Virus record (IMG/VR): IMGVR_UViG_3300042446_002147
Coordinates: 59,770 to 123,769 of that record
DNA length: 64,000 nucleotides
Direction: 5' to 3' (one strand)
DNA from: a virus
This document shows, one piece after another, positions 1 to 64,000 of this stretch. Below the pieces are notes generated by a model that made no database searches, was not told the origin of the DNA, and saw only the letters and a program-made list of their open reading frames with translations. Both the position numbers and the translations under genes were made by a program. Position 1 is the first letter of the stretch. The number at the start of each line of letters is the position of its first letter.

Positions 1-1
1 T

Positions 2-1843
2 GATATAAAAAACATACACAAAGGAGCAAGTAAACCACAAAGAATGGGTACTTTATCGATAGATTGTTTAGAATCTATTGATATGAGAATGTTTGCTCTT
101 TCCGAACTTTACAGAAAAGCTATTTATGATTATAAATATCAAAGATCAATGCTTCCTGAGAATCTTAGAAAGTTTAGAATGTGGCTGGTTATAACGGAGA
201 TTAGAAATATACAATTAAGTTATGGAATTGGTGATGTGCTAAACCCTTTCTCTATACCTTCGGTTGCAAAAGCTGCTAATGCTTTAGATAGTTTTAATTC
301 ACAGACGGGATTTTTGGATAAAATATCCGGACTTAATCAAAAAAGTACAAACACAGAAAAAGCTCCTCCAGAAAATAATGCCTTAGGAACCGACGAGTTA
401 GGGCCATATGCTTTTATTTATCAATTTGATCAATGTGAATTTGATTTTGATGATAGCTATCCATCATATTCCTCTATAGATAATAAAGGAGGTTCAGCAG
501 TGACTAGTAAATTTAAAATACATGTCGGCAGGGTTAAGGATTATAAAATACAATTCAATCAATTAGCCGATATTATCGGGAAAAACGATAATGTAAAACA
601 AATGGTTATTAATGACACCTGGGGATCTTTAGGTAGTAGTTATAGAGATTATGATTATGTAGGAACTCAAGGGATATCAGATCTTGTTATGGACGAAAAT
701 GATCCTGCTGGGTTTTTTAAAGAGATGGCTTCCAATTTTATAACTAATACTGTTGCAGATCTTAAGAATATAGGTGTTTCTAAATTAGAAAATGCTTTAC
801 TAGGTAACATTTACGGATTAGGTGGATTAAATATAGCGTCAGCAGGAAGGAGTGCTTTTTCTGTAGCTAACACATTTAATGATCTTAAGAATAATGGAAT
901 ACCTGATCCCAGAAAAGATAATTCACCTCAAGGACAAGGTCTAGGAGGACCAGGGCAAAGACAATATCCCACTATCAACGAAGATGCTTATACCGGAACT
1001 TCATCACAAAATAACGAAAATTTAGGAAATGTTTTAGGTGGTAGTACTAATCCTCCTGGTACATTATCTGGTGATGTTTATCCGAATGTTCCTGGTACAG
1101 ATTTAGGTGGACCGGATAGGCAATATCCTTCAAATGATTCGGATGAGTATAATAATGTACCTGGGGCAGATTCGGGTGTACCCGGAAGAGTTTACCCGGT
1201 TCCTTCTGGAGATACATACCCCACTGTTCCTGGTACAGATTTAGGAGTACCTGATAGGCAATACACAACAAATGATTCGGATGAGTATAATAATGTACCA
1301 GGCACAGATTCGGGTGTTCCTGAAAGGGTTTACCCAATTCCTTCTGGAGATACATATCCCACTGTTCCTGGTGCAGATTTAGGAGTACCCGATAGGCAAT
1401 ATTCACAAGCAGGAGGGGACGAGTATTCTAATGTCCCTGGCAGCGATTTGGGTGTGATAGGTAGGGTTTATGATGAACCAGTCGGTGATGTGTATCCTAG
1501 CGTACCTGGATCGGATCTAGGAGCACCTGATAGACAATATTCACAAGCAGGAGGTAACGAATACCCGGAGCCCGAAATAGGAGTTGCTCCTAATTTTACT
1601 AAAGTATACCCAGATGCGGATAATAAATACCCTAAAGTAAATGACAGGGAATATAAAGATTCAATTAAAGAATTTAATGATAGTATGGGTGATGTTTATA
1701 AAAATGTACCAGGACCTGATTTAGGAGGCAAAGGAAGAAATTATGAATCTATTAGGACGGATGAATATAAAGATATTCCCGCGCAGCCTCAAATTAATTT
1801 AGGAAGGACTTATACTAAATCTAATAATTCCGAAAACTCCTAA
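2..1843 (+). CDS. Tail-tube/baseplate-tube-like protein with tandem repeats, 5' partial
   Basis: The reading frame is open to the left edge of the window, so the gene probably starts outside it; the first ATG in frame is at 44. The N-terminal ~230 residues have a compact aromatic pattern (FRMWLVITEIRNI, then YAFIYQFDQCEFDFDD, then SKFKIHVGRVKDYKIQFN) that reminds me of tail tube or tube-cap proteins of T4-type phages; this is pattern recognition, not a proven homology. From about residue 340 the protein is a low-complexity array of ~20-residue units with the core DxYxxVPGxDLGxPxRxY. It lies directly upstream of the gp5-like spike gene, which fits a baseplate hub or tube role. Function is uncertain, but a virion structural protein is likely. 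Confidence 0.45.
   Translation, partial: DIKNIHKGASKPQRMGTLSIDCLESIDMRMFALSELYRKAIYDYKYQRSMLPENLRKFRMWLVITEIRNIQLSYGIGDVLNPFSIPSVAKAANALDSFNSQTGFLDKISGLNQKSTNTEKAPPENNALGTDELGPYAFIYQFDQCEFDFDDSYPSYSSIDNKGGSAVTSKFKIHVGRVKDYKIQFNQLADIIGKNDNVKQMVINDTWGSLGSSYRDYDYVGTQGISDLVMDENDPAGFFKEMASNFITNTVADLKNIGVSKLENALLGNIYGLGGLNIASAGRSAFSVANTFNDLKNNGIPDPRKDNSPQGQGLGGPGQRQYPTINEDAYTGTSSQNNENLGNVLGGSTNPPGTLSGDVYPNVPGTDLGGPDRQYPSNDSDEYNNVPGADSGVPGRVYPVPSGDTYPTVPGTDLGVPDRQYTTNDSDEYNNVPGTDSGVPERVYPIPSGDTYPTVPGADLGVPDRQYSQAGGDEYSNVPGSDLGVIGRVYDEPVGDVYPSVPGSDLGAPDRQYSQAGGNEYPEPEIGVAPNFTKVYPDADNKYPKVNDREYKDSIKEFNDSMGDVYKNVPGPDLGGKGRNYESIRTDEYKDIPAQPQINLGRTYTKSNNSENS
1069..1815 (+). repeat. In-frame tandem repeat array (about 60-bp units)
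   Basis: The DNA encodes degenerate tandem copies of a ~20-residue unit with the core VPGxDLGxPxRxY preceded by GDxYP or DEYxN. Two alternating half-units form a ~120-bp higher-order period, for example the near-identical stretches around 1140-1260 and 1260-1380. Units drift toward the 3' end, where the spacing becomes irregular. The repeats stay in frame with the host gene, so they are coding repeats and not an intergenic element. Confidence 0.8.
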
Positions 1844-1865
1844 TCAAAATTAACTATAATTTTAT

Positions 1866-2804
1866 ATGAGCTTAGTTAATAGAGAAAAATTAGAAAGACC
1901 AAATACGGAGATAACCCATTATTTAGGTGTTGTGGTTGATAATAAAGATCCAGAATTTAGAGGAAGAGCAAAGATACGTGTTTTTGGACTATTTGATCAA
2001 ATAGAAGATGCGGATCTACCTTGGTCACATCAAAGATTTGAGATGAGCTACGGATTAGGCGGAGGATCTGGTAGAATATCTGTTCCTAAGTTAGGTTCAG
2101 TAGTTCATGTGCAATTTAATAATGGTAACTATTATAGCCCAGAATATAAAGCAGTACAGGAATTATCACCAGATTTAATAGATGAGATAAGAGTTAGTTA
2201 TGATGGTGCTCATTCTCTTATATACGATGGTATAGAAAGATTAAAAATGTACTATACTGTAGAGAAAGGTCTTGTAATAGATTTAAAAGATTCTAAAATT
2301 ATAATAAGGAATGACAATTCTATACTAATAACTCACGCAGATGATACTTCTTCAATAGAATTAAAAGGTGGTAAAATAACTAAATATGCAGATCAAGAGA
2401 TAGAGAATACTGCGGTTACTAGAATTAAACATTCTTCCGAAGAGGTTTGGATGGATGGTAAAACAACTAATCTTGGGCACTCTCCTGTTTTTTCTGCTGT
2501 ATGTGCAGAACCTCTTTGGGACTTCTTAAAAAAATTAGCTATATCAGTTGACAGTAAAATGCCAGCTACTCCTGGTGTTAATTCAACACTAGCATCTAGC
2601 TTTGAACAATTAGCAACAAGCCAAACAGTAAGGGTTACTAGAGAAAATACACCAGATCTTCCTACTACGCCAGCACAGAATAATACTCCTGTATCATTAC
2701 CTAATACTGGACCTACTGGAATATTAGGAATTACTGGATTGACCGGACCTAATGGAATAACTGGACCAAATGGAATAAACCTTACAGGAGCTACGGGAGG
2801 ATAA
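1866..2804 (+). CDS. gp5-like baseplate spike/hub OB-fold protein
   Basis: Residues ~15-115 match the OB-fold N-terminal domain of T4 gp5-type baseplate spike proteins: a start such as HYLGVVVDNKDPEFRGRAKI followed by LPWSHQRFEMSYG and then GSVVHVQFNNGNYYSPEY. The middle (~120-210) looks like beta-rich prism sequence (IDLKDSKIIIRNDNS, then SIELKGGKITKYA). There is no lysozyme domain, unlike T4 gp5, so cell-wall cleavage would need another protein. The last ~35 residues are collagen-like Gly-X-Y triplets (TGPTG, TGPNG). The stop is one base before the next ATG at 2806, so the two genes are probably co-translated. The spike would sit at the tip of the tail tube. Confidence 0.75.
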   Translation: MSLVNREKLERPNTEITHYLGVVVDNKDPEFRGRAKIRVFGLFDQIEDADLPWSHQRFEMSYGLGGGSGRISVPKLGSVVHVQFNNGNYYSPEYKAVQELSPDLIDEIRVSYDGAHSLIYDGIERLKMYYTVEKGLVIDLKDSKIIIRNDNSILITHADDTSSIELKGGKITKYADQEIENTAVTRIKHSSEEVWMDGKTTNLGHSPVFSAVCAEPLWDFLKKLAISVDSKMPATPGVNSTLASSFEQLATSQTVRVTRENTPDLPTTPAQNNTPVSLPNTGPTGILGITGLTGPNGITGPNGINLTGATGG

Positions 2805-2805
2805 T

Positions 2806-5800
2806 ATGGCAAGTATAGAAAAAAGAATAGATAAGCTCCTTAGTAAGGATTTTACAACAGTTAGCTCTGATGAAATAATCAATATAATAACTGACGGGAA
2901 AGTATCAAATTTACCTTATGATGATTTACAATCAGAAGAGGGATTTAATAAAGAACTTGAAAAAAATCAGAAAGAGGTAGAGAATATATTAGCAAGCTTA
3001 GAACCACAGAAGCCTCCTATTTCTATGAAAATGATAGAGAAATTGGCTTGTAATTATGAAGGTGATGATTTGTACAGTGTTATATTACTCGAATCTTTAA
3101 AAAAAGAAAAACCAAAATTATATAAAGAATTAATATCTTCTGCCGAATTTAAAAATAATTCTGCAATAACAGAGAAAGATCTTGGAGTAACTGTAACTAA
3201 TACTAAATCTTTTAAATACCAATATAAAATACCTTCTTCAGGTATTATTAAATTTCTTGAGGCAAAAAATCCTGATTTTTTAGAAATTGCTAATGAGAAA
3301 ATTTTTGATAATATGGACCCTTTATTGCTAGGTAAACCTTCTAATTCAGGAGCTAGAAAGAAAAGAGAAATGAATGTGCTTGGATTTAAAATTCCTTTGG
3401 AATTTATAATGTCTGGTAAAAAAGTAGTACATGTTAAAATAGGAAGTGAAAAACAAACTAAAAAGGAAGCTTTAGATAAGATTAATAGCGTACTAGATAA
3501 ACAATATAAGAATTCAAAGCCTTGTGATTTTGAAGGTCTTGGTGAAAATATTAGATCAGAAAGATCTGAAAGATTAGATGATTATGATTCAAATTTCTTT
3601 CCTGATGGTGATGACCCTATATTAGATGATGATTGTTTACCGGGTGTTCCTGAAGATCCTATTACAGGAGATCCTATAGTAACAGTGGATACATTTAACA
3701 ACTTAACTGAAGATTTTTGTGATCCTCCTGAATACGATTTTTCAGATGCTAATGGAGATGAATTAGATCCAGTAGGTAATCAAGTTGATGTGGATGCAAT
3801 AGATGCTTGTATAGATTCAGCATTAAAAAAATCCAAAAAGATTGAAGACGATAGCAAACTATTAGCTAGATGGAATCTTATTGAAAGAAGTTTAGAAGAA
3901 ATATTTTATCACTACGAAATAATATATGAGTATCAAAAGGCATTATCAGAAAACTGGAGAAATAGAATTCCTGTAAATTCAGGAGGTGATCCTAGTAATC
4001 TTGATCTTGCAATTAGTATATTAACATATAATGATAGCATAAAAGAAATTGATAAAGAGATCACTGATCAGAAACAAAAAAATGATACGGACAAGAAAAA
4101 TTTCATTCAAGAGAACGAAATATTTACTGAGGATATTTTTCTTTTAAGTGGACTTGACACCGAATTAAATACGATAGAATTAACTAATCTATTTAACTAT
4201 CAAATAGAAGCTAATAAATCACCTATACGTTATGATTCAACAACACAATCATGGCCAGTTTCTGAAGGTGTTAGTGATTTTCAAAAAAATGTAGAGTCAA
4301 TAAGAGTTATATTAATAGAGAAAGGATTTATATCTAATTTAATAAATGATAGGGATCAGAAGGTTTCTTTAAGAGATGCTGACCTTGCCACTTTAAAAAA
4401 TAGACTAGGTGTAAATGTAACATATAATGATCTTGAGAGTGGATTCACGTCTGGCAGTTCAACAACAGACGATACAGCTGAAAGGGTTTTTAAAAGTGCT
4501 TTGGTTAATGGAATATCTGTTAATACTTATGATTCTTATGGATATGAATTTTTAGAAAAATTAAAAGAATTCTCTGTGAGATTTAAAAAAGTAGAATTTA
4601 ATAACAGCTTAGGAGAATTACAATTTGAGCTTTCTTTTATGACAGATTATGGACGACCGCTTCCGTATGAGATAGTAGAAAAACCAGCACCTATATCTTT
4701 TAAAAATAAAGTGACTAAGCCTATGAGCAAAGTTTCTGAGCCTGATATAAAGAAAATAAAAATTGGTAACGAATATGCAGGTAATGGGGGATTATTAGCT
4801 AATACATCTCCTTCTTATTTAAAAAGCTATAAATTCATAAAAATAAATAACATTAAAACAGTAGAACCTGATATTGCTAATTTTTATGATTTCATTGAGA
4901 CTATCATAAAAAAAGATGATAGCAAATCAGCAATAATTAAAAAAATAGTTGATGATAGAGGTATTTTATACGGGCAACTTATAGAAAAATCTGCTTCTCC
5001 TTGGTTATTTTTTACAGCTGGAGAAAGAGGAGATAACGATTCTAGAGATCCTGCAAAAACTAGACCTTCCAGTTTTACTAAAGACGGTGATCCAAATAAA
5101 ACTTTTACTGATTTTTGGGGAAAATTTAAAGATAAATGGGACAGTAAATACAAGGAGAATAAAACAAGATATATTGATCCTGCAATGGTAGAATTAAAAA
5201 ATGAAGCCAGAAAAGCAGGTGAAGGCTTGGGTAAGACATTGCCGACTAGTGATGCTATAGGAGTTAGGATATTCGAAAACTATTTCGATGTTAAACAAAA
5301 ATACGAGCAAATTCAGGACATTATATTATATGTAGCACAAAAAAGAGCTGAGATAGAAGGATCTTTAAGTCCGGAGAATTTGAGTAAATCTTTCTCTGAT
5401 GTTAAATGCTCAGGAGGAGATGGACAAGGAAATGGAGATGATCCAGAAAACTGCCCACCTAAATGTTGTGGACCTGCTGGTACGGATTTTAATTCTGAAA
5501 ATTATTTAACTTCTGCAGGACCAAGTTCAGATTGCCCTACGATGTATCAAAAATGCTGGTGGAAGCAATTCTGTAAAGATTTAACAAAAGTCGGCTTGCT
5601 TCCTTATCCTAACGGATTACCTCCTATTGAAGATCCTAAGTATTTCTTGGCAGCTGGTCCTAGTGTTAGATTGGGATTGAAATATTGGCCTGTAGGATAT
5701 TTACCTCCTGCATTTATTCCTATACCTTTTGCTAATCCAATAGACGGACTTCCTTATATAAGAATTCCGTTACCTATGATATGGACAACCATACCGCCTA

Positions 5801-7887
5801 TACTTATTCCTTTGCCATTTAATTTAGGTATAATTGTTATATTCATTCCCCTAATAGGTGGATTTATGCCTACACCTCTAGTTTATATAAAGGAATTTAT
5901 TTTTGGTAACTCTTTATTTCTTACCGGAATAAGAGGACCTAGATTTATACCAAGAAAATCTGATCCACAAATAAAAGATTCGTTAGAAAAAATTAAACAA
6001 GCTCTTAGCTTTGGTATACCTGACAAGTTAATTCCTTTGCCTGGATTTGGATTAGATAATTTGGATTCAGCTACTAGGGTTTTAGGAGATATACAAGGAA
6101 ATTTAACTAAGATTTTTGATAGTGTGCCTCCTCCCGGTAATATACAGGCTTTAAGAGATTTACAAGGAATGGAGAGGGGTTTAAAAGAAGCAATTAGAGA
6201 AAAAAAGAGAGATTATGATAAAAAATATGCTCTTATAGATCTTCCTGCTCCTAATTTTGAAGAAGACAATGAAAAATTAAAAGGATTAATTAAGGAAAGA
6301 AAGAATGTACTTAAAAAAGTAATTAATGAATATATTGATAAAGGTATACCTAATCCTAAATCTATTTATTTTCCTAAGGACAAGGATAAATTAAAGATAG
6401 ACATTCCAGGTATTATTAAGTCTTTAAGAATATTAAAAGAGATGCGAGCAAGTTTTATACCTACTCATTGCTCAGATTATATAAATTTTAAAGATGAAAT
6501 GAGGGAGATCTTAAAGTTAATGAAGATAATTTGTCCCCCAAAATATTTCTTAGAAAATCAAGAAGTTTCCAATGTTAATAAGATATTTCTTAGAATAGAA
6601 AAAGACCCTAGATTAATGAACGAGGATGAGTTTTCTGAGCTAGTTAAAGAAATAAAAGGTGTCTCCTTAATTATTACTAATATAATATTAAGAGGTAATA
6701 AATTTTCAGTAATTAAAAAAATGAGAAAGGGTGCTTTCTCTATAATAGATGACTGTGGTTATCAGGGAAATTTTTTATTCCCTCCTATAAAAATAACAAA
6801 TTCTGCACCTAAGGCATTAAAGTTCATAAATGTAAAAAACCCAATAATAGAAGCTATTTACCTTAGACTAATGGAAGGAATGTCAAAGACTCAATATAAA
6901 CCTGAGGACTTTGCAAAATATGTAAGGTACAATGGGGAAACTCCTTTATTAGTTATAAGGGTTAAGGATCTTAAAAAACTAGTAGCTAAAAAGCTAGGAT
7001 TAAGTAAAAGAGGACCTTTTGATGTGGAAAGACCCTTAGATAAAGAAGAACCGCTAATTTCTAAATTCCCACACCCGGAAGGACCTTTATGTTGTTTGGA
7101 ATCTTTAAATGGCGGATTTGGTAATGCTGTTGCTGCATTTGAACTTCCCACAGTATTCCCCCTTAAACAAGATCAGATTTCACAGACTCCTGGATTAGGG
7201 GGAATGATTCAGGTAACCATACCAGGTAAGGTGATTAAATCATTTATGAAAGAATCAATAATTAAATTAATGGATAATGGTCTATTGGAAAAAATGATAC
7301 CCGAAATAAATGATCCTCTATCTCCTAAATTTATAAATATGGATCCTTCTGATATTCAGAAGATAACTAGGAATATGGTTAGAGATTTATTTAATCCAGA
7401 TTCCCCTGATATACCTAAATTTTTAAATGTTATTAAAGCACCGCCATTTCCTTTGGCAAGACCTACTGACATGGTAGAACAAGCATTAATAGGTTTAGGT
7501 GCACCCCCTGCTGCTAGAATAGTTTTTAATAATTTTTGGAAGTATTATAAATCTTTACCTAAAACTCCTTTGGGTGATATAATAACGCTTCCTGCAATAG
7601 AGTTATCTGCTAGTATATTAAATAAAATTCCTTGGCCTTTAACAGTACTTATTGGAAGAAGTGTAGTGAATTTACTAAATCCAATAGTTATGTCTGACGA
7701 TCATCCAGTATGGAGAAGAATGAGTCTTAAAAATGTTTATTATGTTATTTACTTGGATGAATTTTTAAGAAGCGCTGCTGATGTATCTGGGCTATTTAAG
7801 TTCTTTTTAGGATCAGCGGATCCAGTATACCCTATACCAGAATTTCCATCAGAGCTTAAAAAAGCATTAAACATAAAAAAATATTAA
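2806..7887 (+). CDS. Very large virion structural protein (1693 aa) with Pro-rich hydrophobic segment
   Basis: I do not recognise the family. The N-terminal third is charged and helical. Around residues 340-480 a coiled-coil-like stretch is visible. Residues ~868-925 form a Cys-rich patch with CPPKCC and CWWKQFC. Residues ~930-1045 are an unusual proline-rich hydrophobic belt (for example FIPIPFANPIDGLPYIRIPL and then ILIPLPFNLGIIVIFIPL) in an otherwise hydrophilic protein. The gene follows the gp5-like spike by one base and is followed by a 56-base gap before the S1-domain gene. Position suggests a baseplate hub, tail tip or tape-measure-like role. The hydrophobic belt could contact or cross the host membrane, but that is inference. 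Confidence 0.6.
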   Translation: MASIEKRIDKLLSKDFTTVSSDEIINIITDGKVSNLPYDDLQSEEGFNKELEKNQKEVENILASLEPQKPPISMKMIEKLACNYEGDDLYSVILLESLKKEKPKLYKELISSAEFKNNSAITEKDLGVTVTNTKSFKYQYKIPSSGIIKFLEAKNPDFLEIANEKIFDNMDPLLLGKPSNSGARKKREMNVLGFKIPLEFIMSGKKVVHVKIGSEKQTKKEALDKINSVLDKQYKNSKPCDFEGLGENIRSERSERLDDYDSNFFPDGDDPILDDDCLPGVPEDPITGDPIVTVDTFNNLTEDFCDPPEYDFSDANGDELDPVGNQVDVDAIDACIDSALKKSKKIEDDSKLLARWNLIERSLEEIFYHYEIIYEYQKALSENWRNRIPVNSGGDPSNLDLAISILTYNDSIKEIDKEITDQKQKNDTDKKNFIQENEIFTEDIFLLSGLDTELNTIELTNLFNYQIEANKSPIRYDSTTQSWPVSEGVSDFQKNVESIRVILIEKGFISNLINDRDQKVSLRDADLATLKNRLGVNVTYNDLESGFTSGSSTTDDTAERVFKSALVNGISVNTYDSYGYEFLEKLKEFSVRFKKVEFNNSLGELQFELSFMTDYGRPLPYEIVEKPAPISFKNKVTKPMSKVSEPDIKKIKIGNEYAGNGGLLANTSPSYLKSYKFIKINNIKTVEPDIANFYDFIETIIKKDDSKSAIIKKIVDDRGILYGQLIEKSASPWLFFTAGERGDNDSRDPAKTRPSSFTKDGDPNKTFTDFWGKFKDKWDSKYKENKTRYIDPAMVELKNEARKAGEGLGKTLPTSDAIGVRIFENYFDVKQKYEQIQDIILYVAQKRAEIEGSLSPENLSKSFSDVKCSGGDGQGNGDDPENCPPKCCGPAGTDFNSENYLTSAGPSSDCPTMYQKCWWKQFCKDLTKVGLLPYPNGLPPIEDPKYFLAAGPSVRLGLKYWPVGYLPPAFIPIPFANPIDGLPYIRIPLPMIWTTIPPILIPLPFNLGIIVIFIPLIGGFMPTPLVYIKEFIFGNSLFLTGIRGPRFIPRKSDPQIKDSLEKIKQALSFGIPDKLIPLPGFGLDNLDSATRVLGDIQGNLTKIFDSVPPPGNIQALRDLQGMERGLKEAIREKKRDYDKKYALIDLPAPNFEEDNEKLKGLIKERKNVLKKVINEYIDKGIPNPKSIYFPKDKDKLKIDIPGIIKSLRILKEMRASFIPTHCSDYINFKDEMREILKLMKIICPPKYFLENQEVSNVNKIFLRIEKDPRLMNEDEFSELVKEIKGVSLIITNIILRGNKFSVIKKMRKGAFSIIDDCGYQGNFLFPPIKITNSAPKALKFINVKNPIIEAIYLRLMEGMSKTQYKPEDFAKYVRYNGETPLLVIRVKDLKKLVAKKLGLSKRGPFDVERPLDKEEPLISKFPHPEGPLCCLESLNGGFGNAVAAFELPTVFPLKQDQISQTPGLGGMIQVTIPGKVIKSFMKESIIKLMDNGLLEKMIPEINDPLSPKFINMDPSDIQKITRNMVRDLFNPDSPDIPKFLNVIKAPPFPLARPTDMVEQALIGLGAPPAARIVFNNFWKYYKSLPKTPLGDIITLPAIELSASILNKIPWPLTVLIGRSVVNLLNPIVMSDDHPVWRRMSLKNVYYVIYLDEFLRSAADVSGLFKFFLGSADPVYPIPEFPSELKKALNIKKY

Positions 7888-7943
7888 AAACTTGGAAATT
7901 TTATCTACTCTTAATACTAAAATAAATACAAACTCTAAATAAA

Positions 7944-9053
7944 ATGAAAAATAAAAATTTTAGCTGCTTTGAATATGAAGCAAATGAAAGAGAAAGATTG
8001 AAAAATCTTTATTCTGAAACTTTCCCTGAGACAGACACAAAGATGTCAGGTAAAGATTTACAAGAAAATACTTCTGAAAGAATTGTAGTTACTGGATATG
8101 ATAGCGAAAAAGGAGTAGCATTAGGCGAAACTGCATTCGGACAAACAATTATAATCGATACAAAGAAGGAAGAAAAGCATATGAGAAAGCTTGGGTATCC
8201 TGCTATAGAAATTATACCAGGACAGGTTCTTGATGTTGTTATTCACAAAGATGCCTCGGGATCATTCAACGGATCTGTTTCAGCAGGATATGAGAAAGCT
8301 TTAAAAATAGAATTGCATAGATCTATTAGAGAAGAAGACTGCGCATTTAAAGTGAAGGTTAAAAATGTTTGTAATGGAGGATTTATAGTTGATCTTTCAG
8401 GTATTGAATGCTTCTTACCTGGTAGTTTAGCTGCTGCTAATAGAATCATGAACTTTGCTGATTATGTTGGAAAAGATCTCACTGTTATGATAGAGATATA
8501 CGATCAAAAGAGAGATATTTTTGTTGTATCGTTTAAAAAATATCTTAAAAAGATTATTAATTCTGAAGTGAAAAATCTTTCATTCTCTAAAAAATATGAA
8601 GGTAAAGTTACAGGAGCTTCTGGAAATAATATTTTTGTTGAATGGGAAGAAATCTATACAGGTATTATTTCAATTGACGAAAACAACAGAACAAAATTAG
8701 AAGCTTTACAAACAGGGGATTTAGTTGAATTTTATGTTGTAGATATTAAAAATCCCCAAAGAATAGGTCTTTCTATTTTAGAACCTAATGATAAGTTAAA
8801 GAATATTCAAAATTTAAAAGATACCTCATCTCAAGTTTTAGGCGAAAATACTGAATTAAAAACTTACAAAGCAGAGATTACTAAATTAAAGACATTTGGT
8901 GTGTTCGTTAAAATCGAGAATGGTCTATCCGGACTTATCGAAAAAGAAAAATTGGTAAAAGATATTAAAGACTACGAAGTTGGTCAATCTGTTAATTGTT
9001 CAATATCGAGTGTAGATACAGCTACTCTTAAAATACAATTGACCGAGGTTTAA
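7944..9053 (+). CDS. Multi-S1-domain RNA-binding protein (ribosomal protein S1-like)
   Basis: At least three S1/OB repeats can be seen: residues ~133-199 (FKVKVKNVCNGGFIVDLSGIECFLPGS), ~216-279 (YEGKVTGASGNNIFVEWEEIYTGII) and ~307-368 (YKAEITKLKTFGVFVKIENGLSGLI). A more divergent OB-like segment lies at ~46-118. At 369 aa it is shorter than bacterial S1 (usually >500 aa). S1 domains bind single-stranded RNA, and in bacteria S1 brings mRNA to the 30S subunit. The gene is flanked by a 56-base AT-rich gap and a strong terminator, so it may be its own transcription unit. A role in directing host ribosomes to phage mRNA is inference; an RNA-binding role is well supported. Confidence 0.75.
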   Translation: MKNKNFSCFEYEANERERLKNLYSETFPETDTKMSGKDLQENTSERIVVTGYDSEKGVALGETAFGQTIIIDTKKEEKHMRKLGYPAIEIIPGQVLDVVIHKDASGSFNGSVSAGYEKALKIELHRSIREEDCAFKVKVKNVCNGGFIVDLSGIECFLPGSLAAANRIMNFADYVGKDLTVMIEIYDQKRDIFVVSFKKYLKKIINSEVKNLSFSKKYEGKVTGASGNNIFVEWEEIYTGIISIDENNRTKLEALQTGDLVEFYVVDIKNPQRIGLSILEPNDKLKNIQNLKDTSSQVLGENTELKTYKAEITKLKTFGVFVKIENGLSGLIEKEKLVKDIKDYEVGQSVNCSISSVDTATLKIQLTEV

Positions 9054-9081
9054 TATTAATATTTAATAATATTTTTGAATT

Positions 9082-9114
9082 AGAGTTTTACTTATAAGTA
9101 AAACTCTTTTTTTT
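9082..9114 (+). terminator. Rho-independent terminator after the S1-domain gene
   Basis: A perfect 12-bp stem (AGAGTTTTACTT pairing with AAGTAAAACTCT) with a two-base centre is followed by a run of eight or nine T. It lies 28 bases after the S1-domain stop codon and is the clearest intrinsic terminator in the window. Confidence 0.85.
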
Positions 9115-9210
9115 GTGATTATCTAGAGGTAATTTATTATCGTTTTTAATTGATAATACAAATAAGAAATAAAGATATAAAAAGCTAAAAGGGTTTATCT
9201 TTTCTTTTAC

Positions 9211-9220
9211 GAATATATAG
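9211..9220 (+). promoter_or_regulatory. GAATATATAG promoter-like element
   Basis: One of the recurrent GATATATA-type elements that precede transcription-unit starts in this window. It lies downstream of the terminator at 9082-9114, as expected for the start of a new unit. It is only 3 bases from the ATG at 9224, so if it is a -10 box the transcript would be leaderless or start inside the gene. The spacing lowers confidence. Confidence 0.35.
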
Positions 9221-9223
9221 TAT

Positions 9224-10651
9224 ATGGATATTAGCACAAGAGATTTTTTATACTCTGCCCAATGTGGTTTTGAATTTGAGTTTTTTAGTAACTTAAATAG
9301 AAACGAGATAGCAGATTCGCTAGGGAAAACTTTAGGTAAAAAAATTCTTCTATTTAGTAAGTATCATTCAGGTTTTAAACCCACTAAGGATATTTTTAAA
9401 TTAGAACCAGATTACTCAGGAGGATCTAAGATGACCGAATTAATAACTGGGCCTTTACCTTATTTTGAAGCGATAGTGATTCTTATAAAGACTCTTAAGT
9501 GGATTGATATGTATGGATATACAGATAAGAAATGTGCATTCCAATTTGGAATAAGCATCGATACATCTATATTCCCTGAGGTTCCTCCGGTATCTCAAAT
9601 AAACCCTCTTAAATTTATTTTAGGATTCGATGAGAATATTATCTATAAAAGATTCCCAGAAAGAGCTGGATCTTTGTATGCTAAATCTATAAAAAGAATA
9701 TTACCTGCTAATAAATTTGTAGATCCTTCAAATATTTCATTTATAGATAAGAATCTTTTCGAAATACCAGTAGAAAAAAATATGGGTATAAATTTTACTA
9801 AATTATCGGATGGATATTTTGAAGTGAGATATTTAGGAGGTAAAGATTACCAGAGGAAGTACTCAAGTATAAAAGAAATATTAGATTATATAATAACATA
9901 TACTATACAGACTCTTAAGTTTAATAATAGCTTCACAGATAATGATTTAAAAGTTCTTAAAATGTTCTTAGCAGAGATCTATAAGAGTTCTTCGACATTT
10001 ATAGATCCTGAATCTTTTCAAAAGAATTACCCACATTTAAATATAATGGTAGATCTTAGATCGGATCCACAAATAGTTAGAACATTTTTCCTGACTATTA
10101 GAGAAATTCTTTATGATATTATTGTAGATAATGGTATTAAAGAAGGTGTTATTAATTATGATAGTTCATTAGGTAAATTTCAATTGAAGGACGTAAAAAC
10201 TACAAGAGCTTATTTACTTAAAGATTATGATATTCTTAATAGTGAAATTTCAGGAAATATATTGAATTGTAGGTTGTTTTCGTGTGATCTTAACGACTGT
10301 GCTGTTGAAGATTGTGATCTAGTTACTAATAATGAAGTTAAGCGATCTAAGATCATGTATTCGGATATTATGTTTAGTAATGTAGTACACGAAACTTATA
10401 TTGATAACAAAGAGAAGGAAATAAACTGTGAAGTATTTGGTGGAATAATTAGATCCGGGTATATTGGAAAACTTGCTACAATTTCACCAGAGACTGAAAT
10501 AGTTAAAGATGCTGAAGACGATAAAAAAATGAAGGGAAGTTCTAAAAAGAAAGGATTTCCTGATAGAAATGACGGGGAAGCATTATCTAAACCTGTTAGA
10601 TTTAGTAACAATAATAGTAAGCCCTCAGGAATTCCTGGGACTAGCTTCTAA
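9224..10651 (+). CDS. Amidoligase-like protein with C-terminal short repeats
   Basis: Residues ~13-115 resemble the phage/bacterial amidoligase family (COOH-NH2 ligases related to glutamine synthetase). CGFEFEF at 14-20 matches the G-x-E-x-E-F start, and KLEPDYS followed by TELITGPL at ~59-78 matches the D-x-S ... E-L-[VI]-[TS]-[GP] core. The usual H-V-H-[VI] strand is replaced by FQFGISID, so metal/ATP binding may differ. Residues ~340-395 contain pentapeptide-like short periodic sequence (SGNILNCRLFSCDLNDCAV). The C-terminus is basic and low-complexity. Such enzymes form isopeptide or amide bonds in peptides or cell-wall material. It sits upstream of a neck-like structural gene. The assignment is tentative. 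Confidence 0.45.
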   Translation: MDISTRDFLYSAQCGFEFEFFSNLNRNEIADSLGKTLGKKILLFSKYHSGFKPTKDIFKLEPDYSGGSKMTELITGPLPYFEAIVILIKTLKWIDMYGYTDKKCAFQFGISIDTSIFPEVPPVSQINPLKFILGFDENIIYKRFPERAGSLYAKSIKRILPANKFVDPSNISFIDKNLFEIPVEKNMGINFTKLSDGYFEVRYLGGKDYQRKYSSIKEILDYIITYTIQTLKFNNSFTDNDLKVLKMFLAEIYKSSSTFIDPESFQKNYPHLNIMVDLRSDPQIVRTFFLTIREILYDIIVDNGIKEGVINYDSSLGKFQLKDVKTTRAYLLKDYDILNSEISGNILNCRLFSCDLNDCAVEDCDLVTNNEVKRSKIMYSDIMFSNVVHETYIDNKEKEINCEVFGGIIRSGYIGKLATISPETEIVKDAEDDKKMKGSSKKKGFPDRNDGEALSKPVRFSNNNSKPSGIPGTSF

Positions 10652-10668
10652 TTAAATAACCAATTAAA

Positions 10669-11448
10669 ATGACTGAAGCAGACTTAATTCAGGAAATTAG
10701 AGATGATATATCTCATTCTTGTGCATTGCCCTATAACTTAAATGACCAAGAAATAAAAAGAATTATAAAAAGAGCTAGGGCTTATTTTTATGATAATTAC
10801 CAGTATGCAGTAGAAGATAGAATATTTGTACTAGGTAAAGATCTATTTTCTAATCCCTCTTTTAGAGCTACCAGACAAATACAATTGCCATCTTGTGTGG
10901 TATCTGTATATGATGTTAGAGAAGTTAATGGCTCGGGTCTTACCGGTACACCGGATAAAGATTTTGGAGATTCTAAATTATTAGGGTCTGAGCTTATGTT
11001 ATCGCCATTTGCAGGAGATAACTTGGTTTATCGTACTGTTCTCTATTCATTCTTTGATTTAGCTAAAGCCTATTTACTAGAGAGTTATGCTTATAATTAC
11101 AATAAGAACACCAAGAAATTAACAATACTTGGTAGAGATCCTAATAGGACTAGTGTAACTGATTCTGGAAGTTCTTCCACATTATTTTCTGGTACTGATG
11201 TGGGTGTTAAAGCTTGTATAGCTATACCAGAAGAGAGTCTTTATGATGATGAATTATTCGTAAGATTCTGTCTTGCTGAAGCTAAAATTAACATTGGTAG
11301 GTTATTAGGTACATTCGAATATAACCTCCCAGGTGGTGTTAGAGTTAACTACAGTAATATTCAAACAGCAGGAACAACAGAAAAAGCTGAGATTATTCAG
11401 ATGATCAAAGACGAAAACACACCTAGTTATTTTTTGCAGTGGAATTGA
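10669..11448 (+). CDS. Putative neck/head-tail connector structural protein
   Basis: A 259-residue protein with no catalytic motif. The start (residues 1-45: EADLIQEIRDDI, then DQEIKRIIKRARAYFYDNY) is a short helical segment like those at the start of T4-type neck or head-completion proteins. The rest alternates beta-rich segments with a Ser/Gly-rich loop near 160-175. It lies 17 bases after the amidoligase-like gene and before the inserted endonuclease, in the structural block. I suggest a neck or connector role from context and pattern only; it could be any virion component. Confidence 0.4.
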   Translation: MTEADLIQEIRDDISHSCALPYNLNDQEIKRIIKRARAYFYDNYQYAVEDRIFVLGKDLFSNPSFRATRQIQLPSCVVSVYDVREVNGSGLTGTPDKDFGDSKLLGSELMLSPFAGDNLVYRTVLYSFFDLAKAYLLESYAYNYNKNTKKLTILGRDPNRTSVTDSGSSSTLFSGTDVGVKACIAIPEESLYDDELFVRFCLAEAKINIGRLLGTFEYNLPGGVRVNYSNIQTAGTTEKAEIIQMIKDENTPSYFLQWN

Positions 11449-11466
11449 AAAATATACATTATATTT

Positions 11467-11476
11467 GGATATATAA
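11467..11476 (+). promoter_or_regulatory. GGATATATAA promoter-like element
   Basis: A copy of the recurrent GGATATATAA element, ending 15 bases before the ATG of the endonuclease at 11492. This spacing is shared by several other copies in the window. It would give the endonuclease its own promoter, which is common for mobile endonuclease genes. Confidence 0.45.
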
Positions 11477-11491
11477 TACTAAAAATATCCA

Positions 11492-12697
11492 ATGTGTATA
11501 TTACAAAAAATTGAAGAGTGGAGATCTAAAAGCGGTAAGGCATTTGGAACTATAATGAGAGATATTCCAAAGAATCCCGATGATGTCGAACAATTAAAAT
11601 CACTAACTTCTTTTCTGAACCGAATTTATAATCCTGAAAAAATTTCTATTCAGCAGAGATTTTATCATGTGTGGTTTGGATTTTATGGAATAGAAGTTTG
11701 TCCTTGTTGTGAATCCCCTAAAATGTTTACAAAAAAACCCAAATTCTCTATAGATAGGTATGGTATAAAACCTACGAATTCAGTGAATTATTATGGTACG
11801 TGTATGTCTGATTTCTGTAATAAAAAATACAATTTAGAAAAAACGCGTTCTAAAATGATGGAAAATCACGGAACTATAAATCCTATGGAGGTACCAGGTG
11901 CTTTAAATAAGATTAAGAAAAATAACAGGGAAAAATACGGAGTGGATTTTTATACAGAAACTGAAGAGTTTAAAGAAAAAGTAAAAGCTACATTTTTAAA
12001 AAAATATGGTGTTCACCCTACTAAATTAAAGGAAACACAAGATAAGAAGAGAAAAACAAATAGAGAAAAATATGGATTTGAGCACGCATTGGATAATTCA
12101 GAAGTAAAGGAAAAATCTAGGATAACCAATAATTTAAAATACGGCGGAAATTCCAGTATGTGTTCAGATGATACCAGAAATAAATCTAAGGAGACTAATA
12201 GAAAAAATCATGGAGTAGATTGGTATGTCCAAAGTGGTGATTTTAAGCAGAAATTCAAACAAACTATGATTGCTAATTATGGTGTTGAACAAGTTATGCA
12301 CTACACTCCGTCATTTGAAAAATCTTTAAACACCTCATATAAGAAAAAGATTTTTGTTTTTCCTTCAGGAAGAATCGAAAAAATACAGGGATATGAAGGT
12401 TTTGCTTTGAATGATTTATTAGATAATGATTACACTGAGGATGATATTATAGTTTCAAATAAGAAAATAGAGGAATATACTAGTAAAATATGGTATTTAG
12501 ATTCTGAAAGGAAGAAAAGAAAATATTATCCAGATATTTATTTAATTACAGAGAACAAAATAATAGAGGTTAAGTCTGAATACACTTATAAATCAGCATA
12601 TTCGATAAATATTAGAAAAAAACAAGCATGTCTTGATCTTGGAATTTCTTTTGAGTTTTGGATATATGACAAGAATGGGAAAAGAACAATAAAATAG
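11492..12697 (+). CDS. Homing-type endonuclease: Zn-finger, repeated DNA-binding units, PD-(D/E)XK domain
   Basis: Three parts are visible. Residues 70-73 and 104-109 contain CPCC and CMSDFC, a likely zinc-binding knuckle. Residues ~118-305 hold about five degenerate units of ~30 aa with the core N-R-x-K-[YH]-G-V (NREKYGVDFY, LKKYGVHPTK, NREKYGFEHA, NRKNHGVDWY, IANYGVEQVM), a pattern known from free-standing phage endonucleases. Residues 347-361 have PDIYL followed by IIEVKS, matching the PD...ExK nuclease core (D348, E359, K361). It sits between a neck-like gene and a small gene in the structural cluster, with its own promoter-like element. This fits a mobile, free-standing homing endonuclease. 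Target site is not visible. Confidence 0.7.
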   Translation: MCILQKIEEWRSKSGKAFGTIMRDIPKNPDDVEQLKSLTSFLNRIYNPEKISIQQRFYHVWFGFYGIEVCPCCESPKMFTKKPKFSIDRYGIKPTNSVNYYGTCMSDFCNKKYNLEKTRSKMMENHGTINPMEVPGALNKIKKNNREKYGVDFYTETEEFKEKVKATFLKKYGVHPTKLKETQDKKRKTNREKYGFEHALDNSEVKEKSRITNNLKYGGNSSMCSDDTRNKSKETNRKNHGVDWYVQSGDFKQKFKQTMIANYGVEQVMHYTPSFEKSLNTSYKKKIFVFPSGRIEKIQGYEGFALNDLLDNDYTEDDIIVSNKKIEEYTSKIWYLDSERKKRKYYPDIYLITENKIIEVKSEYTYKSAYSINIRKKQACLDLGISFEFWIYDKNGKRTIK

Positions 12698-12700
12698 TAT

Positions 12701-13054
12701 ATGAAAAATTTAATAGAATATAATAGCTTCTTATTAGAATCTAAATCGATTAATGATTCTAGATCCTTTGAGGATAGAGTTAAGTTTCTTAGGGGTGTAT
12801 CTGACAATAATAAAAAAATTGCAATAGATTTACAAAAAGAATATTCCAGAGCAAATAAGGGTGTAATAACAGAATTAAATTTACATCCGGATTTAATTAA
12901 GAAGATTAAGGAAAAAAAATACCCAGATGGATTCAGCATGGGTATTGATAAAAATGGATTCTTTGTACATACTCATAGGGCTAGATCTAAATCACACGAA
13001 ACTCCTTCTGGTATAACAGCAAAAGAAATGAAATTCATAGATTCTACTGGCTAA
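12701..13054 (+). CDS. Small protein with capsid-targeting-like N-terminus
   Basis: A 117-residue protein of unknown function. The start MKNLIEYNSFLLE|S fits the peptide shared by about eleven proteins in this window (M-K-x-[IL]-x-x-[FY]-x-x-F-x-x-E), which resembles the T4 internal-protein targeting sequence cleaved after [IL]-x-E. The rest is basic (for example DLIKKIKEKKYPDG and HTHRARSKSHE), as expected for a DNA-associated internal protein. It follows the endonuclease stop by three bases. Packaging in the capsid is inferred from the N-terminus only. Confidence 0.6.
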   Translation: MKNLIEYNSFLLESKSINDSRSFEDRVKFLRGVSDNNKKIAIDLQKEYSRANKGVITELNLHPDLIKKIKEKKYPDGFSMGIDKNGFFVHTHRARSKSHETPSGITAKEMKFIDSTG

Positions 13055-13144
13055 TTATTTAAAACTAATAGCGGATTTATTTTAATTTACCTATCTATAA
13101 TTATATAAGAAATTGTCATAAAAATATTGCAGATATATTTCTTT

Positions 13145-13154
13145 GAATATATAG
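13145..13154 (+). promoter_or_regulatory. GAATATATAG promoter-like element
   Basis: Same sequence as the element at 9211-9220, located 7 bases before the ATG of the gp25-like gene and inside a 106-base AT-rich intergenic gap. It would start the wedge-gene unit (gp25, gp6 and the 2254-aa protein). The short distance to the ATG implies a very short or absent leader. Confidence 0.4.
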
Positions 13155-13161
13155 AACTAAG

Positions 13162-13533
13162 ATGGCAAGATTCTCAGAAATTTATCCTAGAACACCGGAT
13201 GATCCTAGATACAAAGAAGGATTATTACATACTGACGATGAAGTAGAAATACTAATCGGTATGATTAAGCAGTGTATGTTAACTACACCAGGTGAAGTTC
13301 TTGGAGATCCTTATTTTGGTATAGATCTAGAAGGCTTATTATTCAATTTTAATGTGGATCAAGTCACTTTAGAAAGAGCAATAAGACTACATTTAATAAC
13401 ATACGTTCCTTTAGCATCAAGTAAATTTAATGTGAATTTTACTGTGGGATTCTTTAAAGGAGAAACTAGAGATTCATGTGTTATTGATTTTGCTATAAAA
13501 GGTAACCCTATATTGGGAATTAAAATAATATAA
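13162..13533 (+). CDS. gp25-like baseplate wedge protein
   Basis: 123 residues, the usual length of the T4 gp25 / P2 gpW family. The family core is clear: EVEILIGMIKQCMLTTPGEV (residues 28-47), then GDPYFGIDLEGLLFNFN, where the family has a turn of type R-x-x-x-P-x-[FY]-G-x-x-L. The end (CVIDFAIKGNPILGIKII) is a beta strand typical of the family. gp25 joins the wedge to the tail sheath. The next gene, one base after the stop, is gp6/J-like; gp25-like and J-like proteins are also neighbours in P2-type phages (W-J), which supports the call. Confidence 0.85.
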   Translation: MARFSEIYPRTPDDPRYKEGLLHTDDEVEILIGMIKQCMLTTPGEVLGDPYFGIDLEGLLFNFNVDQVTLERAIRLHLITYVPLASSKFNVNFTVGFFKGETRDSCVIDFAIKGNPILGIKII

Positions 13534-13534
13534 T

Positions 13535-15232
13535 ATGGATTTATTAGATAAGAACAAAGCAAAAATATCAGATCTATTATCACAGACTTTTGATTTAATA
13601 CAGGCAAGATATGGCATGTCTGAGCAACTATTTACTGTTGCTTCTGTTTGGGGACAAATAATATTTGTATTAGATAATCTATCCCAATTTATTTTATTCT
13701 TTATTGAAGATTCAATAACAGAGCTTAATATAAATACAGCAACACGAGAATCATCTATATACGGATTAGCAACATTAGCTGGACACAACCCAACAAGATC
13801 AATAGCAGCAAAGGGTGAGATTATAGTAAAATGGAACGGTAAAGGTCTAGAAAATATTGGGGGTGGAGCTATTCTTATACCCAATAATGCACAGGTAAAA
13901 TGTGTAAACAATGGTAGAACCTATCTTCTTAAATTAGGACAAGAATATGTTAGGATAAATCTTGATAACACAGCAACTTTATCTGCTTCAATAATAGAAG
14001 GAACATTAAATACTAATCAATATACAGGAACAGGAAGAAAATTAGAAAGCTTTAATATATCGGCTAGAGGTACATCAGGAATAGAAAATTTTGAAGTTGC
14101 TGTTAGAGTAAACGGTAACACATGGAAGAAATATGATTCTTTATATGATATACCAAGAAATGCAAGAGGCTATATCGTAAAAAGTTCTTTAATATCAGGT
14201 ATAGATATTTTCTTCGGTACAGTAGATTTTGGGTTTCCCCCACCAGCTGGTTCTATAATAGAAGTTGATTATTTAGAGTGTGCTGGAGCGGGTGGTAATT
14301 TATTAGTAGATGATTCATCTCAAGCTCTTTTTAAATTTGATTCAGACGGAACTGATATATTTGGTAGAAATGTAACACTGAGTGAAGTTCTACAAGTTGC
14401 CTGTACAATAGCTCCACAATTGGGAGCTAGTCAAGAGCCTATAGATTTAACAAGACTTCTTGCACCTAAAACATCTAGAAGTTTTGTTTTAGCAAACCCT
14501 ACAAATTATATAACATTCTTCGAAAAATTTGGACAGTTTTCAATCATAGAAGCATTTACTACTTTTGATGATCAATACTTAGATGACGATAATATTATCT
14601 ATTTAATTCTTGTACCCGATATTCAATTAACACTAAAAACTAATGAAACATATTTTGATATTTCTCTTTCTAGATTCAAATTAACTAATGCTCAAAGAGA
14701 TAGGATTTATCAGTTGTTAGATGAGAGTGGACAAAAAATAGTTACTACTGTGGTAAAAATATTAGATCCCGTACTTATTAAATATGTAGTAAATATTGCT
14801 TTAACTATATTCGAAGGTAATGATCCTTCCACAATAAAAAACCAAATAACTAGTATATTAAGTGATTATTTTCTTAATATAAGAAGAAGAGATAAAATAC
14901 CTAGATCTGATTTAATTGCAGCAATTGAGTCTATTTCAGGAGTGGATTCGGTTTCTCTTTACTTTGTAGGAGAGGCTAATGAATTAGCCAAATCACAAAG
15001 TCCAAATTCTCCAGATATTGGATTCGATGAATTTGGCGATATTGTTATGGGTAAAGACGAAATTGTTGTTATATCTGGCGGATGGGAAGATAGGAATGGT
15101 ATTTATTATGACTACGGAGCTGGTATGGACACTCTATCTTCAGTGAATATAGATATTAGATCTATTGTACCAGTAACTTATAATACTAAAGTAAATAATA
15201 TATTAAAAAGCTCACTAAATACAGGAAACTAA
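13535..15232 (+). CDS. gp6/J-like baseplate wedge protein
   Basis: 565 residues, close to T4 gp6 (660). The N-terminal helical part (residues 1-75) is followed by TRESSIYGLATLAGHNPTRS, the conserved lead into the first beta domain in baseplate J/gp6 proteins, then a beta-rich middle and a C-terminal region (~405-480) with ILDPVLIKYVVNIALTIFEG, the J-family domain. gp6 forms the inner ring that holds wedges together. It sits one base after gp25 and one base before a small gene, in one operon. Confidence 0.75.
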   Translation: MDLLDKNKAKISDLLSQTFDLIQARYGMSEQLFTVASVWGQIIFVLDNLSQFILFFIEDSITELNINTATRESSIYGLATLAGHNPTRSIAAKGEIIVKWNGKGLENIGGGAILIPNNAQVKCVNNGRTYLLKLGQEYVRINLDNTATLSASIIEGTLNTNQYTGTGRKLESFNISARGTSGIENFEVAVRVNGNTWKKYDSLYDIPRNARGYIVKSSLISGIDIFFGTVDFGFPPPAGSIIEVDYLECAGAGGNLLVDDSSQALFKFDSDGTDIFGRNVTLSEVLQVACTIAPQLGASQEPIDLTRLLAPKTSRSFVLANPTNYITFFEKFGQFSIIEAFTTFDDQYLDDDNIIYLILVPDIQLTLKTNETYFDISLSRFKLTNAQRDRIYQLLDESGQKIVTTVVKILDPVLIKYVVNIALTIFEGNDPSTIKNQITSILSDYFLNIRRRDKIPRSDLIAAIESISGVDSVSLYFVGEANELAKSQSPNSPDIGFDEFGDIVMGKDEIVVISGGWEDRNGIYYDYGAGMDTLSSVNIDIRSIVPVTYNTKVNNILKSSLNTGN

Positions 15233-15233
15233 T

Positions 15234-15479
15234 ATGGACAAACAGAGTTGGTACGAATTTATAGAATCACAAAATGATGATAGATCAAATAAAGGATTTG
15301 ATTACGAAGGAAAGATCTTTGAAAAGACACTTTCTAACCAAATAATAAATGGTGATAATAATAGAGTAGATATATTAGCAAGTATAGAGAAAGTTGTTTA
15401 TAAATTATTTGAAACCACTAAATACATAAAGAACTATATTAATTATACAGTTCCTAAAAATAATAAGTACGTAAGATAG
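15234..15479 (+). CDS. Small conserved-position baseplate operon protein
   Basis: 81 residues, unrecognised. The sequence is hydrophilic with a likely helix around VDILASIEKVVYKLFETT. It is fitted tightly between the gp6-like gene (one base) and the next giant gene (one base), so it is almost certainly translated as part of the wedge operon. It may be a small wedge component or assembly chaperone; no function can be read from the sequence. Confidence 0.55.
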   Translation: MDKQSWYEFIESQNDDRSNKGFDYEGKIFEKTLSNQIINGDNNRVDILASIEKVVYKLFETTKYIKNYINYTVPKNNKYVR

Positions 15480-15480
15480 G

Positions 15481-18400
15481 ATGACAACTCAAAATCTTTT
15501 ATTTTTTAATAAAAAAGGGGATCAATATAATTTTCAATGGAATGGAAATTATTGGGAAGGTGCAGTTCTTTTTCCTATTGTTTCAGAAAAACTTTTTGAA
15601 GTAGATAACATATTTATAATAGAAAAATTTTTAGATCTTTCTTCTGATATAAAATACGGATATCCTCATGCAGAATTAACAAGTCCAGGATCTCCTGTAT
15701 GGAGAACAAGATGGGAATCTGACTATGACGGAACAACAGATGTATCTTCCACAATTTACACTTATGAACTTGGTGTAGATTCTGTTTTAGATGCTCCTGT
15801 ATTAGTTAAAGCTAATAGTGTAGAGTTTTATCCGGAATTAGTACCAGGAGACACTATATCATCTCCTGAAGGTATAGTTGTAACATCAGATATCACTTCA
15901 TCTTCAATGCAAATTAATATTGCGCTTAATTCTGATAGTGAAGGAATATACGATCGCACATTAATATTTGAGGATTATACAGATCCTAATAATCCTGCTA
16001 CTATTTTAAGAGTTAGTTTTCATGGTGAGGTTGAAGGAGAAGATAGTAGATTGGCTGTTATGCTCGGAAACTTTGGTAGAGAATTTACCAAATCCGACGC
16101 ATTCATAGTTAGAGATGGTGATATTAAAGAACCGTTACCTGACTATGAAATAATCAATAAGAAAAGGAAGGAGCTATTATTAGAAGGAGAGAGTATATTT
16201 CCTTACTTAGGATCTTATAAATCGCTTTTTAATGCGATTAAATTCTTTGGCTATTATGATTTAAGGGTTAAAGAATATTGGCTTAATATAAAGACTGATA
16301 CAGCTGATACATTAACTCCTTTACAACAGAATAATAATATATTAAACCAACTTGCTAAACCTAATATGCAAGGAGAAAGCTCTTTGGAACTTATAAGTAG
16401 TTTATTAAAAGACGAAAATCAAGGTAAATTTAAACAGGTAGAGGTTTACGGAAAAAGAAAAGATGGTACTTTCGGATTAAAAAAACAATTTGAAGAAATA
16501 TTCCCAACTAAATCTTACAAGAAGACTTCTCTATTTGGACTTTTTTATGATATTAATCGTGTAGTAGAAGGGCAAGACGAGGATCAATATGGATACCCTA
16601 TTGTTGAGGATTCTTTTGTTTTTAGTCCAGAGGAGGTTTTAATTAAATTATTCGGATTAAAAGAAAGATTAAAGAGAGATTATTTGCCACTTAATGCTAG
16701 AATTGTTGATATAACTGGTGAGGGTGTATATTTCAATATCTATAAAACAAGAGGTTGGACAGACGTACTAGATGTTTCTGAAGTAAAGGCAGGTATACAA
16801 GTAGACTTTAGTGTATTTCCTAAAGAAGGTTATATTGAGGATTTAAGAGTATTTTATACTAAACCCAATCAATCTGGTATATTATACCCTGCTGTAAATG
16901 GAACAGAGCTAGGAATAAGTTATTATGGTAATACCGTGGATCCTTATTCTTATTTTCAAGAATATCCTATATCGGCTATTCCTTTATTAAAGACTGCAGT
17001 TGATAGTTACTATCAAGATATAGATAATGGAGAAATGCCTAAATTTTTAGGCGATGGCGATTACAATCCTCCGGGATATAAGTTATTCTCTGATGGGTCT
17101 GATTATGTGCTTCCTGCAGGATGTCCTGTGATAATAAAAAATAATACATTCAATCTTTCTTGGGATGAAACAGGAGTAAGCTGGAGATCTTTAGATTCAA
17201 CAGTTACTACAACACCTTTAGAAGTTGCAGACTATAATTCAACTACATCTAGTAATCCGGGGGGTCAATTACAGATTGTTAACAGTACAACTTCTTTAAT
17301 ACTAGATCCTTCACTCCCTAATGGTATAAATATAAATATAGGTACAGGTAAAGATTGGTTTGATACCACATTACCTGAGACATTATTTGTGAGAATTGAA
17401 TCTATAGATTCTCCTGGAAATTTATACTTAGGATATGTTAGTGCTGGAGATTATAATACAGTTACTGGTAATCTATTTGTACAGGTAGTTTATACTAGAG
17501 GCACAGGAACTTATGCTAATTGGAATGTCACTCCTACAAATATAGGATTTAGTGCATACACTTTTGAATACTATGAGAATTTTGTACAATCTGGGGGATT
17601 CTATTCTTGGGATAGATTACCTTATTTAGATTTCTATGAAATAGAATGGACAATATACAAAGAAGATAGTAGACCTTATTACTTTCAAATTAGAGGAAAA
17701 TTACCAGAATTAGAAACACTAGTGCATTTCTTACCTTATGATGGTAATTACAATGTTAAATGTAGGGTTTGGGACACTTTAAATTCAATTTCTTTAGGAA
17801 TAAAAAGAAGTGTAATAAAAGTCAATAAGAGACAAATAGAACTTAATACACTTACAAGATTTAGAGAATCGGAAGTTTATGATTGGAATAATGTTCCTTT
17901 GAAATGGGAAAGTTATCCTTCACAATGGATATTCCCTGTAGAGAATACTAATAAGATATTAGATATTTCAGATTTTATACAAAAATATCCGGAGTATTCT
18001 AATAATTTTAGTGAGGGACAAACATGTGAAATATTAACTAAATTACCGGAAGTAAAAGCCACATCAACTTTTGATATTTCGATAATTAAAATCAATATAA
18101 CAAATATAGTTAGTCCTTATAATTCGGGATACAGTTTAGCTGTAGTTACTACTACAACTCCTCATGGATATACAACAGGAGATACTGTATGGATTTACGA
18201 TTCTGTTGGAGCTCCTTATGGACAATTTCCTATAATAGTAACAGGGACAAACACATACGAAATCCCACAAATAATAACTACCTCCATTACTGGTGGTTAT
18301 TCTTATGGCGCTGGTAGTATAAAAGTGATAGCTGATTCAATAGTTATTGCAGATTGTAATTTCATGGGGGATTTAAACTCCACTTGTAGTTTAATATATT

Positions 18401-21400
18401 CATCAATAAACCTTTCATTGGTAACTCCAAAATGTAAGGTGATAAATTTAATAGATTCTAATATTTCTGGTTATAAGACTTTCACTATACAGGCTCCTAA
18501 TGATTCGGGTGATATATTTAATGGCAAATCTTTAATTTTACAAACAACGGGGTCAATAATAGCAACACCAACAGTGACTTCTTTCTCTGGAGGATTAAAC
18601 CAGAGAGAAGAATATCTTTCATATGATTTTAATACAATTCCAAATTCCATAATGAAATATTGGGGTACTAAGAGATTATCATGGGATACATTTGAAGATT
18701 TTGAATTCCAAAAAGCATATGCTCACACTTGGGATATGTATGATTACCATAATGATTGGTTAGGTGGATTTGATTTATACTCTTTACAGTATGGTGACAG
18801 AGTGAAAGTTACTGATGATTCTACGGGTATTGTATTTGGAGAAACAGATTCACCTATTAATAGTTATTTGGATCTTTCCGAAGCTGCAGATCAACTTAAT
18901 GATTCAATCGATGATAATATAAAAAGATTTGATTATATAGTTAGAGGATTTTCTGAATTACCAAATAGGTTTTACCCTAATGGCGATCCTATATCTCCAG
19001 ATTTAAGTACTAATCCTGGACCTCAAAATATTAGATCTACATTTTATAAAATCCCTGAATACTCACCTGTAGCATTTTTACCTACAGGAATTGCTTGGGA
19101 TGGTGATGGGGATATATGGATAACAGGAGAAGACGTAGTAAAATTTGATGGTGCTAATTATGTTACATATAATTCTGCTAACAGTGTTTTACCAGGGATT
19201 GGCCTATCTACTAATTGTATAAAAATAGACAGAAACGATGTTAAATGGATTGGTTTAGAAAATAGCCTTAATCCGCTTGTTAAAATAGATGATAAGGATC
19301 CCACAAATAGCATTGCATATTCTGTTAGTGATTTTGTTGATAATGGTGGTAATCCAGTTTCTCCAGTAATAGCTTCGAGTATACATGCAATTGAAATAAA
19401 TCCGCAGTCGGGAGATATATTTGCTGCATTTGTTTGTAATGCTTCACCTTCCTATGATGGACTTTTATTCTACGATTCATATGCTAAATCGTGGCATCTT
19501 TATACGGTATTAAATTCTAATATTCCTTCTGATAATATAAGAGATATTAGATTGGAATATTACGGAATAAATAAATGGTATCTTTGGATTGCTACTGATA
19601 CAGGTCTTTCTAAATTTAATGGTGTAGATTTTAAAAATTACGACACAACAAATTCTGGTATTCCTTCCAATTCAATTTATTCTATAGAGCTTGATTCATT
19701 GAATCATAAATGGTTAGGCACAGCAGATGGATTAGTTTATTGGGATAATATAAGATGGGCAGTATGGAATAATGCTACTAATCCTGAACTATCTTTAGGT
19801 ACATTCGGTAATATAGTGGAAACTGGAAATGCTAATATATGGTTTACTATAGATCCTTCAACTTCTCCTGGAGACACAGAATTATATTTCTTTGACGGAT
19901 ACTTTTTCACTAAAGTACTATATAGAAATGACGGAACAACATTAATAAATCCTTGCAATATATTTCATGGAAAAACTCTTCTTTCTGCTCCTTGGAAAAC
20001 TATTAAAAATGGTGAAACCACTTACCCTAAAAATTTACTACTTGTTACAGATCTTGGAGAACTTGCTAAGATTGATTATGTGATACCACATATACATGCC
20101 ACTTCAAAATTTCCGGGCACACAAGGATGGGATTTCGTTTATCATGATACTTCTACACCTTTACCTGCGGTTCAATACATTTATAATGGAGGCATTGGAT
20201 TCTCTCAATTAGGATTTAACTTTATTATAGGTAACGGAGGAGACAATCTCACACTAAACTCTGATTACACTAGACCTGTCATGCCTAACGTAGATAAATA
20301 CTCTTGGTATAAGCCTATTTGGCAGCGTTATAACATACATAAACTGAAAGACCAGTTTCCATCTTTAAACCTTAACGATGTCTTCTTATACGCTCCGCTA
20401 CGAGATATTATAGAGGGAAAAGCAACCAAAGAAAGTTACTGGAGAAATTCACAAATAGAAAGAATAGCACAGAAGAAGTCTAGAAATCTTTTTGAGAATT
20501 TTGAATGGATAATCACATTGGGGAATAGCCAACCAGATCAAGGTGTTAAAGTCACCGTTGATAAAGAAGGCGATGTGATTGCAATAGGAGACTTTCAAGG
20601 AACAATATTCATGGGAGAGGTTAATAACATAGGTACACAGGACGTTTATTTAACTAGTGCAGATTCTGGTGTTTATATTAGTAAGTATAATAAAGGAGGG
20701 GTTTTACAGTGGGCAAGATCCATCTCTACAACTTCACCACAAGGACCGATATATGCTAGATCGGTTACGACCGATGTAAATTCTAATGTTTATGTAGCAA
20801 GTGATAACAATCTTACTGGATTCATAGAAATTGATAAGTATAATAGTTCTGGGCTTCTTTTAAACACTGTTAATATACCAATATCTCCCGATCAATTCTT
20901 AGGTGATATTAAAGTTGATAAGTACGAGAACATTTATATCTGTGGAGGATTCCAAGGCACATTAAATCTAGGAATTCACACCTTGTCATCGTCACAGGAT
21001 GTAGGATTTATTGCTAAAATGGATTCAACCCTAAATTTTGTATGGGCAAAAGAACTAGACTCTACTACCTATTCAAGAGCTTATGAATTAACTATTATGA
21101 ATGAGTCTGATATTTATATTACTGGATTATTCCAAAATGATATAGATCTAGGAGCTATTTCTTTAACAGGAGTCGGTATTCCTGATATGTTTGTTGGTAA
21201 ATTTTACTCAGGGGATGGTGCTTGTATATGGGCAGAATCATTTGCTTATGATGCTTCAACATCTTTCGTTTCTCCTTCTATTTGTTTAGATCCTAAGGGA
21301 CATATATTAATTACAGGATCTTTCCAAGGAACTATGACAATACAGAATAGCAAAATCACATCATTCCCTGGATACGATGATATATTTGTTGTTAAAATTC

Positions 21401-22245
21401 TTTCAACTGGGAAATTAATATGGCTTAAAATGTGCGGAGGAGCATCAGGAGACACTTCCCATGATATAGAAAGCGATTCAGAAGAGAATGTTTATATAAC
21501 AGGATCTTATACATCTGGTTCTTATTTTTCACCAGAGGAGATTGATTCAAGAGGAGGCACAGACATATACTTAACTAAATTTAATAAAGACGGAACTTTA
21601 GTAGATATAGTTACTGCTGGCGGAATTAATAATGATTCGGGTGCAGATCTTGTACTTGATTCAGAGGAGAATATTTATATAACAGGTTACTTTGAAGGCG
21701 AAGCTGAATTTTCACCTTATGTAGTTACATCTCCTCCCGGAGGTAGTCTTGATGCTTTCTTGGGTAAAATACCAAAGGAAAGATTTAATTCAGGCTATAA
21801 GATAGGAGCAGTTCAATCTTGGTTAGGGTCTCATTCATGGGCATGGAAGGAAGAAAAATTCTTCCAAGAAGAATTTGAAATACCTTTAGCTACCACTATA
21901 TTTATAAATCCTATTGATTCTTTAGTACCTGGTAAGAAAGATCATATATGGACTTTAACTGATACTGAAACAGGGGAAGTCATAGCTAAGATTAGAAAGA
22001 CACCATATTTTATATGGACATTTGTAAATTCCGGATTTTATACAATCTCTTGTGAATTACAGGATGCTAATGGTAATCTTTATCAAACTGAGCACAAAGG
22101 AAAAATTAGAGTGATAGATCATAAAAATCCTACTGCTGGTGATTTAATTCCCGAGATAGTTAATCCTGAAGATTATCTTCTGAGATCAATATATTATGAT
22201 AGAAAAGAAATGGGGTTTCCGCCTTTGTCTAAATTTGAAATTTAA
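15481..22245 (+). CDS. Giant wedge/fibre protein (2254 aa) with beta-propeller repeats and PKD-like domain
   Basis: It follows gp25 and gp6, roughly where T4 carries gene 7 after gene 6. The first ~450 residues look like a wedge scaffold (LFNAIKFFGYYDLRVKEYW). Residues ~1200-1500 hold propeller-type repeats (GIAWDGDGDIWITGEDVVKF, NDVKWIGLE, KWYLWIATDTGLSKFNG). Residues ~1680-2097 hold a second set with units ending in ENIYITGYFEG, ENVYITGSYTS or GDVIAIGDFQG, like SBBP repeats. Residues ~2135-2214 look PKD-like (HIWTLTDTETGEV, then GFYTISCELQDANGN). Propeller domains are common in adhesion proteins, so a combined wedge and receptor-binding role is plausible. The C-terminal stop is 8 bases from the convergent minus-strand gene. 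Confidence 0.65.
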   Translation: MTTQNLLFFNKKGDQYNFQWNGNYWEGAVLFPIVSEKLFEVDNIFIIEKFLDLSSDIKYGYPHAELTSPGSPVWRTRWESDYDGTTDVSSTIYTYELGVDSVLDAPVLVKANSVEFYPELVPGDTISSPEGIVVTSDITSSSMQINIALNSDSEGIYDRTLIFEDYTDPNNPATILRVSFHGEVEGEDSRLAVMLGNFGREFTKSDAFIVRDGDIKEPLPDYEIINKKRKELLLEGESIFPYLGSYKSLFNAIKFFGYYDLRVKEYWLNIKTDTADTLTPLQQNNNILNQLAKPNMQGESSLELISSLLKDENQGKFKQVEVYGKRKDGTFGLKKQFEEIFPTKSYKKTSLFGLFYDINRVVEGQDEDQYGYPIVEDSFVFSPEEVLIKLFGLKERLKRDYLPLNARIVDITGEGVYFNIYKTRGWTDVLDVSEVKAGIQVDFSVFPKEGYIEDLRVFYTKPNQSGILYPAVNGTELGISYYGNTVDPYSYFQEYPISAIPLLKTAVDSYYQDIDNGEMPKFLGDGDYNPPGYKLFSDGSDYVLPAGCPVIIKNNTFNLSWDETGVSWRSLDSTVTTTPLEVADYNSTTSSNPGGQLQIVNSTTSLILDPSLPNGININIGTGKDWFDTTLPETLFVRIESIDSPGNLYLGYVSAGDYNTVTGNLFVQVVYTRGTGTYANWNVTPTNIGFSAYTFEYYENFVQSGGFYSWDRLPYLDFYEIEWTIYKEDSRPYYFQIRGKLPELETLVHFLPYDGNYNVKCRVWDTLNSISLGIKRSVIKVNKRQIELNTLTRFRESEVYDWNNVPLKWESYPSQWIFPVENTNKILDISDFIQKYPEYSNNFSEGQTCEILTKLPEVKATSTFDISIIKINITNIVSPYNSGYSLAVVTTTTPHGYTTGDTVWIYDSVGAPYGQFPIIVTGTNTYEIPQIITTSITGGYSYGAGSIKVIADSIVIADCNFMGDLNSTCSLIYSSINLSLVTPKCKVINLIDSNISGYKTFTIQAPNDSGDIFNGKSLILQTTGSIIATPTVTSFSGGLNQREEYLSYDFNTIPNSIMKYWGTKRLSWDTFEDFEFQKAYAHTWDMYDYHNDWLGGFDLYSLQYGDRVKVTDDSTGIVFGETDSPINSYLDLSEAADQLNDSIDDNIKRFDYIVRGFSELPNRFYPNGDPISPDLSTNPGPQNIRSTFYKIPEYSPVAFLPTGIAWDGDGDIWITGEDVVKFDGANYVTYNSANSVLPGIGLSTNCIKIDRNDVKWIGLENSLNPLVKIDDKDPTNSIAYSVSDFVDNGGNPVSPVIASSIHAIEINPQSGDIFAAFVCNASPSYDGLLFYDSYAKSWHLYTVLNSNIPSDNIRDIRLEYYGINKWYLWIATDTGLSKFNGVDFKNYDTTNSGIPSNSIYSIELDSLNHKWLGTADGLVYWDNIRWAVWNNATNPELSLGTFGNIVETGNANIWFTIDPSTSPGDTELYFFDGYFFTKVLYRNDGTTLINPCNIFHGKTLLSAPWKTIKNGETTYPKNLLLVTDLGELAKIDYVIPHIHATSKFPGTQGWDFVYHDTSTPLPAVQYIYNGGIGFSQLGFNFIIGNGGDNLTLNSDYTRPVMPNVDKYSWYKPIWQRYNIHKLKDQFPSLNLNDVFLYAPLRDIIEGKATKESYWRNSQIERIAQKKSRNLFENFEWIITLGNSQPDQGVKVTVDKEGDVIAIGDFQGTIFMGEVNNIGTQDVYLTSADSGVYISKYNKGGVLQWARSISTTSPQGPIYARSVTTDVNSNVYVASDNNLTGFIEIDKYNSSGLLLNTVNIPISPDQFLGDIKVDKYENIYICGGFQGTLNLGIHTLSSSQDVGFIAKMDSTLNFVWAKELDSTTYSRAYELTIMNESDIYITGLFQNDIDLGAISLTGVGIPDMFVGKFYSGDGACIWAESFAYDASTSFVSPSICLDPKGHILITGSFQGTMTIQNSKITSFPGYDDIFVVKILSTGKLIWLKMCGGASGDTSHDIESDSEENVYITGSYTSGSYFSPEEIDSRGGTDIYLTKFNKDGTLVDIVTAGGINNDSGADLVLDSEENIYITGYFEGEAEFSPYVVTSPPGGSLDAFLGKIPKERFNSGYKIGAVQSWLGSHSWAWKEEKFFQEEFEIPLATTIFINPIDSLVPGKKDHIWTLTDTETGEVIAKIRKTPYFIWTFVNSGFYTISCELQDANGNLYQTEHKGKIRVIDHKNPTAGDLIPEIVNPEDYLLRSIYYDRKEMGFPPLSKFEI

Positions 22246-22253
22246 TAATTATT

Positions 22254-22526
22254 TCAATAACATTCATCTATTAATTTAGCCAATTTTATATCCTTTTCAG
22301 TTATTATATCTCCTGCATCATGAGTTGATAACTTGAGAGATATTTTGTTATAAATCCAATTAATTTCGGGATGATGTTTTTCCTCTTCACATATTATTGA
22401 AATCTCATTTATAAATTTTAAAGCCTGTTTAAAATCCTGAAAATTAAAATTTCTTTCCAGTTTATTATAAACTTCTGTCCAATCGGAATTTGATTGGAAT
22501 TTTTTATATGTCTTTAGATTTATCAT
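22254..22526 (-). CDS. Pterin-4a-carbinolamine dehydratase (PCD/DCoH family)
   Basis: The family signature is nearly complete: FNFQDFKQALKFINEIS, then EEEKHHPEINWIYNKI, then LKLSTHDAGDIITEKDIKLA. The catalytic histidines are H51, H52 and H69 in the 90-residue version. PCD recycles 4a-hydroxytetrahydrobiopterin after aromatic amino-acid hydroxylation, and some family members act as binding or assembly factors. A start seven codons upstream (22547) is possible but overlaps the previous gene; I chose 22526 because it gives MINLKTYKKF, which fits the shared capsid-targeting-like peptide. It is the last gene of a three-gene minus-strand unit. A phage PCD with such an N-terminus is unusual. Confidence 0.8.
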   Translation of the reverse strand: MINLKTYKKFQSNSDWTEVYNKLERNFNFQDFKQALKFINEISIICEEEKHHPEINWIYNKISLKLSTHDAGDIITEKDIKLAKLIDECY

Positions 22527-22536
22527 ATTATTAAAA

Positions 22537-24057
22537 TTATATAACATACCGTGAAACTAATCCTTTATACCAGTTTATTTCGCCTTGATCTATTTTATAG
22601 TTTTCTCCCTTTATAAGTTGGTTATCTTTAGTAAATTCGGGACTTTCAAAATATGAAATTAACTCTCCTGGTTTAATTGCCTCTATTTTATCAATACAAT
22701 CGCTGTTAATTAATGTTATTTCAACGCTCTGACCGTTCACTGTTTCATTTCCTGAGTGATAACCAGACATTCCGCAAATACTAGCTAATTTGTATTCTCT
22801 TTGGTCTATATCGCTATCGCTTTTATGGAAAAACTTAGTTCCTTTTTTTAGTGTTATTTTATAAACTGTTGGAAATAAATTTTGAGATAAATTCGGGATA
22901 GGCCTATCAGCATCTAATCCGAATCTCAAATAGCAATAATAGAAAGCATATGGTATATTATTAGTTACATACATAACTTTTCCTGAAACCCTTTCCCTAT
23001 ATCCTCCTTCTTTATTGATAAGGTATGATACATTTTCTAAATTAAGATTATTAAAGTTTTGCCCAGAATAAACAATATTTCCACCAATTAATCCATCTTC
23101 ACTTTTTATGGCCACTTTAGTATCTTCAGTTCCTATTTCAACATATTCCATTCCATTCACATAATCCAAATTATTCATTGTCATATCCAATGCCATCTCT
23201 GATATTGTTTTATCTTTCAGATTTTCCTCAGCCCATGTTAATAAGTCCATACCCCATCCCGAAATTTGAAAGTTGGGTTTATCTGGTATTATAGACATAC
23301 CCCGTGACTTATTGAAGAGTTCTTCGTATCTACTTTGGACTTTATCATAGAGTTCAACTGTATTTACAAATTCGCCCGAGTTCCATTCAAAGCTTTTTAA
23401 TTTATGATTTAACTCAATAGTATAAGCCTTGAATCTCTTAAATATGTCTGTTTCTAATATTTTTTTGTTTCCATCAGAAGCATTAAATTTATCTATAAAA
23501 GCATATGTGTCTCTGTTCTTAAAATTAGGACTCCCGTCGATACAGCTAAAGAATTTATTAAACTCTTCTTTTTTTGATTCAAAATCATTTTTTATAAATG
23601 AAGAAATTTTGTTATATTTAGCGACATCTTCATTATATTTTTCTAACTCTTTAGTTAGTTTATTTTTTTGAACTACTTCTTTTATATTATCATATTCTCT
23701 AATTATGTATTGATAGAGTGAGCTAATATACATAATTAGATATTCGGCATCATCTGATGATATTTCTCCTAGTTCTGAATACCAATCACCTGAATCGAGT
23801 ATGGTTTTAAATTTCTCACGTAACCTAATAGCTATGTTCGAGCCTCCTTGATTATTTTTATCTATTTTTTGCTGTAGTCTATCGGAAAATTCTTTCTTTT
23901 CTTCGTCATTTAATCCCTCGTAAATGTCTCTTAATAGCTTTACCTGAGCATTTATTTCTTTTCTATCGGCTCCGGTAAAGCTCCTAGCTATTTTACTAAA
24001 AATGCCTTCATTAACATTACTATCGATAAAATCATTAAAACTTTTTATTCTTTTCAT
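22537..24057 (-). CDS. Large protein with capsid-targeting-like N-terminus, possible ART-like C-terminal domain
   Basis: 506 residues. It begins MKRIKSFNDFIDSNVNE|G, the shared peptide, followed by IFSKIARSFTG. Residues ~40-270 are charged and coiled-coil rich. The C-terminal ~200 residues are mixed alpha/beta. The segment VMYVTNNIPYAFYYCYLRFG followed by TVYKITLKKGTKFF has the shape of an ADP-ribosyltransferase-like fold (strand, helix packing on it, then strand), as in Arr and related toxins. I cannot locate a convincing R-S-E or H-Y-E triad, so this is a weak guess. T4 Alt is an ADP-ribosyltransferase that is packaged in the capsid, which makes the combination worth testing. It is 9 bases downstream of phoH in the same unit. 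Confidence 0.5.
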   Translation of the reverse strand: MKRIKSFNDFIDSNVNEGIFSKIARSFTGADRKEINAQVKLLRDIYEGLNDEEKKEFSDRLQQKIDKNNQGGSNIAIRLREKFKTILDSGDWYSELGEISSDDAEYLIMYISSLYQYIIREYDNIKEVVQKNKLTKELEKYNEDVAKYNKISSFIKNDFESKKEEFNKFFSCIDGSPNFKNRDTYAFIDKFNASDGNKKILETDIFKRFKAYTIELNHKLKSFEWNSGEFVNTVELYDKVQSRYEELFNKSRGMSIIPDKPNFQISGWGMDLLTWAEENLKDKTISEMALDMTMNNLDYVNGMEYVEIGTEDTKVAIKSEDGLIGGNIVYSGQNFNNLNLENVSYLINKEGGYRERVSGKVMYVTNNIPYAFYYCYLRFGLDADRPIPNLSQNLFPTVYKITLKKGTKFFHKSDSDIDQREYKLASICGMSGYHSGNETVNGQSVEITLINSDCIDKIEAIKPGELISYFESPEFTKDNQLIKGENYKIDQGEINWYKGLVSRYVI

Positions 24058-24066
24058 CTAAAATAA

Positions 24067-24768
24067 TTATAAAGTGTATTCCCTATAAACCTCTAGCATT
24101 GCGGGTACAATAGGGTGTCTATGGTTTTTCTTAAGAGTTATCACATTAACCCCTTCAACTCTTGCAGCAAGGGTATTCATAAAGTCAAGCCCGGAGTCTT
24201 TTTTATTTTTTAAATCTATTTGAGATGTGTCTCCACATATTATCATTTTAGAACCAATTCCAAGTCTTCCTAGTACCATTTCCATTTGGCTCATTGTTAC
24301 GTTTTGAGCTTCATCTACAATCACACAAGAATTAACTAGAGTTCTACCTCTCATGAAGGGGAAAGGTAAAATTTCTATAATTCCTTCACTAAGTAATTTT
24401 TCAATTTTAGTTTTGTCATAGACCATTTCTAAATTAGCGTAGATAGGAGCTAACCATGGATCCATTTTTTCTTTTAAATCCCCTGGAAGAAATCCTATAT
24501 CCTCTTTTGCTACTGTGGGTCTAGTAATAACTAGCTTTTCAATCTCCCTATTAAATAGCATATCTAGAGCTATTTGCACTGCTAGAAGCGTTTTACCTGA
24601 TCCAGCTGCTCCTTTAAGAACACTAACTGGATTGGCCAAAATAATAGCTTTAGCTTCTTTTTGCTCTTCGTTTAGATTAATTTTAAATTTAATAGGATTT
24701 TTAGGTTTCCTTTTTTGAGTCCAATTGCTTCCTGTAGTCATAGATTTTTTATTTTTTTTAAGAAACAT
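24067..24768 (-). CDS. phoH: PhoH-like ATPase
   Basis: 233 residues, typical of phage PhoH. Residues 53-60 are the Walker A motif GAAGSGKT, followed by LLAVQIALDML. Family motifs follow in order: KLVITRPTVAKEDIGFLPGD, then ILPFPFMRGRTL, then the Walker B CVIVDEAQN, then ICGDTSQIDL and the C-terminal KKNHRHPIV. PhoH proteins are predicted RNA-directed ATPases or helicases and are common in T4-like phages. It is the first gene of the minus-strand unit, divergent from the fibre gene at 24853. Confidence 0.92.
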   Translation of the reverse strand: MFLKKNKKSMTTGSNWTQKRKPKNPIKFKINLNEEQKEAKAIILANPVSVLKGAAGSGKTLLAVQIALDMLFNREIEKLVITRPTVAKEDIGFLPGDLKEKMDPWLAPIYANLEMVYDKTKIEKLLSEGIIEILPFPFMRGRTLVNSCVIVDEAQNVTMSQMEMVLGRLGIGSKMIICGDTSQIDLKNKKDSGLDFMNTLAARVEGVNVITLKKNHRHPIVPAMLEVYREYTL

Positions 24769-24825
24769 ATTCTATGTTTCTTTCTTTAATGATTGTCCTG
24801 TCTTTTTCTATTGTAAGTAATACAG

Positions 24826-24835
24826 GATATATATC
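24826..24835. promoter_or_regulatory. Palindromic GATATATATC element between divergent units
   Basis: GATATATATC is its own reverse complement, so it shows the recurrent GATATATA element on both strands. It lies 17 bases before the plus-strand ATG at 24853 and 57 bases before the phoH start at 24768. Just upstream, TCCTGT at 24796-24801 can pair with ACAGGA at 24822-24827. A shared bidirectional promoter or operator is the simplest reading. Confidence 0.45.
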
Positions 24836-24852
24836 AAAAAAAGGAAAATCAA

Positions 24853-25776
24853 ATGGCAATCACAATTACTGAAATTCTTGGAACCGATTCAATTTCAGGT
24901 TCTAGATTAACTATCAATGCTAACTTTTTGTTGCTTGAGAATGCTTATAATGATTTAGAAAACACATTTAATATAAACGTGTTGACTGGATCACTTGACG
25001 TATCTAGCGCAACAAATGGGCAAATTAAAGCAAAATCATTACTGGCTAACAGCTTAGTTATGCCTGCTTCTGGTTCACCTACTATACAACTATATGGAAC
25101 AGGAGCTAGTGGAGGTTACATTATAGCTTCTAGCACAGTTGTAGGAGCTACTGGTATATTCTCTAATGTTCTACAATCAAACACTTTATCTGCTTCAGGA
25201 ACAGCTACATTTGGAGCTACTGCAACATTTAATAGTGTGCTAAATGTGGAAGGAAGAATGAGTATCGGAGCGTCCGGTAATTTTGTTAACACTAACAGAA
25301 AAGCCACCGTGGGTTCTTCTACTGCTTTTCCTAATACACCAGGAGCAGGTGTTACTGGAACTTACTCAACCCCTTACCAATTAACTTTAACGGAAAATGT
25401 TATTTATATACAATCAAATTATGTTTCGAGTGCGTCAGCTGATGCTGGATTTACTACAGGTTTTTTCTTTTACGCTACAACAGGCGCTGGAGCAACTGCT
25501 TCTGATATTCCTGCAGGTTATACTGTAACATTAGTCGACACAGCAACTTCCGCAGGAAAAATTGCTACTGGAGTTACTGGGGGTACTTCTCCTTATTATA
25601 CTGGATTTTCAACTGGTGGAAGTGAAGGTGATTACACGGATCCTTTTATACAAACATCGGGAAATCCTTATAAAACATCATTAACTATTATGTGGGAGCC
25701 AAGAATAGGTCAATCAGGAGCTTCACAAAAAGGATCTTGGGTGGTTGTTAACTCTACATCTGGATTTACATTCTAA
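24853..25776 (+). CDS. Short tail fibre / baseplate fibre-like protein
   Basis: 307 residues, rich in Gly, Ser, Thr and Ala with beta-helix-like periodicity (GTATFGATATFNSVLNVEGR, then RMSIGASGNFV), a composition typical of phage fibres. The C-terminal ~130 residues (from YQLTLTENVIYIQSNYVSSA) look like a compact tip domain. It has its own promoter-like element 17 bases upstream. Next to large structural genes, it probably forms a short fibre or a fibre attachment protein. No receptor-binding motif can be named. Confidence 0.55.
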   Translation: MAITITEILGTDSISGSRLTINANFLLLENAYNDLENTFNINVLTGSLDVSSATNGQIKAKSLLANSLVMPASGSPTIQLYGTGASGGYIIASSTVVGATGIFSNVLQSNTLSASGTATFGATATFNSVLNVEGRMSIGASGNFVNTNRKATVGSSTAFPNTPGAGVTGTYSTPYQLTLTENVIYIQSNYVSSASADAGFTTGFFFYATTGAGATASDIPAGYTVTLVDTATSAGKIATGVTGGTSPYYTGFSTGGSEGDYTDPFIQTSGNPYKTSLTIMWEPRIGQSGASQKGSWVVVNSTSGFTF

Positions 25777-25792
25777 TTAAGAAAAATAATCA

Positions 25793-27973
25793 ATGGCAAA
25801 AACACCTTATATAAGACCGATAGCAGTTCAGGGGGGTACATTTTATACCTTCTCTTCTGCTGCAGAAGATCTCACATTAACATTTAATAATTCATTAAAG
25901 AAATTTAGTTTTTCTAAGTATGCTCTTTTGAAGATTCCTGAAATGGGATCTCCGACATATAAAGAAAACACTTTGCAATTTAATGCCATTGATACAACTT
26001 TTCTTGATGCAGCTTCTGGTAATTTCGTGTTAACAAACCCTAATAATCTTAGTCCTTCTCCTGAAATTTCATTTCAGAATTATTGTTTAAATTTAGAATC
26101 TACTGTTATCTCGGATCCTAATTACAATGCAGAATTAAAAAGAAACGTTTCTGAAAGAATTTTTTGGAAATGGATAAAAGAATTAGGGGGTGTTAGATAC
26201 AGATCAGCAAATACAAATGAGGTAGTAGCTTCTTTAAACCAGACTACAACCACAACGGTTAATGGGTTTCCTTACTCAGATAAAAGATGGGTAGAAGAAG
26301 ACACATTATTAACTGGCAATGGTACACCAACTCCTAGATATGAAAGAATAGTACAATATATTGGTGATATTGATGTGGTAAACTCTGTACAAAATACGGA
26401 TAATGCTTATTCGGAGGTTTATATTCATGTGCCAACAGGAGACGGAGGAACACCATATGTTCTATTTAAAACTGTTGCTGATGAGAATTATTATCCCGAT
26501 AGAACATTTACACATTTACCTCCAGATCCTTTAGACACTGAATATCTTCAAGGAAGAGATTCGGCTTCAGGTTTATATGGCCCTAACGGATTACCTAAAT
26601 TGGCTATATTCGATCAAGACGTTTTAGGAGAACCTGGTGTCACTGGAATATCTGCAACTGGTACATTTTTAAGTAATTGGTATTCACCTAGAGATGAGGC
26701 TAATTCTTATTTTACTGATCCTAGTTTCTTTGACAATAGCAATTATACATTGGAAAAATATGTATCTACTGCACCTGCTGGATATAGTGTAAATTATAAA
26801 AGAAGTAACCTAGATGGAGTACAAATTGATTTTGAACCATCGTCTTATAAAGCCATTCAAAATTATGTAGGGATTTCTACAATAGAAGAATGGAACGGAA
26901 CTCCCACTACAACTTCTTTTGAATTTAATGCAGTTCTTGTTTATTATGATGTTTACGATCCTAATAACCCAACAGATTCAGAAACAAATCTTTATGGTAT
27001 TTTATTCTTAAATGATCCTGAGCCTGTTTCTATTAATGCAGCTAAATTCCCCAATTTCAAGAAATTTAAGCCGGATCCTATTACTAAATTAAATGGTAAT
27101 TCTTACGGATTCAAAATAAATCTTAAGTTTGATACTGATGTGGAAAGCACAGGAGTAGAGCAAGCAATAAACGATTATTCTTCATTCTCGCTTTCTATCT
27201 TTATGGATGCAGCTACTGTTTTACAGGATGCAGCTAAGAATCTTAATGATAGAACATTAGAGATAATGGGAATGCAGGATCAAATTACTGCATTGACAGA
27301 TCTTATTATTAATACAGACGATAGCACAGATATAAAATTAAGATTAGATACAGTTGAAAAATCATTACAAGCAAATCAAGCTCTTTTTGATAACACTCAA
27401 GATATCTTAAGTTTAATTGAAAGAAATAGCGATACTATACAAAATATATTACAGAATCAGACATCTATAAATATGACTTATAACCTTGACCTTCTAAAAG
27501 ATGGTGATGGTACTTTTGTTGATAGATCAACTCCTAATATATTAAAAGTTGATGTTACACAGCAAGATTATAATATAGGAACTAATTCTTTATTTACTAT
27601 TAATCCTGTTGCTGGTAACACAGTATCACTTCAACTTTACACTAATTACCTTAAGCATAAAAATAATGGATTATCTATAACAGCAAATAATGATATTGTT
27701 ATTAAGATAGATGATACCACAAACAAATGGCAAAAGGGACAAGTTCTAAGATTAGTAATAGGTGATGATATAGATTTGGGTGTTTATTCATTGGTTATTT
27801 TAACTGATGCTTTAGGGGAATATCCAAAAGGAACTCCTTCAGGAGTACCTTATTCTAGTGTAGTTGCAGGATTTATAAATATTCAATTTCAAAATGCTTC
27901 TTACAAACCTATCTTTGATATTGTTTGTGTAGATGATAAAAATCTAATATTTGAAGTGGACCAAATAAAATAA
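25793..27973 (+). CDS. Virion structural protein (baseplate/fibre network), 726 aa
   Basis: The family is not recognised. The N-terminal half is beta-rich, with a short helical patch ERIFWKWIKELGGVRYR near residues 121-137. Residues ~470-560 form a helical, heptad-like coiled coil (LRLDTVEKSLQANQALFDNT, then IERNSDTIQNILQNQTS), suited to trimer formation. A small beta domain closes the protein. It follows the previous gene by 16 bases and precedes the next by 6, so the run 24853-37096 reads as one structural operon. A wedge or fibre-linking role is inferred from context. Confidence 0.5.
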   Translation: MAKTPYIRPIAVQGGTFYTFSSAAEDLTLTFNNSLKKFSFSKYALLKIPEMGSPTYKENTLQFNAIDTTFLDAASGNFVLTNPNNLSPSPEISFQNYCLNLESTVISDPNYNAELKRNVSERIFWKWIKELGGVRYRSANTNEVVASLNQTTTTTVNGFPYSDKRWVEEDTLLTGNGTPTPRYERIVQYIGDIDVVNSVQNTDNAYSEVYIHVPTGDGGTPYVLFKTVADENYYPDRTFTHLPPDPLDTEYLQGRDSASGLYGPNGLPKLAIFDQDVLGEPGVTGISATGTFLSNWYSPRDEANSYFTDPSFFDNSNYTLEKYVSTAPAGYSVNYKRSNLDGVQIDFEPSSYKAIQNYVGISTIEEWNGTPTTTSFEFNAVLVYYDVYDPNNPTDSETNLYGILFLNDPEPVSINAAKFPNFKKFKPDPITKLNGNSYGFKINLKFDTDVESTGVEQAINDYSSFSLSIFMDAATVLQDAAKNLNDRTLEIMGMQDQITALTDLIINTDDSTDIKLRLDTVEKSLQANQALFDNTQDILSLIERNSDTIQNILQNQTSINMTYNLDLLKDGDGTFVDRSTPNILKVDVTQQDYNIGTNSLFTINPVAGNTVSLQLYTNYLKHKNNGLSITANNDIVIKIDDTTNKWQKGQVLRLVIGDDIDLGVYSLVILTDALGEYPKGTPSGVPYSSVVAGFINIQFQNASYKPIFDIVCVDDKNLIFEVDQIK

Positions 27974-27979
27974 GATAAA

Positions 27980-30900
27980 ATGTCAAACACAAAAAATTCA
28001 TTCTCTTCTTTAATAGCTCAATTTTTAAGGCTTCAAAAGAATTCTTTAGAAATCATAAATAAATTGAATGATGTTGCGACATCATCTAAAGATTCTGTTC
28101 AAATTGAATTTTTAATGGACGATAACACTTCAGAGAATATTCAAATACCTTCTTATGGATTTTTAAAATCTGAGATTAATAGAATTGATAAAAATGTATT
28201 AGCACTTTCTGGGTTAGAAGACACTACAGCAAATATTAGAAAATCTGATGGCACTGTTTCTAAGATATATCAGGCTAATATATTAAAGGATCCTTTATCA
28301 CCAGGAAGTCTTCAAGTACCTGGTACATTTCAAGCTAGAAATAATTGGTTTTTTGAATCATTTTTAAATCCGCTTCTTTATGTTTCTATTGATGTAGAGA
28401 ATCAGATCCCAGTAAATTCTGAAAATGTTTACGTAAAAAGAATTATAGCTAACACTCAAACTGATGTGCAAAAAGCATATTTCGATGCTAATTTAAAAGG
28501 AAGAAATGATATTACTGATTCTGATTTTATTGATTCATTAAAAAGCCAGGGAATTCAATATTTTACTGATGAGCAAATAAATGAATTAGAATTAAGAACA
28601 ATAAGATATATTGGATCTTTTGGAGTACTTAGAATTTATGATGAAGAAACTCAGGTAACAGAAAATGGTATCACATCAACTAATACTGTTAGAAAATATA
28701 AGTTAACCACATTAAGATATACAGATACTTTAGCAACATCAACAGATTCTAGAACCCTAACAAAAGGTGACACTTTAATGACATCTGGGGGAACTAAATA
28801 TGAAATAACATCAATTGACACTACTAATCAAACATTATCTCTAAAAAGATTATTTGGATTTGAAGCAATAAAAATAGGAGATAATGCTCTTACAATTTAT
28901 TCTAATGTTTTATCTGATAGAATGGTAGATGTTAATGTGGGATTTGATGAAAGACAAGCTATTTTTATTAAATCTATTGATGGCGATTTTAATGTTGCAT
29001 CTAGTAAATATAGTCCTGGTGTTTGTTTCTTGTCTAATGAATTACAAATAAACACATCCGATGGTGTTAAGACATTATCCGAATTCTATTCTTCACAAGT
29101 TTCGGATTTTAGTAAGATCTTTATTTCTTCTGCTAAAGAGAATGTTATTCCTGCAGTTTATGGACAAACCCCTTCTGCTCCTGTAGTTTCTCCTGGAAAC
29201 TTTAAGGTAGTTAAAGTGAATTCACAGATAACAGATTCTAAAGAAAATGTAGATTTTAAAGATAAGATTAAAATTAAAACATCTTTAAAAAATGAAATAG
29301 GTTCAATAGACAGAGCAATAGATCAGACAAGAAAACAACTTTCTGAACTAACTACAACTTCTAAAGGGAAAACACCTACTGCTGAATACAAGAAATTAAA
29401 CGATAAGATCACTTCATTAGGCAAAGATAAACAAATCAGAACAGATTTATTAGCTACTACAATTACCGAAGTTAATAATCTAACTATTGCAGCACCTGAA
29501 TTAACGGAGGCTCCTAAATATAGAGTCAGAGGATTTTGGCCTATACCTGAGCCAATTATTGATTCTAAAACGGGAGAACAGAATATTGTTCAATTTAATG
29601 TGAGATACAGATACCTTTCATTAACAGGAAATTCTAATGGTACAACTCAGATTGATTATGTAGACAATAATGGGGTACAAAAGACTGGACAATTTACAAA
29701 TTGGACACAGTTTACAAGCGATTTAAGAAAGAAAGTATATGATTCTAATACTGGAACATATGTTTGGCAAATTGAAGATGTTAGTGATGCTAATACGGTA
29801 AATATAAATCAATTAGATATTGCTATAACCAAAGGAGAAAAGGTTGAAATACAAGTTCAATCTATATCTGAAGCTGGTTGGCCCACTAATCCTTTGACTT
29901 CTGATTGGTCAACTTCTGCTATAGTAGAATTCCCTGCTAATTTGGTTGTGTCAATAGACAACGGTGCTTTTATAGCACAAAATAGTATGGATCAGGCTGT
30001 AGTTAAAGTACAGGAGGATTTACAAGCTAAAGGATTAGACCAACATTTATCTACACAGTTTACATCTGGTGATAAATTTTATGCTCATAATTCATCTGCT
30101 ATTGCATCAGGATTCTTTGATGGAGCAGGAAAAGCATTAGATTTATTTCAGAAGTTAACTCAAATTGATAATGAATTACAATCATTAAGAGCATTAGTAG
30201 CTAAAGCAAAAGGCACTTTAGGTGTTTATATAAGAAGCGGTGGTACCTCTAATAAGATTAATCCTGGTAGTACAGTTAATTTATTTGCTGGATATTATGA
30301 TCAATTAATAGATCTTTCAAATCCAGGTAATAAAGGTAAAATAGCATCTGTGATTTATTACTTAGAATTAAGAAATGAAGCTGCTACGCCTTTAGAACTT
30401 TCTTCTTTAATACCTGGAGGACAAGGAGTTAAAGCACCTATCACAATAAGCGGACAGAACGATTATAACAATAACAGAAAATACGGAGAAACGCCAATTC
30501 AATTATCGGGTATTAACTCTGCTAATGTTGATGTTAATACACCGGGAGCATTTATACAAGCATCAGGATATCAAAGTGGTAATGCCTATTCACAATTTGT
30601 TTACACTAGGTATAAGAGTGTGGGATTAGGCGAGAATCTTTATTTTATTCCACCTACGGGTTTAATATGGAATAGTACTCAAGGTACTGCTGATGGCGCA
30701 TCACAATTACCTATAAATAATGATGGTATACTTATGCCTTTTGAGCAACCAGGAGCTCCTACAGGAGCTGGTGCTAATGCTAATATTTGGAGCGGAACTT
30801 ATACTTCAGCTTTACCTGATGGAAATGGTAGTCTAAATGAATTCTGTGTACATATATCGCATCCAGATATCAATGATGCATCTTCCAGTTCTTTTTCTAA

Positions 30901-31477
30901 TTTAGAAAGACCATTAGTAATTGGATCTGGAACTATGGCTTATCCTGCATTCAGACATGCTTTAGGATTTGAGACTGACACTAATATAACATCTTCTTTA
31001 TCAACAAGTTTACAAACACTTTCTACTCAACAATTAGAATACTATCCAGCTAATTCGGCATCAGCATTTGGTATTGACGATAATGCTTATCCTAATAAAT
31101 TAGGATTTATAGATTCTGATGAGTTCTTATGTGGTAAGTACTCTTGCGGATCTTATTTATTTATAGCACCAACCTCACACACTGCAATACAAATAGAAGG
31201 ATCAACACAGTTAGCTAAAAAGACATTAGAGTTTGGACAAGAAAACGCAATAACAGTTCCTTTAATTTTTCAAATGAGAGCTCAAGATAAATTAGGATTT
31301 ATTGGAGGATGGAGAAATGCTGGTAACCTTAAAAATATCACATACAGTAAAAAAATAGGAATAGATATACAAGTAAGAAACGAGGATTTATTTTCTCTTG
31401 ACGTTCTTGTAACCGGAAGCTATACTAAAACTTCGTTAGTTTCTCCAGCTTATTCACAAAGTAATCAAACTATTTAA
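27980..31477 (+). CDS. Large virion structural protein (1165 aa)
   Basis: The start is helical (FSSLIAQFLRLQKNSLEIINK). A coiled coil lies near residues 420-480 (DRAIDQTRKQLSELTT, then YKKLNDKITSLGKDKQI). Around 510-650 there is a region with fibronectin-III-like strands (QFNVRYRYLSL, then KVEIQVQSISEAGWPTNPLT). The C-terminal half is beta-rich and Gly/Ser-rich, like fibre or adhesin modules. It lies between two other large structural genes. The family is unknown; it is most likely part of the baseplate periphery or the long tail fibre. Confidence 0.5.
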   Translation: MSNTKNSFSSLIAQFLRLQKNSLEIINKLNDVATSSKDSVQIEFLMDDNTSENIQIPSYGFLKSEINRIDKNVLALSGLEDTTANIRKSDGTVSKIYQANILKDPLSPGSLQVPGTFQARNNWFFESFLNPLLYVSIDVENQIPVNSENVYVKRIIANTQTDVQKAYFDANLKGRNDITDSDFIDSLKSQGIQYFTDEQINELELRTIRYIGSFGVLRIYDEETQVTENGITSTNTVRKYKLTTLRYTDTLATSTDSRTLTKGDTLMTSGGTKYEITSIDTTNQTLSLKRLFGFEAIKIGDNALTIYSNVLSDRMVDVNVGFDERQAIFIKSIDGDFNVASSKYSPGVCFLSNELQINTSDGVKTLSEFYSSQVSDFSKIFISSAKENVIPAVYGQTPSAPVVSPGNFKVVKVNSQITDSKENVDFKDKIKIKTSLKNEIGSIDRAIDQTRKQLSELTTTSKGKTPTAEYKKLNDKITSLGKDKQIRTDLLATTITEVNNLTIAAPELTEAPKYRVRGFWPIPEPIIDSKTGEQNIVQFNVRYRYLSLTGNSNGTTQIDYVDNNGVQKTGQFTNWTQFTSDLRKKVYDSNTGTYVWQIEDVSDANTVNINQLDIAITKGEKVEIQVQSISEAGWPTNPLTSDWSTSAIVEFPANLVVSIDNGAFIAQNSMDQAVVKVQEDLQAKGLDQHLSTQFTSGDKFYAHNSSAIASGFFDGAGKALDLFQKLTQIDNELQSLRALVAKAKGTLGVYIRSGGTSNKINPGSTVNLFAGYYDQLIDLSNPGNKGKIASVIYYLELRNEAATPLELSSLIPGGQGVKAPITISGQNDYNNNRKYGETPIQLSGINSANVDVNTPGAFIQASGYQSGNAYSQFVYTRYKSVGLGENLYFIPPTGLIWNSTQGTADGASQLPINNDGILMPFEQPGAPTGAGANANIWSGTYTSALPDGNGSLNEFCVHISHPDINDASSSSFSNLERPLVIGSGTMAYPAFRHALGFETDTNITSSLSTSLQTLSTQQLEYYPANSASAFGIDDNAYPNKLGFIDSDEFLCGKYSCGSYLFIAPTSHTAIQIEGSTQLAKKTLEFGQENAITVPLIFQMRAQDKLGFIGGWRNAGNLKNITYSKKIGIDIQVRNEDLFSLDVLVTGSYTKTSLVSPAYSQSNQTI

Positions 31478-31480
31478 TAA

Positions 31481-34400
31481 GTGGCTAGAAAAATAATAAA
31501 ACAGACCTCATCTTTTGGGGTACTTAGAGCAAATCCTAGAATATCTGGTAATGTTAAAATAACCGTGGATTCTAGTAAAGGGATCTGGCTTAATTCGATA
31601 GATTCTAATTCGGAAATGTCTAATAGTGCTTATAAAGGATTTAGTATATCACCGGATTCATCATTTGATAAGGATTTATATAGATTTTTTGACGAGGGGA
31701 AGACTCCACCGCAATTTGTTTTTGGACTTATTGGAGAAGAAGAACCTGTACAAAATCAAACAAATGATCTATCAAGTGTATACAATTTCTTTTATAGCTC
31801 AGGTGTATCACCTTTAGCTTCTGATAGATATTCGGAAGATTTCACTTATCTTGCACCTTTATGGATAGGTGAGGATATTCCTGATCATTTTGTTATATTC
31901 AAAGTGAATGATCCTATAGATTATTCTTATAAGATACCAGTTACATCTTTAGTAGTGGGAAAATTATATAAAGTATTACAAGACACAACAGTAGATGCTA
32001 CTGCTCCTGGTTACTTACCTTATAAAATATCAAGTAATACTGTTACATATACGGACGGAAATGTTTTTACTGCTGCATCTACATTATTTAATGTTACACA
32101 AGGAAGCGGAACAGTGATATTATTAGATTCTTCTTATAATATAAGCTCCGTAGAGGACACAGAAAACCATTTCTATGATAAGATCTTACCTAAGGCTACA
32201 ATAGTGTCTACGTTCGATCTCACTGAAGATTCTGATATTGGTAAATATTTAAGAAAAATAAAAACAACTCCAGGATATACGGAGAATTTAATAGACGCAA
32301 GATTTGAAGATAATCAATTAACTACATTTAATGGGGTTAATTATAATGTTGGTATATTCGATAAAAAAGGTGATTATCTTTTTGATTATTATGAAAATGC
32401 AGAAACACAAATAGGATTTGAGGATTTTATAACTAATGGATTTAGAAATAATGGAATTCTTAGTTATAAACTATTAAATATGGAATTCCTATTTAATGAT
32501 ACAGACTCGGAAAATTACACCATAAATAGATATTTTGGTCTTTATGTTAATGCTCCAGAGTTAGCTAAATTTAAACTTGATGGGGATTCACTATTTAAAA
32601 GTCTTGGATCTTCAGGAAATACACCAATCCCAGATAGAAATGATAAGGGATATTATAGCCAAGAAAATAGTTATTTCCAATACAACGACAATGGTGTTAG
32701 AATTTATATAGATCCCAATTATATCACTGGTGTTCTTCCAAATTCTGATGATGTAAACATTTTAGAGCAAACCAAATTATTTTGGATAAAAGATAAGAAT
32801 GGAAATTTTCATTCATTAAAGAGAGAAATAGATTATGGAATAACTTCTCCGACTTCTTCTTATACAACTTATGGATTAGGTCCAACAGAGAATGAATTAG
32901 TTATACAAGATGTTTCTTTAGATCTTAGTTTACTTACTGGTAAAGATGATTCAACAAAGAAACAATATAAAGCAGTAAGCACGGGGGAAAAAGGAAGAGG
33001 ATATTCAGTAATAAGAATTGGCGGAACGTTAACAAACAACAATGAAAATTGTTTCTTATTTTATAATCCATTAGGAGCTTATGGAGTTCCTGGTTCTAAA
33101 TATGATATACTTAGAGCTTCTGATATGTCATCGATTGTAGATGAATGGGGTCCTGGAAGTTTTTATTCTCAAGATAGCACATACTATTATCATGCAGGAG
33201 GAACAAAAGAAGATATAGCAAAAGCATTATCGGGATTATTAAACAGTTTTAATTATAATTCATTTGAAGCATTTGAATCTGGTGATGAATTAGTAATAAG
33301 AACTAAAGCAACAGGTACACAGGAAAATAATAAATATTATCTTGACTTCTTTTTAAATCTGTCAACTAATCAAAGAATGCCAGATTCACAAAGAGGTATC
33401 GTTTTTATAAACGAGAAAGATGCCTGTGATATAAACCAAAAGCAATCTTTTGTTGGAGGATCTAATTATTCTAATACTAGAATAAAAGTTAAAATAGAAG
33501 ATGCAAATAAAATAGAAGTTGGTAAAACTTTTATTGACACAGTAAAAAATACATCAACCGATTCTTTTAGCGGATTATCAACATATTCTAATAAGTCTTC
33601 ATCTGTAGTTATAGGTAAGTATAGGTTCATTGATCAATATTCTAAAGATGAAAAAGGAGAGATTATAGGAATTAAAGACTTTGAAACTCATGCAACTTTA
33701 GAGATTAAGAATTTCACAGAAACTGTAGCCATTGGCTCATCTGGAGATATCTCTGCATTTAATACATACGATATACCTTTAGGAGTATTCTCATTCTACG
33801 GTCTAAGAGAGATTGATATGGATTTTTGGTCAAGTCAATATGGCTATACACCCACTGAGGAATATTATAAATACTTAGATGTTCAGCCTTCTGGAGTTAC
33901 TAAAATAATTCCAGGTAAAACATATTTTGTATCTAATGGAGCAGAAATAACATACGGGGCTTCATCTATAAATGGTCCTGATTTCTTTGAAGGTATTGCA
34001 GGAAATGAAGAATATACTCTGGTTACTTCCTCTACAGGAGCAGAGTCTAATGTTTTTCCTACATTATCATCAAGAGGTCTTATAACATCAGGAATAACGG
34101 GAAGTAATTTTGATTATACTTTCTATCCAGACCTAGATGCTTTCCCTGGATTTTATGGGATACAATCTCTACAATTTATTAATAATACTAATGGTATTGA
34201 TACTAAATATGATGTATTAAATTTTGGTAAATTAGACTCTGAATATGATTACACTCAAGATAATTATAATCCTGAATTTGCTTTAAAAAGTAGGGTAAGT
34301 CCTTATATAACAAAATGGGTTTATAACGGAGGAACAGATATTAGAGGAAATGGATACAGACTAAATTCAAATATTGCTTTTAGTCCTCTAAATTTCTCAC

Positions 34401-37096
34401 CAAGCTTTTTTAAAAGATCGCAAGATCCACAATACTTTACCCACGAATGGTATCATCTACAGAAACCCCCTTATTCTATACCAGAATCAAATCTTCATAT
34501 TGATAAAAATTATTTAGCAGAAGAAATAGATGAGACTTTATTGACTGATACCAATCCCTCTTTAAGAGATTATTTCTTAGATTATTTCTCAATTGAAGGT
34601 GAGGATCTTAATCCTTATTACCCTACAAGTTCAACAATTGATAAAATAGATTTAACGGAAAGATTCTCACTGTTCAATTTCAATTCAGGAAATGGATTTT
34701 CTGAAACATTATATAGAGGAGCTAAGGTAAGGATCAAGAGAACATTTACTGATTATGCACAGGGGGAATCTATAAAATATGTAGATGATGATACATTTTA
34801 TGATGATTACAAATTCTCTTGTGTAATAGTTCCTATAAAAAATATAAGTGACGAGATACAGACACCGGTAAAAGTTAAAATTATTGAAAATAGAACTTTT
34901 AAAAATATCACTTTTGTTGTTGAGGTTCTTATTGAAGATGCTAGAGCATTAGATTTTGAAAATATTAGCCCGGAACTTCAATATTTGAATCTTGACTATT
35001 TCTTACTTTATTCTCTAAAAGATAAACTAGATAGCCAATATTATCCAGTAAGCTCACCACCTAGTTGGTTACCTAATAATGATATTGAATTACCAAAAAT
35101 AGGAGATGTTAAACTTTCTTCTTCTTTGAATGTCTCAACCAATCCCAATTCACAAGGATTTTTCTCCATAGTTAATAGTTTTACAACAGGAGATTCTGGA
35201 ACTATATATGTTGTACCAAATCCTAATTATGAATCAGATCTAAGAGAGGAAATTAATTTTACATATTTACCTAGTGTGGTACCTTCTGTAGCTGGCCCAA
35301 ATTCTACTAGTCCTGGATCTTTCTACGGAATAGTAGGAAATTCAGGAGTAGGAGGTGGTTATACTTTACCTTTCCCTACGGGAGTTTCAGAAGATGCTGT
35401 TAAATTCACAGCTATTGATTCTAATTATGGATTTGATTTCAGTGAAATTGGTTTAGCAGGTCCTTTAGATATACCATCAACCGCTAATTACACTGCTATT
35501 TCGAATATACCAATTTATCAAAGAGAAGGAGGCAAATCATACTGGGGTAATATATTAGAAAAAATATCATTTGCTAATTTATCACTTTGGGTTAATACTG
35601 AATATCCATATATAGAATATAAGACTTATGTGTGGAACGAAACGACTAATACCACGGATATTTTAGATAATCAGTTTGTTTTAGAATTCATTAAACCTTC
35701 TACATTTGTTCAAAATTCTATTCTATTCCCTGAAGAAATAGAAGATAAACCTCAAGAGCTTTCTTTATTTAACGTGGGATATAATATAACAGAATTAGAG
35801 GGAGAAACAGAATTATACAGATATGGCGGAGGTTATATTCCTAGCTTTAGAGAGATTCTAAAATTTGAGAATGTAAAGTATGACATACCTTTATGGACTA
35901 CGCCTTCTGCTTATACATTTACTGTTAAAGTTACCGATAAAATAGAGGGGACAGAACTATATGATTTAGGTGCTAATTTATGTTACGAAATAAACGGGAA
36001 CACACAAGGGGAAATATCATTAATCAAAGGTGTCACTTATTTCTTTAATCTTAGCGATTCTAGTAATACTGGATATCATATATATTTTTCTCGAAATAAT
36101 ATTGGCAATTCTTATTCCACTGATGCTTTAACTCAAGGATATAGCTTAATTGGAACACCAGGAACTTCGGGATCTTATATAATGTTTAAGGTTCCTTATG
36201 ACTTTTCTTCTGAAGTTTATTATGTTGCAGAGGGGGGAAAATATATGGGACATAAAATAAATGTAATAGATTCTATAGAATATTCATATTGTTCTTTTGG
36301 TCCAAGTAAGGATAATTTTGGAAACGTTAAAAACGTTAACTATTATAAATATGCAACCGATTGGATATTCAGAATAGGACAGAATTCTCCATATAATCCC
36401 ACTTATAATTTAATAGGTGAAACACCAATAGATAAAAGAGATCTTTCTCTTTTTGAGAGCTCTTGGGACGCAGGATTTTATAGACAATACTCGGGTCCTA
36501 CTGGATATGTGAGTTTGCCGGGAACTAAAAATATGAAAGAAGAAAAATCTTTCTTTGGTAGCAAAGTAATGCAAACCCCTGACACAATTAATTCACAAAA
36601 ACAGATTGTTTATCCTAATTCACTTAAAGGCGTATTAGATCTTAATTATAACAATTATGCTAATTACGAAATACTTTGGGAAAACACACCAACAGAACTA
36701 AGAGGTGTTCTATTAGTTGATAGAATGTTAACAAGATTCTTCTTAGAAAATGGAGGTAAAGAATCTTTTAATAAATTTATAATTCCTGAATTTGGATTTG
36801 GTAGTTTGTCTGATGTGGATGATGATTTTATAGAATACATAAAATTAAATGTATTGCCTATTTTCCAATCTAAAGATAATGGATCTTATTTGAAAAAAAC
36901 ACCAGTTGCAGACACGCAGACATTAATTCCCGTTACTGGTGATCTTGCAGATTATCAAAAATTAATAAATGGCTATTACCCTTCACAAGAGATTAGATAC
37001 ACTAAAGTTAATGAATTAAAATACGAATTTAGAATACCAAAGGATCCTTCATTTAATTATTCTCTAGCATTTTCTATACAGATAGGGAAAATTTAA
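31481..37096 (+). CDS. Giant virion structural protein (1871 aa), GTG start
   Basis: The reading frame begins at a GTG three bases after the upstream stop; no ATG lies near the start, and the protein sequence from GTG (ARKIIKQTSSFGVLRANPRI) reads as a natural N-terminus. The protein is beta-rich throughout and rich in Tyr, Asn and Ser. No enzymatic motif is visible. Near residues 1480-1590 a cupredoxin-like pattern can be seen (KGVTYFFNLSDSSNTGYHIY, then VYYVAEGGKYMGHKI), which may be a beta-sandwich. It is likely a baseplate/fibre component; its exact role is unknown. Confidence 0.5.
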   Translation: MARKIIKQTSSFGVLRANPRISGNVKITVDSSKGIWLNSIDSNSEMSNSAYKGFSISPDSSFDKDLYRFFDEGKTPPQFVFGLIGEEEPVQNQTNDLSSVYNFFYSSGVSPLASDRYSEDFTYLAPLWIGEDIPDHFVIFKVNDPIDYSYKIPVTSLVVGKLYKVLQDTTVDATAPGYLPYKISSNTVTYTDGNVFTAASTLFNVTQGSGTVILLDSSYNISSVEDTENHFYDKILPKATIVSTFDLTEDSDIGKYLRKIKTTPGYTENLIDARFEDNQLTTFNGVNYNVGIFDKKGDYLFDYYENAETQIGFEDFITNGFRNNGILSYKLLNMEFLFNDTDSENYTINRYFGLYVNAPELAKFKLDGDSLFKSLGSSGNTPIPDRNDKGYYSQENSYFQYNDNGVRIYIDPNYITGVLPNSDDVNILEQTKLFWIKDKNGNFHSLKREIDYGITSPTSSYTTYGLGPTENELVIQDVSLDLSLLTGKDDSTKKQYKAVSTGEKGRGYSVIRIGGTLTNNNENCFLFYNPLGAYGVPGSKYDILRASDMSSIVDEWGPGSFYSQDSTYYYHAGGTKEDIAKALSGLLNSFNYNSFEAFESGDELVIRTKATGTQENNKYYLDFFLNLSTNQRMPDSQRGIVFINEKDACDINQKQSFVGGSNYSNTRIKVKIEDANKIEVGKTFIDTVKNTSTDSFSGLSTYSNKSSSVVIGKYRFIDQYSKDEKGEIIGIKDFETHATLEIKNFTETVAIGSSGDISAFNTYDIPLGVFSFYGLREIDMDFWSSQYGYTPTEEYYKYLDVQPSGVTKIIPGKTYFVSNGAEITYGASSINGPDFFEGIAGNEEYTLVTSSTGAESNVFPTLSSRGLITSGITGSNFDYTFYPDLDAFPGFYGIQSLQFINNTNGIDTKYDVLNFGKLDSEYDYTQDNYNPEFALKSRVSPYITKWVYNGGTDIRGNGYRLNSNIAFSPLNFSPSFFKRSQDPQYFTHEWYHLQKPPYSIPESNLHIDKNYLAEEIDETLLTDTNPSLRDYFLDYFSIEGEDLNPYYPTSSTIDKIDLTERFSLFNFNSGNGFSETLYRGAKVRIKRTFTDYAQGESIKYVDDDTFYDDYKFSCVIVPIKNISDEIQTPVKVKIIENRTFKNITFVVEVLIEDARALDFENISPELQYLNLDYFLLYSLKDKLDSQYYPVSSPPSWLPNNDIELPKIGDVKLSSSLNVSTNPNSQGFFSIVNSFTTGDSGTIYVVPNPNYESDLREEINFTYLPSVVPSVAGPNSTSPGSFYGIVGNSGVGGGYTLPFPTGVSEDAVKFTAIDSNYGFDFSEIGLAGPLDIPSTANYTAISNIPIYQREGGKSYWGNILEKISFANLSLWVNTEYPYIEYKTYVWNETTNTTDILDNQFVLEFIKPSTFVQNSILFPEEIEDKPQELSLFNVGYNITELEGETELYRYGGGYIPSFREILKFENVKYDIPLWTTPSAYTFTVKVTDKIEGTELYDLGANLCYEINGNTQGEISLIKGVTYFFNLSDSSNTGYHIYFSRNNIGNSYSTDALTQGYSLIGTPGTSGSYIMFKVPYDFSSEVYYVAEGGKYMGHKINVIDSIEYSYCSFGPSKDNFGNVKNVNYYKYATDWIFRIGQNSPYNPTYNLIGETPIDKRDLSLFESSWDAGFYRQYSGPTGYVSLPGTKNMKEEKSFFGSKVMQTPDTINSQKQIVYPNSLKGVLDLNYNNYANYEILWENTPTELRGVLLVDRMLTRFFLENGGKESFNKFIIPEFGFGSLSDVDDDFIEYIKLNVLPIFQSKDNGSYLKKTPVADTQTLIPVTGDLADYQKLINGYYPSQEIRYTKVNELKYEFRIPKDPSFNYSLAFSIQIGKI

Positions 37097-37112
37097 TGAG
37101 GATCGAATTTTT

Positions 37113-37135
37113 GATATATATTGTAACTATAAATA
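37113..37135 (+). promoter_or_regulatory. GATATATATT and TATAAATA promoter-like elements
   Basis: GATATATATT at 37113-37122 ends 16 bases before the ATG at 37139, a spacing shared with other copies. TATAAATA at 37128-37135 equals the T4 late-promoter box but lies only 3 bases from the ATG. Either could start a unit for the collagen-like fibre gene. Confidence 0.35.
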
Positions 37136-37138
37136 GAG

Positions 37139-39913
37139 ATGCCGCAGATTAACATATTAAACATTTTACAGGGAGACAATCAATCAACAATAGTTGACAA
37201 GATTAATTATAACTATGACCAAATACTTAGTGCTGGTGGTGGTCCGCAAGGACAACAAGGACTGATAGGTCCTACAGGATCTGTTGGTCCACAAGGACCA
37301 CAAGGTGTTCAAGGAGTACAAGGTCCTTCAGGGACTAAATGGTTTGTTCAAGATAGCGCCCCAGCTATTAGTAATATAACAGGATCTAATCCATGGACAT
37401 TTCCCACATTAGGAGATTATTGGTTAGACCCAGATTCTGCAAATCAAGAAGTTTATGTACTCTCTGCTACTGGATGGGTTGATACAGGATATGGATTAAA
37501 TGCCGGAGAGTTATTTCAAAAAGTTACACCAATTGATATAGTTGGAGGTGCTACTGGCTCTGGTATATTAATATCAGGAACTGGAACTAGTGGTGCTACT
37601 GCTGCCACATTGGTACTTTCAGATGCTTCAATTAGTGATTATACACCAGGAGGATCAGCAATATATAATGTTAATTACGAAGGAGCTAAATTAAAAATAG
37701 CCACTAGAAATGATAGACTTAAGATATTAAGTTTTGGCAGAGCTGATCTTGATATTACAACAGGGGCAGGTGCTACTGGATACCTAAATAACCCTTCACT
37801 AGAATGGGATACATCAAGCCCAGTAGCTCCTAATTTTTATGATATCTCTTTAAGAAACCCAGGGGGATCTATAGGTATAATATCTTCAGCTACTGCAGCT
37901 TCGGGAGGAGTAAATATTCTTGCTAAGGGTGAAATAACAGCAACTAGTAGTGAGGATAACATAATGCTAAGAACCCCAATACCAAATAAAGGTACATTTA
38001 TTAGTGCAGCTTCTAATGGTGGATTTCTAGAATTATCAAATCAATCATCAGGAAATCCTAGCAATAATACCAATGCTCCTTTATTTGCTAATGCAACAGG
38101 ATTAGGTATTGGTTTAGGTACAGGTCAATTTAGACAATCAGGAGACGATTCAAGAAGATTAGGGGTATTTGGAAATACTAGTATATCTAAAACTCTTTCA
38201 CTACATACTGGAGTTTTATTTACTGGTAATGCTTTATCTCCTCTAAATAACAATAAAGGTGTATTATTTGTAGAGGGACACAGTATGTTCGGGCACACAA
38301 ATCCTACCGGGGATAATTCAGGAGGAATACAAACAACAGGTATGGCAGAGGCGAGTAATAGATTTCCTCAATTATTTGTCACATCTCCTAACTACGGACC
38401 AGGAGTACAAGTAAGAACAAAGGGAGCTTCTACATATGCACCAAGAACTATAATAGGTGACGGTGTATTTGATTTCACTTCTGCTGGTGGTGCAACATCA
38501 TCTGCAGGTACTGGTCCTGACATCACACAAGAGTTTTACGCTAATAGTAGCCACTTATTTGGCGCTGGTCCATTAATAAGTTATCAGCATAAGATATCAA
38601 CACCAACAAATACCACAGGTTTTGCTCCTGTATTTAGTATTACTACGTATACTAATTCAGGTGTTTATAGTGCTAATAATGTTGCATCAAGGACTTTAAT
38701 TCAAACTAAAAATTCTAATAGGTTATTAGAAATAATGGCGAACGGTACAGGAGGAGGAAATAAGCTTAATCTAGTAGCTGGTACGTATCCATTACTAAGT
38801 GTAAATAGTGGTTCTGGAGCAACTGCAGGAGGAGTTTCTATAGGATCTTCTTCTAATACTTATTCTACTATATTATTACCCTTAACTGGATCAACTTTTA
38901 TTGGAGGTAATGCTAATAATCACAGTTTACTTGTAACAGGAGTACAGACTATAGGTACTGATAGTCCTATATCAATGTTTAATAATAGTGCAAAAGGACA
39001 AAACCAACTAGTTGGTGGTAATTCTTTACTTAAGATTTCAAGAGAGCTATATTCAACAACAACATTATCAAAAGGATCGCCTTCTGCAGCTGGATACTCC
39101 GTTAATAATTATCCTAACGGATTAGAGATAACATCTTTTATACCTTTAACATCAAGCACAAGCCTGAATGCCAATAAATCAGTAGCTATTGCAGTTGGCG
39201 CAAAAACATTAATTAGTGGTACAGCCATTGCTAATACTACTGGATTCTTTGTAAGCGATTCTGGGGAAAATATAGCTGTTGGACAGGCTATAGATTATAC
39301 TGCTGCTATAGGAGTTTCCGGAGCCGGTACAGATTATGCTATTAAGGCAAAAGGAAGTGTTGGAGTAACGGGAGGAAATGTTGAGGTAACAGGAAATGTT
39401 GGTGTGACGGGAAATGTTGGAGTAACAGGAAATGTTGGTATTGTAGGTGATACATCAGCAACGGGTGATCTTACTGTTACAAATGATGTAATTATTGGAC
39501 CAAGTACAGGATCTTTAACATTAAATGCAAGTAGTAAGATAAAGAAAACGTGGACAGGATACGCATTTTTCTACTTTAATGAACCAGCCGATCCAATAAT
39601 AGCTTATGACTTTGGTGATCCTTATACTACAGGAGCATTGCCTACTGGATTTGGTTATAATCAAGCTGGAGGTGCATCGAATGCGAATAGTGCAACAATT
39701 GTTTTAACACATCCTACTATAGATCCTTTAAAAACCACTGTACACGTAACTGGTAGATATGCAGGTTCCGGTTTTACCGATTCTTTATTTTGTTTCTTTA
39801 CATCATCACCCCAAGTAACTACTACAAATATCTATATCCGGAGAATGATTAATTGGAATGATGGTAATAACGTTAAGCTAGGATTTAATTTTACTATTAT
39901 AGAATACTATTAA
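37139..39913 (+). CDS. Collagen-like tail fibre protein (924 aa)
   Basis: After ~35 residues, collagen-like Gly-X-Y triplets (GPQGQQGLIGPTGSVGPQG, with further GPQGVQGVQG) cover about residues 35-65. Then a short linker domain (TKWFVQDSAPAISNITG) and a long Gly/Ser/Thr/Ala-rich beta region follow. Near residues 740-770 there are short exact repeats of GNVGVTGN. The C-terminal ~120 residues look like a globular tip domain. Fibres of this build are homotrimers; the collagen segment gives flexibility. It probably contacts the host surface. It is the last large fibre gene before the lysis-type and tube genes. Confidence 0.65.
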   Translation: MPQINILNILQGDNQSTIVDKINYNYDQILSAGGGPQGQQGLIGPTGSVGPQGPQGVQGVQGPSGTKWFVQDSAPAISNITGSNPWTFPTLGDYWLDPDSANQEVYVLSATGWVDTGYGLNAGELFQKVTPIDIVGGATGSGILISGTGTSGATAATLVLSDASISDYTPGGSAIYNVNYEGAKLKIATRNDRLKILSFGRADLDITTGAGATGYLNNPSLEWDTSSPVAPNFYDISLRNPGGSIGIISSATAASGGVNILAKGEITATSSEDNIMLRTPIPNKGTFISAASNGGFLELSNQSSGNPSNNTNAPLFANATGLGIGLGTGQFRQSGDDSRRLGVFGNTSISKTLSLHTGVLFTGNALSPLNNNKGVLFVEGHSMFGHTNPTGDNSGGIQTTGMAEASNRFPQLFVTSPNYGPGVQVRTKGASTYAPRTIIGDGVFDFTSAGGATSSAGTGPDITQEFYANSSHLFGAGPLISYQHKISTPTNTTGFAPVFSITTYTNSGVYSANNVASRTLIQTKNSNRLLEIMANGTGGGNKLNLVAGTYPLLSVNSGSGATAGGVSIGSSSNTYSTILLPLTGSTFIGGNANNHSLLVTGVQTIGTDSPISMFNNSAKGQNQLVGGNSLLKISRELYSTTTLSKGSPSAAGYSVNNYPNGLEITSFIPLTSSTSLNANKSVAIAVGAKTLISGTAIANTTGFFVSDSGENIAVGQAIDYTAAIGVSGAGTDYAIKAKGSVGVTGGNVEVTGNVGVTGNVGVTGNVGIVGDTSATGDLTVTNDVIIGPSTGSLTLNASSKIKKTWTGYAFFYFNEPADPIIAYDFGDPYTTGALPTGFGYNQAGGASNANSATIVLTHPTIDPLKTTVHVTGRYAGSGFTDSLFCFFTSSPQVTTTNIYIRRMINWNDGNNVKLGFNFTIIEYY

Positions 39914-39914
39914 T

Positions 39915-40118
39915 ATGAAGAAATGGTTTATTGAACAATATAATGATATACATGATAATCTTTCCGCAATAGAGAAAGAGATTGGATATCATTTAGAGAA
40001 CAAAGAGAATCTTATCGGTCGCGAAGAGATTATCGAGTCTCTTAAAACCAAAGCTCAATTAGAGATTGAGCGATTAAATAAAACAAGAGAAGATGAAAGA
40101 AGAATCTTTAATTACTAA
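39915..40118 (+). CDS. Small charged helical protein
   Basis: 67 residues, mostly helix-forming and charged (KEIGYHLENKENLIGREEII, then LKTKAQLEIERLNKTRED). The gene starts one base after the fibre gene stop and ends one base before the likely start of the next gene, so it is probably translated with both. Function unknown; possible fibre assembly factor or lysis accessory. Confidence 0.5.
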   Translation: MKKWFIEQYNDIHDNLSAIEKEIGYHLENKENLIGREEIIESLKTKAQLEIERLNKTREDERRIFNY

Positions 40119-40119
40119 A

Positions 40120-40890
40120 ATGCTTAAAAGAAAGGACATTGTGCTACTAGCAATAGTTGCTGCACTTTGTTTATTGCTATTTAGACAGTGCGACAGCAAC
40201 TTATCACTTAAGTCACAGATCAAGATACAGAATATGAATTTAGATGCGTTAAAAGACACTGTACGCATTCAAGAAAATAAAGCTGGTGAAGCAACATATG
40301 TGAGAAAGACCCTATTGTCTTCCAAGGAAGATTTAGAAAAACTCAATAAAGGATTAGCTGAAGAATTAGATAAACAGAAGGGAAAAGTCATAGTGATTGA
40401 GAAGGTAATAACTGAGACTAAAGTTGATACACATTATGTAAATAATTATCTCACTAGTTATCAAAACGGTAATTATAGTTTAGATTGGAAATATGATTCT
40501 TTATTTTCTGTAAACAATTACAGAAAATTTTCAGGTAAGAGTTTCTTTATTGTAGACACAATTAATAATAGTGTTATTCCAGGAAAAACCAGAATAGACC
40601 AAGACGAAATGGGATTCTCATTTATCACTGGTCTTAGAGAGAAAGATAAAGCTCTTGAAATATTTGTAACCCCTAAATATCCAGGAATGAAAATCACAGA
40701 TATCGAAGGTGCTGTTATAGATCCTTATAAGTCGGATGTGCTTAAGTCAATGTTTCCCAACAAAAAATGGTCAGTTGGACCTTATGTTGGAATTGGTGTG
40801 GGAGCAGGATATGGACTTAATGGCAAACCTATTGCTGGACCTGTATTCAATATAGGATTAGGTGTTCAGTATTCTTGGTTTAAATTTTAA
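40120..40890 (+). CDS. Membrane-anchored coiled-coil protein with C-terminal outer-membrane-like strands (possible spanin)
   Basis: I chose the ATG at 40120, one base after the upstream stop, over an ATG at 40093 that overlaps the upstream gene. The protein begins MLKRKDIVLLAIVAALCLLL, a positively charged end plus one transmembrane segment. A coiled coil follows (about residues 30-105: LSSKEDLEKLNKGLAEELDK). The last ~40 residues (WSVGPYVGIGVGAGYGLNG to a terminal YSWFKF) look like amphipathic outer-membrane beta strands with a terminal Phe. One protein spanning inner membrane, periplasm and outer membrane would suit a one-piece spanin. This is inference from topology. Confidence 0.5.
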   Translation: MLKRKDIVLLAIVAALCLLLFRQCDSNLSLKSQIKIQNMNLDALKDTVRIQENKAGEATYVRKTLLSSKEDLEKLNKGLAEELDKQKGKVIVIEKVITETKVDTHYVNNYLTSYQNGNYSLDWKYDSLFSVNNYRKFSGKSFFIVDTINNSVIPGKTRIDQDEMGFSFITGLREKDKALEIFVTPKYPGMKITDIEGAVIDPYKSDVLKSMFPNKKWSVGPYVGIGVGAGYGLNGKPIAGPVFNIGLGVQYSWFKF

Positions 40891-40900
40891 GGAATATATA
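40891..40900 (+). promoter_or_regulatory. GGAATATATA promoter-like element
   Basis: A variant of the recurrent element, directly after the upstream stop codon and 4 bases before the ATG at 40905. The very short spacing makes it less convincing than copies with 15-23 bases. Confidence 0.25.
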
Positions 40901-40904
40901 CGAC

Positions 40905-43250
40905 ATGGCTTATACATCAACACAAAGGTTTGTTAAAATCACTGATTACTTATTATTAGAGTATAATTACACAACTGCACCAACTCCTGAAATATATTAT
41001 GTTAATACTGGATTCCCTGCAATAGGATTTGAAAAAATAGTAAATGGGTATTTTGATAACACTGTACAGATATTAAATGATCCTAATGCAGAAGCCACAA
41101 CAAACAATGTTAGGGATTTAAGTGTAGTCCAGATTGACAAAAATAGATTTGTTACATTAGATAAAGATTACTTAGTTCCTTATTTAGATACAGATCCTAA
41201 ATTAACTTCAGTAAGTAATCTTCCTGTAGTGTTTCCTTCTAACATAGGAGTTTATTATGACTCTGTAAAATTCCATATTGTATCAGGATACAATTTTGAT
41301 AATCTTGATGGTGTAATTTTGCAAGCTAAATATCAAGAAAGAACTGGGAAAAAAGCCACGGTAATGCAGATTTTGTTACAAAAATCTGATGTATTATTAT
41401 CAGTTTTAAATCCTAATCCTATTTATTTAGGGGGTGCTTTATATGACAGATATGTAGAGGTTAAGATTCCTGCCTATGCTAATATGGTTTATGAGTTTGA
41501 AGTACTGAATGGAAATTCCACACAGTCAAGCACATTAGCTGCAAAGATATCTTCAGATGGAAAAGGATTCTTAAAAGATGCTCCTGTAGAGTTTACAATA
41601 TTTGAAGTCACACAGACTGTTCTTAAAAATGGATATCAGAATTATATAGGTCAAACTAGATCACAGCTCAGTATATTTCCCAAAGATAATTTTAGTTCTT
41701 TAGCTGGGGTTATTCAGGAGAATCAATTTTATAATTATTTAGAATTCTATCCCACATGGGATGGTAATTTTTTAGAAGATTTCTTAACAGCAGAAGGAAA
41801 GGTGGGAAATACCTATTATGTTGTTAATGAGCTAGAGGTAAAAGAGCAAGTGGGTCTTTCTTATATAACTACATACAATTTTTCTAGCACACAAATAGAC
41901 GATTTTAACTCTCCTTCTATATTTAGGCCAGTTTTAACTAATCCTTTATCCACATCTTTTGTTGTGAATTACACTATGAGATTGGTTAATAAAGGAAATC
42001 AGAATCAGATCATAAGAAGATCTACATTTTCTTCCTTTGATATAAACAAATACGGAAAAGAAAATAATGTAATAAATCTTACTACTGGTGCATATGCTCA
42101 GAAAGTTTATAATAAAATAATACAAGCACCTAATCTTATTTCTGGTGTGGGAGTTGCTCCTAATGTCACTCCATTAGAAAAGAAAATACCAGTATTTTAT
42201 AAAGATAATAATATTTCAGTAACACAGGAAACTATAATTATAGATAAAGACGGTAATGTGATATCAGAAACATCAGGTCCAGACGTAACACAATTATACG
42301 GTCAAGGTAAAGCCAAGATTTTAATAGATCCTTTTGATAACTTCTATAAATTCACAGTGTATAATTTAAAAGATGCAACAACTCCAGAGATAATAGATCT
42401 TGGTAATTCTTTAACTTATTATATGGTATTTTTAGATTCTAGTGGTCAGAGTGTTAGGGTGGAAAATATAAAGAATAAAACATCAATATCTAATCCTTCA
42501 CAGGGACAGGTTTCATTTAAGGTTGTTGGATCTAATTCTAAAAAAATTCTTGGATTTATTAGTAAAGAATTTTATATAGTTTCTAAGACCCCAGATGGCA
42601 TAGAAACTAAGCTATATTCTGGATCTTGGCAAAATCAGTCTGAGTTTTTAGCAAGTACTAATACAATTCAAGTTGCTACTACAACTGGAGTTACTGGAGC
42701 TACTACAACCACAACTACAACTGTTTCTTCAACAGGAACAACAGGAACAACGGGAACTTCAACAACTACAGGAAATCAAATTAATTCTAAAGTACCAATT
42801 ACTAAAGTTAACAAAGCTATAAAAGATTATGTTTTGGGAAGTAGCTCTATACTAAGTGTTAAACCCGCTACACAATTAAATTCTACAGGATCTGGAGTTT
42901 CTGTTGGAAAATCATCATTATCCATACAAAGTTCTTTACAATCGGTTAATATAAATATACCAGCTTTAGCTGATTCAATAGCAGGTAAAGAATCACTAAT
43001 ATTTGGAGCAACAGTGATTGTGTCTGATGTACAAAAAGTAGTTAATTATTATTTTACACCAGGATCCCCTGGAGCAACATTATTTAAAGGTATAAAACCT
43101 AGTCAATTCTTAACTGCAGCTTTACAGATTCACCCTAAATTAGCAAATGGAACTTTTGATCCCACATATGTCAAATATTGTAATGCTTTAGTATTTCCTG
43201 TTACTAATGATCCTGAAGCAGCTGCAAATAAAGGTAAGACAAAGAAATAA
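40905..43250 (+). CDS. Virion structural protein (781 aa) with Thr-rich linker
   Basis: The first ~560 residues are beta-rich without recognisable catalytic motifs. Residues ~588-625 form a Thr/Gly/Ser-rich linker (ATTTTTTTVSSTGTTG) encoded by low-complexity DNA around 42690-42775, joining a ~150-residue C-terminal domain. It precedes the tail-tube-like gene by 7 bases. A tail or baseplate accessory role is likely from context; I do not recognise the family. Confidence 0.5.
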   Translation: MAYTSTQRFVKITDYLLLEYNYTTAPTPEIYYVNTGFPAIGFEKIVNGYFDNTVQILNDPNAEATTNNVRDLSVVQIDKNRFVTLDKDYLVPYLDTDPKLTSVSNLPVVFPSNIGVYYDSVKFHIVSGYNFDNLDGVILQAKYQERTGKKATVMQILLQKSDVLLSVLNPNPIYLGGALYDRYVEVKIPAYANMVYEFEVLNGNSTQSSTLAAKISSDGKGFLKDAPVEFTIFEVTQTVLKNGYQNYIGQTRSQLSIFPKDNFSSLAGVIQENQFYNYLEFYPTWDGNFLEDFLTAEGKVGNTYYVVNELEVKEQVGLSYITTYNFSSTQIDDFNSPSIFRPVLTNPLSTSFVVNYTMRLVNKGNQNQIIRRSTFSSFDINKYGKENNVINLTTGAYAQKVYNKIIQAPNLISGVGVAPNVTPLEKKIPVFYKDNNISVTQETIIIDKDGNVISETSGPDVTQLYGQGKAKILIDPFDNFYKFTVYNLKDATTPEIIDLGNSLTYYMVFLDSSGQSVRVENIKNKTSISNPSQGQVSFKVVGSNSKKILGFISKEFYIVSKTPDGIETKLYSGSWQNQSEFLASTNTIQVATTTGVTGATTTTTTTVSSTGTTGTTGTSTTTGNQINSKVPITKVNKAIKDYVLGSSSILSVKPATQLNSTGSGVSVGKSSLSIQSSLQSVNINIPALADSIAGKESLIFGATVIVSDVQKVVNYYFTPGSPGATLFKGIKPSQFLTAALQIHPKLANGTFDPTYVKYCNALVFPVTNDPEAAANKGKTKK

Positions 43251-43257
43251 TTAACAA

Positions 43258-43809
43258 ATGATTTTAAATGCTAGACAGAATGGTTTCATCTTTAATTTTC
43301 CTAAGGGATTTGTAGTTGATAGTGTAATTGATAAGTATTCTAAATATGTTAAGAGAATGCCCATTCCTTATGACACAGTAAATGACTTTATAAATTCAAC
43401 TATTCAGCAAGTTAATTTTCCCACACTCAGAACTATAGATACTGTGGAACAAATTAGACCTGGTGGTTTTAAACAAACTTATAAGAGTGCTACAACTCTA
43501 CAAAATTTAATACAAAGAGATTTCACTGTCACTTTTAAGTTGGGCGAAGGATTTATAAACTATTGGATTTTGTATGAGAACATAATAAAGTTCTTGGATT
43601 TCCAAAATCCGGAACAATATCTACAGGACTTTAGATTATTATTACTTGATAATGAGGGAGTTGTTATGGCTAGCGTGCTTCTACAACAGCCGGTCTTCAC
43701 TTCATTATCTGAAATACAATTGAACTACGCTTCAAGTACACCTCAATTTTCTACTTTCTCAATAGGATTTAAATGTAATTACGTGGATGTTAAACTTGAA
43801 ATCGGATAA
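43258..43809 (+). CDS. Tail-tube-like protein (gp19/gp54 type)
   Basis: 183 residues, close to T4 gp19 (163). The pattern of long beta strands separated by a helix resembles the tube fold: DFTVTFKLGEGFINYWILYE (residues ~89-108), then LLLLDNEGVVMASVLLQQPV, then QLNYASSTPQFSTFSIGFKC. The family usually has a helix carrying aromatic residues (here NYWILYENIIKFLDFQ) between the outer strands. It could be the main tube protein or a tube-cap/baseplate-tube protein. The last 23 bases overlap the RuvC-like gene in another frame. Confidence 0.6.
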   Translation: MILNARQNGFIFNFPKGFVVDSVIDKYSKYVKRMPIPYDTVNDFINSTIQQVNFPTLRTIDTVEQIRPGGFKQTYKSATTLQNLIQRDFTVTFKLGEGFINYWILYENIIKFLDFQNPEQYLQDFRLLLLDNEGVVMASVLLQQPVFTSLSEIQLNYASSTPQFSTFSIGFKCNYVDVKLEIG

Positions 43810-44485
43810 GAGAATAGTCGGTGTCGATTTTTCGTTGAACTCTCCTGGGTTTTGTATACTAACAAATGATAGCTGTAAATGGATAAGTCTTCATAGAACA
43901 ACTAACATCATAGATAAGATGCTTAAAAAAGAGGGATCTCCTTTTAAAGTTCTCAATGATAATGGGAGTGTCTCAATAAATATTATTTCCAAGAAAGAAT
44001 TTACTGGAGAATATCACGAGAAGGAAAGACAGAAGATTTTAAACGCTGTTTATTTTTCTGAAGTTGCTTTGGATCTTTTATCCCCATATCTCGACGAGAA
44101 CACTATAGTGGGTATGGAAGGTTTATCTTTTGGATCTAATGGTAATTCACTTATAGATATTTCTATGACAACCGCTCTAATTAGAGCTGGTGTAGTTAAG
44201 AAAATAAATCCTGATAATTTCTATGTGATCTCTCCGACCACACTTAAGAAATTTGCAGTAAAAGGAAATGCTAAGAAAGATGAGCTTTACTGTAAGCTTA
44301 TAGAAGACAGAATATCTGAGGACAGATTAAAACCACTTTTGAATGTTTTGAAGGAATATAAAGATTTATGGATCAAAGGAGCGGGTAAAGTTGAGAACCC
44401 TTGTTCTGATATAATTGATGCAACATGGATCTGTTTGTTTATTGAGGATAATTTAGAGAAACTTTTATCTGGTAGTAAGATATAA
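43787..44485 (+). CDS. RuvC-like Holliday junction resolvase (RNase H fold)
   Basis: 232 residues. GVDFSLNSPGF at 12-22 provides the first catalytic Asp of the RuvC/RNase H fold (D14), VGMEGLSFGS near 105-114 provides the Glu on the fourth strand, and SDIIDATW near 205-212 provides the C-terminal Asp pair. Between them, VISPTTLKKFAVKGNAKKDE matches the DNA-binding region of RuvC-like phage resolvases (P-x-x-[LV]-K-K-x-x-[TV]-G-x-G-x-A-x-K-x-x). It would resolve branched replication intermediates before packaging, a role done by endonuclease VII in T4. It opens the replication/recombination block. Confidence 0.75.
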   Translation: MLNLKSDKRIVGVDFSLNSPGFCILTNDSCKWISLHRTTNIIDKMLKKEGSPFKVLNDNGSVSINIISKKEFTGEYHEKERQKILNAVYFSEVALDLLSPYLDENTIVGMEGLSFGSNGNSLIDISMTTALIRAGVVKKINPDNFYVISPTTLKKFAVKGNAKKDELYCKLIEDRISEDRLKPLLNVLKEYKDLWIKGAGKVENPCSDIIDATWICLFIEDNLEKLLSGSKI

Positions 44486-44488
44486 ATA
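44481..44488 (+). promoter_or_regulatory. TATAAATA element before the SSB gene
   Basis: An exact copy of the T4 late-promoter box, overlapping the stop codon of the RuvC-like gene, 35 bases before the ATG at 44524. Such an octamer can arise by chance in AT-rich DNA. A second copy lies at 45485-45492, 10 bases before the primase start. Confidence 0.3.
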
Positions 44489-44523
44489 CTAAATAATATA
44501 AATTAAAAAAAACTTGAATTATT

Positions 44524-45489
44524 ATGGAAGAAAATTTTGACATCTTTAATCTTGACAATGAATCGTTTGTTAAGCAGGAAATTAAAACAAAGGACGATGA
44601 TGAGTTTATTTATAAACCTTATCCCGAATTAGGAAAAGACGGAGTGTATAAATCTTTAATTAGATTCTTACCTAACATCACAAATCCTAAAAAATCTAAA
44701 ATTCACCAATATTATGTTTGGTTGAAAGATCCAGTAGACGGAGCAAATCACAAAGCTATTTGTCCATCTACGGTAGGAAAAAAATCAATACTTAAAGATC
44801 TTTTTTGGAAGCTTAAAAATTCTGCTTCTGCTAAGGATCAGGATTTATCTAAATCATTCTCTAGAAAAGAAGATTTTTATTCTTTAATTCAAGTAGTTAA
44901 AGATGCAAATCGACCAGACTTGGAAGGTAAAATTATGATATTCAAATTCGGTAGAAAGGTTAACGATATGATCGAGCAACAAATCAAACCAGAATTCGGA
45001 AATCCTTCAAATCCTTATGACTTATTCGAAGGTAAAAACTTCGGTCTTCAAGTGAGAAAAGTTGGAGAATGGAACAACTATGATCTTTGTCAATTTGTAG
45101 GAGATAAAATGGCTTTAATTATTGATGGAGTATCAGTAGAAAGATCTGAAGAAGGTAGAGAGATGGTTACAAACTTTCTTAAGACTGGTCCTTTAGATAT
45201 AGAAAAATATGATTATTCTGATTGGGACGATGAAGAGAATGAAAAAATCATGAGAATTATTAGAAACACAATTCCTGACGGAAGAATGGTTTCTGAGATT
45301 ATCGGAACTAGTTCAGATTCTAAACCAGTAAGTACAACTGCTTCTGTAGATTCATTCTACGAAGATGCTAATAGCAGAACATCAACCCAAGAATCTAATG
45401 ATACAGAGGATGAAGCTCCTGCTAAACCTGCTAAAGCACCAGCTAAAAAATCTGCACCATCTTTGGATGATCTTTATAACGATCTATAA
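44524..45489 (+). CDS. gp32-like single-stranded DNA-binding protein
   Basis: 321 residues, near T4 gp32 (301). The OB-fold core starts with GVYKSLIRFLPN followed by KIHQYYVWLKDP and a central block (GKIMIFKFGRKVNDMIEQQI, then NPYDLFEGKNFGLQVRKVG), the family hallmark. The C-terminal tail is Ala/Pro/Lys-rich and ends DDLYNDL, an acidic tip used in gp32 to contact replication and recombination partners. The zinc-binding His/Cys set of T4 gp32 is not visible; only two isolated Cys remain (AICPST and DLCQF). It lies directly before primase. Confidence 0.85.
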   Translation: MEENFDIFNLDNESFVKQEIKTKDDDEFIYKPYPELGKDGVYKSLIRFLPNITNPKKSKIHQYYVWLKDPVDGANHKAICPSTVGKKSILKDLFWKLKNSASAKDQDLSKSFSRKEDFYSLIQVVKDANRPDLEGKIMIFKFGRKVNDMIEQQIKPEFGNPSNPYDLFEGKNFGLQVRKVGEWNNYDLCQFVGDKMALIIDGVSVERSEEGREMVTNFLKTGPLDIEKYDYSDWDDEENEKIMRIIRNTIPDGRMVSEIIGTSSDSKPVSTTASVDSFYEDANSRTSTQESNDTEDEAPAKPAKAPAKKSAPSLDDLYNDL

Positions 45490-45502
45490 ATAATGGATTG
45501 TT

Positions 45503-46576
45503 ATGGAAACAAAGGATATAAGTGTCCTATCAGTAGATAGGGTTAAAGGAATAGTTAATTCTGCTTTACTTAAGTTCTTTGGTAATGATCCTCAAAGATT
45601 AAAAATCTATCAAGGGGGCAACAGACTAAACTTCTGTTGCCCTTATTGTGGAGACTCCAAAGACGCTAAGAAAAAAAGAGGAAATCTTTATGTCGATACA
45701 TTAACATATAAATGTTATAATGGTGGATGTGCGGTCTTCAAAAATCTAAATCAATTTACTAGAGATTTTGAAATCAACGGAATGCTTTCCACTGATGAAA
45801 TTGCAGAGATAGCAGAGATATCTAGAAATTCGACTATAAGGAAAAAAATAAGAAATTCTTTAGATTACTTTTTTTCTGAAAATTACAAAGATATACTTGT
45901 TGGTAGAGAGGAATTTAAACATGCATTAAATCTTCTAGAAGTGAAAGGAACATACGGAGAGAAATGGTTAATCGAAAGAAATCATGTACCCGATAATAAA
46001 TTCCTATGGGATCCTAAAAGAAGGAACTTATATCTCCTGAATCTATCCGGAGATGAAACAAAGATACTTGGTCTACAGATTAGGCCTATAGTAAAAAAGA
46101 ATAGTGGAAGTAAATACTACACTTACAAGCTTAGTGGTATTTACAAAAATCTCCTAAAAGAAACAAACCCCGAAATTATATTAAAAGCCGAAGAAGTTGA
46201 TCCAATATCTAGCGTTTTTGGATTCTCTACTGTGGATCTAGATTCAATGATAACAACTTTTGAAGGTCCTTTAGATGCTTGGCTTTGTCCTAATGCAATA
46301 GCATTATGTTCTATAAATAATCCTTTTCCTTTTGATGTAACAAACAAAAGATGGTTATTAGATAGCGATGAGGTTGGGAGACAAAAAGCCAGAGAATTTT
46401 TGGAAGCGGGCGAGGAAGTTTTTCTATGGGGAAAATTTATAAAAGAATGTGAATTACCAGAAAGGGATAAATGGGATTTAAACGATGTGGTTAATTATGT
46501 AAGATCCACAGGAAAGAAGATCAAAAGATTAGATAATTACTTTTCTGTTGATAAATGGGATATTATAGATATATGA
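45503..46576 (+). CDS. DnaG-type DNA primase (gp61-like)
   Basis: 357 residues, similar to T4 gp61 (342). A zinc ribbon is formed by C46-P-Y-C49 and C71-Y-N-G-G-C76. The toprim core is seen as TTFEGPLDAWL (Glu) and WLLDSDEVGRQKAREFLEAG (DxD), followed by KWDLNDVVNYV, the usual W-x-x-K-x-x-N-D motif. It makes RNA primers for lagging-strand synthesis together with a gp41-type helicase, which is not in this window. It follows the SSB gene by 13 bases. Confidence 0.85.
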   Translation: METKDISVLSVDRVKGIVNSALLKFFGNDPQRLKIYQGGNRLNFCCPYCGDSKDAKKKRGNLYVDTLTYKCYNGGCAVFKNLNQFTRDFEINGMLSTDEIAEIAEISRNSTIRKKIRNSLDYFFSENYKDILVGREEFKHALNLLEVKGTYGEKWLIERNHVPDNKFLWDPKRRNLYLLNLSGDETKILGLQIRPIVKKNSGSKYYTYKLSGIYKNLLKETNPEIILKAEEVDPISSVFGFSTVDLDSMITTFEGPLDAWLCPNAIALCSINNPFPFDVTNKRWLLDSDEVGRQKAREFLEAGEEVFLWGKFIKECELPERDKWDLNDVVNYVRSTGKKIKRLDNYFSVDKWDIIDI

Positions 46577-46758
46577 AATATAAAAAGAACAACAACAAAT
46601 TTAAGTTCCCTGTAGATATAAAAGGTGATTTAGATGTTCCCGATTTTGATATATCTGATAATTTTTCCACAGAGATAGTAAAGAATAAGATAGACTCGGA
46701 AGTTAAAGAGATATCAAAAAATAAGAAAAAGAAATGTCAGAGCAACAACCTAATGTAG
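46573..46758 (+). CDS. Small Lys-rich protein overlapping primase and the UvsY-like gene
   Basis: I chose the ATG at 46573, which overlaps the primase stop as ATGA, over one 18 bases upstream inside primase. The 61-residue product is very charged (MKYKKNNNKFKF, then KEISKNKKKK). Its 3' end overlaps the next gene by 25 bases in another frame. The tight packing supports translation. Function unknown. Confidence 0.5.
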   Translation: MKYKKNNNKFKFPVDIKGDLDVPDFDISDNFSTEIVKNKIDSEVKEISKNKKKKCQSNNLM

Positions 46759-47201
46759 AGAAGAAAGATTTCGATAAAGGATTTCAAATAGAAAGAGAAG
46801 AATGGACAGAAAAAATTAGAGAACTTTCTATTAGAATGAAAAATATTAGAGAACTTGCAGATGTGCAGGTAGATCTTTATTATAATAGACAGATATTATT
46901 AGAATACTCTGCTAAGTTGGGTCAGGTAATGAGCAAGCTTAATGCTAAATTTAGAAAAGATAAGTCTAATAGATTAAAATACTATTCTGAAATGTCTCAA
47001 GTAAAATATGGGGCTAATGAAAAAACCCCTTTAATAGAAGGGGATCTTTCTGAATTAAAAGAAAGAATGGATCTTGTTGATGGACAAATATCTTTCCTTA
47101 ACGAGACTATGAAAACTGTCGATCACATGCTTTATGGTGTGAAATCAAGAATATCTTTAGAGGAATATTTAAGATCAGGAGCGGTTAAAAATAACTATTA
47201 A
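46734..47201 (+). CDS. uvsY: UvsY-like recombination mediator
   Basis: 155 residues, a little longer than T4 UvsY (137). Comparing by eye, both have a helical N-terminal half ending in RLKYYS (T4: ARLDYYS), then a short loop, then a block KERMDLVDGQISFLNETMKT followed by LYGVKSRISLEEYLRSG (T4: LDFCSGALDAIKSRGFAIKH). It is directly upstream of the UvsW-like helicase (two-base gap), and uvsY and uvsW are also close in T4. UvsY loads UvsX recombinase on gp32-coated DNA. The call combines weak sequence similarity with strong synteny. Confidence 0.6.
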   Translation: MSEQQPNVEKKDFDKGFQIEREEWTEKIRELSIRMKNIRELADVQVDLYYNRQILLEYSAKLGQVMSKLNAKFRKDKSNRLKYYSEMSQVKYGANEKTPLIEGDLSELKERMDLVDGQISFLNETMKTVDHMLYGVKSRISLEEYLRSGAVKNNY

Positions 47202-47203
47202 TA

Positions 47204-48745
47204 ATGTTAAAATTTGTAGTAAGTGAAGATAGAAATTGGTTAAGTCTTATAGATTACGAAGAGGAATTTGAAAGAAAACAGATTGATATATCTTTAACTA
47301 GAAAAATACATAATCATTATTTTCATCCATTAGTTAAGAAAAAACATTGGGACGGAGCAATATGCTTTGTTGATAAAAGGTTACCTATTTGGAGAGTGCC
47401 TTCTGGACTTTGGTCTGAGGTATACCAGATATGCGAAAAATATAAAATAGAGGTAGAAATAAACGGACTAGAAAGAATCATCGATAATTCTTTTACCTTA
47501 GAAAAATACACTGAATGGTGTAATAAATTCTTTAAGGGGGGTGTCGGAGGGGATCCTGAAAAAATGCCTAGGGATTACCAAATAGAAACAGCATGGAAGA
47601 TTATAAAATTTAAACTTTCTGTTTCCGAGGTAGCAACAAGTTCTGGTAAGACCCTAATCGCTTTTATGGTAATGGCTTATCTTAAGGAGGTTTTAAAGGT
47701 GAAAAAATTCCTTATGGTAGTTCCTAACACCAATCTAGTTATACAAGGATCTGAAGATTTTGAAGAATATGGTCTAGAGAAATTAGAAGACTGCGAGATA
47801 CAACAAATTCATGGATCTAATAAGAAAAAGATCTCTGGTGGATTAATGATAGGTACATATCAATCTTTAGTTAAAATGGATCCTGAATTTTTTGATGATG
47901 TGGAAGCTGTATTTGTAGATGAATGTCACCAAGCTCAAAGTGCATCTATTAAAAAGGTAGTTGCATTATGTAAAGACTCTAAATGGAGATTTGGGCTATC
48001 TGGAACATTAGCTAATAAAAATACTGCAGAGTATTTAACTATACAACAATTTCTTGGACCTTTAATTATGGAGATTTCTCCAAAGTTTTTATTTGATAAC
48101 AAATATGCTACTCCTGTTTCTATTAAGATAGTTAAAATGGATTGGATGGACGAGGAAGTTAAAGAGAAGCTTGCTACATTAAAAGAAACTAAAAATGAGA
48201 TGGAGGGTAACGAGCTTTTTAATCTAGAAAGAAAGCTTGTTGTTAATTCTGACAAGAGACTTAATTATATTATAAATTTTGTTCTTAAAACATCAAAGAA
48301 TTCTCTTTTACTTTTTCAATCTGTTGGCGAGGGATATGGTAAAAGAATATATGACGGAATAAGAGAAGGGTCTAATGATAGAGAGGTTTATTATATAGAC
48401 GGTGACACTGCTCCTGATAAAAGAGATATTTTCACTAAAAGAATGGAAGAAGGTATTAATAAAGTAATGGTTGCTTCTTTTGGCACTATGTCTACTGGTA
48501 TATCTGTTAAAAATATACACAATATATTTCTTATTGAATCATATAAATCTGAAGTACTGATTAAGCAGAGTTTAGGTAGGGGGATGAGACTATTTGATGG
48601 TAAAGAGAAAGTTAATATTATAGACTTTGTTGATGACTTCTCTTTTGGTGGAAAAGACAACTATTTGCTTAAACATTCTAAGGAAAGAATTGAAATTTAT
48701 AAAAAAGAGCAATTTGAATACAAGATATATGAGATCAAAATTTAG
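47204..48745 (+). CDS. uvsW: UvsW-like SF2 DNA/RNA helicase
   Basis: 513 residues, near T4 UvsW (503). The N-terminal ~100 residues form the UvsW accessory domain. Helicase motifs appear in order: Q-motif region PRDYQIETAW, motif I ATSSGKT, motif Ia VVPNTNLV, motif II VDECHQA, motif III GLSGTL, motif IV LLLFQSV, motif V ASFGTMSTGISV and motif VI KQSLGRGMRLF. UvsW unwinds branched DNA and R-loops and promotes the switch from origin- to recombination-dependent replication. It follows the UvsY-like gene in one operon. Confidence 0.9.
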   Translation: MLKFVVSEDRNWLSLIDYEEEFERKQIDISLTRKIHNHYFHPLVKKKHWDGAICFVDKRLPIWRVPSGLWSEVYQICEKYKIEVEINGLERIIDNSFTLEKYTEWCNKFFKGGVGGDPEKMPRDYQIETAWKIIKFKLSVSEVATSSGKTLIAFMVMAYLKEVLKVKKFLMVVPNTNLVIQGSEDFEEYGLEKLEDCEIQQIHGSNKKKISGGLMIGTYQSLVKMDPEFFDDVEAVFVDECHQAQSASIKKVVALCKDSKWRFGLSGTLANKNTAEYLTIQQFLGPLIMEISPKFLFDNKYATPVSIKIVKMDWMDEEVKEKLATLKETKNEMEGNELFNLERKLVVNSDKRLNYIINFVLKTSKNSLLLFQSVGEGYGKRIYDGIREGSNDREVYYIDGDTAPDKRDIFTKRMEEGINKVMVASFGTMSTGISVKNIHNIFLIESYKSEVLIKQSLGRGMRLFDGKEKVNIIDFVDDFSFGGKDNYLLKHSKERIEIYKKEQFEYKIYEIKI

Positions 48746-48750
48746 AATTC

Positions 48751-48760
48751 GGATATATAA
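48751..48760 (+). promoter_or_regulatory. GGATATATAA promoter-like element
   Basis: Identical to the element at 11467-11476. It starts 6 bases after the UvsW stop and ends 19 bases before the ATG at 48780, in the main spacing class. It would start transcription of the accessory block. Confidence 0.5.
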
Positions 48761-48779
48761 AAGAAATAATTAAATCTCA

Positions 48780-49379
48780 ATGAGAAACATCAAAGAATAT
48801 AGAGATTTCTGTATTAATGAATCTGAAGAATTATTCTTTAGCAGACACTTAGGAAATGATGCTAAGACATATGGTGATAGGGCTAAAAATCATTATAACC
48901 TACCTGAAGATGCTAGTATATTACAAAAAACTCAAAGGTTCTTTGGGTACATCGAAGACAAGCTAAACAATATTGCACAAGCAGGACAAGATATAACAAG
49001 ACAAAATAGAGCTGTTAGAGGCGGGGGTTTAAATACTGGATATGAAATGTTATTCGGTCTTCCGGCTATTGTACCAGGAGTACTTAAAAGAGTATTCGGA
49101 CCTACTAAATATGAGATTTCTAAAAGAGTACCAGCTAAGGATGAAGATGTAGATGTTGAGTTCATGAGACACACAAATGAGGATTTTGCTAAAAATGAAC
49201 TACCGAACATTAAAACTGAGCAACAATTAGAAGATAATATCACCGAGCTTTATCAAAAAGCTCAGGTTAATAAAGGACAGGTACCTGCTCTAGATGATAT
49301 AGGAATGAATAGAGCTTACCTTTATTATACAAAACAAAAAAATCCTAATCAACCTATATTCCAACCAAATAACGCATAA
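48780..49379 (+). CDS. Protein with capsid-targeting-like N-terminus (199 aa)
   Basis: It begins MRNIKEYRDFCINE|S, a clear match to the shared peptide. The rest has no recognised domain: a helical stretch (LQKTQRFFGYIEDKLNNIAQ), a Gly-rich linker, a short hydrophobic segment (LFGLPAIVPGVLKRVFG, residues ~91-107) that might associate with membrane or other proteins, and a charged C-terminus. Candidate internal virion protein; function unknown. Confidence 0.55.
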   Translation: MRNIKEYRDFCINESEELFFSRHLGNDAKTYGDRAKNHYNLPEDASILQKTQRFFGYIEDKLNNIAQAGQDITRQNRAVRGGGLNTGYEMLFGLPAIVPGVLKRVFGPTKYEISKRVPAKDEDVDVEFMRHTNEDFAKNELPNIKTEQQLEDNITELYQKAQVNKGQVPALDDIGMNRAYLYYTKQKNPNQPIFQPNNA

Positions 49380-49383
49380 AAAA

Positions 49384-50136
49384 ATGAAAAAATTCTCTTT
49401 AGTAATAGAAAAGAAAAGACAAGACTTAAAAGAAGCAGAACTTGTAACTGAAAGAAATCAGTATTTAGATTTCTCTAAGAAGTACAATAAAGAACATGGT
49501 GTTTCTGGACCTTTTGATAAAAAATTCAAAGGTGATGAAAAATCACAGGAAGAGTACATGCAAGGTCTTTCAATGGCTTGGGACGAGTACAAGAAAAAGA
49601 AAGGTATTAAACTTAAATCTAATAGCAAAGACTTTGCTTTCAAAAAGAAAATGAATGAGTCTAAATCTTCTGATATGGCTAAGCAGATGATCGGTGATGG
49701 CGGAGATCCTAACTATCATTTTGTTACTATGTGTGACGATTACATGTTTGAGAAAGAAGATGCTATGATGAATTATAGTAAAGAGCCAATGTCTGCTCCT
49801 TTAAAGATCAAAACCACACCGGATTTTGGAATCTATACATTCGGTCCTTTTATGAATATAGAAGAATCAAAAATGTTTGCTGAAAGCATCGAATTAGATG
49901 AGATCAACGGACCAAGAATGGTAACTATACAAGACAGAAAAAATGGTGAAGTATTCTCTAAATTCTTATCATGTAAAATGCAACCAGTTTGGGACGAGCA
50001 TATTGAAGAGCATGTAGGAAGCATGGAAGATGAAGAAGACGAAGAAGAGGAAGAAGATCCTAACATGGAATACACTTATGGTGATGAAGATGAAGGTACT
50101 GACGATGTAGTTTACGATGAGGATGAGGAGGAATAA
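49384..50136 (+). CDS. Acidic-tailed unknown protein (250 aa)
   Basis: The first ~100 residues are basic and helical (SLVIEKKRQDLKEAE, then DEYKKKKGIKLKSNSKDFAF). The middle (~110-205) is a folded-looking segment. The last ~40 residues are almost all Asp/Glu with Tyr, ending VVYDEDEEE. Long acidic tails occur on DNA mimics, nucleoprotein partners and chaperones, but nothing more specific can be said. The N-terminus MKKFSLVIE only weakly resembles the shared targeting peptide. It is 4 bases after the previous gene and 2 before the next. Confidence 0.5.
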   Translation: MKKFSLVIEKKRQDLKEAELVTERNQYLDFSKKYNKEHGVSGPFDKKFKGDEKSQEEYMQGLSMAWDEYKKKKGIKLKSNSKDFAFKKKMNESKSSDMAKQMIGDGGDPNYHFVTMCDDYMFEKEDAMMNYSKEPMSAPLKIKTTPDFGIYTFGPFMNIEESKMFAESIELDEINGPRMVTIQDRKNGEVFSKFLSCKMQPVWDEHIEEHVGSMEDEEDEEEEEDPNMEYTYGDEDEGTDDVVYDEDEEE

Positions 50137-50138
50137 AA

Positions 50139-50585
50139 ATGATGAATCAATTACAAAGTCAAGCTCTATATCCAGTACTGCAACACTATACTGGTGAAAA
50201 GATAACTTCAATATCTGTTCTTGATGATCATAATCTTATTTTTAATACTTTCATTGGTGATGATGGTTTTGTTAATCAGAACACAGATGGAGATTGGGAA
50301 ATAATAATAGAAAACAAAATTGTCTATACAATAGAGAAGGATGTTTTTGAGGTTCTTGTAAAACCAAGTAGAAAAAGTTCATTAGAGAATTACGTTGGTA
50401 TTCTTAATGATCTTTTTAATGATAAAAAAATAAGCAATAGATCAAGGATATTGGTTTTTAATATCCTCCTATTTCTAGAAGAATATATAATAAACTCAGA
50501 CTTTCTTCCAAAGAAGAATTTAAGAGTTGGTCCTTTTAGTATTTTTAATTACAAGGGGAATAAATTTGTTTACTGTTTAAATTAA
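50139..50585 (+). CDS. Unknown protein (148 aa)
   Basis: No known family. The N-terminal half has beta strands (ITSISVLDDHNLIFNTFIGD, then WEIIIENKIVYTIEKDVFEV) and the C-terminal half is helical (SRILVFNILLFLEEYIINSD). It sits 2 bases after the acidic-tailed protein and 3 before the large fusion protein, so the three genes form one unit. It could be a partner of the fusion protein; that is inference from position. Confidence 0.5.
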   Translation: MMNQLQSQALYPVLQHYTGEKITSISVLDDHNLIFNTFIGDDGFVNQNTDGDWEIIIENKIVYTIEKDVFEVLVKPSRKSSLENYVGILNDLFNDKKISNRSRILVFNILLFLEEYIINSDFLPKKNLRVGPFSIFNYKGNKFVYCLN

Positions 50586-50588
50586 AAA

Positions 50589-52622
50589 ATGTCTGGAATA
50601 AAATATTTAGCCGATATCTACGAAAAAAAAGGAAAGGATTTTATAGAAAAACTTTTCAGCCAGGAACTTAGTGTTACTGAGAATCTTGATGGATCATCTT
50701 TTTCTTTCGAAAAAGATTTTACTGGTGACAATATTTCTTTTTATAAAAAAGATCAGGAAAATCCTATAACTAAAGTTGATAGGATATTAATGAGATACTA
50801 CGATAAGCCTATAAATTATATAGATTCCCTTCCGGAGTCAGTAAAAGCTGAGATACCAAAAGGATGGAGATTTGGTATGGCTTATTTTCCTAATACAAAG
50901 CCAGTAAGAATTGAATATGAAAGACTTCCAAAAAATCATTTAATTCTAACACATATTCTTGTAAGGGACGAATTTGGCGAAACCACAAGAACTATACAGG
51001 AGAAAGACGAACTAGATGAATGGGCAGATAAGCTCGGAGTAGAAAAAGCACCTATTATTTTCCAAGGAAAATTAAACGACGATCAGAAAATGTCTATTAT
51101 GGATTTTTTATCAACTCCATTAATGGATTTAAAAACACGTTTCAAGACTGAAAGTTTTTCTAAGTATCTAATATCTTTATTAAATCCAGAAATAATTAAG
51201 ACCACTTTAGGTAAGGATTTACAAGGAGAGATAGACTCCTTGGTTTTTAGATTCGAGGAAGATGGTAAGGAAGATGTTGTTTTAGCTAAAATGGTTGATC
51301 CAGTTTTTTATGAAATAACAAGAGATAGAAAAGTTACAAGGTCTTCTTACTTCCCTAGCGACATTTATTCTCTTTGTCTAATAGATATTATGAATTTCAT
51401 ATTAGAAAGAGGTGTAGAGAGCTTTAGCGCAGAAGGAACTGAGCCTGAGGAGAGGTATATTAATTTTGTATTCTCCGTTTTTAAAACTTTTTCGTACGAA
51501 GAGGGAGAAAGATATATTGGTGCAGACTTTGATAAACCTGAGTATCTTAAATCTGAAAACTTTGACATTAATAAGGAACTAATAGTCGATAAAGATGTTG
51601 TTGAGTATTTAGATAAAGATGAAGTTTATTGTGATATCCTCCAAATGGTATTAAATTCATTTAGAAAATTCAAAAGAAAACCTCATGGGTTTTTCACTGA
51701 GGGTCTAATAGAACAATTCAATCTTCTTGTTGAAGAGATAGCTGATTATATAAATGCTAAAAGAAAAGATAGGATAGAAGAATCTTTAGGAGTTCCCACA
51801 TTTGTTTGGTTTAAAAAAACAGGAAGTAGATTTAAAATCACTGACGATGAATCTTTAGAAGATGAAATAGATTTAGATTCTATTATAGAAAATACAGTAT
51901 TTAATGAGTCTGATCTATTATCCGAATCATTAAATGATATCAATGAAAAAGATGACGAATCTATTGAAGAATTAAAAAAATCCGAAGATGACGCATCTGA
52001 GTTCTTTTCATTTAAAGATTTTAAAAAAGTGGTATCAACTCATAAAGAGAAAAAGAAAACAAAAATATTAAATGAGGAAAACCAAAAAGTTAATTTAATA
52101 ATTGGTAAATTCCAGCCATTTAATAACGGACACCTTAAAATGTGTACAAGACTTAAAAAAGAAAATGACCTCCCCGTTTTTCTTTGTGTAGTTCATCCAG
52201 GAGGAGAAACTTCATCTAAAAAATACCCTTTTTCCGAAGAGGCTATTAAGAAGTCTATAGGATCTTTAACAGCAGAAAATGATAAATTATTTGCTGGTTA
52301 TAAAATAGTTCCTACTGATCTTTTAGAAGATGCTATTAAATCTATTGCAGAGAATGTAAATCCTATATCAGTTTGTATAGGAGAGAAAGACTTCGAGAAT
52401 ATGGTTTTACAAAGAGACTGGGTTAGAAATAAATACGATCTTAATGGAAATGATATTGAAATATTTAAAACTCCATATTGGTCTAATAATGAAGAGATAA
52501 GATCGTATATACAAAATACAGATTTCCAGAAATTCAAAAATAAAGTACCTAAATCTATTGCTGTTCTTTTTAATGAGTTTGTAAAGGAAATTCAAGAATC
52601 TTCTAATGAAGATAATATATAA
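50589..52622 (+). CDS. Fusion: ligase-like nucleotidyltransferase + NMNAT-like cytidylyltransferase-fold domain
   Basis: 677 residues. The N-terminal ~270 residues resemble ATP-dependent RNA/DNA ligases: motif I position ENLDGSSF (31-38), GWRFGMAYF (motif III area), HLILTHILVRDEFGE (IIIa), GEIDSLVFRFEEDG (IV) and VVLAKMV (V). The nucleophilic Lys expected two residues before the Asp is Asn (N32). The C-terminal ~175 residues are an NMNAT/NadR-type domain: NLIIGKFQPFNNGHLKM (502-518), PISVCIGEKD and WSNNEEIRSYI (the I-S-x-T-x-I-R area). The first His of the usual HxGH is Asn (N512). An acidic linker (~440-490) joins them. Such domains activate or transfer nucleotides, for example in NAD synthesis, but both key residues are altered, so activity is doubtful. 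Confidence 0.6.
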   Translation: MSGIKYLADIYEKKGKDFIEKLFSQELSVTENLDGSSFSFEKDFTGDNISFYKKDQENPITKVDRILMRYYDKPINYIDSLPESVKAEIPKGWRFGMAYFPNTKPVRIEYERLPKNHLILTHILVRDEFGETTRTIQEKDELDEWADKLGVEKAPIIFQGKLNDDQKMSIMDFLSTPLMDLKTRFKTESFSKYLISLLNPEIIKTTLGKDLQGEIDSLVFRFEEDGKEDVVLAKMVDPVFYEITRDRKVTRSSYFPSDIYSLCLIDIMNFILERGVESFSAEGTEPEERYINFVFSVFKTFSYEEGERYIGADFDKPEYLKSENFDINKELIVDKDVVEYLDKDEVYCDILQMVLNSFRKFKRKPHGFFTEGLIEQFNLLVEEIADYINAKRKDRIEESLGVPTFVWFKKTGSRFKITDDESLEDEIDLDSIIENTVFNESDLLSESLNDINEKDDESIEELKKSEDDASEFFSFKDFKKVVSTHKEKKKTKILNEENQKVNLIIGKFQPFNNGHLKMCTRLKKENDLPVFLCVVHPGGETSSKKYPFSEEAIKKSIGSLTAENDKLFAGYKIVPTDLLEDAIKSIAENVNPISVCIGEKDFENMVLQRDWVRNKYDLNGNDIEIFKTPYWSNNEEIRSYIQNTDFQKFKNKVPKSIAVLFNEFVKEIQESSNEDNI

Positions 52623-52631
52623 TTAAAAAAA

Positions 52632-53468
52632 ATGAAGAAGATATTAAGCTTTAAAGATTTTTCACTATACGAATATCAAAAATTTGACAACTCACTATAC
52701 AATAAAATTAACGAAGCTACATTTACGGACGAGGTGGAGAAAAGAAAATATGATCCGGTAGCTTTCAAAAAAATGAGGGCTGCAGTTTTCTTTCTAAACG
52801 CACAATATCCTTTCTTTGGAGGTCTTTTGTCTAGATTAATCATTAGAGAAAATAGAGGTATAAAAACAATGTGTACTGATGGAGTAAGTATTCACTACAG
52901 CCCAGGATTTGTACATGAACATACTGATGATGAAATAATGTGGGTAATAGCCCATGAGGTTTTACATTGTGCTTTATTACATTTCCTAAGAATGCCAGGA
53001 AAGGATTCTAAAACAGTAAGTATATGGAATTATGCTACAGATTATGCTTTAAATCAGATGCTTACACCAGTCGATGAATCAAATCCAGGTAATCCTAAGC
53101 CTAGCGAAAAGAGAGGAGACTCTATAGGTAAAATGCCAAAGGGAGCATTATATCCTGGATGTGGAAGAGTTTCTTACGATAAAGAATTTGTTGGATTATC
53201 TGCTGATAGCATTTATGGTATTTTAATTAAAAATGGATTTCAACCAGATCCGGAAGATTCGCAAGCTGTTAATCCTCCACCACCTCCACCACCACCAGCT
53301 CCTCCACAGATACCTGTAGTCGGAGATATTATATTCGACCCAGCTAGTGGTAACTACGGTGTGGTAAATAGCGTAGATGAAGATAATGATTCAGTGGATT
53401 ATGATCCTATACCAAAATCTAAGGTTCCTGAATATATTAGAAAAAAATACGAGCAAGACAATTTATAA
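52632..53468 (+). CDS. Predicted zinc metallopeptidase with capsid-targeting-like N-terminus
   Basis: 278 residues. It begins MKKILSFKDFSLYE|Y, the shared peptide. Residues ~47-145 match the metallopeptidase-like domain of VWA-associated proteins (DUF2201/COG3864 type): MRAAVFFLNAQYPFFGGLLS, then IMWVIAHEVLHCALLHFLR with HExxH at 108-112, then IWNYATDYALNQML, where the Asp is the usual third ligand position. A run of eight prolines with Ala/Pro (around 212-225) separates a small C-terminal domain (VVGDIIFDPASGNYGVVNSV). In bacteria this domain is usually fused to a VWA domain; here the VWA is the next gene, 9 bases downstream, followed by a MoxR ATPase. Confidence 0.75.
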   Translation: MKKILSFKDFSLYEYQKFDNSLYNKINEATFTDEVEKRKYDPVAFKKMRAAVFFLNAQYPFFGGLLSRLIIRENRGIKTMCTDGVSIHYSPGFVHEHTDDEIMWVIAHEVLHCALLHFLRMPGKDSKTVSIWNYATDYALNQMLTPVDESNPGNPKPSEKRGDSIGKMPKGALYPGCGRVSYDKEFVGLSADSIYGILIKNGFQPDPEDSQAVNPPPPPPPPAPPQIPVVGDIIFDPASGNYGVVNSVDEDNDSVDYDPIPKSKVPEYIRKKYEQDNL

Positions 53469-53477
53469 AATCGTAAT

Positions 53478-54461
53478 ATGAAAACAACAATAACCGGAAT
53501 AAGAATCCAAGAAATGGATCCACCTGCAGGAACGGGAGGAACAGGACCAACTCCGCCACCACCACCTATTGGAGATCCTGAAAACGTTGATAAATGGAAA
53601 GAAGATGAGGATGAGAAAAAAAGGGATCAAGATGGAAAACCAGAAGAAGAAGATGATGAGGATACTTTCGAAAGAGGCTTAACTGGAGGTGGAGGAACTT
53701 CTAATGTTGGGGGAGTATTACCAACAGGATCTCTAGGAGATCTTGGTGGAGATTCTGGATTAAATGGTGAAACATTAGGAGAAGAATGGGAGACATCATT
53801 AAAAAGATCAGAAAATGCTGGAAACGTACCTGCTTCTGTTAAAAGAGCATTAGATAAATTAAAAAGACCTGTTATTGATTGGAAATCTGAACTTGAGAAA
53901 TATATTGATGATGCAGTATCAAAAACTAAATATAAATTACCTGCTAGAAGATTTATTGGAGGCGGTGATGCTCAATACGGATATAAAAGATATAAAGAGG
54001 ACTTTGAGAACTTAGTGATTGCTATAGACACATCAGGATCTATAACTAGACCTATGATTGAGCAATTTCTTTCAGAGACAATGAAAATTACAGAGGATTA
54101 CGCTCCACAAAAAACAGTAATACTTTATTGTGATACCCAAGTTTATGCCCCAGATATTTTAGAACCAGGAGATACTCCAGATTTTAATAAGATTGCTGGA
54201 GGTGGGGGAACTAATTTTTGGCCTCCTTTTAAATGGGTGGAAAAAAACATACTTGACGTGGGTGAAACCCCAACGGTATTTATATACTTCACTGATGGAT
54301 TTGCAGAATTTCCTAAATCATCCGAATACGGAATAGATGGTTATGATGATAGATGTATTTGGGTATTCTTATCTTTTAATGGAGAGCCTTTTGGAAACGA
54401 TCAACCTTTTGGTGAAAGAATAGATATCACACTGGCAAATAAAGAAGTGGAAACTATATAA
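53478..54461 (+). CDS. VWA-domain protein (COG3864-type C-terminal half)
   Basis: 327 residues. After a Pro/Gly-rich and acidic linker (1-110), residues ~110-175 are a helical lead (PASVKRALDKLKRPVIDWKS), then the VWA domain: LVIAIDTSGSITRPMIEQF with the MIDAS D184-x-S186-x-S188, VILYCDTQVY, GGGGTNFWPPFKWVEKN (MIDAS Thr) and TVFIYFTDGFAEFP (third MIDAS Asp). The first part has two Pro/Gly-rich stretches like the Pro-rich linker at the end of the previous gene, as if one ancestral metallopeptidase-VWA gene had been split. VWA-MoxR pairs usually remodel or assemble protein or metal complexes. It lacks the shared targeting peptide. Confidence 0.8.
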   Translation: MKTTITGIRIQEMDPPAGTGGTGPTPPPPPIGDPENVDKWKEDEDEKKRDQDGKPEEEDDEDTFERGLTGGGGTSNVGGVLPTGSLGDLGGDSGLNGETLGEEWETSLKRSENAGNVPASVKRALDKLKRPVIDWKSELEKYIDDAVSKTKYKLPARRFIGGGDAQYGYKRYKEDFENLVIAIDTSGSITRPMIEQFLSETMKITEDYAPQKTVILYCDTQVYAPDILEPGDTPDFNKIAGGGGTNFWPPFKWVEKNILDVGETPTVFIYFTDGFAEFPKSSEYGIDGYDDRCIWVFLSFNGEPFGNDQPFGERIDITLANKEVETI

Positions 54462-54466
54462 AAATA

Positions 54467-54476
54467 GATATATAAG
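54467..54476 (+). promoter_or_regulatory. GATATATAAG promoter-like element
   Basis: Lies just after the VWA gene stop and ends 23 bases before the MoxR ATG at 54500. It might give the ATPase its own promoter inside the cluster. It is one of the longer-spaced copies of the recurrent element. Confidence 0.4.
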
Positions 54477-54499
54477 AAATAAAATAAGAAATATTAAGG

Positions 54500-56089
54500 A
54501 TGAAAAAAATCTATAACTTTAAAGAATTCGTAAATGAATCTTACAATGTAGACGAAGGGGTATTATCTAATATCGGTAGCAAGATTTCACAATGGGCTAA
54601 ACAGCTTATGACCGCAGTAAGAAATGGCATTATTAGAATGATCTCATCTGGTCCTAAAAAGGGATTACCTGCTTATGTGTTATTTAATTCAGATGAAGGA
54701 TCTATCTCAGATCAAGTTGAAAAATTCTATCGCGGAACACCTTATTATGATATGAACAATATCAATAATCCTTCCGTAGCAAACGAGGCAGTGATTCCTT
54801 TGGAATGGGATAGAGAGGATGATGTACCTAATTCACTTCCCGAAGAAATAGAATCAGATATTAGAAGAAGTCTTAAAGCTTGTTTATCCATTGCAGATCA
54901 AATGGATGCCACAACTGATATGGACGAAAAAGCAAGATTACAAAGGGAATTAAGAAAAGTTAAACCATATTTTATTTATGGAGCACCTGGTATTGGTAAA
55001 ACACAAATCATAGCTAAAATATGCGATGAGCTTGGGTTAAACCTATTGAATTGCGATGGATTAAGTGCAGAACCAGTAGACTTTGCTGGTGTACCTAAAG
55101 TGGTAGATATTGAAGCTCCATCAGCAGAAAATCCATTAGGTAGGGGGGTTACAAGATCTAACGTAAGTGCGGATATTTTACCATATGATAACGGAAAAGG
55201 TGGAAAAGGGGGTATCTTATTTATTGATGAATTCAACCGTATGCCTGTTGAAGTACAAAAGATATTCTTATTATTAGCTCAGCAAAGAAGACTTGGTGTT
55301 AATTATGACATGCCTAATAGATGGTATATCGTAGCAGCAGGAAATAGAAAAGTTGATGACCCTAAGGGTGGTATTGTTGAAATGGGATCTGCATTACAGG
55401 ATAGATTTGAGATTGTCAATCTTATTACTAATCCAGCATCAATGAGAAAATATGTAGAGACTACTCCTGGATTATCTGATATATTCCTACCAGAACTTCT
55501 TGATTTCTTAGATTTTGATGCTAGTTGGTTCCACATGAATGATCCAACTGCTAAGAAATTAAAATACCCTACTCCTAGAGCTTGGGAAGATGCTTCTAGA
55601 GCAGTTAGAAGGGTTCTTCAAGAGTATGAACAAAAAGGAATATCAGAAGTGCCTCATAGCGTATTAGCAAGAGAATTTCAGAAGAACGTAGGTAGAGATG
55701 CTGCTGTAATGTTCTTAGATTTCTATAAGATAGCTCAGCAGATCCCAGTTAAAGAATTATCGCTTCCTTTTACTGATCCTGATAGAGCTCCTATTCCTAG
55801 TGAATACCAAGGAAAAACTAAAAAATCAGGTACTACTAATAGAACTGATTATGAGCACGCTTTATTCACTGCTGTAATTAGAAAAAGCACGGAATTACCA
55901 AAATTAACAAGCACTGAGTCTTGTAACTTTTCAAAATGGTTAAGAAGAGTTAATGCACCAGAGATGGGAGCAATGGCAATCACATCATTCTTCCAAAAAC
56001 ATCCTCATTTATTAGAAGATTATGCAACTATGGAATGTTTAGGACCATTAGCTGATCAATGGGGAGCAGAAATTGGAGTTCAATTTTAA
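54500..56089 (+). CDS. MoxR-type AAA+ ATPase with capsid-targeting-like N-terminus
   Basis: 529 residues. It begins MKKIYNFKEFVNE|S, an excellent match to the shared peptide, followed by NVDEGVLSNIGSKISQWAKQ. The AAA+ core holds Walker A GAPGIGKT (161-168), the MoxR-type CDGLSAEPVDFAGVPK, Walker B GILFIDEFNRMPVEVQKIF (239 onward), sensor 1 IVAAGN (277-282) and a lid domain with TPRAWEDASRAVRRVLQ. MoxR ATPases act as chaperones and usually pair with VWA proteins; the metallopeptidase and VWA genes are just upstream. The module would act as an ATP-driven assembly or disassembly machine. Its delivery inside the capsid is inferred from the N-terminus. Confidence 0.85.
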   Translation: MKKIYNFKEFVNESYNVDEGVLSNIGSKISQWAKQLMTAVRNGIIRMISSGPKKGLPAYVLFNSDEGSISDQVEKFYRGTPYYDMNNINNPSVANEAVIPLEWDREDDVPNSLPEEIESDIRRSLKACLSIADQMDATTDMDEKARLQRELRKVKPYFIYGAPGIGKTQIIAKICDELGLNLLNCDGLSAEPVDFAGVPKVVDIEAPSAENPLGRGVTRSNVSADILPYDNGKGGKGGILFIDEFNRMPVEVQKIFLLLAQQRRLGVNYDMPNRWYIVAAGNRKVDDPKGGIVEMGSALQDRFEIVNLITNPASMRKYVETTPGLSDIFLPELLDFLDFDASWFHMNDPTAKKLKYPTPRAWEDASRAVRRVLQEYEQKGISEVPHSVLAREFQKNVGRDAAVMFLDFYKIAQQIPVKELSLPFTDPDRAPIPSEYQGKTKKSGTTNRTDYEHALFTAVIRKSTELPKLTSTESCNFSKWLRRVNAPEMGAMAITSFFQKHPHLLEDYATMECLGPLADQWGAEIGVQF

Positions 56090-56092
56090 TAG

Positions 56093-56365
56093 ATGAAAAA
56101 ATTCAGTGAAATAATGGAAGGTCATACATCAAAGTATGACCTTTCTAATAGTAAGAGATTATTAGAAGAAGCCATGGAAAAAATAAACATGGTTAGAGAG
56201 GAGTTTTCTAAATTAGAAGATGCTGATGTGACTGAGTTAGAAGAGGGATGGAATCTAATAGATAGATACTACGGTAATTTAACCAAGGGACAAATATTCA
56301 AAAGAAGAAAGAAAGATCAATACATACCTAATACATCCGCTAAAATTCCGGAGAGAGGTTTTTAA
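56093..56365 (+). CDS. Small helical protein, short capsid-targeting-like N-terminus
   Basis: 90 residues, 3 bases after the MoxR gene. The start MKKFSEIME|G is a shortened version of the shared peptide. Residues 15-60 are a charged helix (NSKRLLEEAMEKINMVREEF). The end is basic (KRRKKDQYIPN). Possibly a partner or adaptor of the MoxR module, or an internal protein. Function unknown. Confidence 0.5.
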   Translation: MKKFSEIMEGHTSKYDLSNSKRLLEEAMEKINMVREEFSKLEDADVTELEEGWNLIDRYYGNLTKGQIFKRRKKDQYIPNTSAKIPERGF

Positions 56366-56381
56366 TTAAGATATATAGAAT

Positions 56382-56915
56382 ATGAAACACATTAAATTAT
56401 TTGAAAATTTCTTAAATGAAGATGGATACGGAAGAGACTTCTTTGTAAAAAAGAAAGACGGTAAACTTTCTCAATATTTTTTTAAGATTGAGGGAGAAGA
56501 GGAGGATCTAGGATTTGTAATAAATCTTGGTAAACTATCTAGAAATATCACCATAGAATCTGCAGAGAATAGTTATGCTGTTCTTTCCGTAGAGCCTATC
56601 AGAGAATCTGTGATGGATGATTTTTTAGTGAAAGATTCGGATTTTAAATCAAGAGAAGATGATCAATTCACATTGACTAAATCTGAATATATGAGATTCT
56701 ATAAGATTGTTGGTGAATGTATAAAAGATTACTTACAATCTAATCCTAAGGTTTCTATTATTTATGATGAGGTACCTTTAAATCTTGATATGGATTTTGA
56801 AGAGTATTCAGATAAAGTTAAATCTCTTATGGATGAATGGAGCTACGGTAAATGGAGCTCACAAGAGGGAGCAACAAAGAAAACATTAATTTATTCTAGA
56901 AGAGACCATGATTAA
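56382..56915 (+). CDS. Protein with strong capsid-targeting-like N-terminus (177 aa)
   Basis: It begins MKHIKLFENFLNE|D, the best copy of the shared peptide. The remainder looks like a compact alpha/beta domain (FFVKKKDGKLSQYFFKIEGE, then ENSYAVLSVEPIRE) without a known catalytic motif. A GATATATAG element ends 3 bases before the ATG. The stop overlaps the next gene by 8 bases. Likely internal virion protein by analogy; function unknown. Confidence 0.55.
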   Translation: MKHIKLFENFLNEDGYGRDFFVKKKDGKLSQYFFKIEGEEEDLGFVINLGKLSRNITIESAENSYAVLSVEPIRESVMDDFLVKDSDFKSREDDQFTLTKSEYMRFYKIVGECIKDYLQSNPKVSIIYDEVPLNLDMDFEEYSDKVKSLMDEWSYGKWSSQEGATKKTLIYSRRDHD

Positions 56916-57225
56916 TAATATTCTTTCATATGATGAATTTATATTAGAATCTAGGATACCTATAGCTTGGGCTAAGCCTTCAGTAACAACTACTAAGGTA
57001 CTTTCATTCATAGGAGAGAAAGAAAAAGTAACCAAGAAAGAACTATTAGAATTCTTAGATAGTATACCAGAAGATGCTTCAGGTAAGAAACCCAGTATGT
57101 CTTGGGTTAGAAATCAGAAGAAATATATCAAGTATAAAATACAAGAAGAAGATGCTAACCACTTTGAATTGACCGCTTTAGGCAAGAGAGTTTTAAAATC
57201 TTTCAGGATTAATGAAACAAAATGA
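56908..57225 (+). CDS. Small winged-helix-like protein with capsid-targeting-like N-terminus
   Basis: 105 residues. It begins MINNILSYDEFILE|S, the shared peptide with one added residue. Residues ~28-100 look like a winged helix: VLSFIGEKEKVTKKELLEFL (helices 1-2), then PSMSWVRNQKKYIKYKIQEE (recognition-helix region) and HFELTALGKRVLKSF (wing and last helix, with the L-T-x-x-G-x-x-[LV] pattern common in such domains). A DNA-binding protein delivered with the genome could act on host or phage transcription at once. Inference from fold pattern; moderate confidence. Confidence 0.5.
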   Translation: MINNILSYDEFILESRIPIAWAKPSVTTTKVLSFIGEKEKVTKKELLEFLDSIPEDASGKKPSMSWVRNQKKYIKYKIQEEDANHFELTALGKRVLKSFRINETK

Positions 57226-57259
57226 AATAATTAGGATACAATTATTAAAATAAACAATT

Positions 57260-57439
57260 ATGGAAAATTACGAAAAAATTAAAGAATTAGTAGAAAGCAT
57301 GCAAAAAGACATGGAAGCTTTCTATGTAAAAGGTAACAAATCAGCAGGAACACGAGTTCGTACTGCTTGCCAAGACCTTAAAAAATTGGCTCAAGATCTA
57401 AGAGTAAATGTACAAGAAACTAAGAACACTAAAGCTTAA
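57260..57439 (+). CDS. Histone H1-like protein (Hc1 family, Bacteroidota type)
   Basis: A 59-residue gene. The protein MENYEKIKELVESMQKDMEA continues with FYVKGNKSAGTRVRTACQDL and KKLAQDLRVNVQETK. It matches the short Hc1-type histone-like proteins widespread in Bacteroidota, with the core KFYxKGNKxAGTRxRKxxQDLKxLAQ-x-[IL]-R. These bind DNA and help compact it. The gene stands before a small gene and a strong terminator. A phage copy could pack phage DNA or change the host nucleoid. It supports a Bacteroidota host. Confidence 0.8.
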   Translation: MENYEKIKELVESMQKDMEAFYVKGNKSAGTRVRTACQDLKKLAQDLRVNVQETKNTKA

Positions 57440-57444
57440 TTAAA

Positions 57445-57675
57445 ATGGGATACTACATTTGTAAAGTTAGCTTTTTTAGTGGGGAAGTTTCTAAAAGTAC
57501 AGGAAAAGCGAAAGCTTCTAGGTCTGAAATTTTAGTCGAAGCAGAAACAGTAACACATGCCGAAACTAGACTTCATGAACATTTAGCTGGAGACAATTCT
57601 ACTGCTCATTTAGACTTTGAAGTTACTTCTGTTGCTCAATCTAAGATTGAGTCAGTGGTACATCTTAAAGGCTAA
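57445..57675 (+). CDS. Small conserved-type protein (76 aa)
   Basis: Begins MGYYICKVSFFSGEVSKSTG and has beta-strand/helix/strand order with VEAETVTHAETRLHEHLAGD. The pattern (a short strand pair, then a 'TxxxAExRL' helix) recalls small Bacteroidota proteins such as DUF4494, but I am not certain. It is 5 bases after the histone-like gene and followed by a terminator, so the two may be co-transcribed and abundant. Confidence 0.5.
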   Translation: MGYYICKVSFFSGEVSKSTGKAKASRSEILVEAETVTHAETRLHEHLAGDNSTAHLDFEVTSVAQSKIESVVHLKG

Positions 57676-57690
57676 AAAACACTTTTAACT

Positions 57691-57723
57691 CCTGATGGAT
57701 ATATAATCTATCAGGGGTTTTTT
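57691..57723 (+). terminator. Rho-independent terminator containing a GGATATATAA element
   Basis: CCTGATGGAT pairs with ATCTATCAGG (one G-T wobble) around a short AT loop, followed by GG and six T. It ends the histone-like/76-aa unit. The recurrent promoter-like GGATATATAA (57697-57706) lies in the upper stem and loop, 41 bases before the next ATG at 57748. Confidence 0.75.
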
Positions 57724-57747
57724 GTATCCTCTGGTTTCAATAATTAT

Positions 57748-57921
57748 ATGAAGAAGAGAAAAACTACATCAGCAGAAACTAGCTCATATCTACCACCAGA
57801 TTCACCAGTGAAGATACCGGTAGGAGATACGGGTTTTAATATGGTTAAGAAAAACTACAATAGGTTTATATGGACTTGGAATGAATATATAGACAAGAAA
57901 CCTAAAATTACAAAAAGTTAA
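57748..57921 (+). CDS. Very small basic protein (57 aa)
   Basis: A short gene. The product starts MKKRKTTSAETSSYLPPDSP and ends with NRFIWTWNEYIDKKPKITKS. It is basic and has no known domain. The coding potential is supported by a fitting gap (2 bases) to the next ATG and by being first after the terminator. Function unknown. Confidence 0.5.
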   Translation: MKKRKTTSAETSSYLPPDSPVKIPVGDTGFNMVKKNYNRFIWTWNEYIDKKPKITKS

Positions 57922-57923
57922 TT

Positions 57924-58262
57924 ATGCCAGCAGTTTCTAAGACACAGCAAAGATTAATGGGACAGGCTTACGGAGTCAGAAAATTTATGGATACTAACGG
58001 TAAAGATGGTATTGATCCCGATAGTATAAAATCTGCTTATAGACAAACTATTGTTGAGCTAGCAAGTAATATGAAGAAGAAATCTTTAAAGGATTTTGCT
58101 TCAACCAAACATAATAAATTACCAGAGGAAGTTGAAGAGGGAGAAATTCCTGCAATATATAATTATCTTAAACCTGAATCTAATAAACCAGGCAAAAAAT
58201 CTAAATCTTCCAAGATGTCAAATCTTGCAGATTATAGAGAATTTATATCTAATAAAAAATAA
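57924..58262 (+). CDS. DUF3008-like small protein with C-terminal DYxxF motif
   Basis: 112 residues. It begins MPAVSKTQQRLMGQAYGVRK, matching the small DUF3008-type proteins (P-A-x-S-K-x-Q-x-R-x-M-G) found in many phages and bacteria; their function is unknown. The last ~13 residues, NLADYREFISNKK, resemble the N-terminal peptide shared by other proteins here (compare MRNIKEYRDFCINE) and the end of the next protein (VMDYKSFLTNSKK). Candidate virion or scaffold-associated protein. Confidence 0.6.
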   Translation: MPAVSKTQQRLMGQAYGVRKFMDTNGKDGIDPDSIKSAYRQTIVELASNMKKKSLKDFASTKHNKLPEEVEEGEIPAIYNYLKPESNKPGKKSKSSKMSNLADYREFISNKK

Positions 58263-58265
58263 AAT

Positions 58266-58739
58266 ATGGAAGAAGTAAACGAAGATTGTGGATGTGGTGG
58301 TACAACTGACAACATCAGAAGTTTTAATACTAATAGTACACCTAGATACTCTCAAGATCCTTTAGTTGGTAGAAGAGTTAGTCTAAGAGACGGTAGAAGT
58401 GGATTAGTTGATGATTCGATTAGAAACAATACAGGAGAAGTAATAGGATATGTAATTGAAGGCGATAGAGGTAACTACAGAGTCTTTAAAGATAAAATAG
58501 TTGGTCCAATGGAAGAAAGTGGAGGTGCAATGGCATCTTTATCTAGTACACCAGGAATGGGAGATGTGATTCCCCCTGGACCAGGAAGAACAGGATCTGG
58601 TGATCAATTCCCTTCATTAACTGTGGGAACACCTGCAGCTGGAAAGAAAAAGAAAAAGAAAGATTCTAATAAGAATCCTCTTGATTCATCTGTGATGGAT
58701 TATAAAAGCTTTCTTACTAATTCAAAAAAGAATCAATAA
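58266..58739 (+). CDS. Unknown protein (157 aa) with C-terminal DYxxF motif
   Basis: N-terminal Cys cluster (NEDCGCGGT), then a small beta domain (LVGRRVSLRDGRSGLVDDSI, then EVIGYVIEGDRGNYRVFKDK) with a KOW/SH3-like strand pattern, then a Gly/Pro/Ser-rich linker and a Lys run (KKKKKKDSNKN). The end VMDYKSFLTNSKKNQ resembles the end of the preceding protein. The gene begins 3 bases after the previous stop and ends 1 base before the next ATG. Function unknown. Confidence 0.5.
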   Translation: MEEVNEDCGCGGTTDNIRSFNTNSTPRYSQDPLVGRRVSLRDGRSGLVDDSIRNNTGEVIGYVIEGDRGNYRVFKDKIVGPMEESGGAMASLSSTPGMGDVIPPGPGRTGSGDQFPSLTVGTPAAGKKKKKKDSNKNPLDSSVMDYKSFLTNSKKNQ

Positions 58740-58740
58740 G

Positions 58741-59322
58741 ATGAATCATATACGATCATTTAGAAGTCTTTTTGAAGGAGTAAGTGCAGTAACAACTAAT
58801 TGGTATATTGTAGATAACGAAGCTTCTTTTGATAAGATAAAAGGTAATGGATATATGCTTTTTAGCCAGGTAGGCATAATGACTATCGTTTATGTTAAAC
58901 CTAAAGTAGAGGAAGAAGCTAGATTGGATTTTTATTTTGATAAAGCAAAATCACCAGATAAGAAAAGCATTTGTGTTTGTAAGATAATAGCTAATGACGG
59001 TAAAGTTAGGAGCTCTAAAAATTTTGATGATGTAACTACAGATAATGTTTGGGACATAACAGCTACGTTTTTTGATTATTGTGATTTAGAGAAGTCTGAA
59101 AAATCAATTAGAGATAAATTCATGATGGGATATTCTAAGACAATAAAGGATATCTTTAAAGGTGATACAGAAAGAATACCCGGATCATTTAAAACATATT
59201 TGAATTATATGAAAGAATGGGCAAAGAAATCTATAGAGGGTGTTTCTTTAGATAAGAATGAAGATAATTACGATTTCCGAGAGATGATTAAAGAATTTAT
59301 TGCTTTCTTTAAAAAATCATAA
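58741..59322 (+). CDS. Protein with capsid-targeting-like N-terminus (193 aa)
   Basis: It begins MNHIRSFRSLFE|G, a short match to the shared peptide. The rest is a mixed alpha/beta protein (WYIVDNEASFDKIKGNGYML, then ARLDFYFDKAKSPDKKSICV) and a helical C-terminal half. No family recognised. It converges with the minus-strand gene at 59317-59622, overlapping it by 6 bases. Candidate internal virion protein. Confidence 0.55.
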   Translation: MNHIRSFRSLFEGVSAVTTNWYIVDNEASFDKIKGNGYMLFSQVGIMTIVYVKPKVEEEARLDFYFDKAKSPDKKSICVCKIIANDGKVRSSKNFDDVTTDNVWDITATFFDYCDLEKSEKSIRDKFMMGYSKTIKDIFKGDTERIPGSFKTYLNYMKEWAKKSIEGVSLDKNEDNYDFREMIKEFIAFFKKS

Positions 59323-59622
59323 TTTTTCTTTCTGTCTCAATTGGATAAGATAATTTTCCCAGATTGATCCTCCTTCTTTTATACCAGGTTTAGCGCTCTT
59401 GTGTAACTTAGCTCTTTGTGACATTATATACGATGCTATAATAGCATCTTTTAATTCTATTTCTTTTTTATCCAACATTTCTTGTAATCTTCTTATTGAT
59501 TTTAGAGCTTCGTCCCTATTTGCAAATCTTAATCCTTTAGGATAGCTTTGTCCTGAGTCGAAAGGTTTAATATCATTTAGATAAATCTGTTCGAATAATT
59601 TGAAGGTTAGAATTTTTTTCAC
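59317..59622 (-). CDS. Small protein with capsid-targeting-like N-terminus, GTG start
   Basis: 101 residues read from a GTG at 59622. The N-terminus MKKILTFKLFEQIYLND fits the first ten positions of the shared peptide but has no clear cleavage Glu; the nearest acidic residue is Asp-17. The body is helical (ANRDEALKSIRRLQEMLDKK, then LKDAIIASYIMSQRAKLHKS). A GAATATATAA element on the minus strand (59626-59635) lies 3 bases upstream. A gene standing alone on the minus strand, with a 3' end that overlaps its neighbour. Function unknown. Confidence 0.5.
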   Translation of the reverse strand: MKKILTFKLFEQIYLNDIKPFDSGQSYPKGLRFANRDEALKSIRRLQEMLDKKEIELKDAIIASYIMSQRAKLHKSAKPGIKEGGSIWENYLIQLRQKEKL

Positions 59623-59676
59623 TTATTATATATTCTAAAATGAAACCTCTTTCAATTATTATTATAAGATAAGAGT

Positions 59677-61083
59677 ATGATAATCGATATAGAAAATACA
59701 GGAGGCGGTTTAACGGTCTCACATTACACCGAAGAAGGTGAAGTTAATATGTTAAAAATCCCAGTACCAAAGGCATTACAATTTGTTTGGCAAAAGACAC
59801 AGGATTACGATAAAGCCAAAGATAAAGAATGGCTTTCTTGGGACGCAAAACCTATTAAGAAAGTTTCTTCCACAAAATTTGATAAGTATAGAGTAGTAGA
59901 AATATTAGAAGCTATAGATCCGGAGATAACTAAACCTTTATGGGATTATCAGACTCCGAAAAAATACTTTGTCGATATAGAGGTAGAGATCACAGATAAT
60001 CGTGCAGATTCATTAGACACTGAGAATGCTAAGAATAGAGTGCTTTCAATAGGAATGGCTTCTTCTCACGGAAAGGTACTAGTGATTGGTCTACAAGATA
60101 TGACACCCGAAAGGATTCTTAAAATTGAAAAAAGAATTAAAGAGCATTTTAAAGACCAGGAAGGAGATTGGACATTTAATTATAGGAAGTTTGAAAGTGA
60201 ATTTGATATGATGTACACATTTCTTTCTAAGTTAGTTCCAAAAATGCCTTTAATTACTGGATGGAACTGGTTTGGGTATGACTGGCCTTATTTGATAAAC
60301 AGAGCTAGGAGATTAGGTATAGATCCTAAAATTGCTTCACCGAGTGGAGTTCTTCTAGGAAAGAATCAAATACCTATGCATGTACTAATGGTTGACTATC
60401 TGGACATTTACAAAAAATGGGATAGGGTAGTTAAGATCAGAGAATCTAATTCTTTAGACTATGTGGCAACTCAAGCAATTGGTATTAAAAAAATTGCTTA
60501 TAATGGAACATTAAAAGATTTATATGAATCTGATTTTGATACATTCATATTCTATAATGCTATTGACTGTGGTCTTGTTCATTATATTGATAGAAGACTC
60601 GATACTCTTTCTACATTCTTTAAAATAGCAGAAGTTAGTAGAGTGGAGATTAATAGAGCACTTTCTCCTGTATGGACTACAGAAGTACTTATGTTAAGAA
60701 AATTCTTAGAAAGAAAAAGAGTTATACTAAGTGAAAGAAAAGAAGAGAACCACGTAAAATTTGAAGGAGCCTATGTAAAGAAACCAGAGAGAGGAATTTA
60801 TGAATGGATCGCTTGCTTTGACTTTGCTTCACTGTATCCTAATACTATGATGCAATGGGGAATTTCACCAGAGGTTTATATAGGAAAGAATCTAAAAGAA
60901 ATACCAGAAGGAGCAATTAAGACATCATCAGGAGCAGTATTTTACAGCAAAGAAGGAAAGGAACCTATACTTAGAGAAATATTACAAGGATTATACTCGC
61001 AAAGGAAAGCAACTAAGAAGAAATATTTTGAATGTGAAAAAGAAATAGAAAAAATTAAAAAAGTAATAAAAACAAAACAATAA
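59677..61083 (+). CDS. Family B DNA polymerase, N-terminal fragment (exonuclease + palm motif A only)
   Basis: 468 residues. Exo I is FVDIEVE (D100, E102), Exo II lies at TGWNWFGYDWPYLINRARRL, Exo III is YNAIDCGL. Polymerase motif A is DFASLYPN (382-389), followed by AVFYSKEGKEPILREILQGL, the usual lead into the fingers. The protein then ends in a charged helix with a stop at 61083. Motif B (K-x3-N-x2-YG) and motif C (the DTD/DTDS catalytic pair) are absent here and in the following 2.9 kb. T4 gp43 has 898 residues with motif A near 408, so this is about the first half. A separate C-terminal gene elsewhere is expected. Confidence 0.85.
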   Translation: MIIDIENTGGGLTVSHYTEEGEVNMLKIPVPKALQFVWQKTQDYDKAKDKEWLSWDAKPIKKVSSTKFDKYRVVEILEAIDPEITKPLWDYQTPKKYFVDIEVEITDNRADSLDTENAKNRVLSIGMASSHGKVLVIGLQDMTPERILKIEKRIKEHFKDQEGDWTFNYRKFESEFDMMYTFLSKLVPKMPLITGWNWFGYDWPYLINRARRLGIDPKIASPSGVLLGKNQIPMHVLMVDYLDIYKKWDRVVKIRESNSLDYVATQAIGIKKIAYNGTLKDLYESDFDTFIFYNAIDCGLVHYIDRRLDTLSTFFKIAEVSRVEINRALSPVWTTEVLMLRKFLERKRVILSERKEENHVKFEGAYVKKPERGIYEWIACFDFASLYPNTMMQWGISPEVYIGKNLKEIPEGAIKTSSGAVFYSKEGKEPILREILQGLYSQRKATKKKYFECEKEIEKIKKVIKTKQ

Positions 61084-61092
61084 AAATAAATT

Positions 61093-61557
61093 ATGGCAAA
61101 TTCAGACAACACATGCGCAGATCTTCCAGTAGAAGATTTTCACACAGGAGCAAACGATACATTCGGTTTGATCTACGACAAACAAAAAGAATTACAAACT
61201 AGATACGGGTTTGATTTTAGCGATTGGACGCTAAAACAAATTGCAGATTTCTGGATGGTAAATAAACACGCAATGAGTGACGAACTAAATGAAATGTTTG
61301 ACTCATTAGGAGGCGTTAAAGATGGTATTGGATCTGCAGCTTGGAAATACTGGAAAGGAGACAATAAGAAAGCAGCAGAGATGAAAATCTCAGATTTAAC
61401 AGAATCCGACAAATTGGAATTATTTTATGAGTGGATTGATGGTTTACATTTCTTTATGAATTTTGCAATTTCTATGGGTATGACAAGTAAGGATATTATT
61501 AATCTTTATATGGCAAAAAATTCAGAAAATCACGACAGACAGCAAAGAGGTTATTAA
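61093..61557 (+). CDS. Dimeric dUTPase-like protein (all-alpha NTP pyrophosphatase)
   Basis: 154 residues, all helical. The C-terminal part ELFYEWIDGLHFFMNFAISM followed by DIINLYMAKNSENHDRQQRG matches the end of the dimeric dUTPase/MazG-like family, where E-x-x-D-x-x-H-F is the metal-binding helix and K-N-x-x-N-x-x-R-Q closes the substrate pocket. The N-terminal metal motif ExxE is likely in LYDKQKELQTRYG or SDELNEMFDSLG but is less clear. It would hydrolyse dUTP to dUMP and keep uracil out of phage DNA. Its neighbours, DNA polymerase and ribonucleotide reductase, support a nucleotide-pool role. Confidence 0.6.
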   Translation: MANSDNTCADLPVEDFHTGANDTFGLIYDKQKELQTRYGFDFSDWTLKQIADFWMVNKHAMSDELNEMFDSLGGVKDGIGSAAWKYWKGDNKKAAEMKISDLTESDKLELFYEWIDGLHFFMNFAISMGMTSKDIINLYMAKNSENHDRQQRGY

Positions 61558-61565
61558 TATATAAA
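61556..61565 (+). promoter_or_regulatory. AATATATAAA promoter-like element before nrdB
   Basis: A variant of the recurrent element overlapping the upstream stop codon and ending 15 bases before the ATG at 61581, in the main spacing class. Confidence 0.35.
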
Positions 61566-61580
61566 AGACAAAAAACATAA

Positions 61581-62561
61581 ATGGAAAAGTTACTTACGCC
61601 GAATCCTAGAAGATTCTCATTATTCCCAGTACAAGAACCAGATATCTGGATGATGTACAAAACTGCAGAAGCTTCTTTCTGGACAGCAGAAGAGATTGAT
61701 TTAGCACAAGATATTTCTCATTGGAGAGATAAGCTTAATGATAACGAAAGATATTTTATTAAGAACGTAATTGCTTTCTTTAATAACTCTGATGGGATAG
61801 TTAATGAAAATCTTGCAGCTAACTTTTTCAATCAAGTTCAGTATCCAGAAGCTAGATGCTTTTATGGATTTCAATTAGCTATTGAGAATATACACGGGGA
61901 GGTTTATTCACTTCTTATAGATTCTTACATATCTGATGAGGAAGAGAAAGAACATCTATTTAATGCTATTGATACTGTTCCTGCTGTTAAAAGAAAAGCA
62001 GATTGGGCAATGAAATGGATTGATAATGGAACATTCACTGAGAATATGATTGCATTTGCTGCTGTTGAAGGTATTTTCTTTTCTGGATCTTTCTGTTCTA
62101 TATACTGGCTAAAGAAAAGAGGACTTATGCCAGGTCTTTGCTTTGCCAATGAATTAATCTCTAGAGACGAAGGTCTACATTGTGATTTTGCTTGTTTACT
62201 TTACACTAAACACATCGAAAATAAACTTCCAGAGGAAACAGTGAAAGCTATTATTAGTGAAGCTGTAGAGATCGAGAAGGAGTTTGTTACTTCATCTTTA
62301 CCTGTTAGATTAATTGGTATGAACGCTGATCTTATGTGCGAGTATATTGAATTTGTAGCAGATAGGCTTTTAACATCTCTGGGATGTTCTAAAATCTATG
62401 ATACTAAATGTCCTTTTGATTTTATGATAAATATTGCTTTAGAAAACAAAGGAAATTTCTTCGAGGGTAGAGTTGGCTCATATCAGAAATCAGGAGTTAT
62501 GGACAGTACCAAAGATAATGGAAATACAGGAAAAGCTTTTACAATGGATGCGGATTTTTAA
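61581..62561 (+). CDS. nrdB: Class Ia ribonucleotide reductase small (beta) subunit NrdB
   Basis: 326 residues, normal length. All di-iron ligands are present by family pattern: D40, E102, H105 (ENIHGE), E163 (VEGIFF), E197 and H200 (RDEGLH). The radical Tyr is Y109 (HGEVYS). The sequence around [17 protein letters not shown] is of the eukaryotic-like type common in Bacteroidota. The C-terminal FTMDADF tail would bind the large subunit, which is not in this window. It provides dNTPs for phage replication together with the dUTPase-like protein. Confidence 0.95.
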
Positions 62562-62584
62562 TTTCCAATAACATAGTAATTATT

Positions 62585-64000
<1,416 letters not shown>

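Follow-up and report, generated by a model that had tools for sequence, protein, structure and literature searches.

Why should eleven genes of a virus, coding for otherwise unrelated proteins, begin with variants of one short peptide? The window examined here, a stretch of 64,000 nucleotides that makes up half of a 123,769-base virus record, contains these genes, and analysis of their N-termini together with those of related genomes suggests that the peptide is a head-loading tag of the T4 type, greatly expanded over many genes, which works by imitating a repeat of the prohead scaffold. We put the probability of this reading at roughly 0.8. Phage-injected proteins are usually identified virion by virion, by mass spectrometry; a T4-like address label on many unrelated proteins would mean that the carried cargo is probably readable from the genome. 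Provided that this reading of the tag is right, the proteins that uncultured huge phages are likely to package could be listed from sequence, with pointers to candidate takeover and anti-defence enzymes.

The shared peptide and its excess at N-termini

The first-pass annotation had described the peptide as M-[KRN]-x-[IL]-x-x-[FY]-x-x-F-x-x-E. All eleven N-termini are present, but this literal formula fails as their common form: it matches only three of them (at 12701, 54500 and 56382), which are also its only matches among the 119 ORFs of the record, and looser cores were therefore adopted and tested against internal positions. The core [ILV]xx[FY]xx[FWYL] matches ten of the eleven, the exception being a short, weak form at 56093, and the common core is [ILV]xx[FY]xx[FW], then usually [ILV]xE followed by [SAG]. 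Ten of the eleven tags contain the Glu (that of 22526 lacks it), which is followed by S or G in seven of these ten, in agreement with the preference for Ser or Gly noted earlier. The proposed unrelatedness of the bodies is likewise borne out, as pairwise comparison of all eleven from residue 21 on gave no match at E <=0.1.

At N-termini, [ILV]..[FY]..F.{1,3}E is found in 10/119 ORFs of the record versus 0.26 expected from internal positions, and the core without the E in 15/117 versus 1.9 expected (P 2e-9), each list including two spurious-looking matches, an exonuclease-like protein at record position 10597 and a 49-aa ORF. A motif-free test agrees: 10 protein pairs with unrelated bodies share at least 6 of residues 2-14, versus 0-2 pairs at five internal offsets. 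The 124-kb record thus holds a short N-terminal peptide common to otherwise unrelated proteins, in about 18 N-terminal copies; a minority lack the Glu (e.g. 22526 and record position 27373), which counts against the tag reading, spacing varies, and the putative cleavage sites lie about 9-25 residues from the protein start. The search of relatives that had been proposed showed the core to be enriched at N-termini in all seven family genomes (P from 8e-4 to 3e-39), with the motif-free test not clear in three of the genomes (G003, G013 and G011). In two related huge phages the tagged proteins number in the dozens, and a 349-kb relative has 66 core matches versus 7.4 expected by chance.

Tagged genes of the window and their bodies

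The gene at 12701..13054 (+) codes for a small protein with the tag MKNLIEYNSFLLE, then S; six more distant relatives all have a tag-like start (e.g. MKRIKLFEEF, MKYIKLFEAY), although in five of them the alignment to it begins no earlier than residue 13. On the minus strand are a pterin-4a-carbinolamine dehydratase (22254..22526; Pfam 3.5e-25) with the putative docking core MINLKTYKKF and no Glu, and a 506-aa protein (22537..24057; MKRIKSFNDFIDSNVNE, then G). The G015 homologue of the dehydratase bears the tag MRHLQQYRGFEIQE, then T (a scan for this family found two loci, one being G015 itself), and the G015 copy of the 506-aa protein is 93% identical as against 43% for the median shared protein. 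Single-sequence scans with the 506-aa protein and the AAA protein described below found only records 93-100% identical.

On the plus strand, a tagged protein at 48780..49379 (MRNIKEYRDFCINE, then S) has orthologues that retain the tag (MMYKIKNFKDFCQINES in G003, MKYIRSYALYES in G008). A 677-aa protein (50589..52622, +) has an internal tag-like FFSFKDF, kept in G003, and a C-terminal cytidylyltransferase-like domain (PF01467, below cut-off). The DUF2201_N putative metallopeptidase at 52632..53468 (+; MKKILSFKDFSLYE, then Y) has a homologue in LR756500 that is tagged too; in its VWA-like DUF2201 partner (53478..54461, +) a tag was not recognised. The AAA+ (MoxR-like) ATPase at 54500..56089 (+; MKKIYNFKEFVNE, then S) has tagged relatives in four of six cases (G003, two in G008, G009), and the two without a tag (G013, G014) count against the tag reading. 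The small protein at 56093..56365 (+) shows the short form MKKFSEIME, then G, matched by MKKYSQIKE, then G, in G003. Among the six members of the family of the tagged protein at 56382..56915 (+; MKHIKLFENFLNE, then D), five have the core and that of G008 a variant, with a linker of varying length before the Glu. The tag of the small protein at 56908..57225 (+; MINNILSYDEFILE, then S) is retained in G003 and G008; those of the proteins at 58741..59322 (+; MNHIRSFRSLFE, then G) and, with a GTG start, at 59317..59622 (-; MKKILTFKLFE, then Q) correspond to MNHLFTFQQLFE and MKKILSFKLFE in G003. Two further proteins end in similar peptides, namely NLADYREF, a putative docking core without Glu (57924..58262, +; conserved in G003 and G011), and VMDYKSF (58266..58739, +; conserved in G003 and G008 and, more weakly, in G013). 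They are best read as cases in which the tag is C-terminal or, as FFSFKDF may be, internal, and then without a cleavage site.

The tagged bodies, in this phage or its relatives, include an AAA+ ATPase, a putative metallopeptidase, a pterin dehydratase, a nucleotidyltransferase, an adenylate kinase, a RimK-like ligase and lysozyme-like enzymes, among them CHAP and SLT domains. In both AF2 models the tags are predicted to be low-confidence tails on folded bodies (residues 1-19 in the 56382 protein). The nucleotidyltransferase alignment took 21 of the 24 distinct members found, and all 21 retain the second aromatic and, 3-4 residues further along, a Glu; four have I or L in place of the first aromatic. 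In the fold search with the nucleotidyltransferase the top PDB matches cover only its C-terminal helices, and matches to nucleotidyltransferases (1ylq, 2rff, CD-NTases) fall within residues 17-151, at Z 6.1-6.6. With the 56382 protein the best PDB match (Z 7.4, with many GNAT-like ones) is within background; naming its function was dropped, the viral matches at TM about 0.5 (including phiAS5 Alt ADP-ribosylase) being too weak. An ADP-ribosyltransferase label for G003 106417, based on 'LYRG', was also dropped because Pfam gave nothing.

Protease, scaffold and a proposed role of the tag

The gp21-like prohead protease for which a search had been suggested is encoded in the other half of the same record (Peptidase_S77, E 6.6e-12), as a fusion with a scaffold in which a tag-like repeat recurs about a dozen times; PHROG matches identify a head maturation protease (1.4e-38) and a major head protein (2.9e-34). 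The S77 protease is also seen in seven of eight further records, one of the seven below cut-off, and MaF61 yielded none. Tag-like N-termini occur on the protease, the capsid protein and the core proteins of the head cluster. When a PSSM of the tag was built from other genomes and applied to G000, 9 of the 30 best-scoring internal windows were scaffold repeats, where 0.5 would be expected; in LR756500 and T4 the likeness is weak, which counts against scaffold imitation. With the Glu left out in choosing the motif, E was found at +3 in 62/190 N-terminal matches versus 6% internally (P 2e-28). The residue after E is S/A/G in 41/84 versus 16.6% (P 8e-12), and [ILV] at P3 and [SAG] at P1' occur together in 59/154 versus 26/363 (P 8e-17). 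The aromatics at -6/-3, the aliphatic residue at P3 and the Glu at P1, as in T4 IPIII, are thus recovered as a statistical signature.

We propose that the aromatic pair (in the most frequent form, at positions -6 and -3 relative to the Glu), with the aliphatic residue before it, constitutes the docking element, by which a newly made tagged protein would dock onto the prohead scaffold, mimicking its repeat (...YSEYLAEN...). Upon completion of the shell, the S77 protease would cut behind [ILV]xE, in the tags as well as in scaffold and capsid protein, and so set the cargo free within the head; DNA would be packed afterwards, and the cargo probably delivered along with it. This offers a testable account of how capsid-targeting sequences dock, in which natural sequences would separate docking from cleavage, and such tags might serve to bring other enzymes into large capsids. 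More tentatively, at somewhat less than even odds, the motif might amount to a packaging code readable from the genome, whereby, through likeness to a single repeat of the fused protease-scaffold, tens of unrelated proteins are loaded into the heads of huge Bacteroidota phages, either N-terminally with cleavage or C-terminally and internally as permanent docking, with the cargo being swapped and an enzyme kit delivered with the DNA. In the 349-kb relative such cargo would account for around one gene in ten. The literature covered, with subscription journals and preprints mostly outside its scope, yielded no virion proteomics for this lineage and no report of such a tag in these phages.

The earlier suggestion of a packaged and injected set of internal proteins including enzymes stands in part, for the tagged bodies do include enzymes, but some are evidently core or scaffold parts. 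The head cluster contains many of the tagged genes, those for the protease-scaffold and an acidic protein among them, and it is conceivable, though unlikely, that the tag marks only structural parts that assist in prohead assembly and are then degraded or stay inside, few or none being injected; this fits poorly with tagged domains that have no evident structural role, namely the adenylate kinase, pterin dehydratase, RimK-like ligase, AAA+ ATPase, putative metallopeptidase and CHAP and SLT domains. An amphipathic N-terminal peptide could also serve other sorting, and the C-terminal and internal copies without Glu would be compatible with an address elsewhere in the infected cell (phage nucleus, membrane or replication factory); the enrichment of [ILV]xE before [SAG], the T4-type S77 protease, the resemblance to the scaffold repeat and the annotations in phage PAU make this very improbable. 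The notion that AT-rich starts and mechanical ORF calling yield MK-x-I-x-x-F by chance, for which one might cite the spurious matches (the protein at record position 10597, short ORFs) and the control P-SSM2, which counts against us with 14 bare-core matches versus 4.3 expected (three with E at +3, several sharing a YDNF-type start), is already disfavoured to the point of being negligible by the core statistics, the motif-free test, enrichment of E and S/A/G outside the motif searched, recurrence of tags in diverged orthologues and the absence of core enrichment in the other controls, PTm1 and T4, under the same pipeline.

Comparison with known phages

The capsid-targeting reading came through the main sequence tests, namely the S77 protease, the head-cluster N-termini, E followed by S/A/G, and the cultured Sphingomonas (Sphingobacterium) phage PAU. 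As in the present phage, many PAU genes have a short start peptide in common (about 20, like MKT[IL]..LYEAKLNEAS), and some of these are annotated as internal capsid protein or scaffolding. Of the five genes labelled 'internal capsid protein', four have a version of the tag and gp70 has none; the two labelled 'internal capsid vertex protein', gp1 and gp10, also lack it, giving four of seven labelled genes (Fisher 8e-4). The three without a tag count against the reading. The origin of the 'internal capsid protein' labels was looked for and not found. A PAU regex matches 23/299 versus 2.1 expected (Fisher 1.3e-4), counts that are partly post hoc because six PAU peptides, two from labelled genes, had been seen before it was drawn up; independently of the regex, the motif-free test gave 109 pairs versus 0-5. 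N-terminal sequencing assigns 520 of 585 residues to the PAU capsid protein, according to PMC5646251, and a cut after LME-64 would leave 521. Neither this protein nor gp270 had a PDB sequence match at the limits used. The PAU tag differs in detail (LYE, often then LNE), and its protease and scaffolding are separate annotated genes, whereas they are fused here. PTm1, a relative, shares a fused 'prohead core scaffolding protein and protease' and a capsid protein (31% identical), but shows no tag enrichment by either the core or the motif-free test, which counts against the reading.

The giant phages phiKZ and SPN3US likewise contain a large number of internal proteins, and a prohead protease cleaves some of these after x-x-E (PMC10052503, PMC5694885). 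As far as the relevant parts of these papers go, six of eight N-terminal propeptides in SPN3US span 111-254 residues and the other two 20 and 24, a shared short motif is not mentioned, and the phiKZ protease belongs to MEROPS S80, as its type peptidase, unlike the S77 enzyme here; with sites within about 9-25 residues, the present tags do not resemble the phiKZ-type propeptides, mostly of more than 100 residues. The closest likeness is to the capsid-targeting sequences of T4 IPI, IPII and IPIII, short N-terminal propeptides on unrelated proteins (identical MKTYQEFIAEA occurs on two proteins of the T4 control), with the same aromatic/aromatic/aliphatic/Glu register, an S77 prohead protease (gp21 in T4) and a scaffold core. 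In the T4 sequence residues 4 and 7 target while 8 and 10 are processed, as set out in section 2.6 of PMC9026906; compared with that account, targeting and processing positions fall in the same register in the tag, and tag and scaffold repeat have these positions in common. T4 has a handful of tagged proteins as against the copies counted above in this record and the 349-kb relative, and the present phages differ further in a cargo that includes many enzymes, in C-terminal and internal tag copies without the cleavage Glu, and in the fusion of the protease to a scaffold that itself has tag-like repeats.

The tag and its cleavage signature

All 11 N-termini that the first-pass annotation had likened to T4 capsid-targeting sequences are present in the window, and their bodies are unrelated, with no pair among the 11 matching at E 0.1. 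Its formula, as written, matches 3 of the 11; what stands is a looser common pattern of an aliphatic residue and two aromatics three residues apart, usually followed by [ILV]-x-E and often then by S, A or G. The remainder of the source record (G000, IMG/VR record IMGVR_UViG_3300042446_002147, linear, 123,769 bases, with the window at 59770-123769) was also examined and its ORFs listed. This record is probably a fragment, given that related genes sit on contigs of 148, 349 and 597 kb. A long collagen-like GPTGET repeat at window 62600-64000 extends to its right end and the first ORF at its left end (record 3-686) is likewise highly repetitive; thus the contig ends may lie within such repeats. 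A run of about 28 ORFs at about record 30200-53300 includes many that by eye resemble sugar or glycan-synthesis genes (epimerase, dehydratase, glycosyltransferase-like).

With its frequency at internal sites in these proteins as the expectation, [ILV]..[FY]..F.{1,3}E occurs at the start of 10 of 119 G000 ORFs (0.26 expected). The core without Glu is seen at 15 of 117 N-termini (1.9 expected), two of which look spurious, namely a 49-aa ORF and an exonuclease-like protein (record 10597) with its own conserved motif at its start. Observed and expected core matches in related phage records are 19/3.2 (G003), 66/7.4 (G015), 18/4.4 (G008), 10/2.9 (G013), 10/2.2 (G011) and 52/11 (LR756500); among the control phages, PTm1 (5/5.8) and T4 (5/4.2) show no enrichment, and P-SSM2 has 14/4.3. 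A motif-free test counted unrelated-body pairs with at least 6 of residues 2-14 in common, relative to five internal offsets. It gave 10 N-terminal pairs versus 0-2 internal ones in G000, 44 versus 3-9 in G015, 368 versus 10-30 in LR756500, 109 versus 0-5 in the cultured relative PAU and 6 versus 0-3 in G008, with a modest 8 versus 1-4 in P-SSM2; this test showed no clear excess in G003 (4 versus 1-3), G013 (3 versus 1-2), G011 (1 versus 0-1), PTm1 (3 versus 1-3) or T4 (4 versus 0-4). The tag is real and recurs across the clade.

Although Glu is not part of the core pattern and the cleavage signature was not searched for, E is the third residue past the last aromatic in 62 of 190 N-terminal core matches from seven genomes (33%, versus 6% internally; P 2e-28). 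S, A or G directly follows E at +3 or +4 in 41 of 84 cases, versus 16.6% for all E (P 8e-12). When P1 is assigned to the earliest E in a nine-residue span (154 N-terminal and 363 comparison cases), I, L or V occupies P3 in 101/154 versus 90/363, S, A or G occupies P1' in 70/154 versus 82/363, and both occur together in 59/154 versus 26/363 (P 8e-17). The T4 protease gp21 cuts after [LI]xE, and the P3/P1 enrichment in the seven family genomes agrees with this. Cleavage itself is predicted. In the T4 internal protein IPIII, residues 4 and 7 mainly govern targeting and 8 and 10 processing (a passage in PMC9026906); these lie at -6, -3, -2 and 0 from Glu, matching the commonest tag form here.

Head genes and tagged bodies

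A gp21-like prohead protease, for which the first-pass annotation had suggested a search, is encoded in the same record: a Peptidase_S77 domain (record 14712-15062, E 6.6e-12, above the curated cut-off) lies in a 678-aa ORF that also matches the PHROG head maturation protease (1.4e-38), next to an ORF matching the PHROG major head protein (2.9e-34). C-terminal of the protease domain are about a dozen 14-residue repeats (e.g. NISYSEYLAENLDK), and the PTm1 counterpart of this fused ORF is annotated 'prohead core scaffolding protein and protease'. Tagged or tag-like N-termini in this cluster are found at record 11339 (MKNVLNYNAWLFES, a nucleotidyltransferase), 19452 (MKSIKKLNEFGSLNEG), 20326 (MALIKLKNFVTEQE), 26704 (MDKKILSFEEF, an acidic protein), 27373 (..VLSYKDFMKV, without Glu), 27626 (MTIRKYSQFLAES) and 28816 (MKRIFTFNQFNLDES). 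A second type, NP[IV]FES, occurs at record 12090 and 20634; LLES is seen at 21194, and the capsid protein and protease have the tag-like starts IYETWSPIIES and LDYVLILEK. The record holds about 18 main-type N-terminal copies, the window's 11 included, with none on the window's identified DNA-replication and baseplate genes (gp32-like, helicase, DNA polymerase, RNR, PhoH, baseplate wedge). Among head-cluster orthologues (up to 42 loci, distinct N-termini only) the endings are mostly kept and the linkers variable. In the nucleotidyltransferase family, the second aromatic and the Glu three to four residues on are kept in all 21 sequences aligned (of 24 distinct ones found), the first aromatic being replaced by I or L in 4.

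By Pfam, main-type tags precede a pterin-4a-carbinolamine dehydratase (window 22526, minus strand; also G015), a DUF2201 putative metallopeptidase (window 52632; in LR756500 including a VWA domain), a MoxR-like AAA+ protein (window 54500), the nucleotidyltransferase (just below cut-off), adenylate kinase, RimK-like ATP-grasp, CHAP, GDPD and SLT in G015 (CHAP also in G008), and leucine-rich repeats and a polynucleotide 3'-phosphatase in LR756500. The tag of the G015 adenylate kinase is an added extension, since the first position of the Pfam domain aligns only at residue 27. Four of six AAA relatives are tagged, the G013 and G014 members (related phages) instead beginning MAKTT, and the protein at window 12701 has a tag-like start in 6/6 distant relatives, with the aligned part beginning at residue 13 or later in five. 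In both AF2 models the tag (residues 1-19; 1-21) has pLDDT <50 and most of the body >70. A tagged 506-aa protein (window 22537-24057, minus strand) is 93% identical to its G015 copy, against a median of 43% between the two genomes (a G015 match exists for 58 of 117 proteins) and 67% for the capsid protein; hence this gene probably moved between G000- and G015-type phages together with its tag.

At window 52632-56089 the DUF2201 metallopeptidase and VWA halves are two genes, with the tag recognisable on the first only and the tagged AAA+ ATPase adjoining; in LR756500 the halves are joined in one tagged protein. Several adjacent genes at L160:8960-13720 (LR756500 about 312960-317720) share a near-identical MK[YF]ILEYEEFL start, with bodies mostly not clustering by BLAST. 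A histone H1-like protein Hc1 (window 57260-57439, plus strand; PF07432, E 3.5e-24) is encoded amid tagged genes and has a 68% identical copy in G015.

Proposed docking and scaffold repeats

Copies without a cleavage site occur in several positions. The core at record 27373 lacks Glu, as in G003, G008, G013 and G011, and the window's pterin dehydratase likewise has the core without Glu. C-terminal cores conserved in relatives end the proteins at window 57924 (NLADYREFISNKK) and 58266 (VMDYKSFLTNSKKNQ). The acidic protein at record 26704 has a core at both ends (the latter VIRFDNFFN), as do its counterparts in G003, G013 and partly G008. The 843-aa protein at record 12090 contains an internal ILSFEDFYSVIEE; across the 22 listed members of its family, the patterns used pick up this motif or a variant in 16 and not in 6. 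Such versions, whether N-terminal, C-terminal or internal, could mediate docking without cleavage.

A tag PSSM built from other genomes' tags (residues -6 to +1) was used to score every internal window, genome by genome. Scaffold repeats made up 9 (G000), 15 (G003), 13 (G011) and 8 (G015) of the top 30 windows (0.2-0.5 expected), 1 in LR756500 (0.16) and 3 in PTm1 (0.29). The repeats within one scaffold protein derive from a single ancestral unit and do not count independently. No T4 scaffold window was in the top 30, the best gp22 window, DHLAKEWLAEN, being at rank 33 of 42,557. Given these rankings, and given that PMC9026906 describes co-purification of T4 internal proteins with gp22 and an affinity of propeptides for the core, we propose that the tag might dock by imitating a scaffold repeat.

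The cultured relative PAU and comparison with T4

In PAU, about 20 genes share a start, MKT[IL]..LYEAKLNEAS, similar to the G000 tag yet distinct; a partly post hoc regex for it matches 23 of 299 ORFs (2.1 expected). Among the five annotated 'internal capsid protein', gp70 alone lacks it, while gp142, gp154, gp199 and gp270 have it; gp152, annotated 'scaffolding', also has it (Fisher 1.3e-4 for these labels, the regex being partly post hoc). It is absent from gp1 and gp10, annotated 'internal capsid vertex protein', and once these are counted 4 of 7 labelled genes have it (Fisher 8e-4), the labels being annotation whose source was not found. The mature PAU capsid protein comprises 520 of 585 residues by N-terminal sequencing (PMC5646251, Table 1), and cleavage following LME-64 would yield 521. 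Similar capsid proteins occur in named phages whose hosts are mostly Bacteroidota (Prevotella, Tenacibaculum, Flavobacterium, Chryseobacterium); according to PMC3738902, the PAU host should be placed in Sphingobacterium.

As judged from sequence, the anatomy of the tag is that of the T4 capsid-targeting sequence, and virion presence, cleavage and injection of the tagged proteins are predicted for this lineage. Relative to T4, the system here is larger in scale and has predicted enzyme cargo; the cleavage site is missing from some versions, which sit at the N-terminus, at the C-terminus or internally, and the fused scaffold is made of tag-like repeats.
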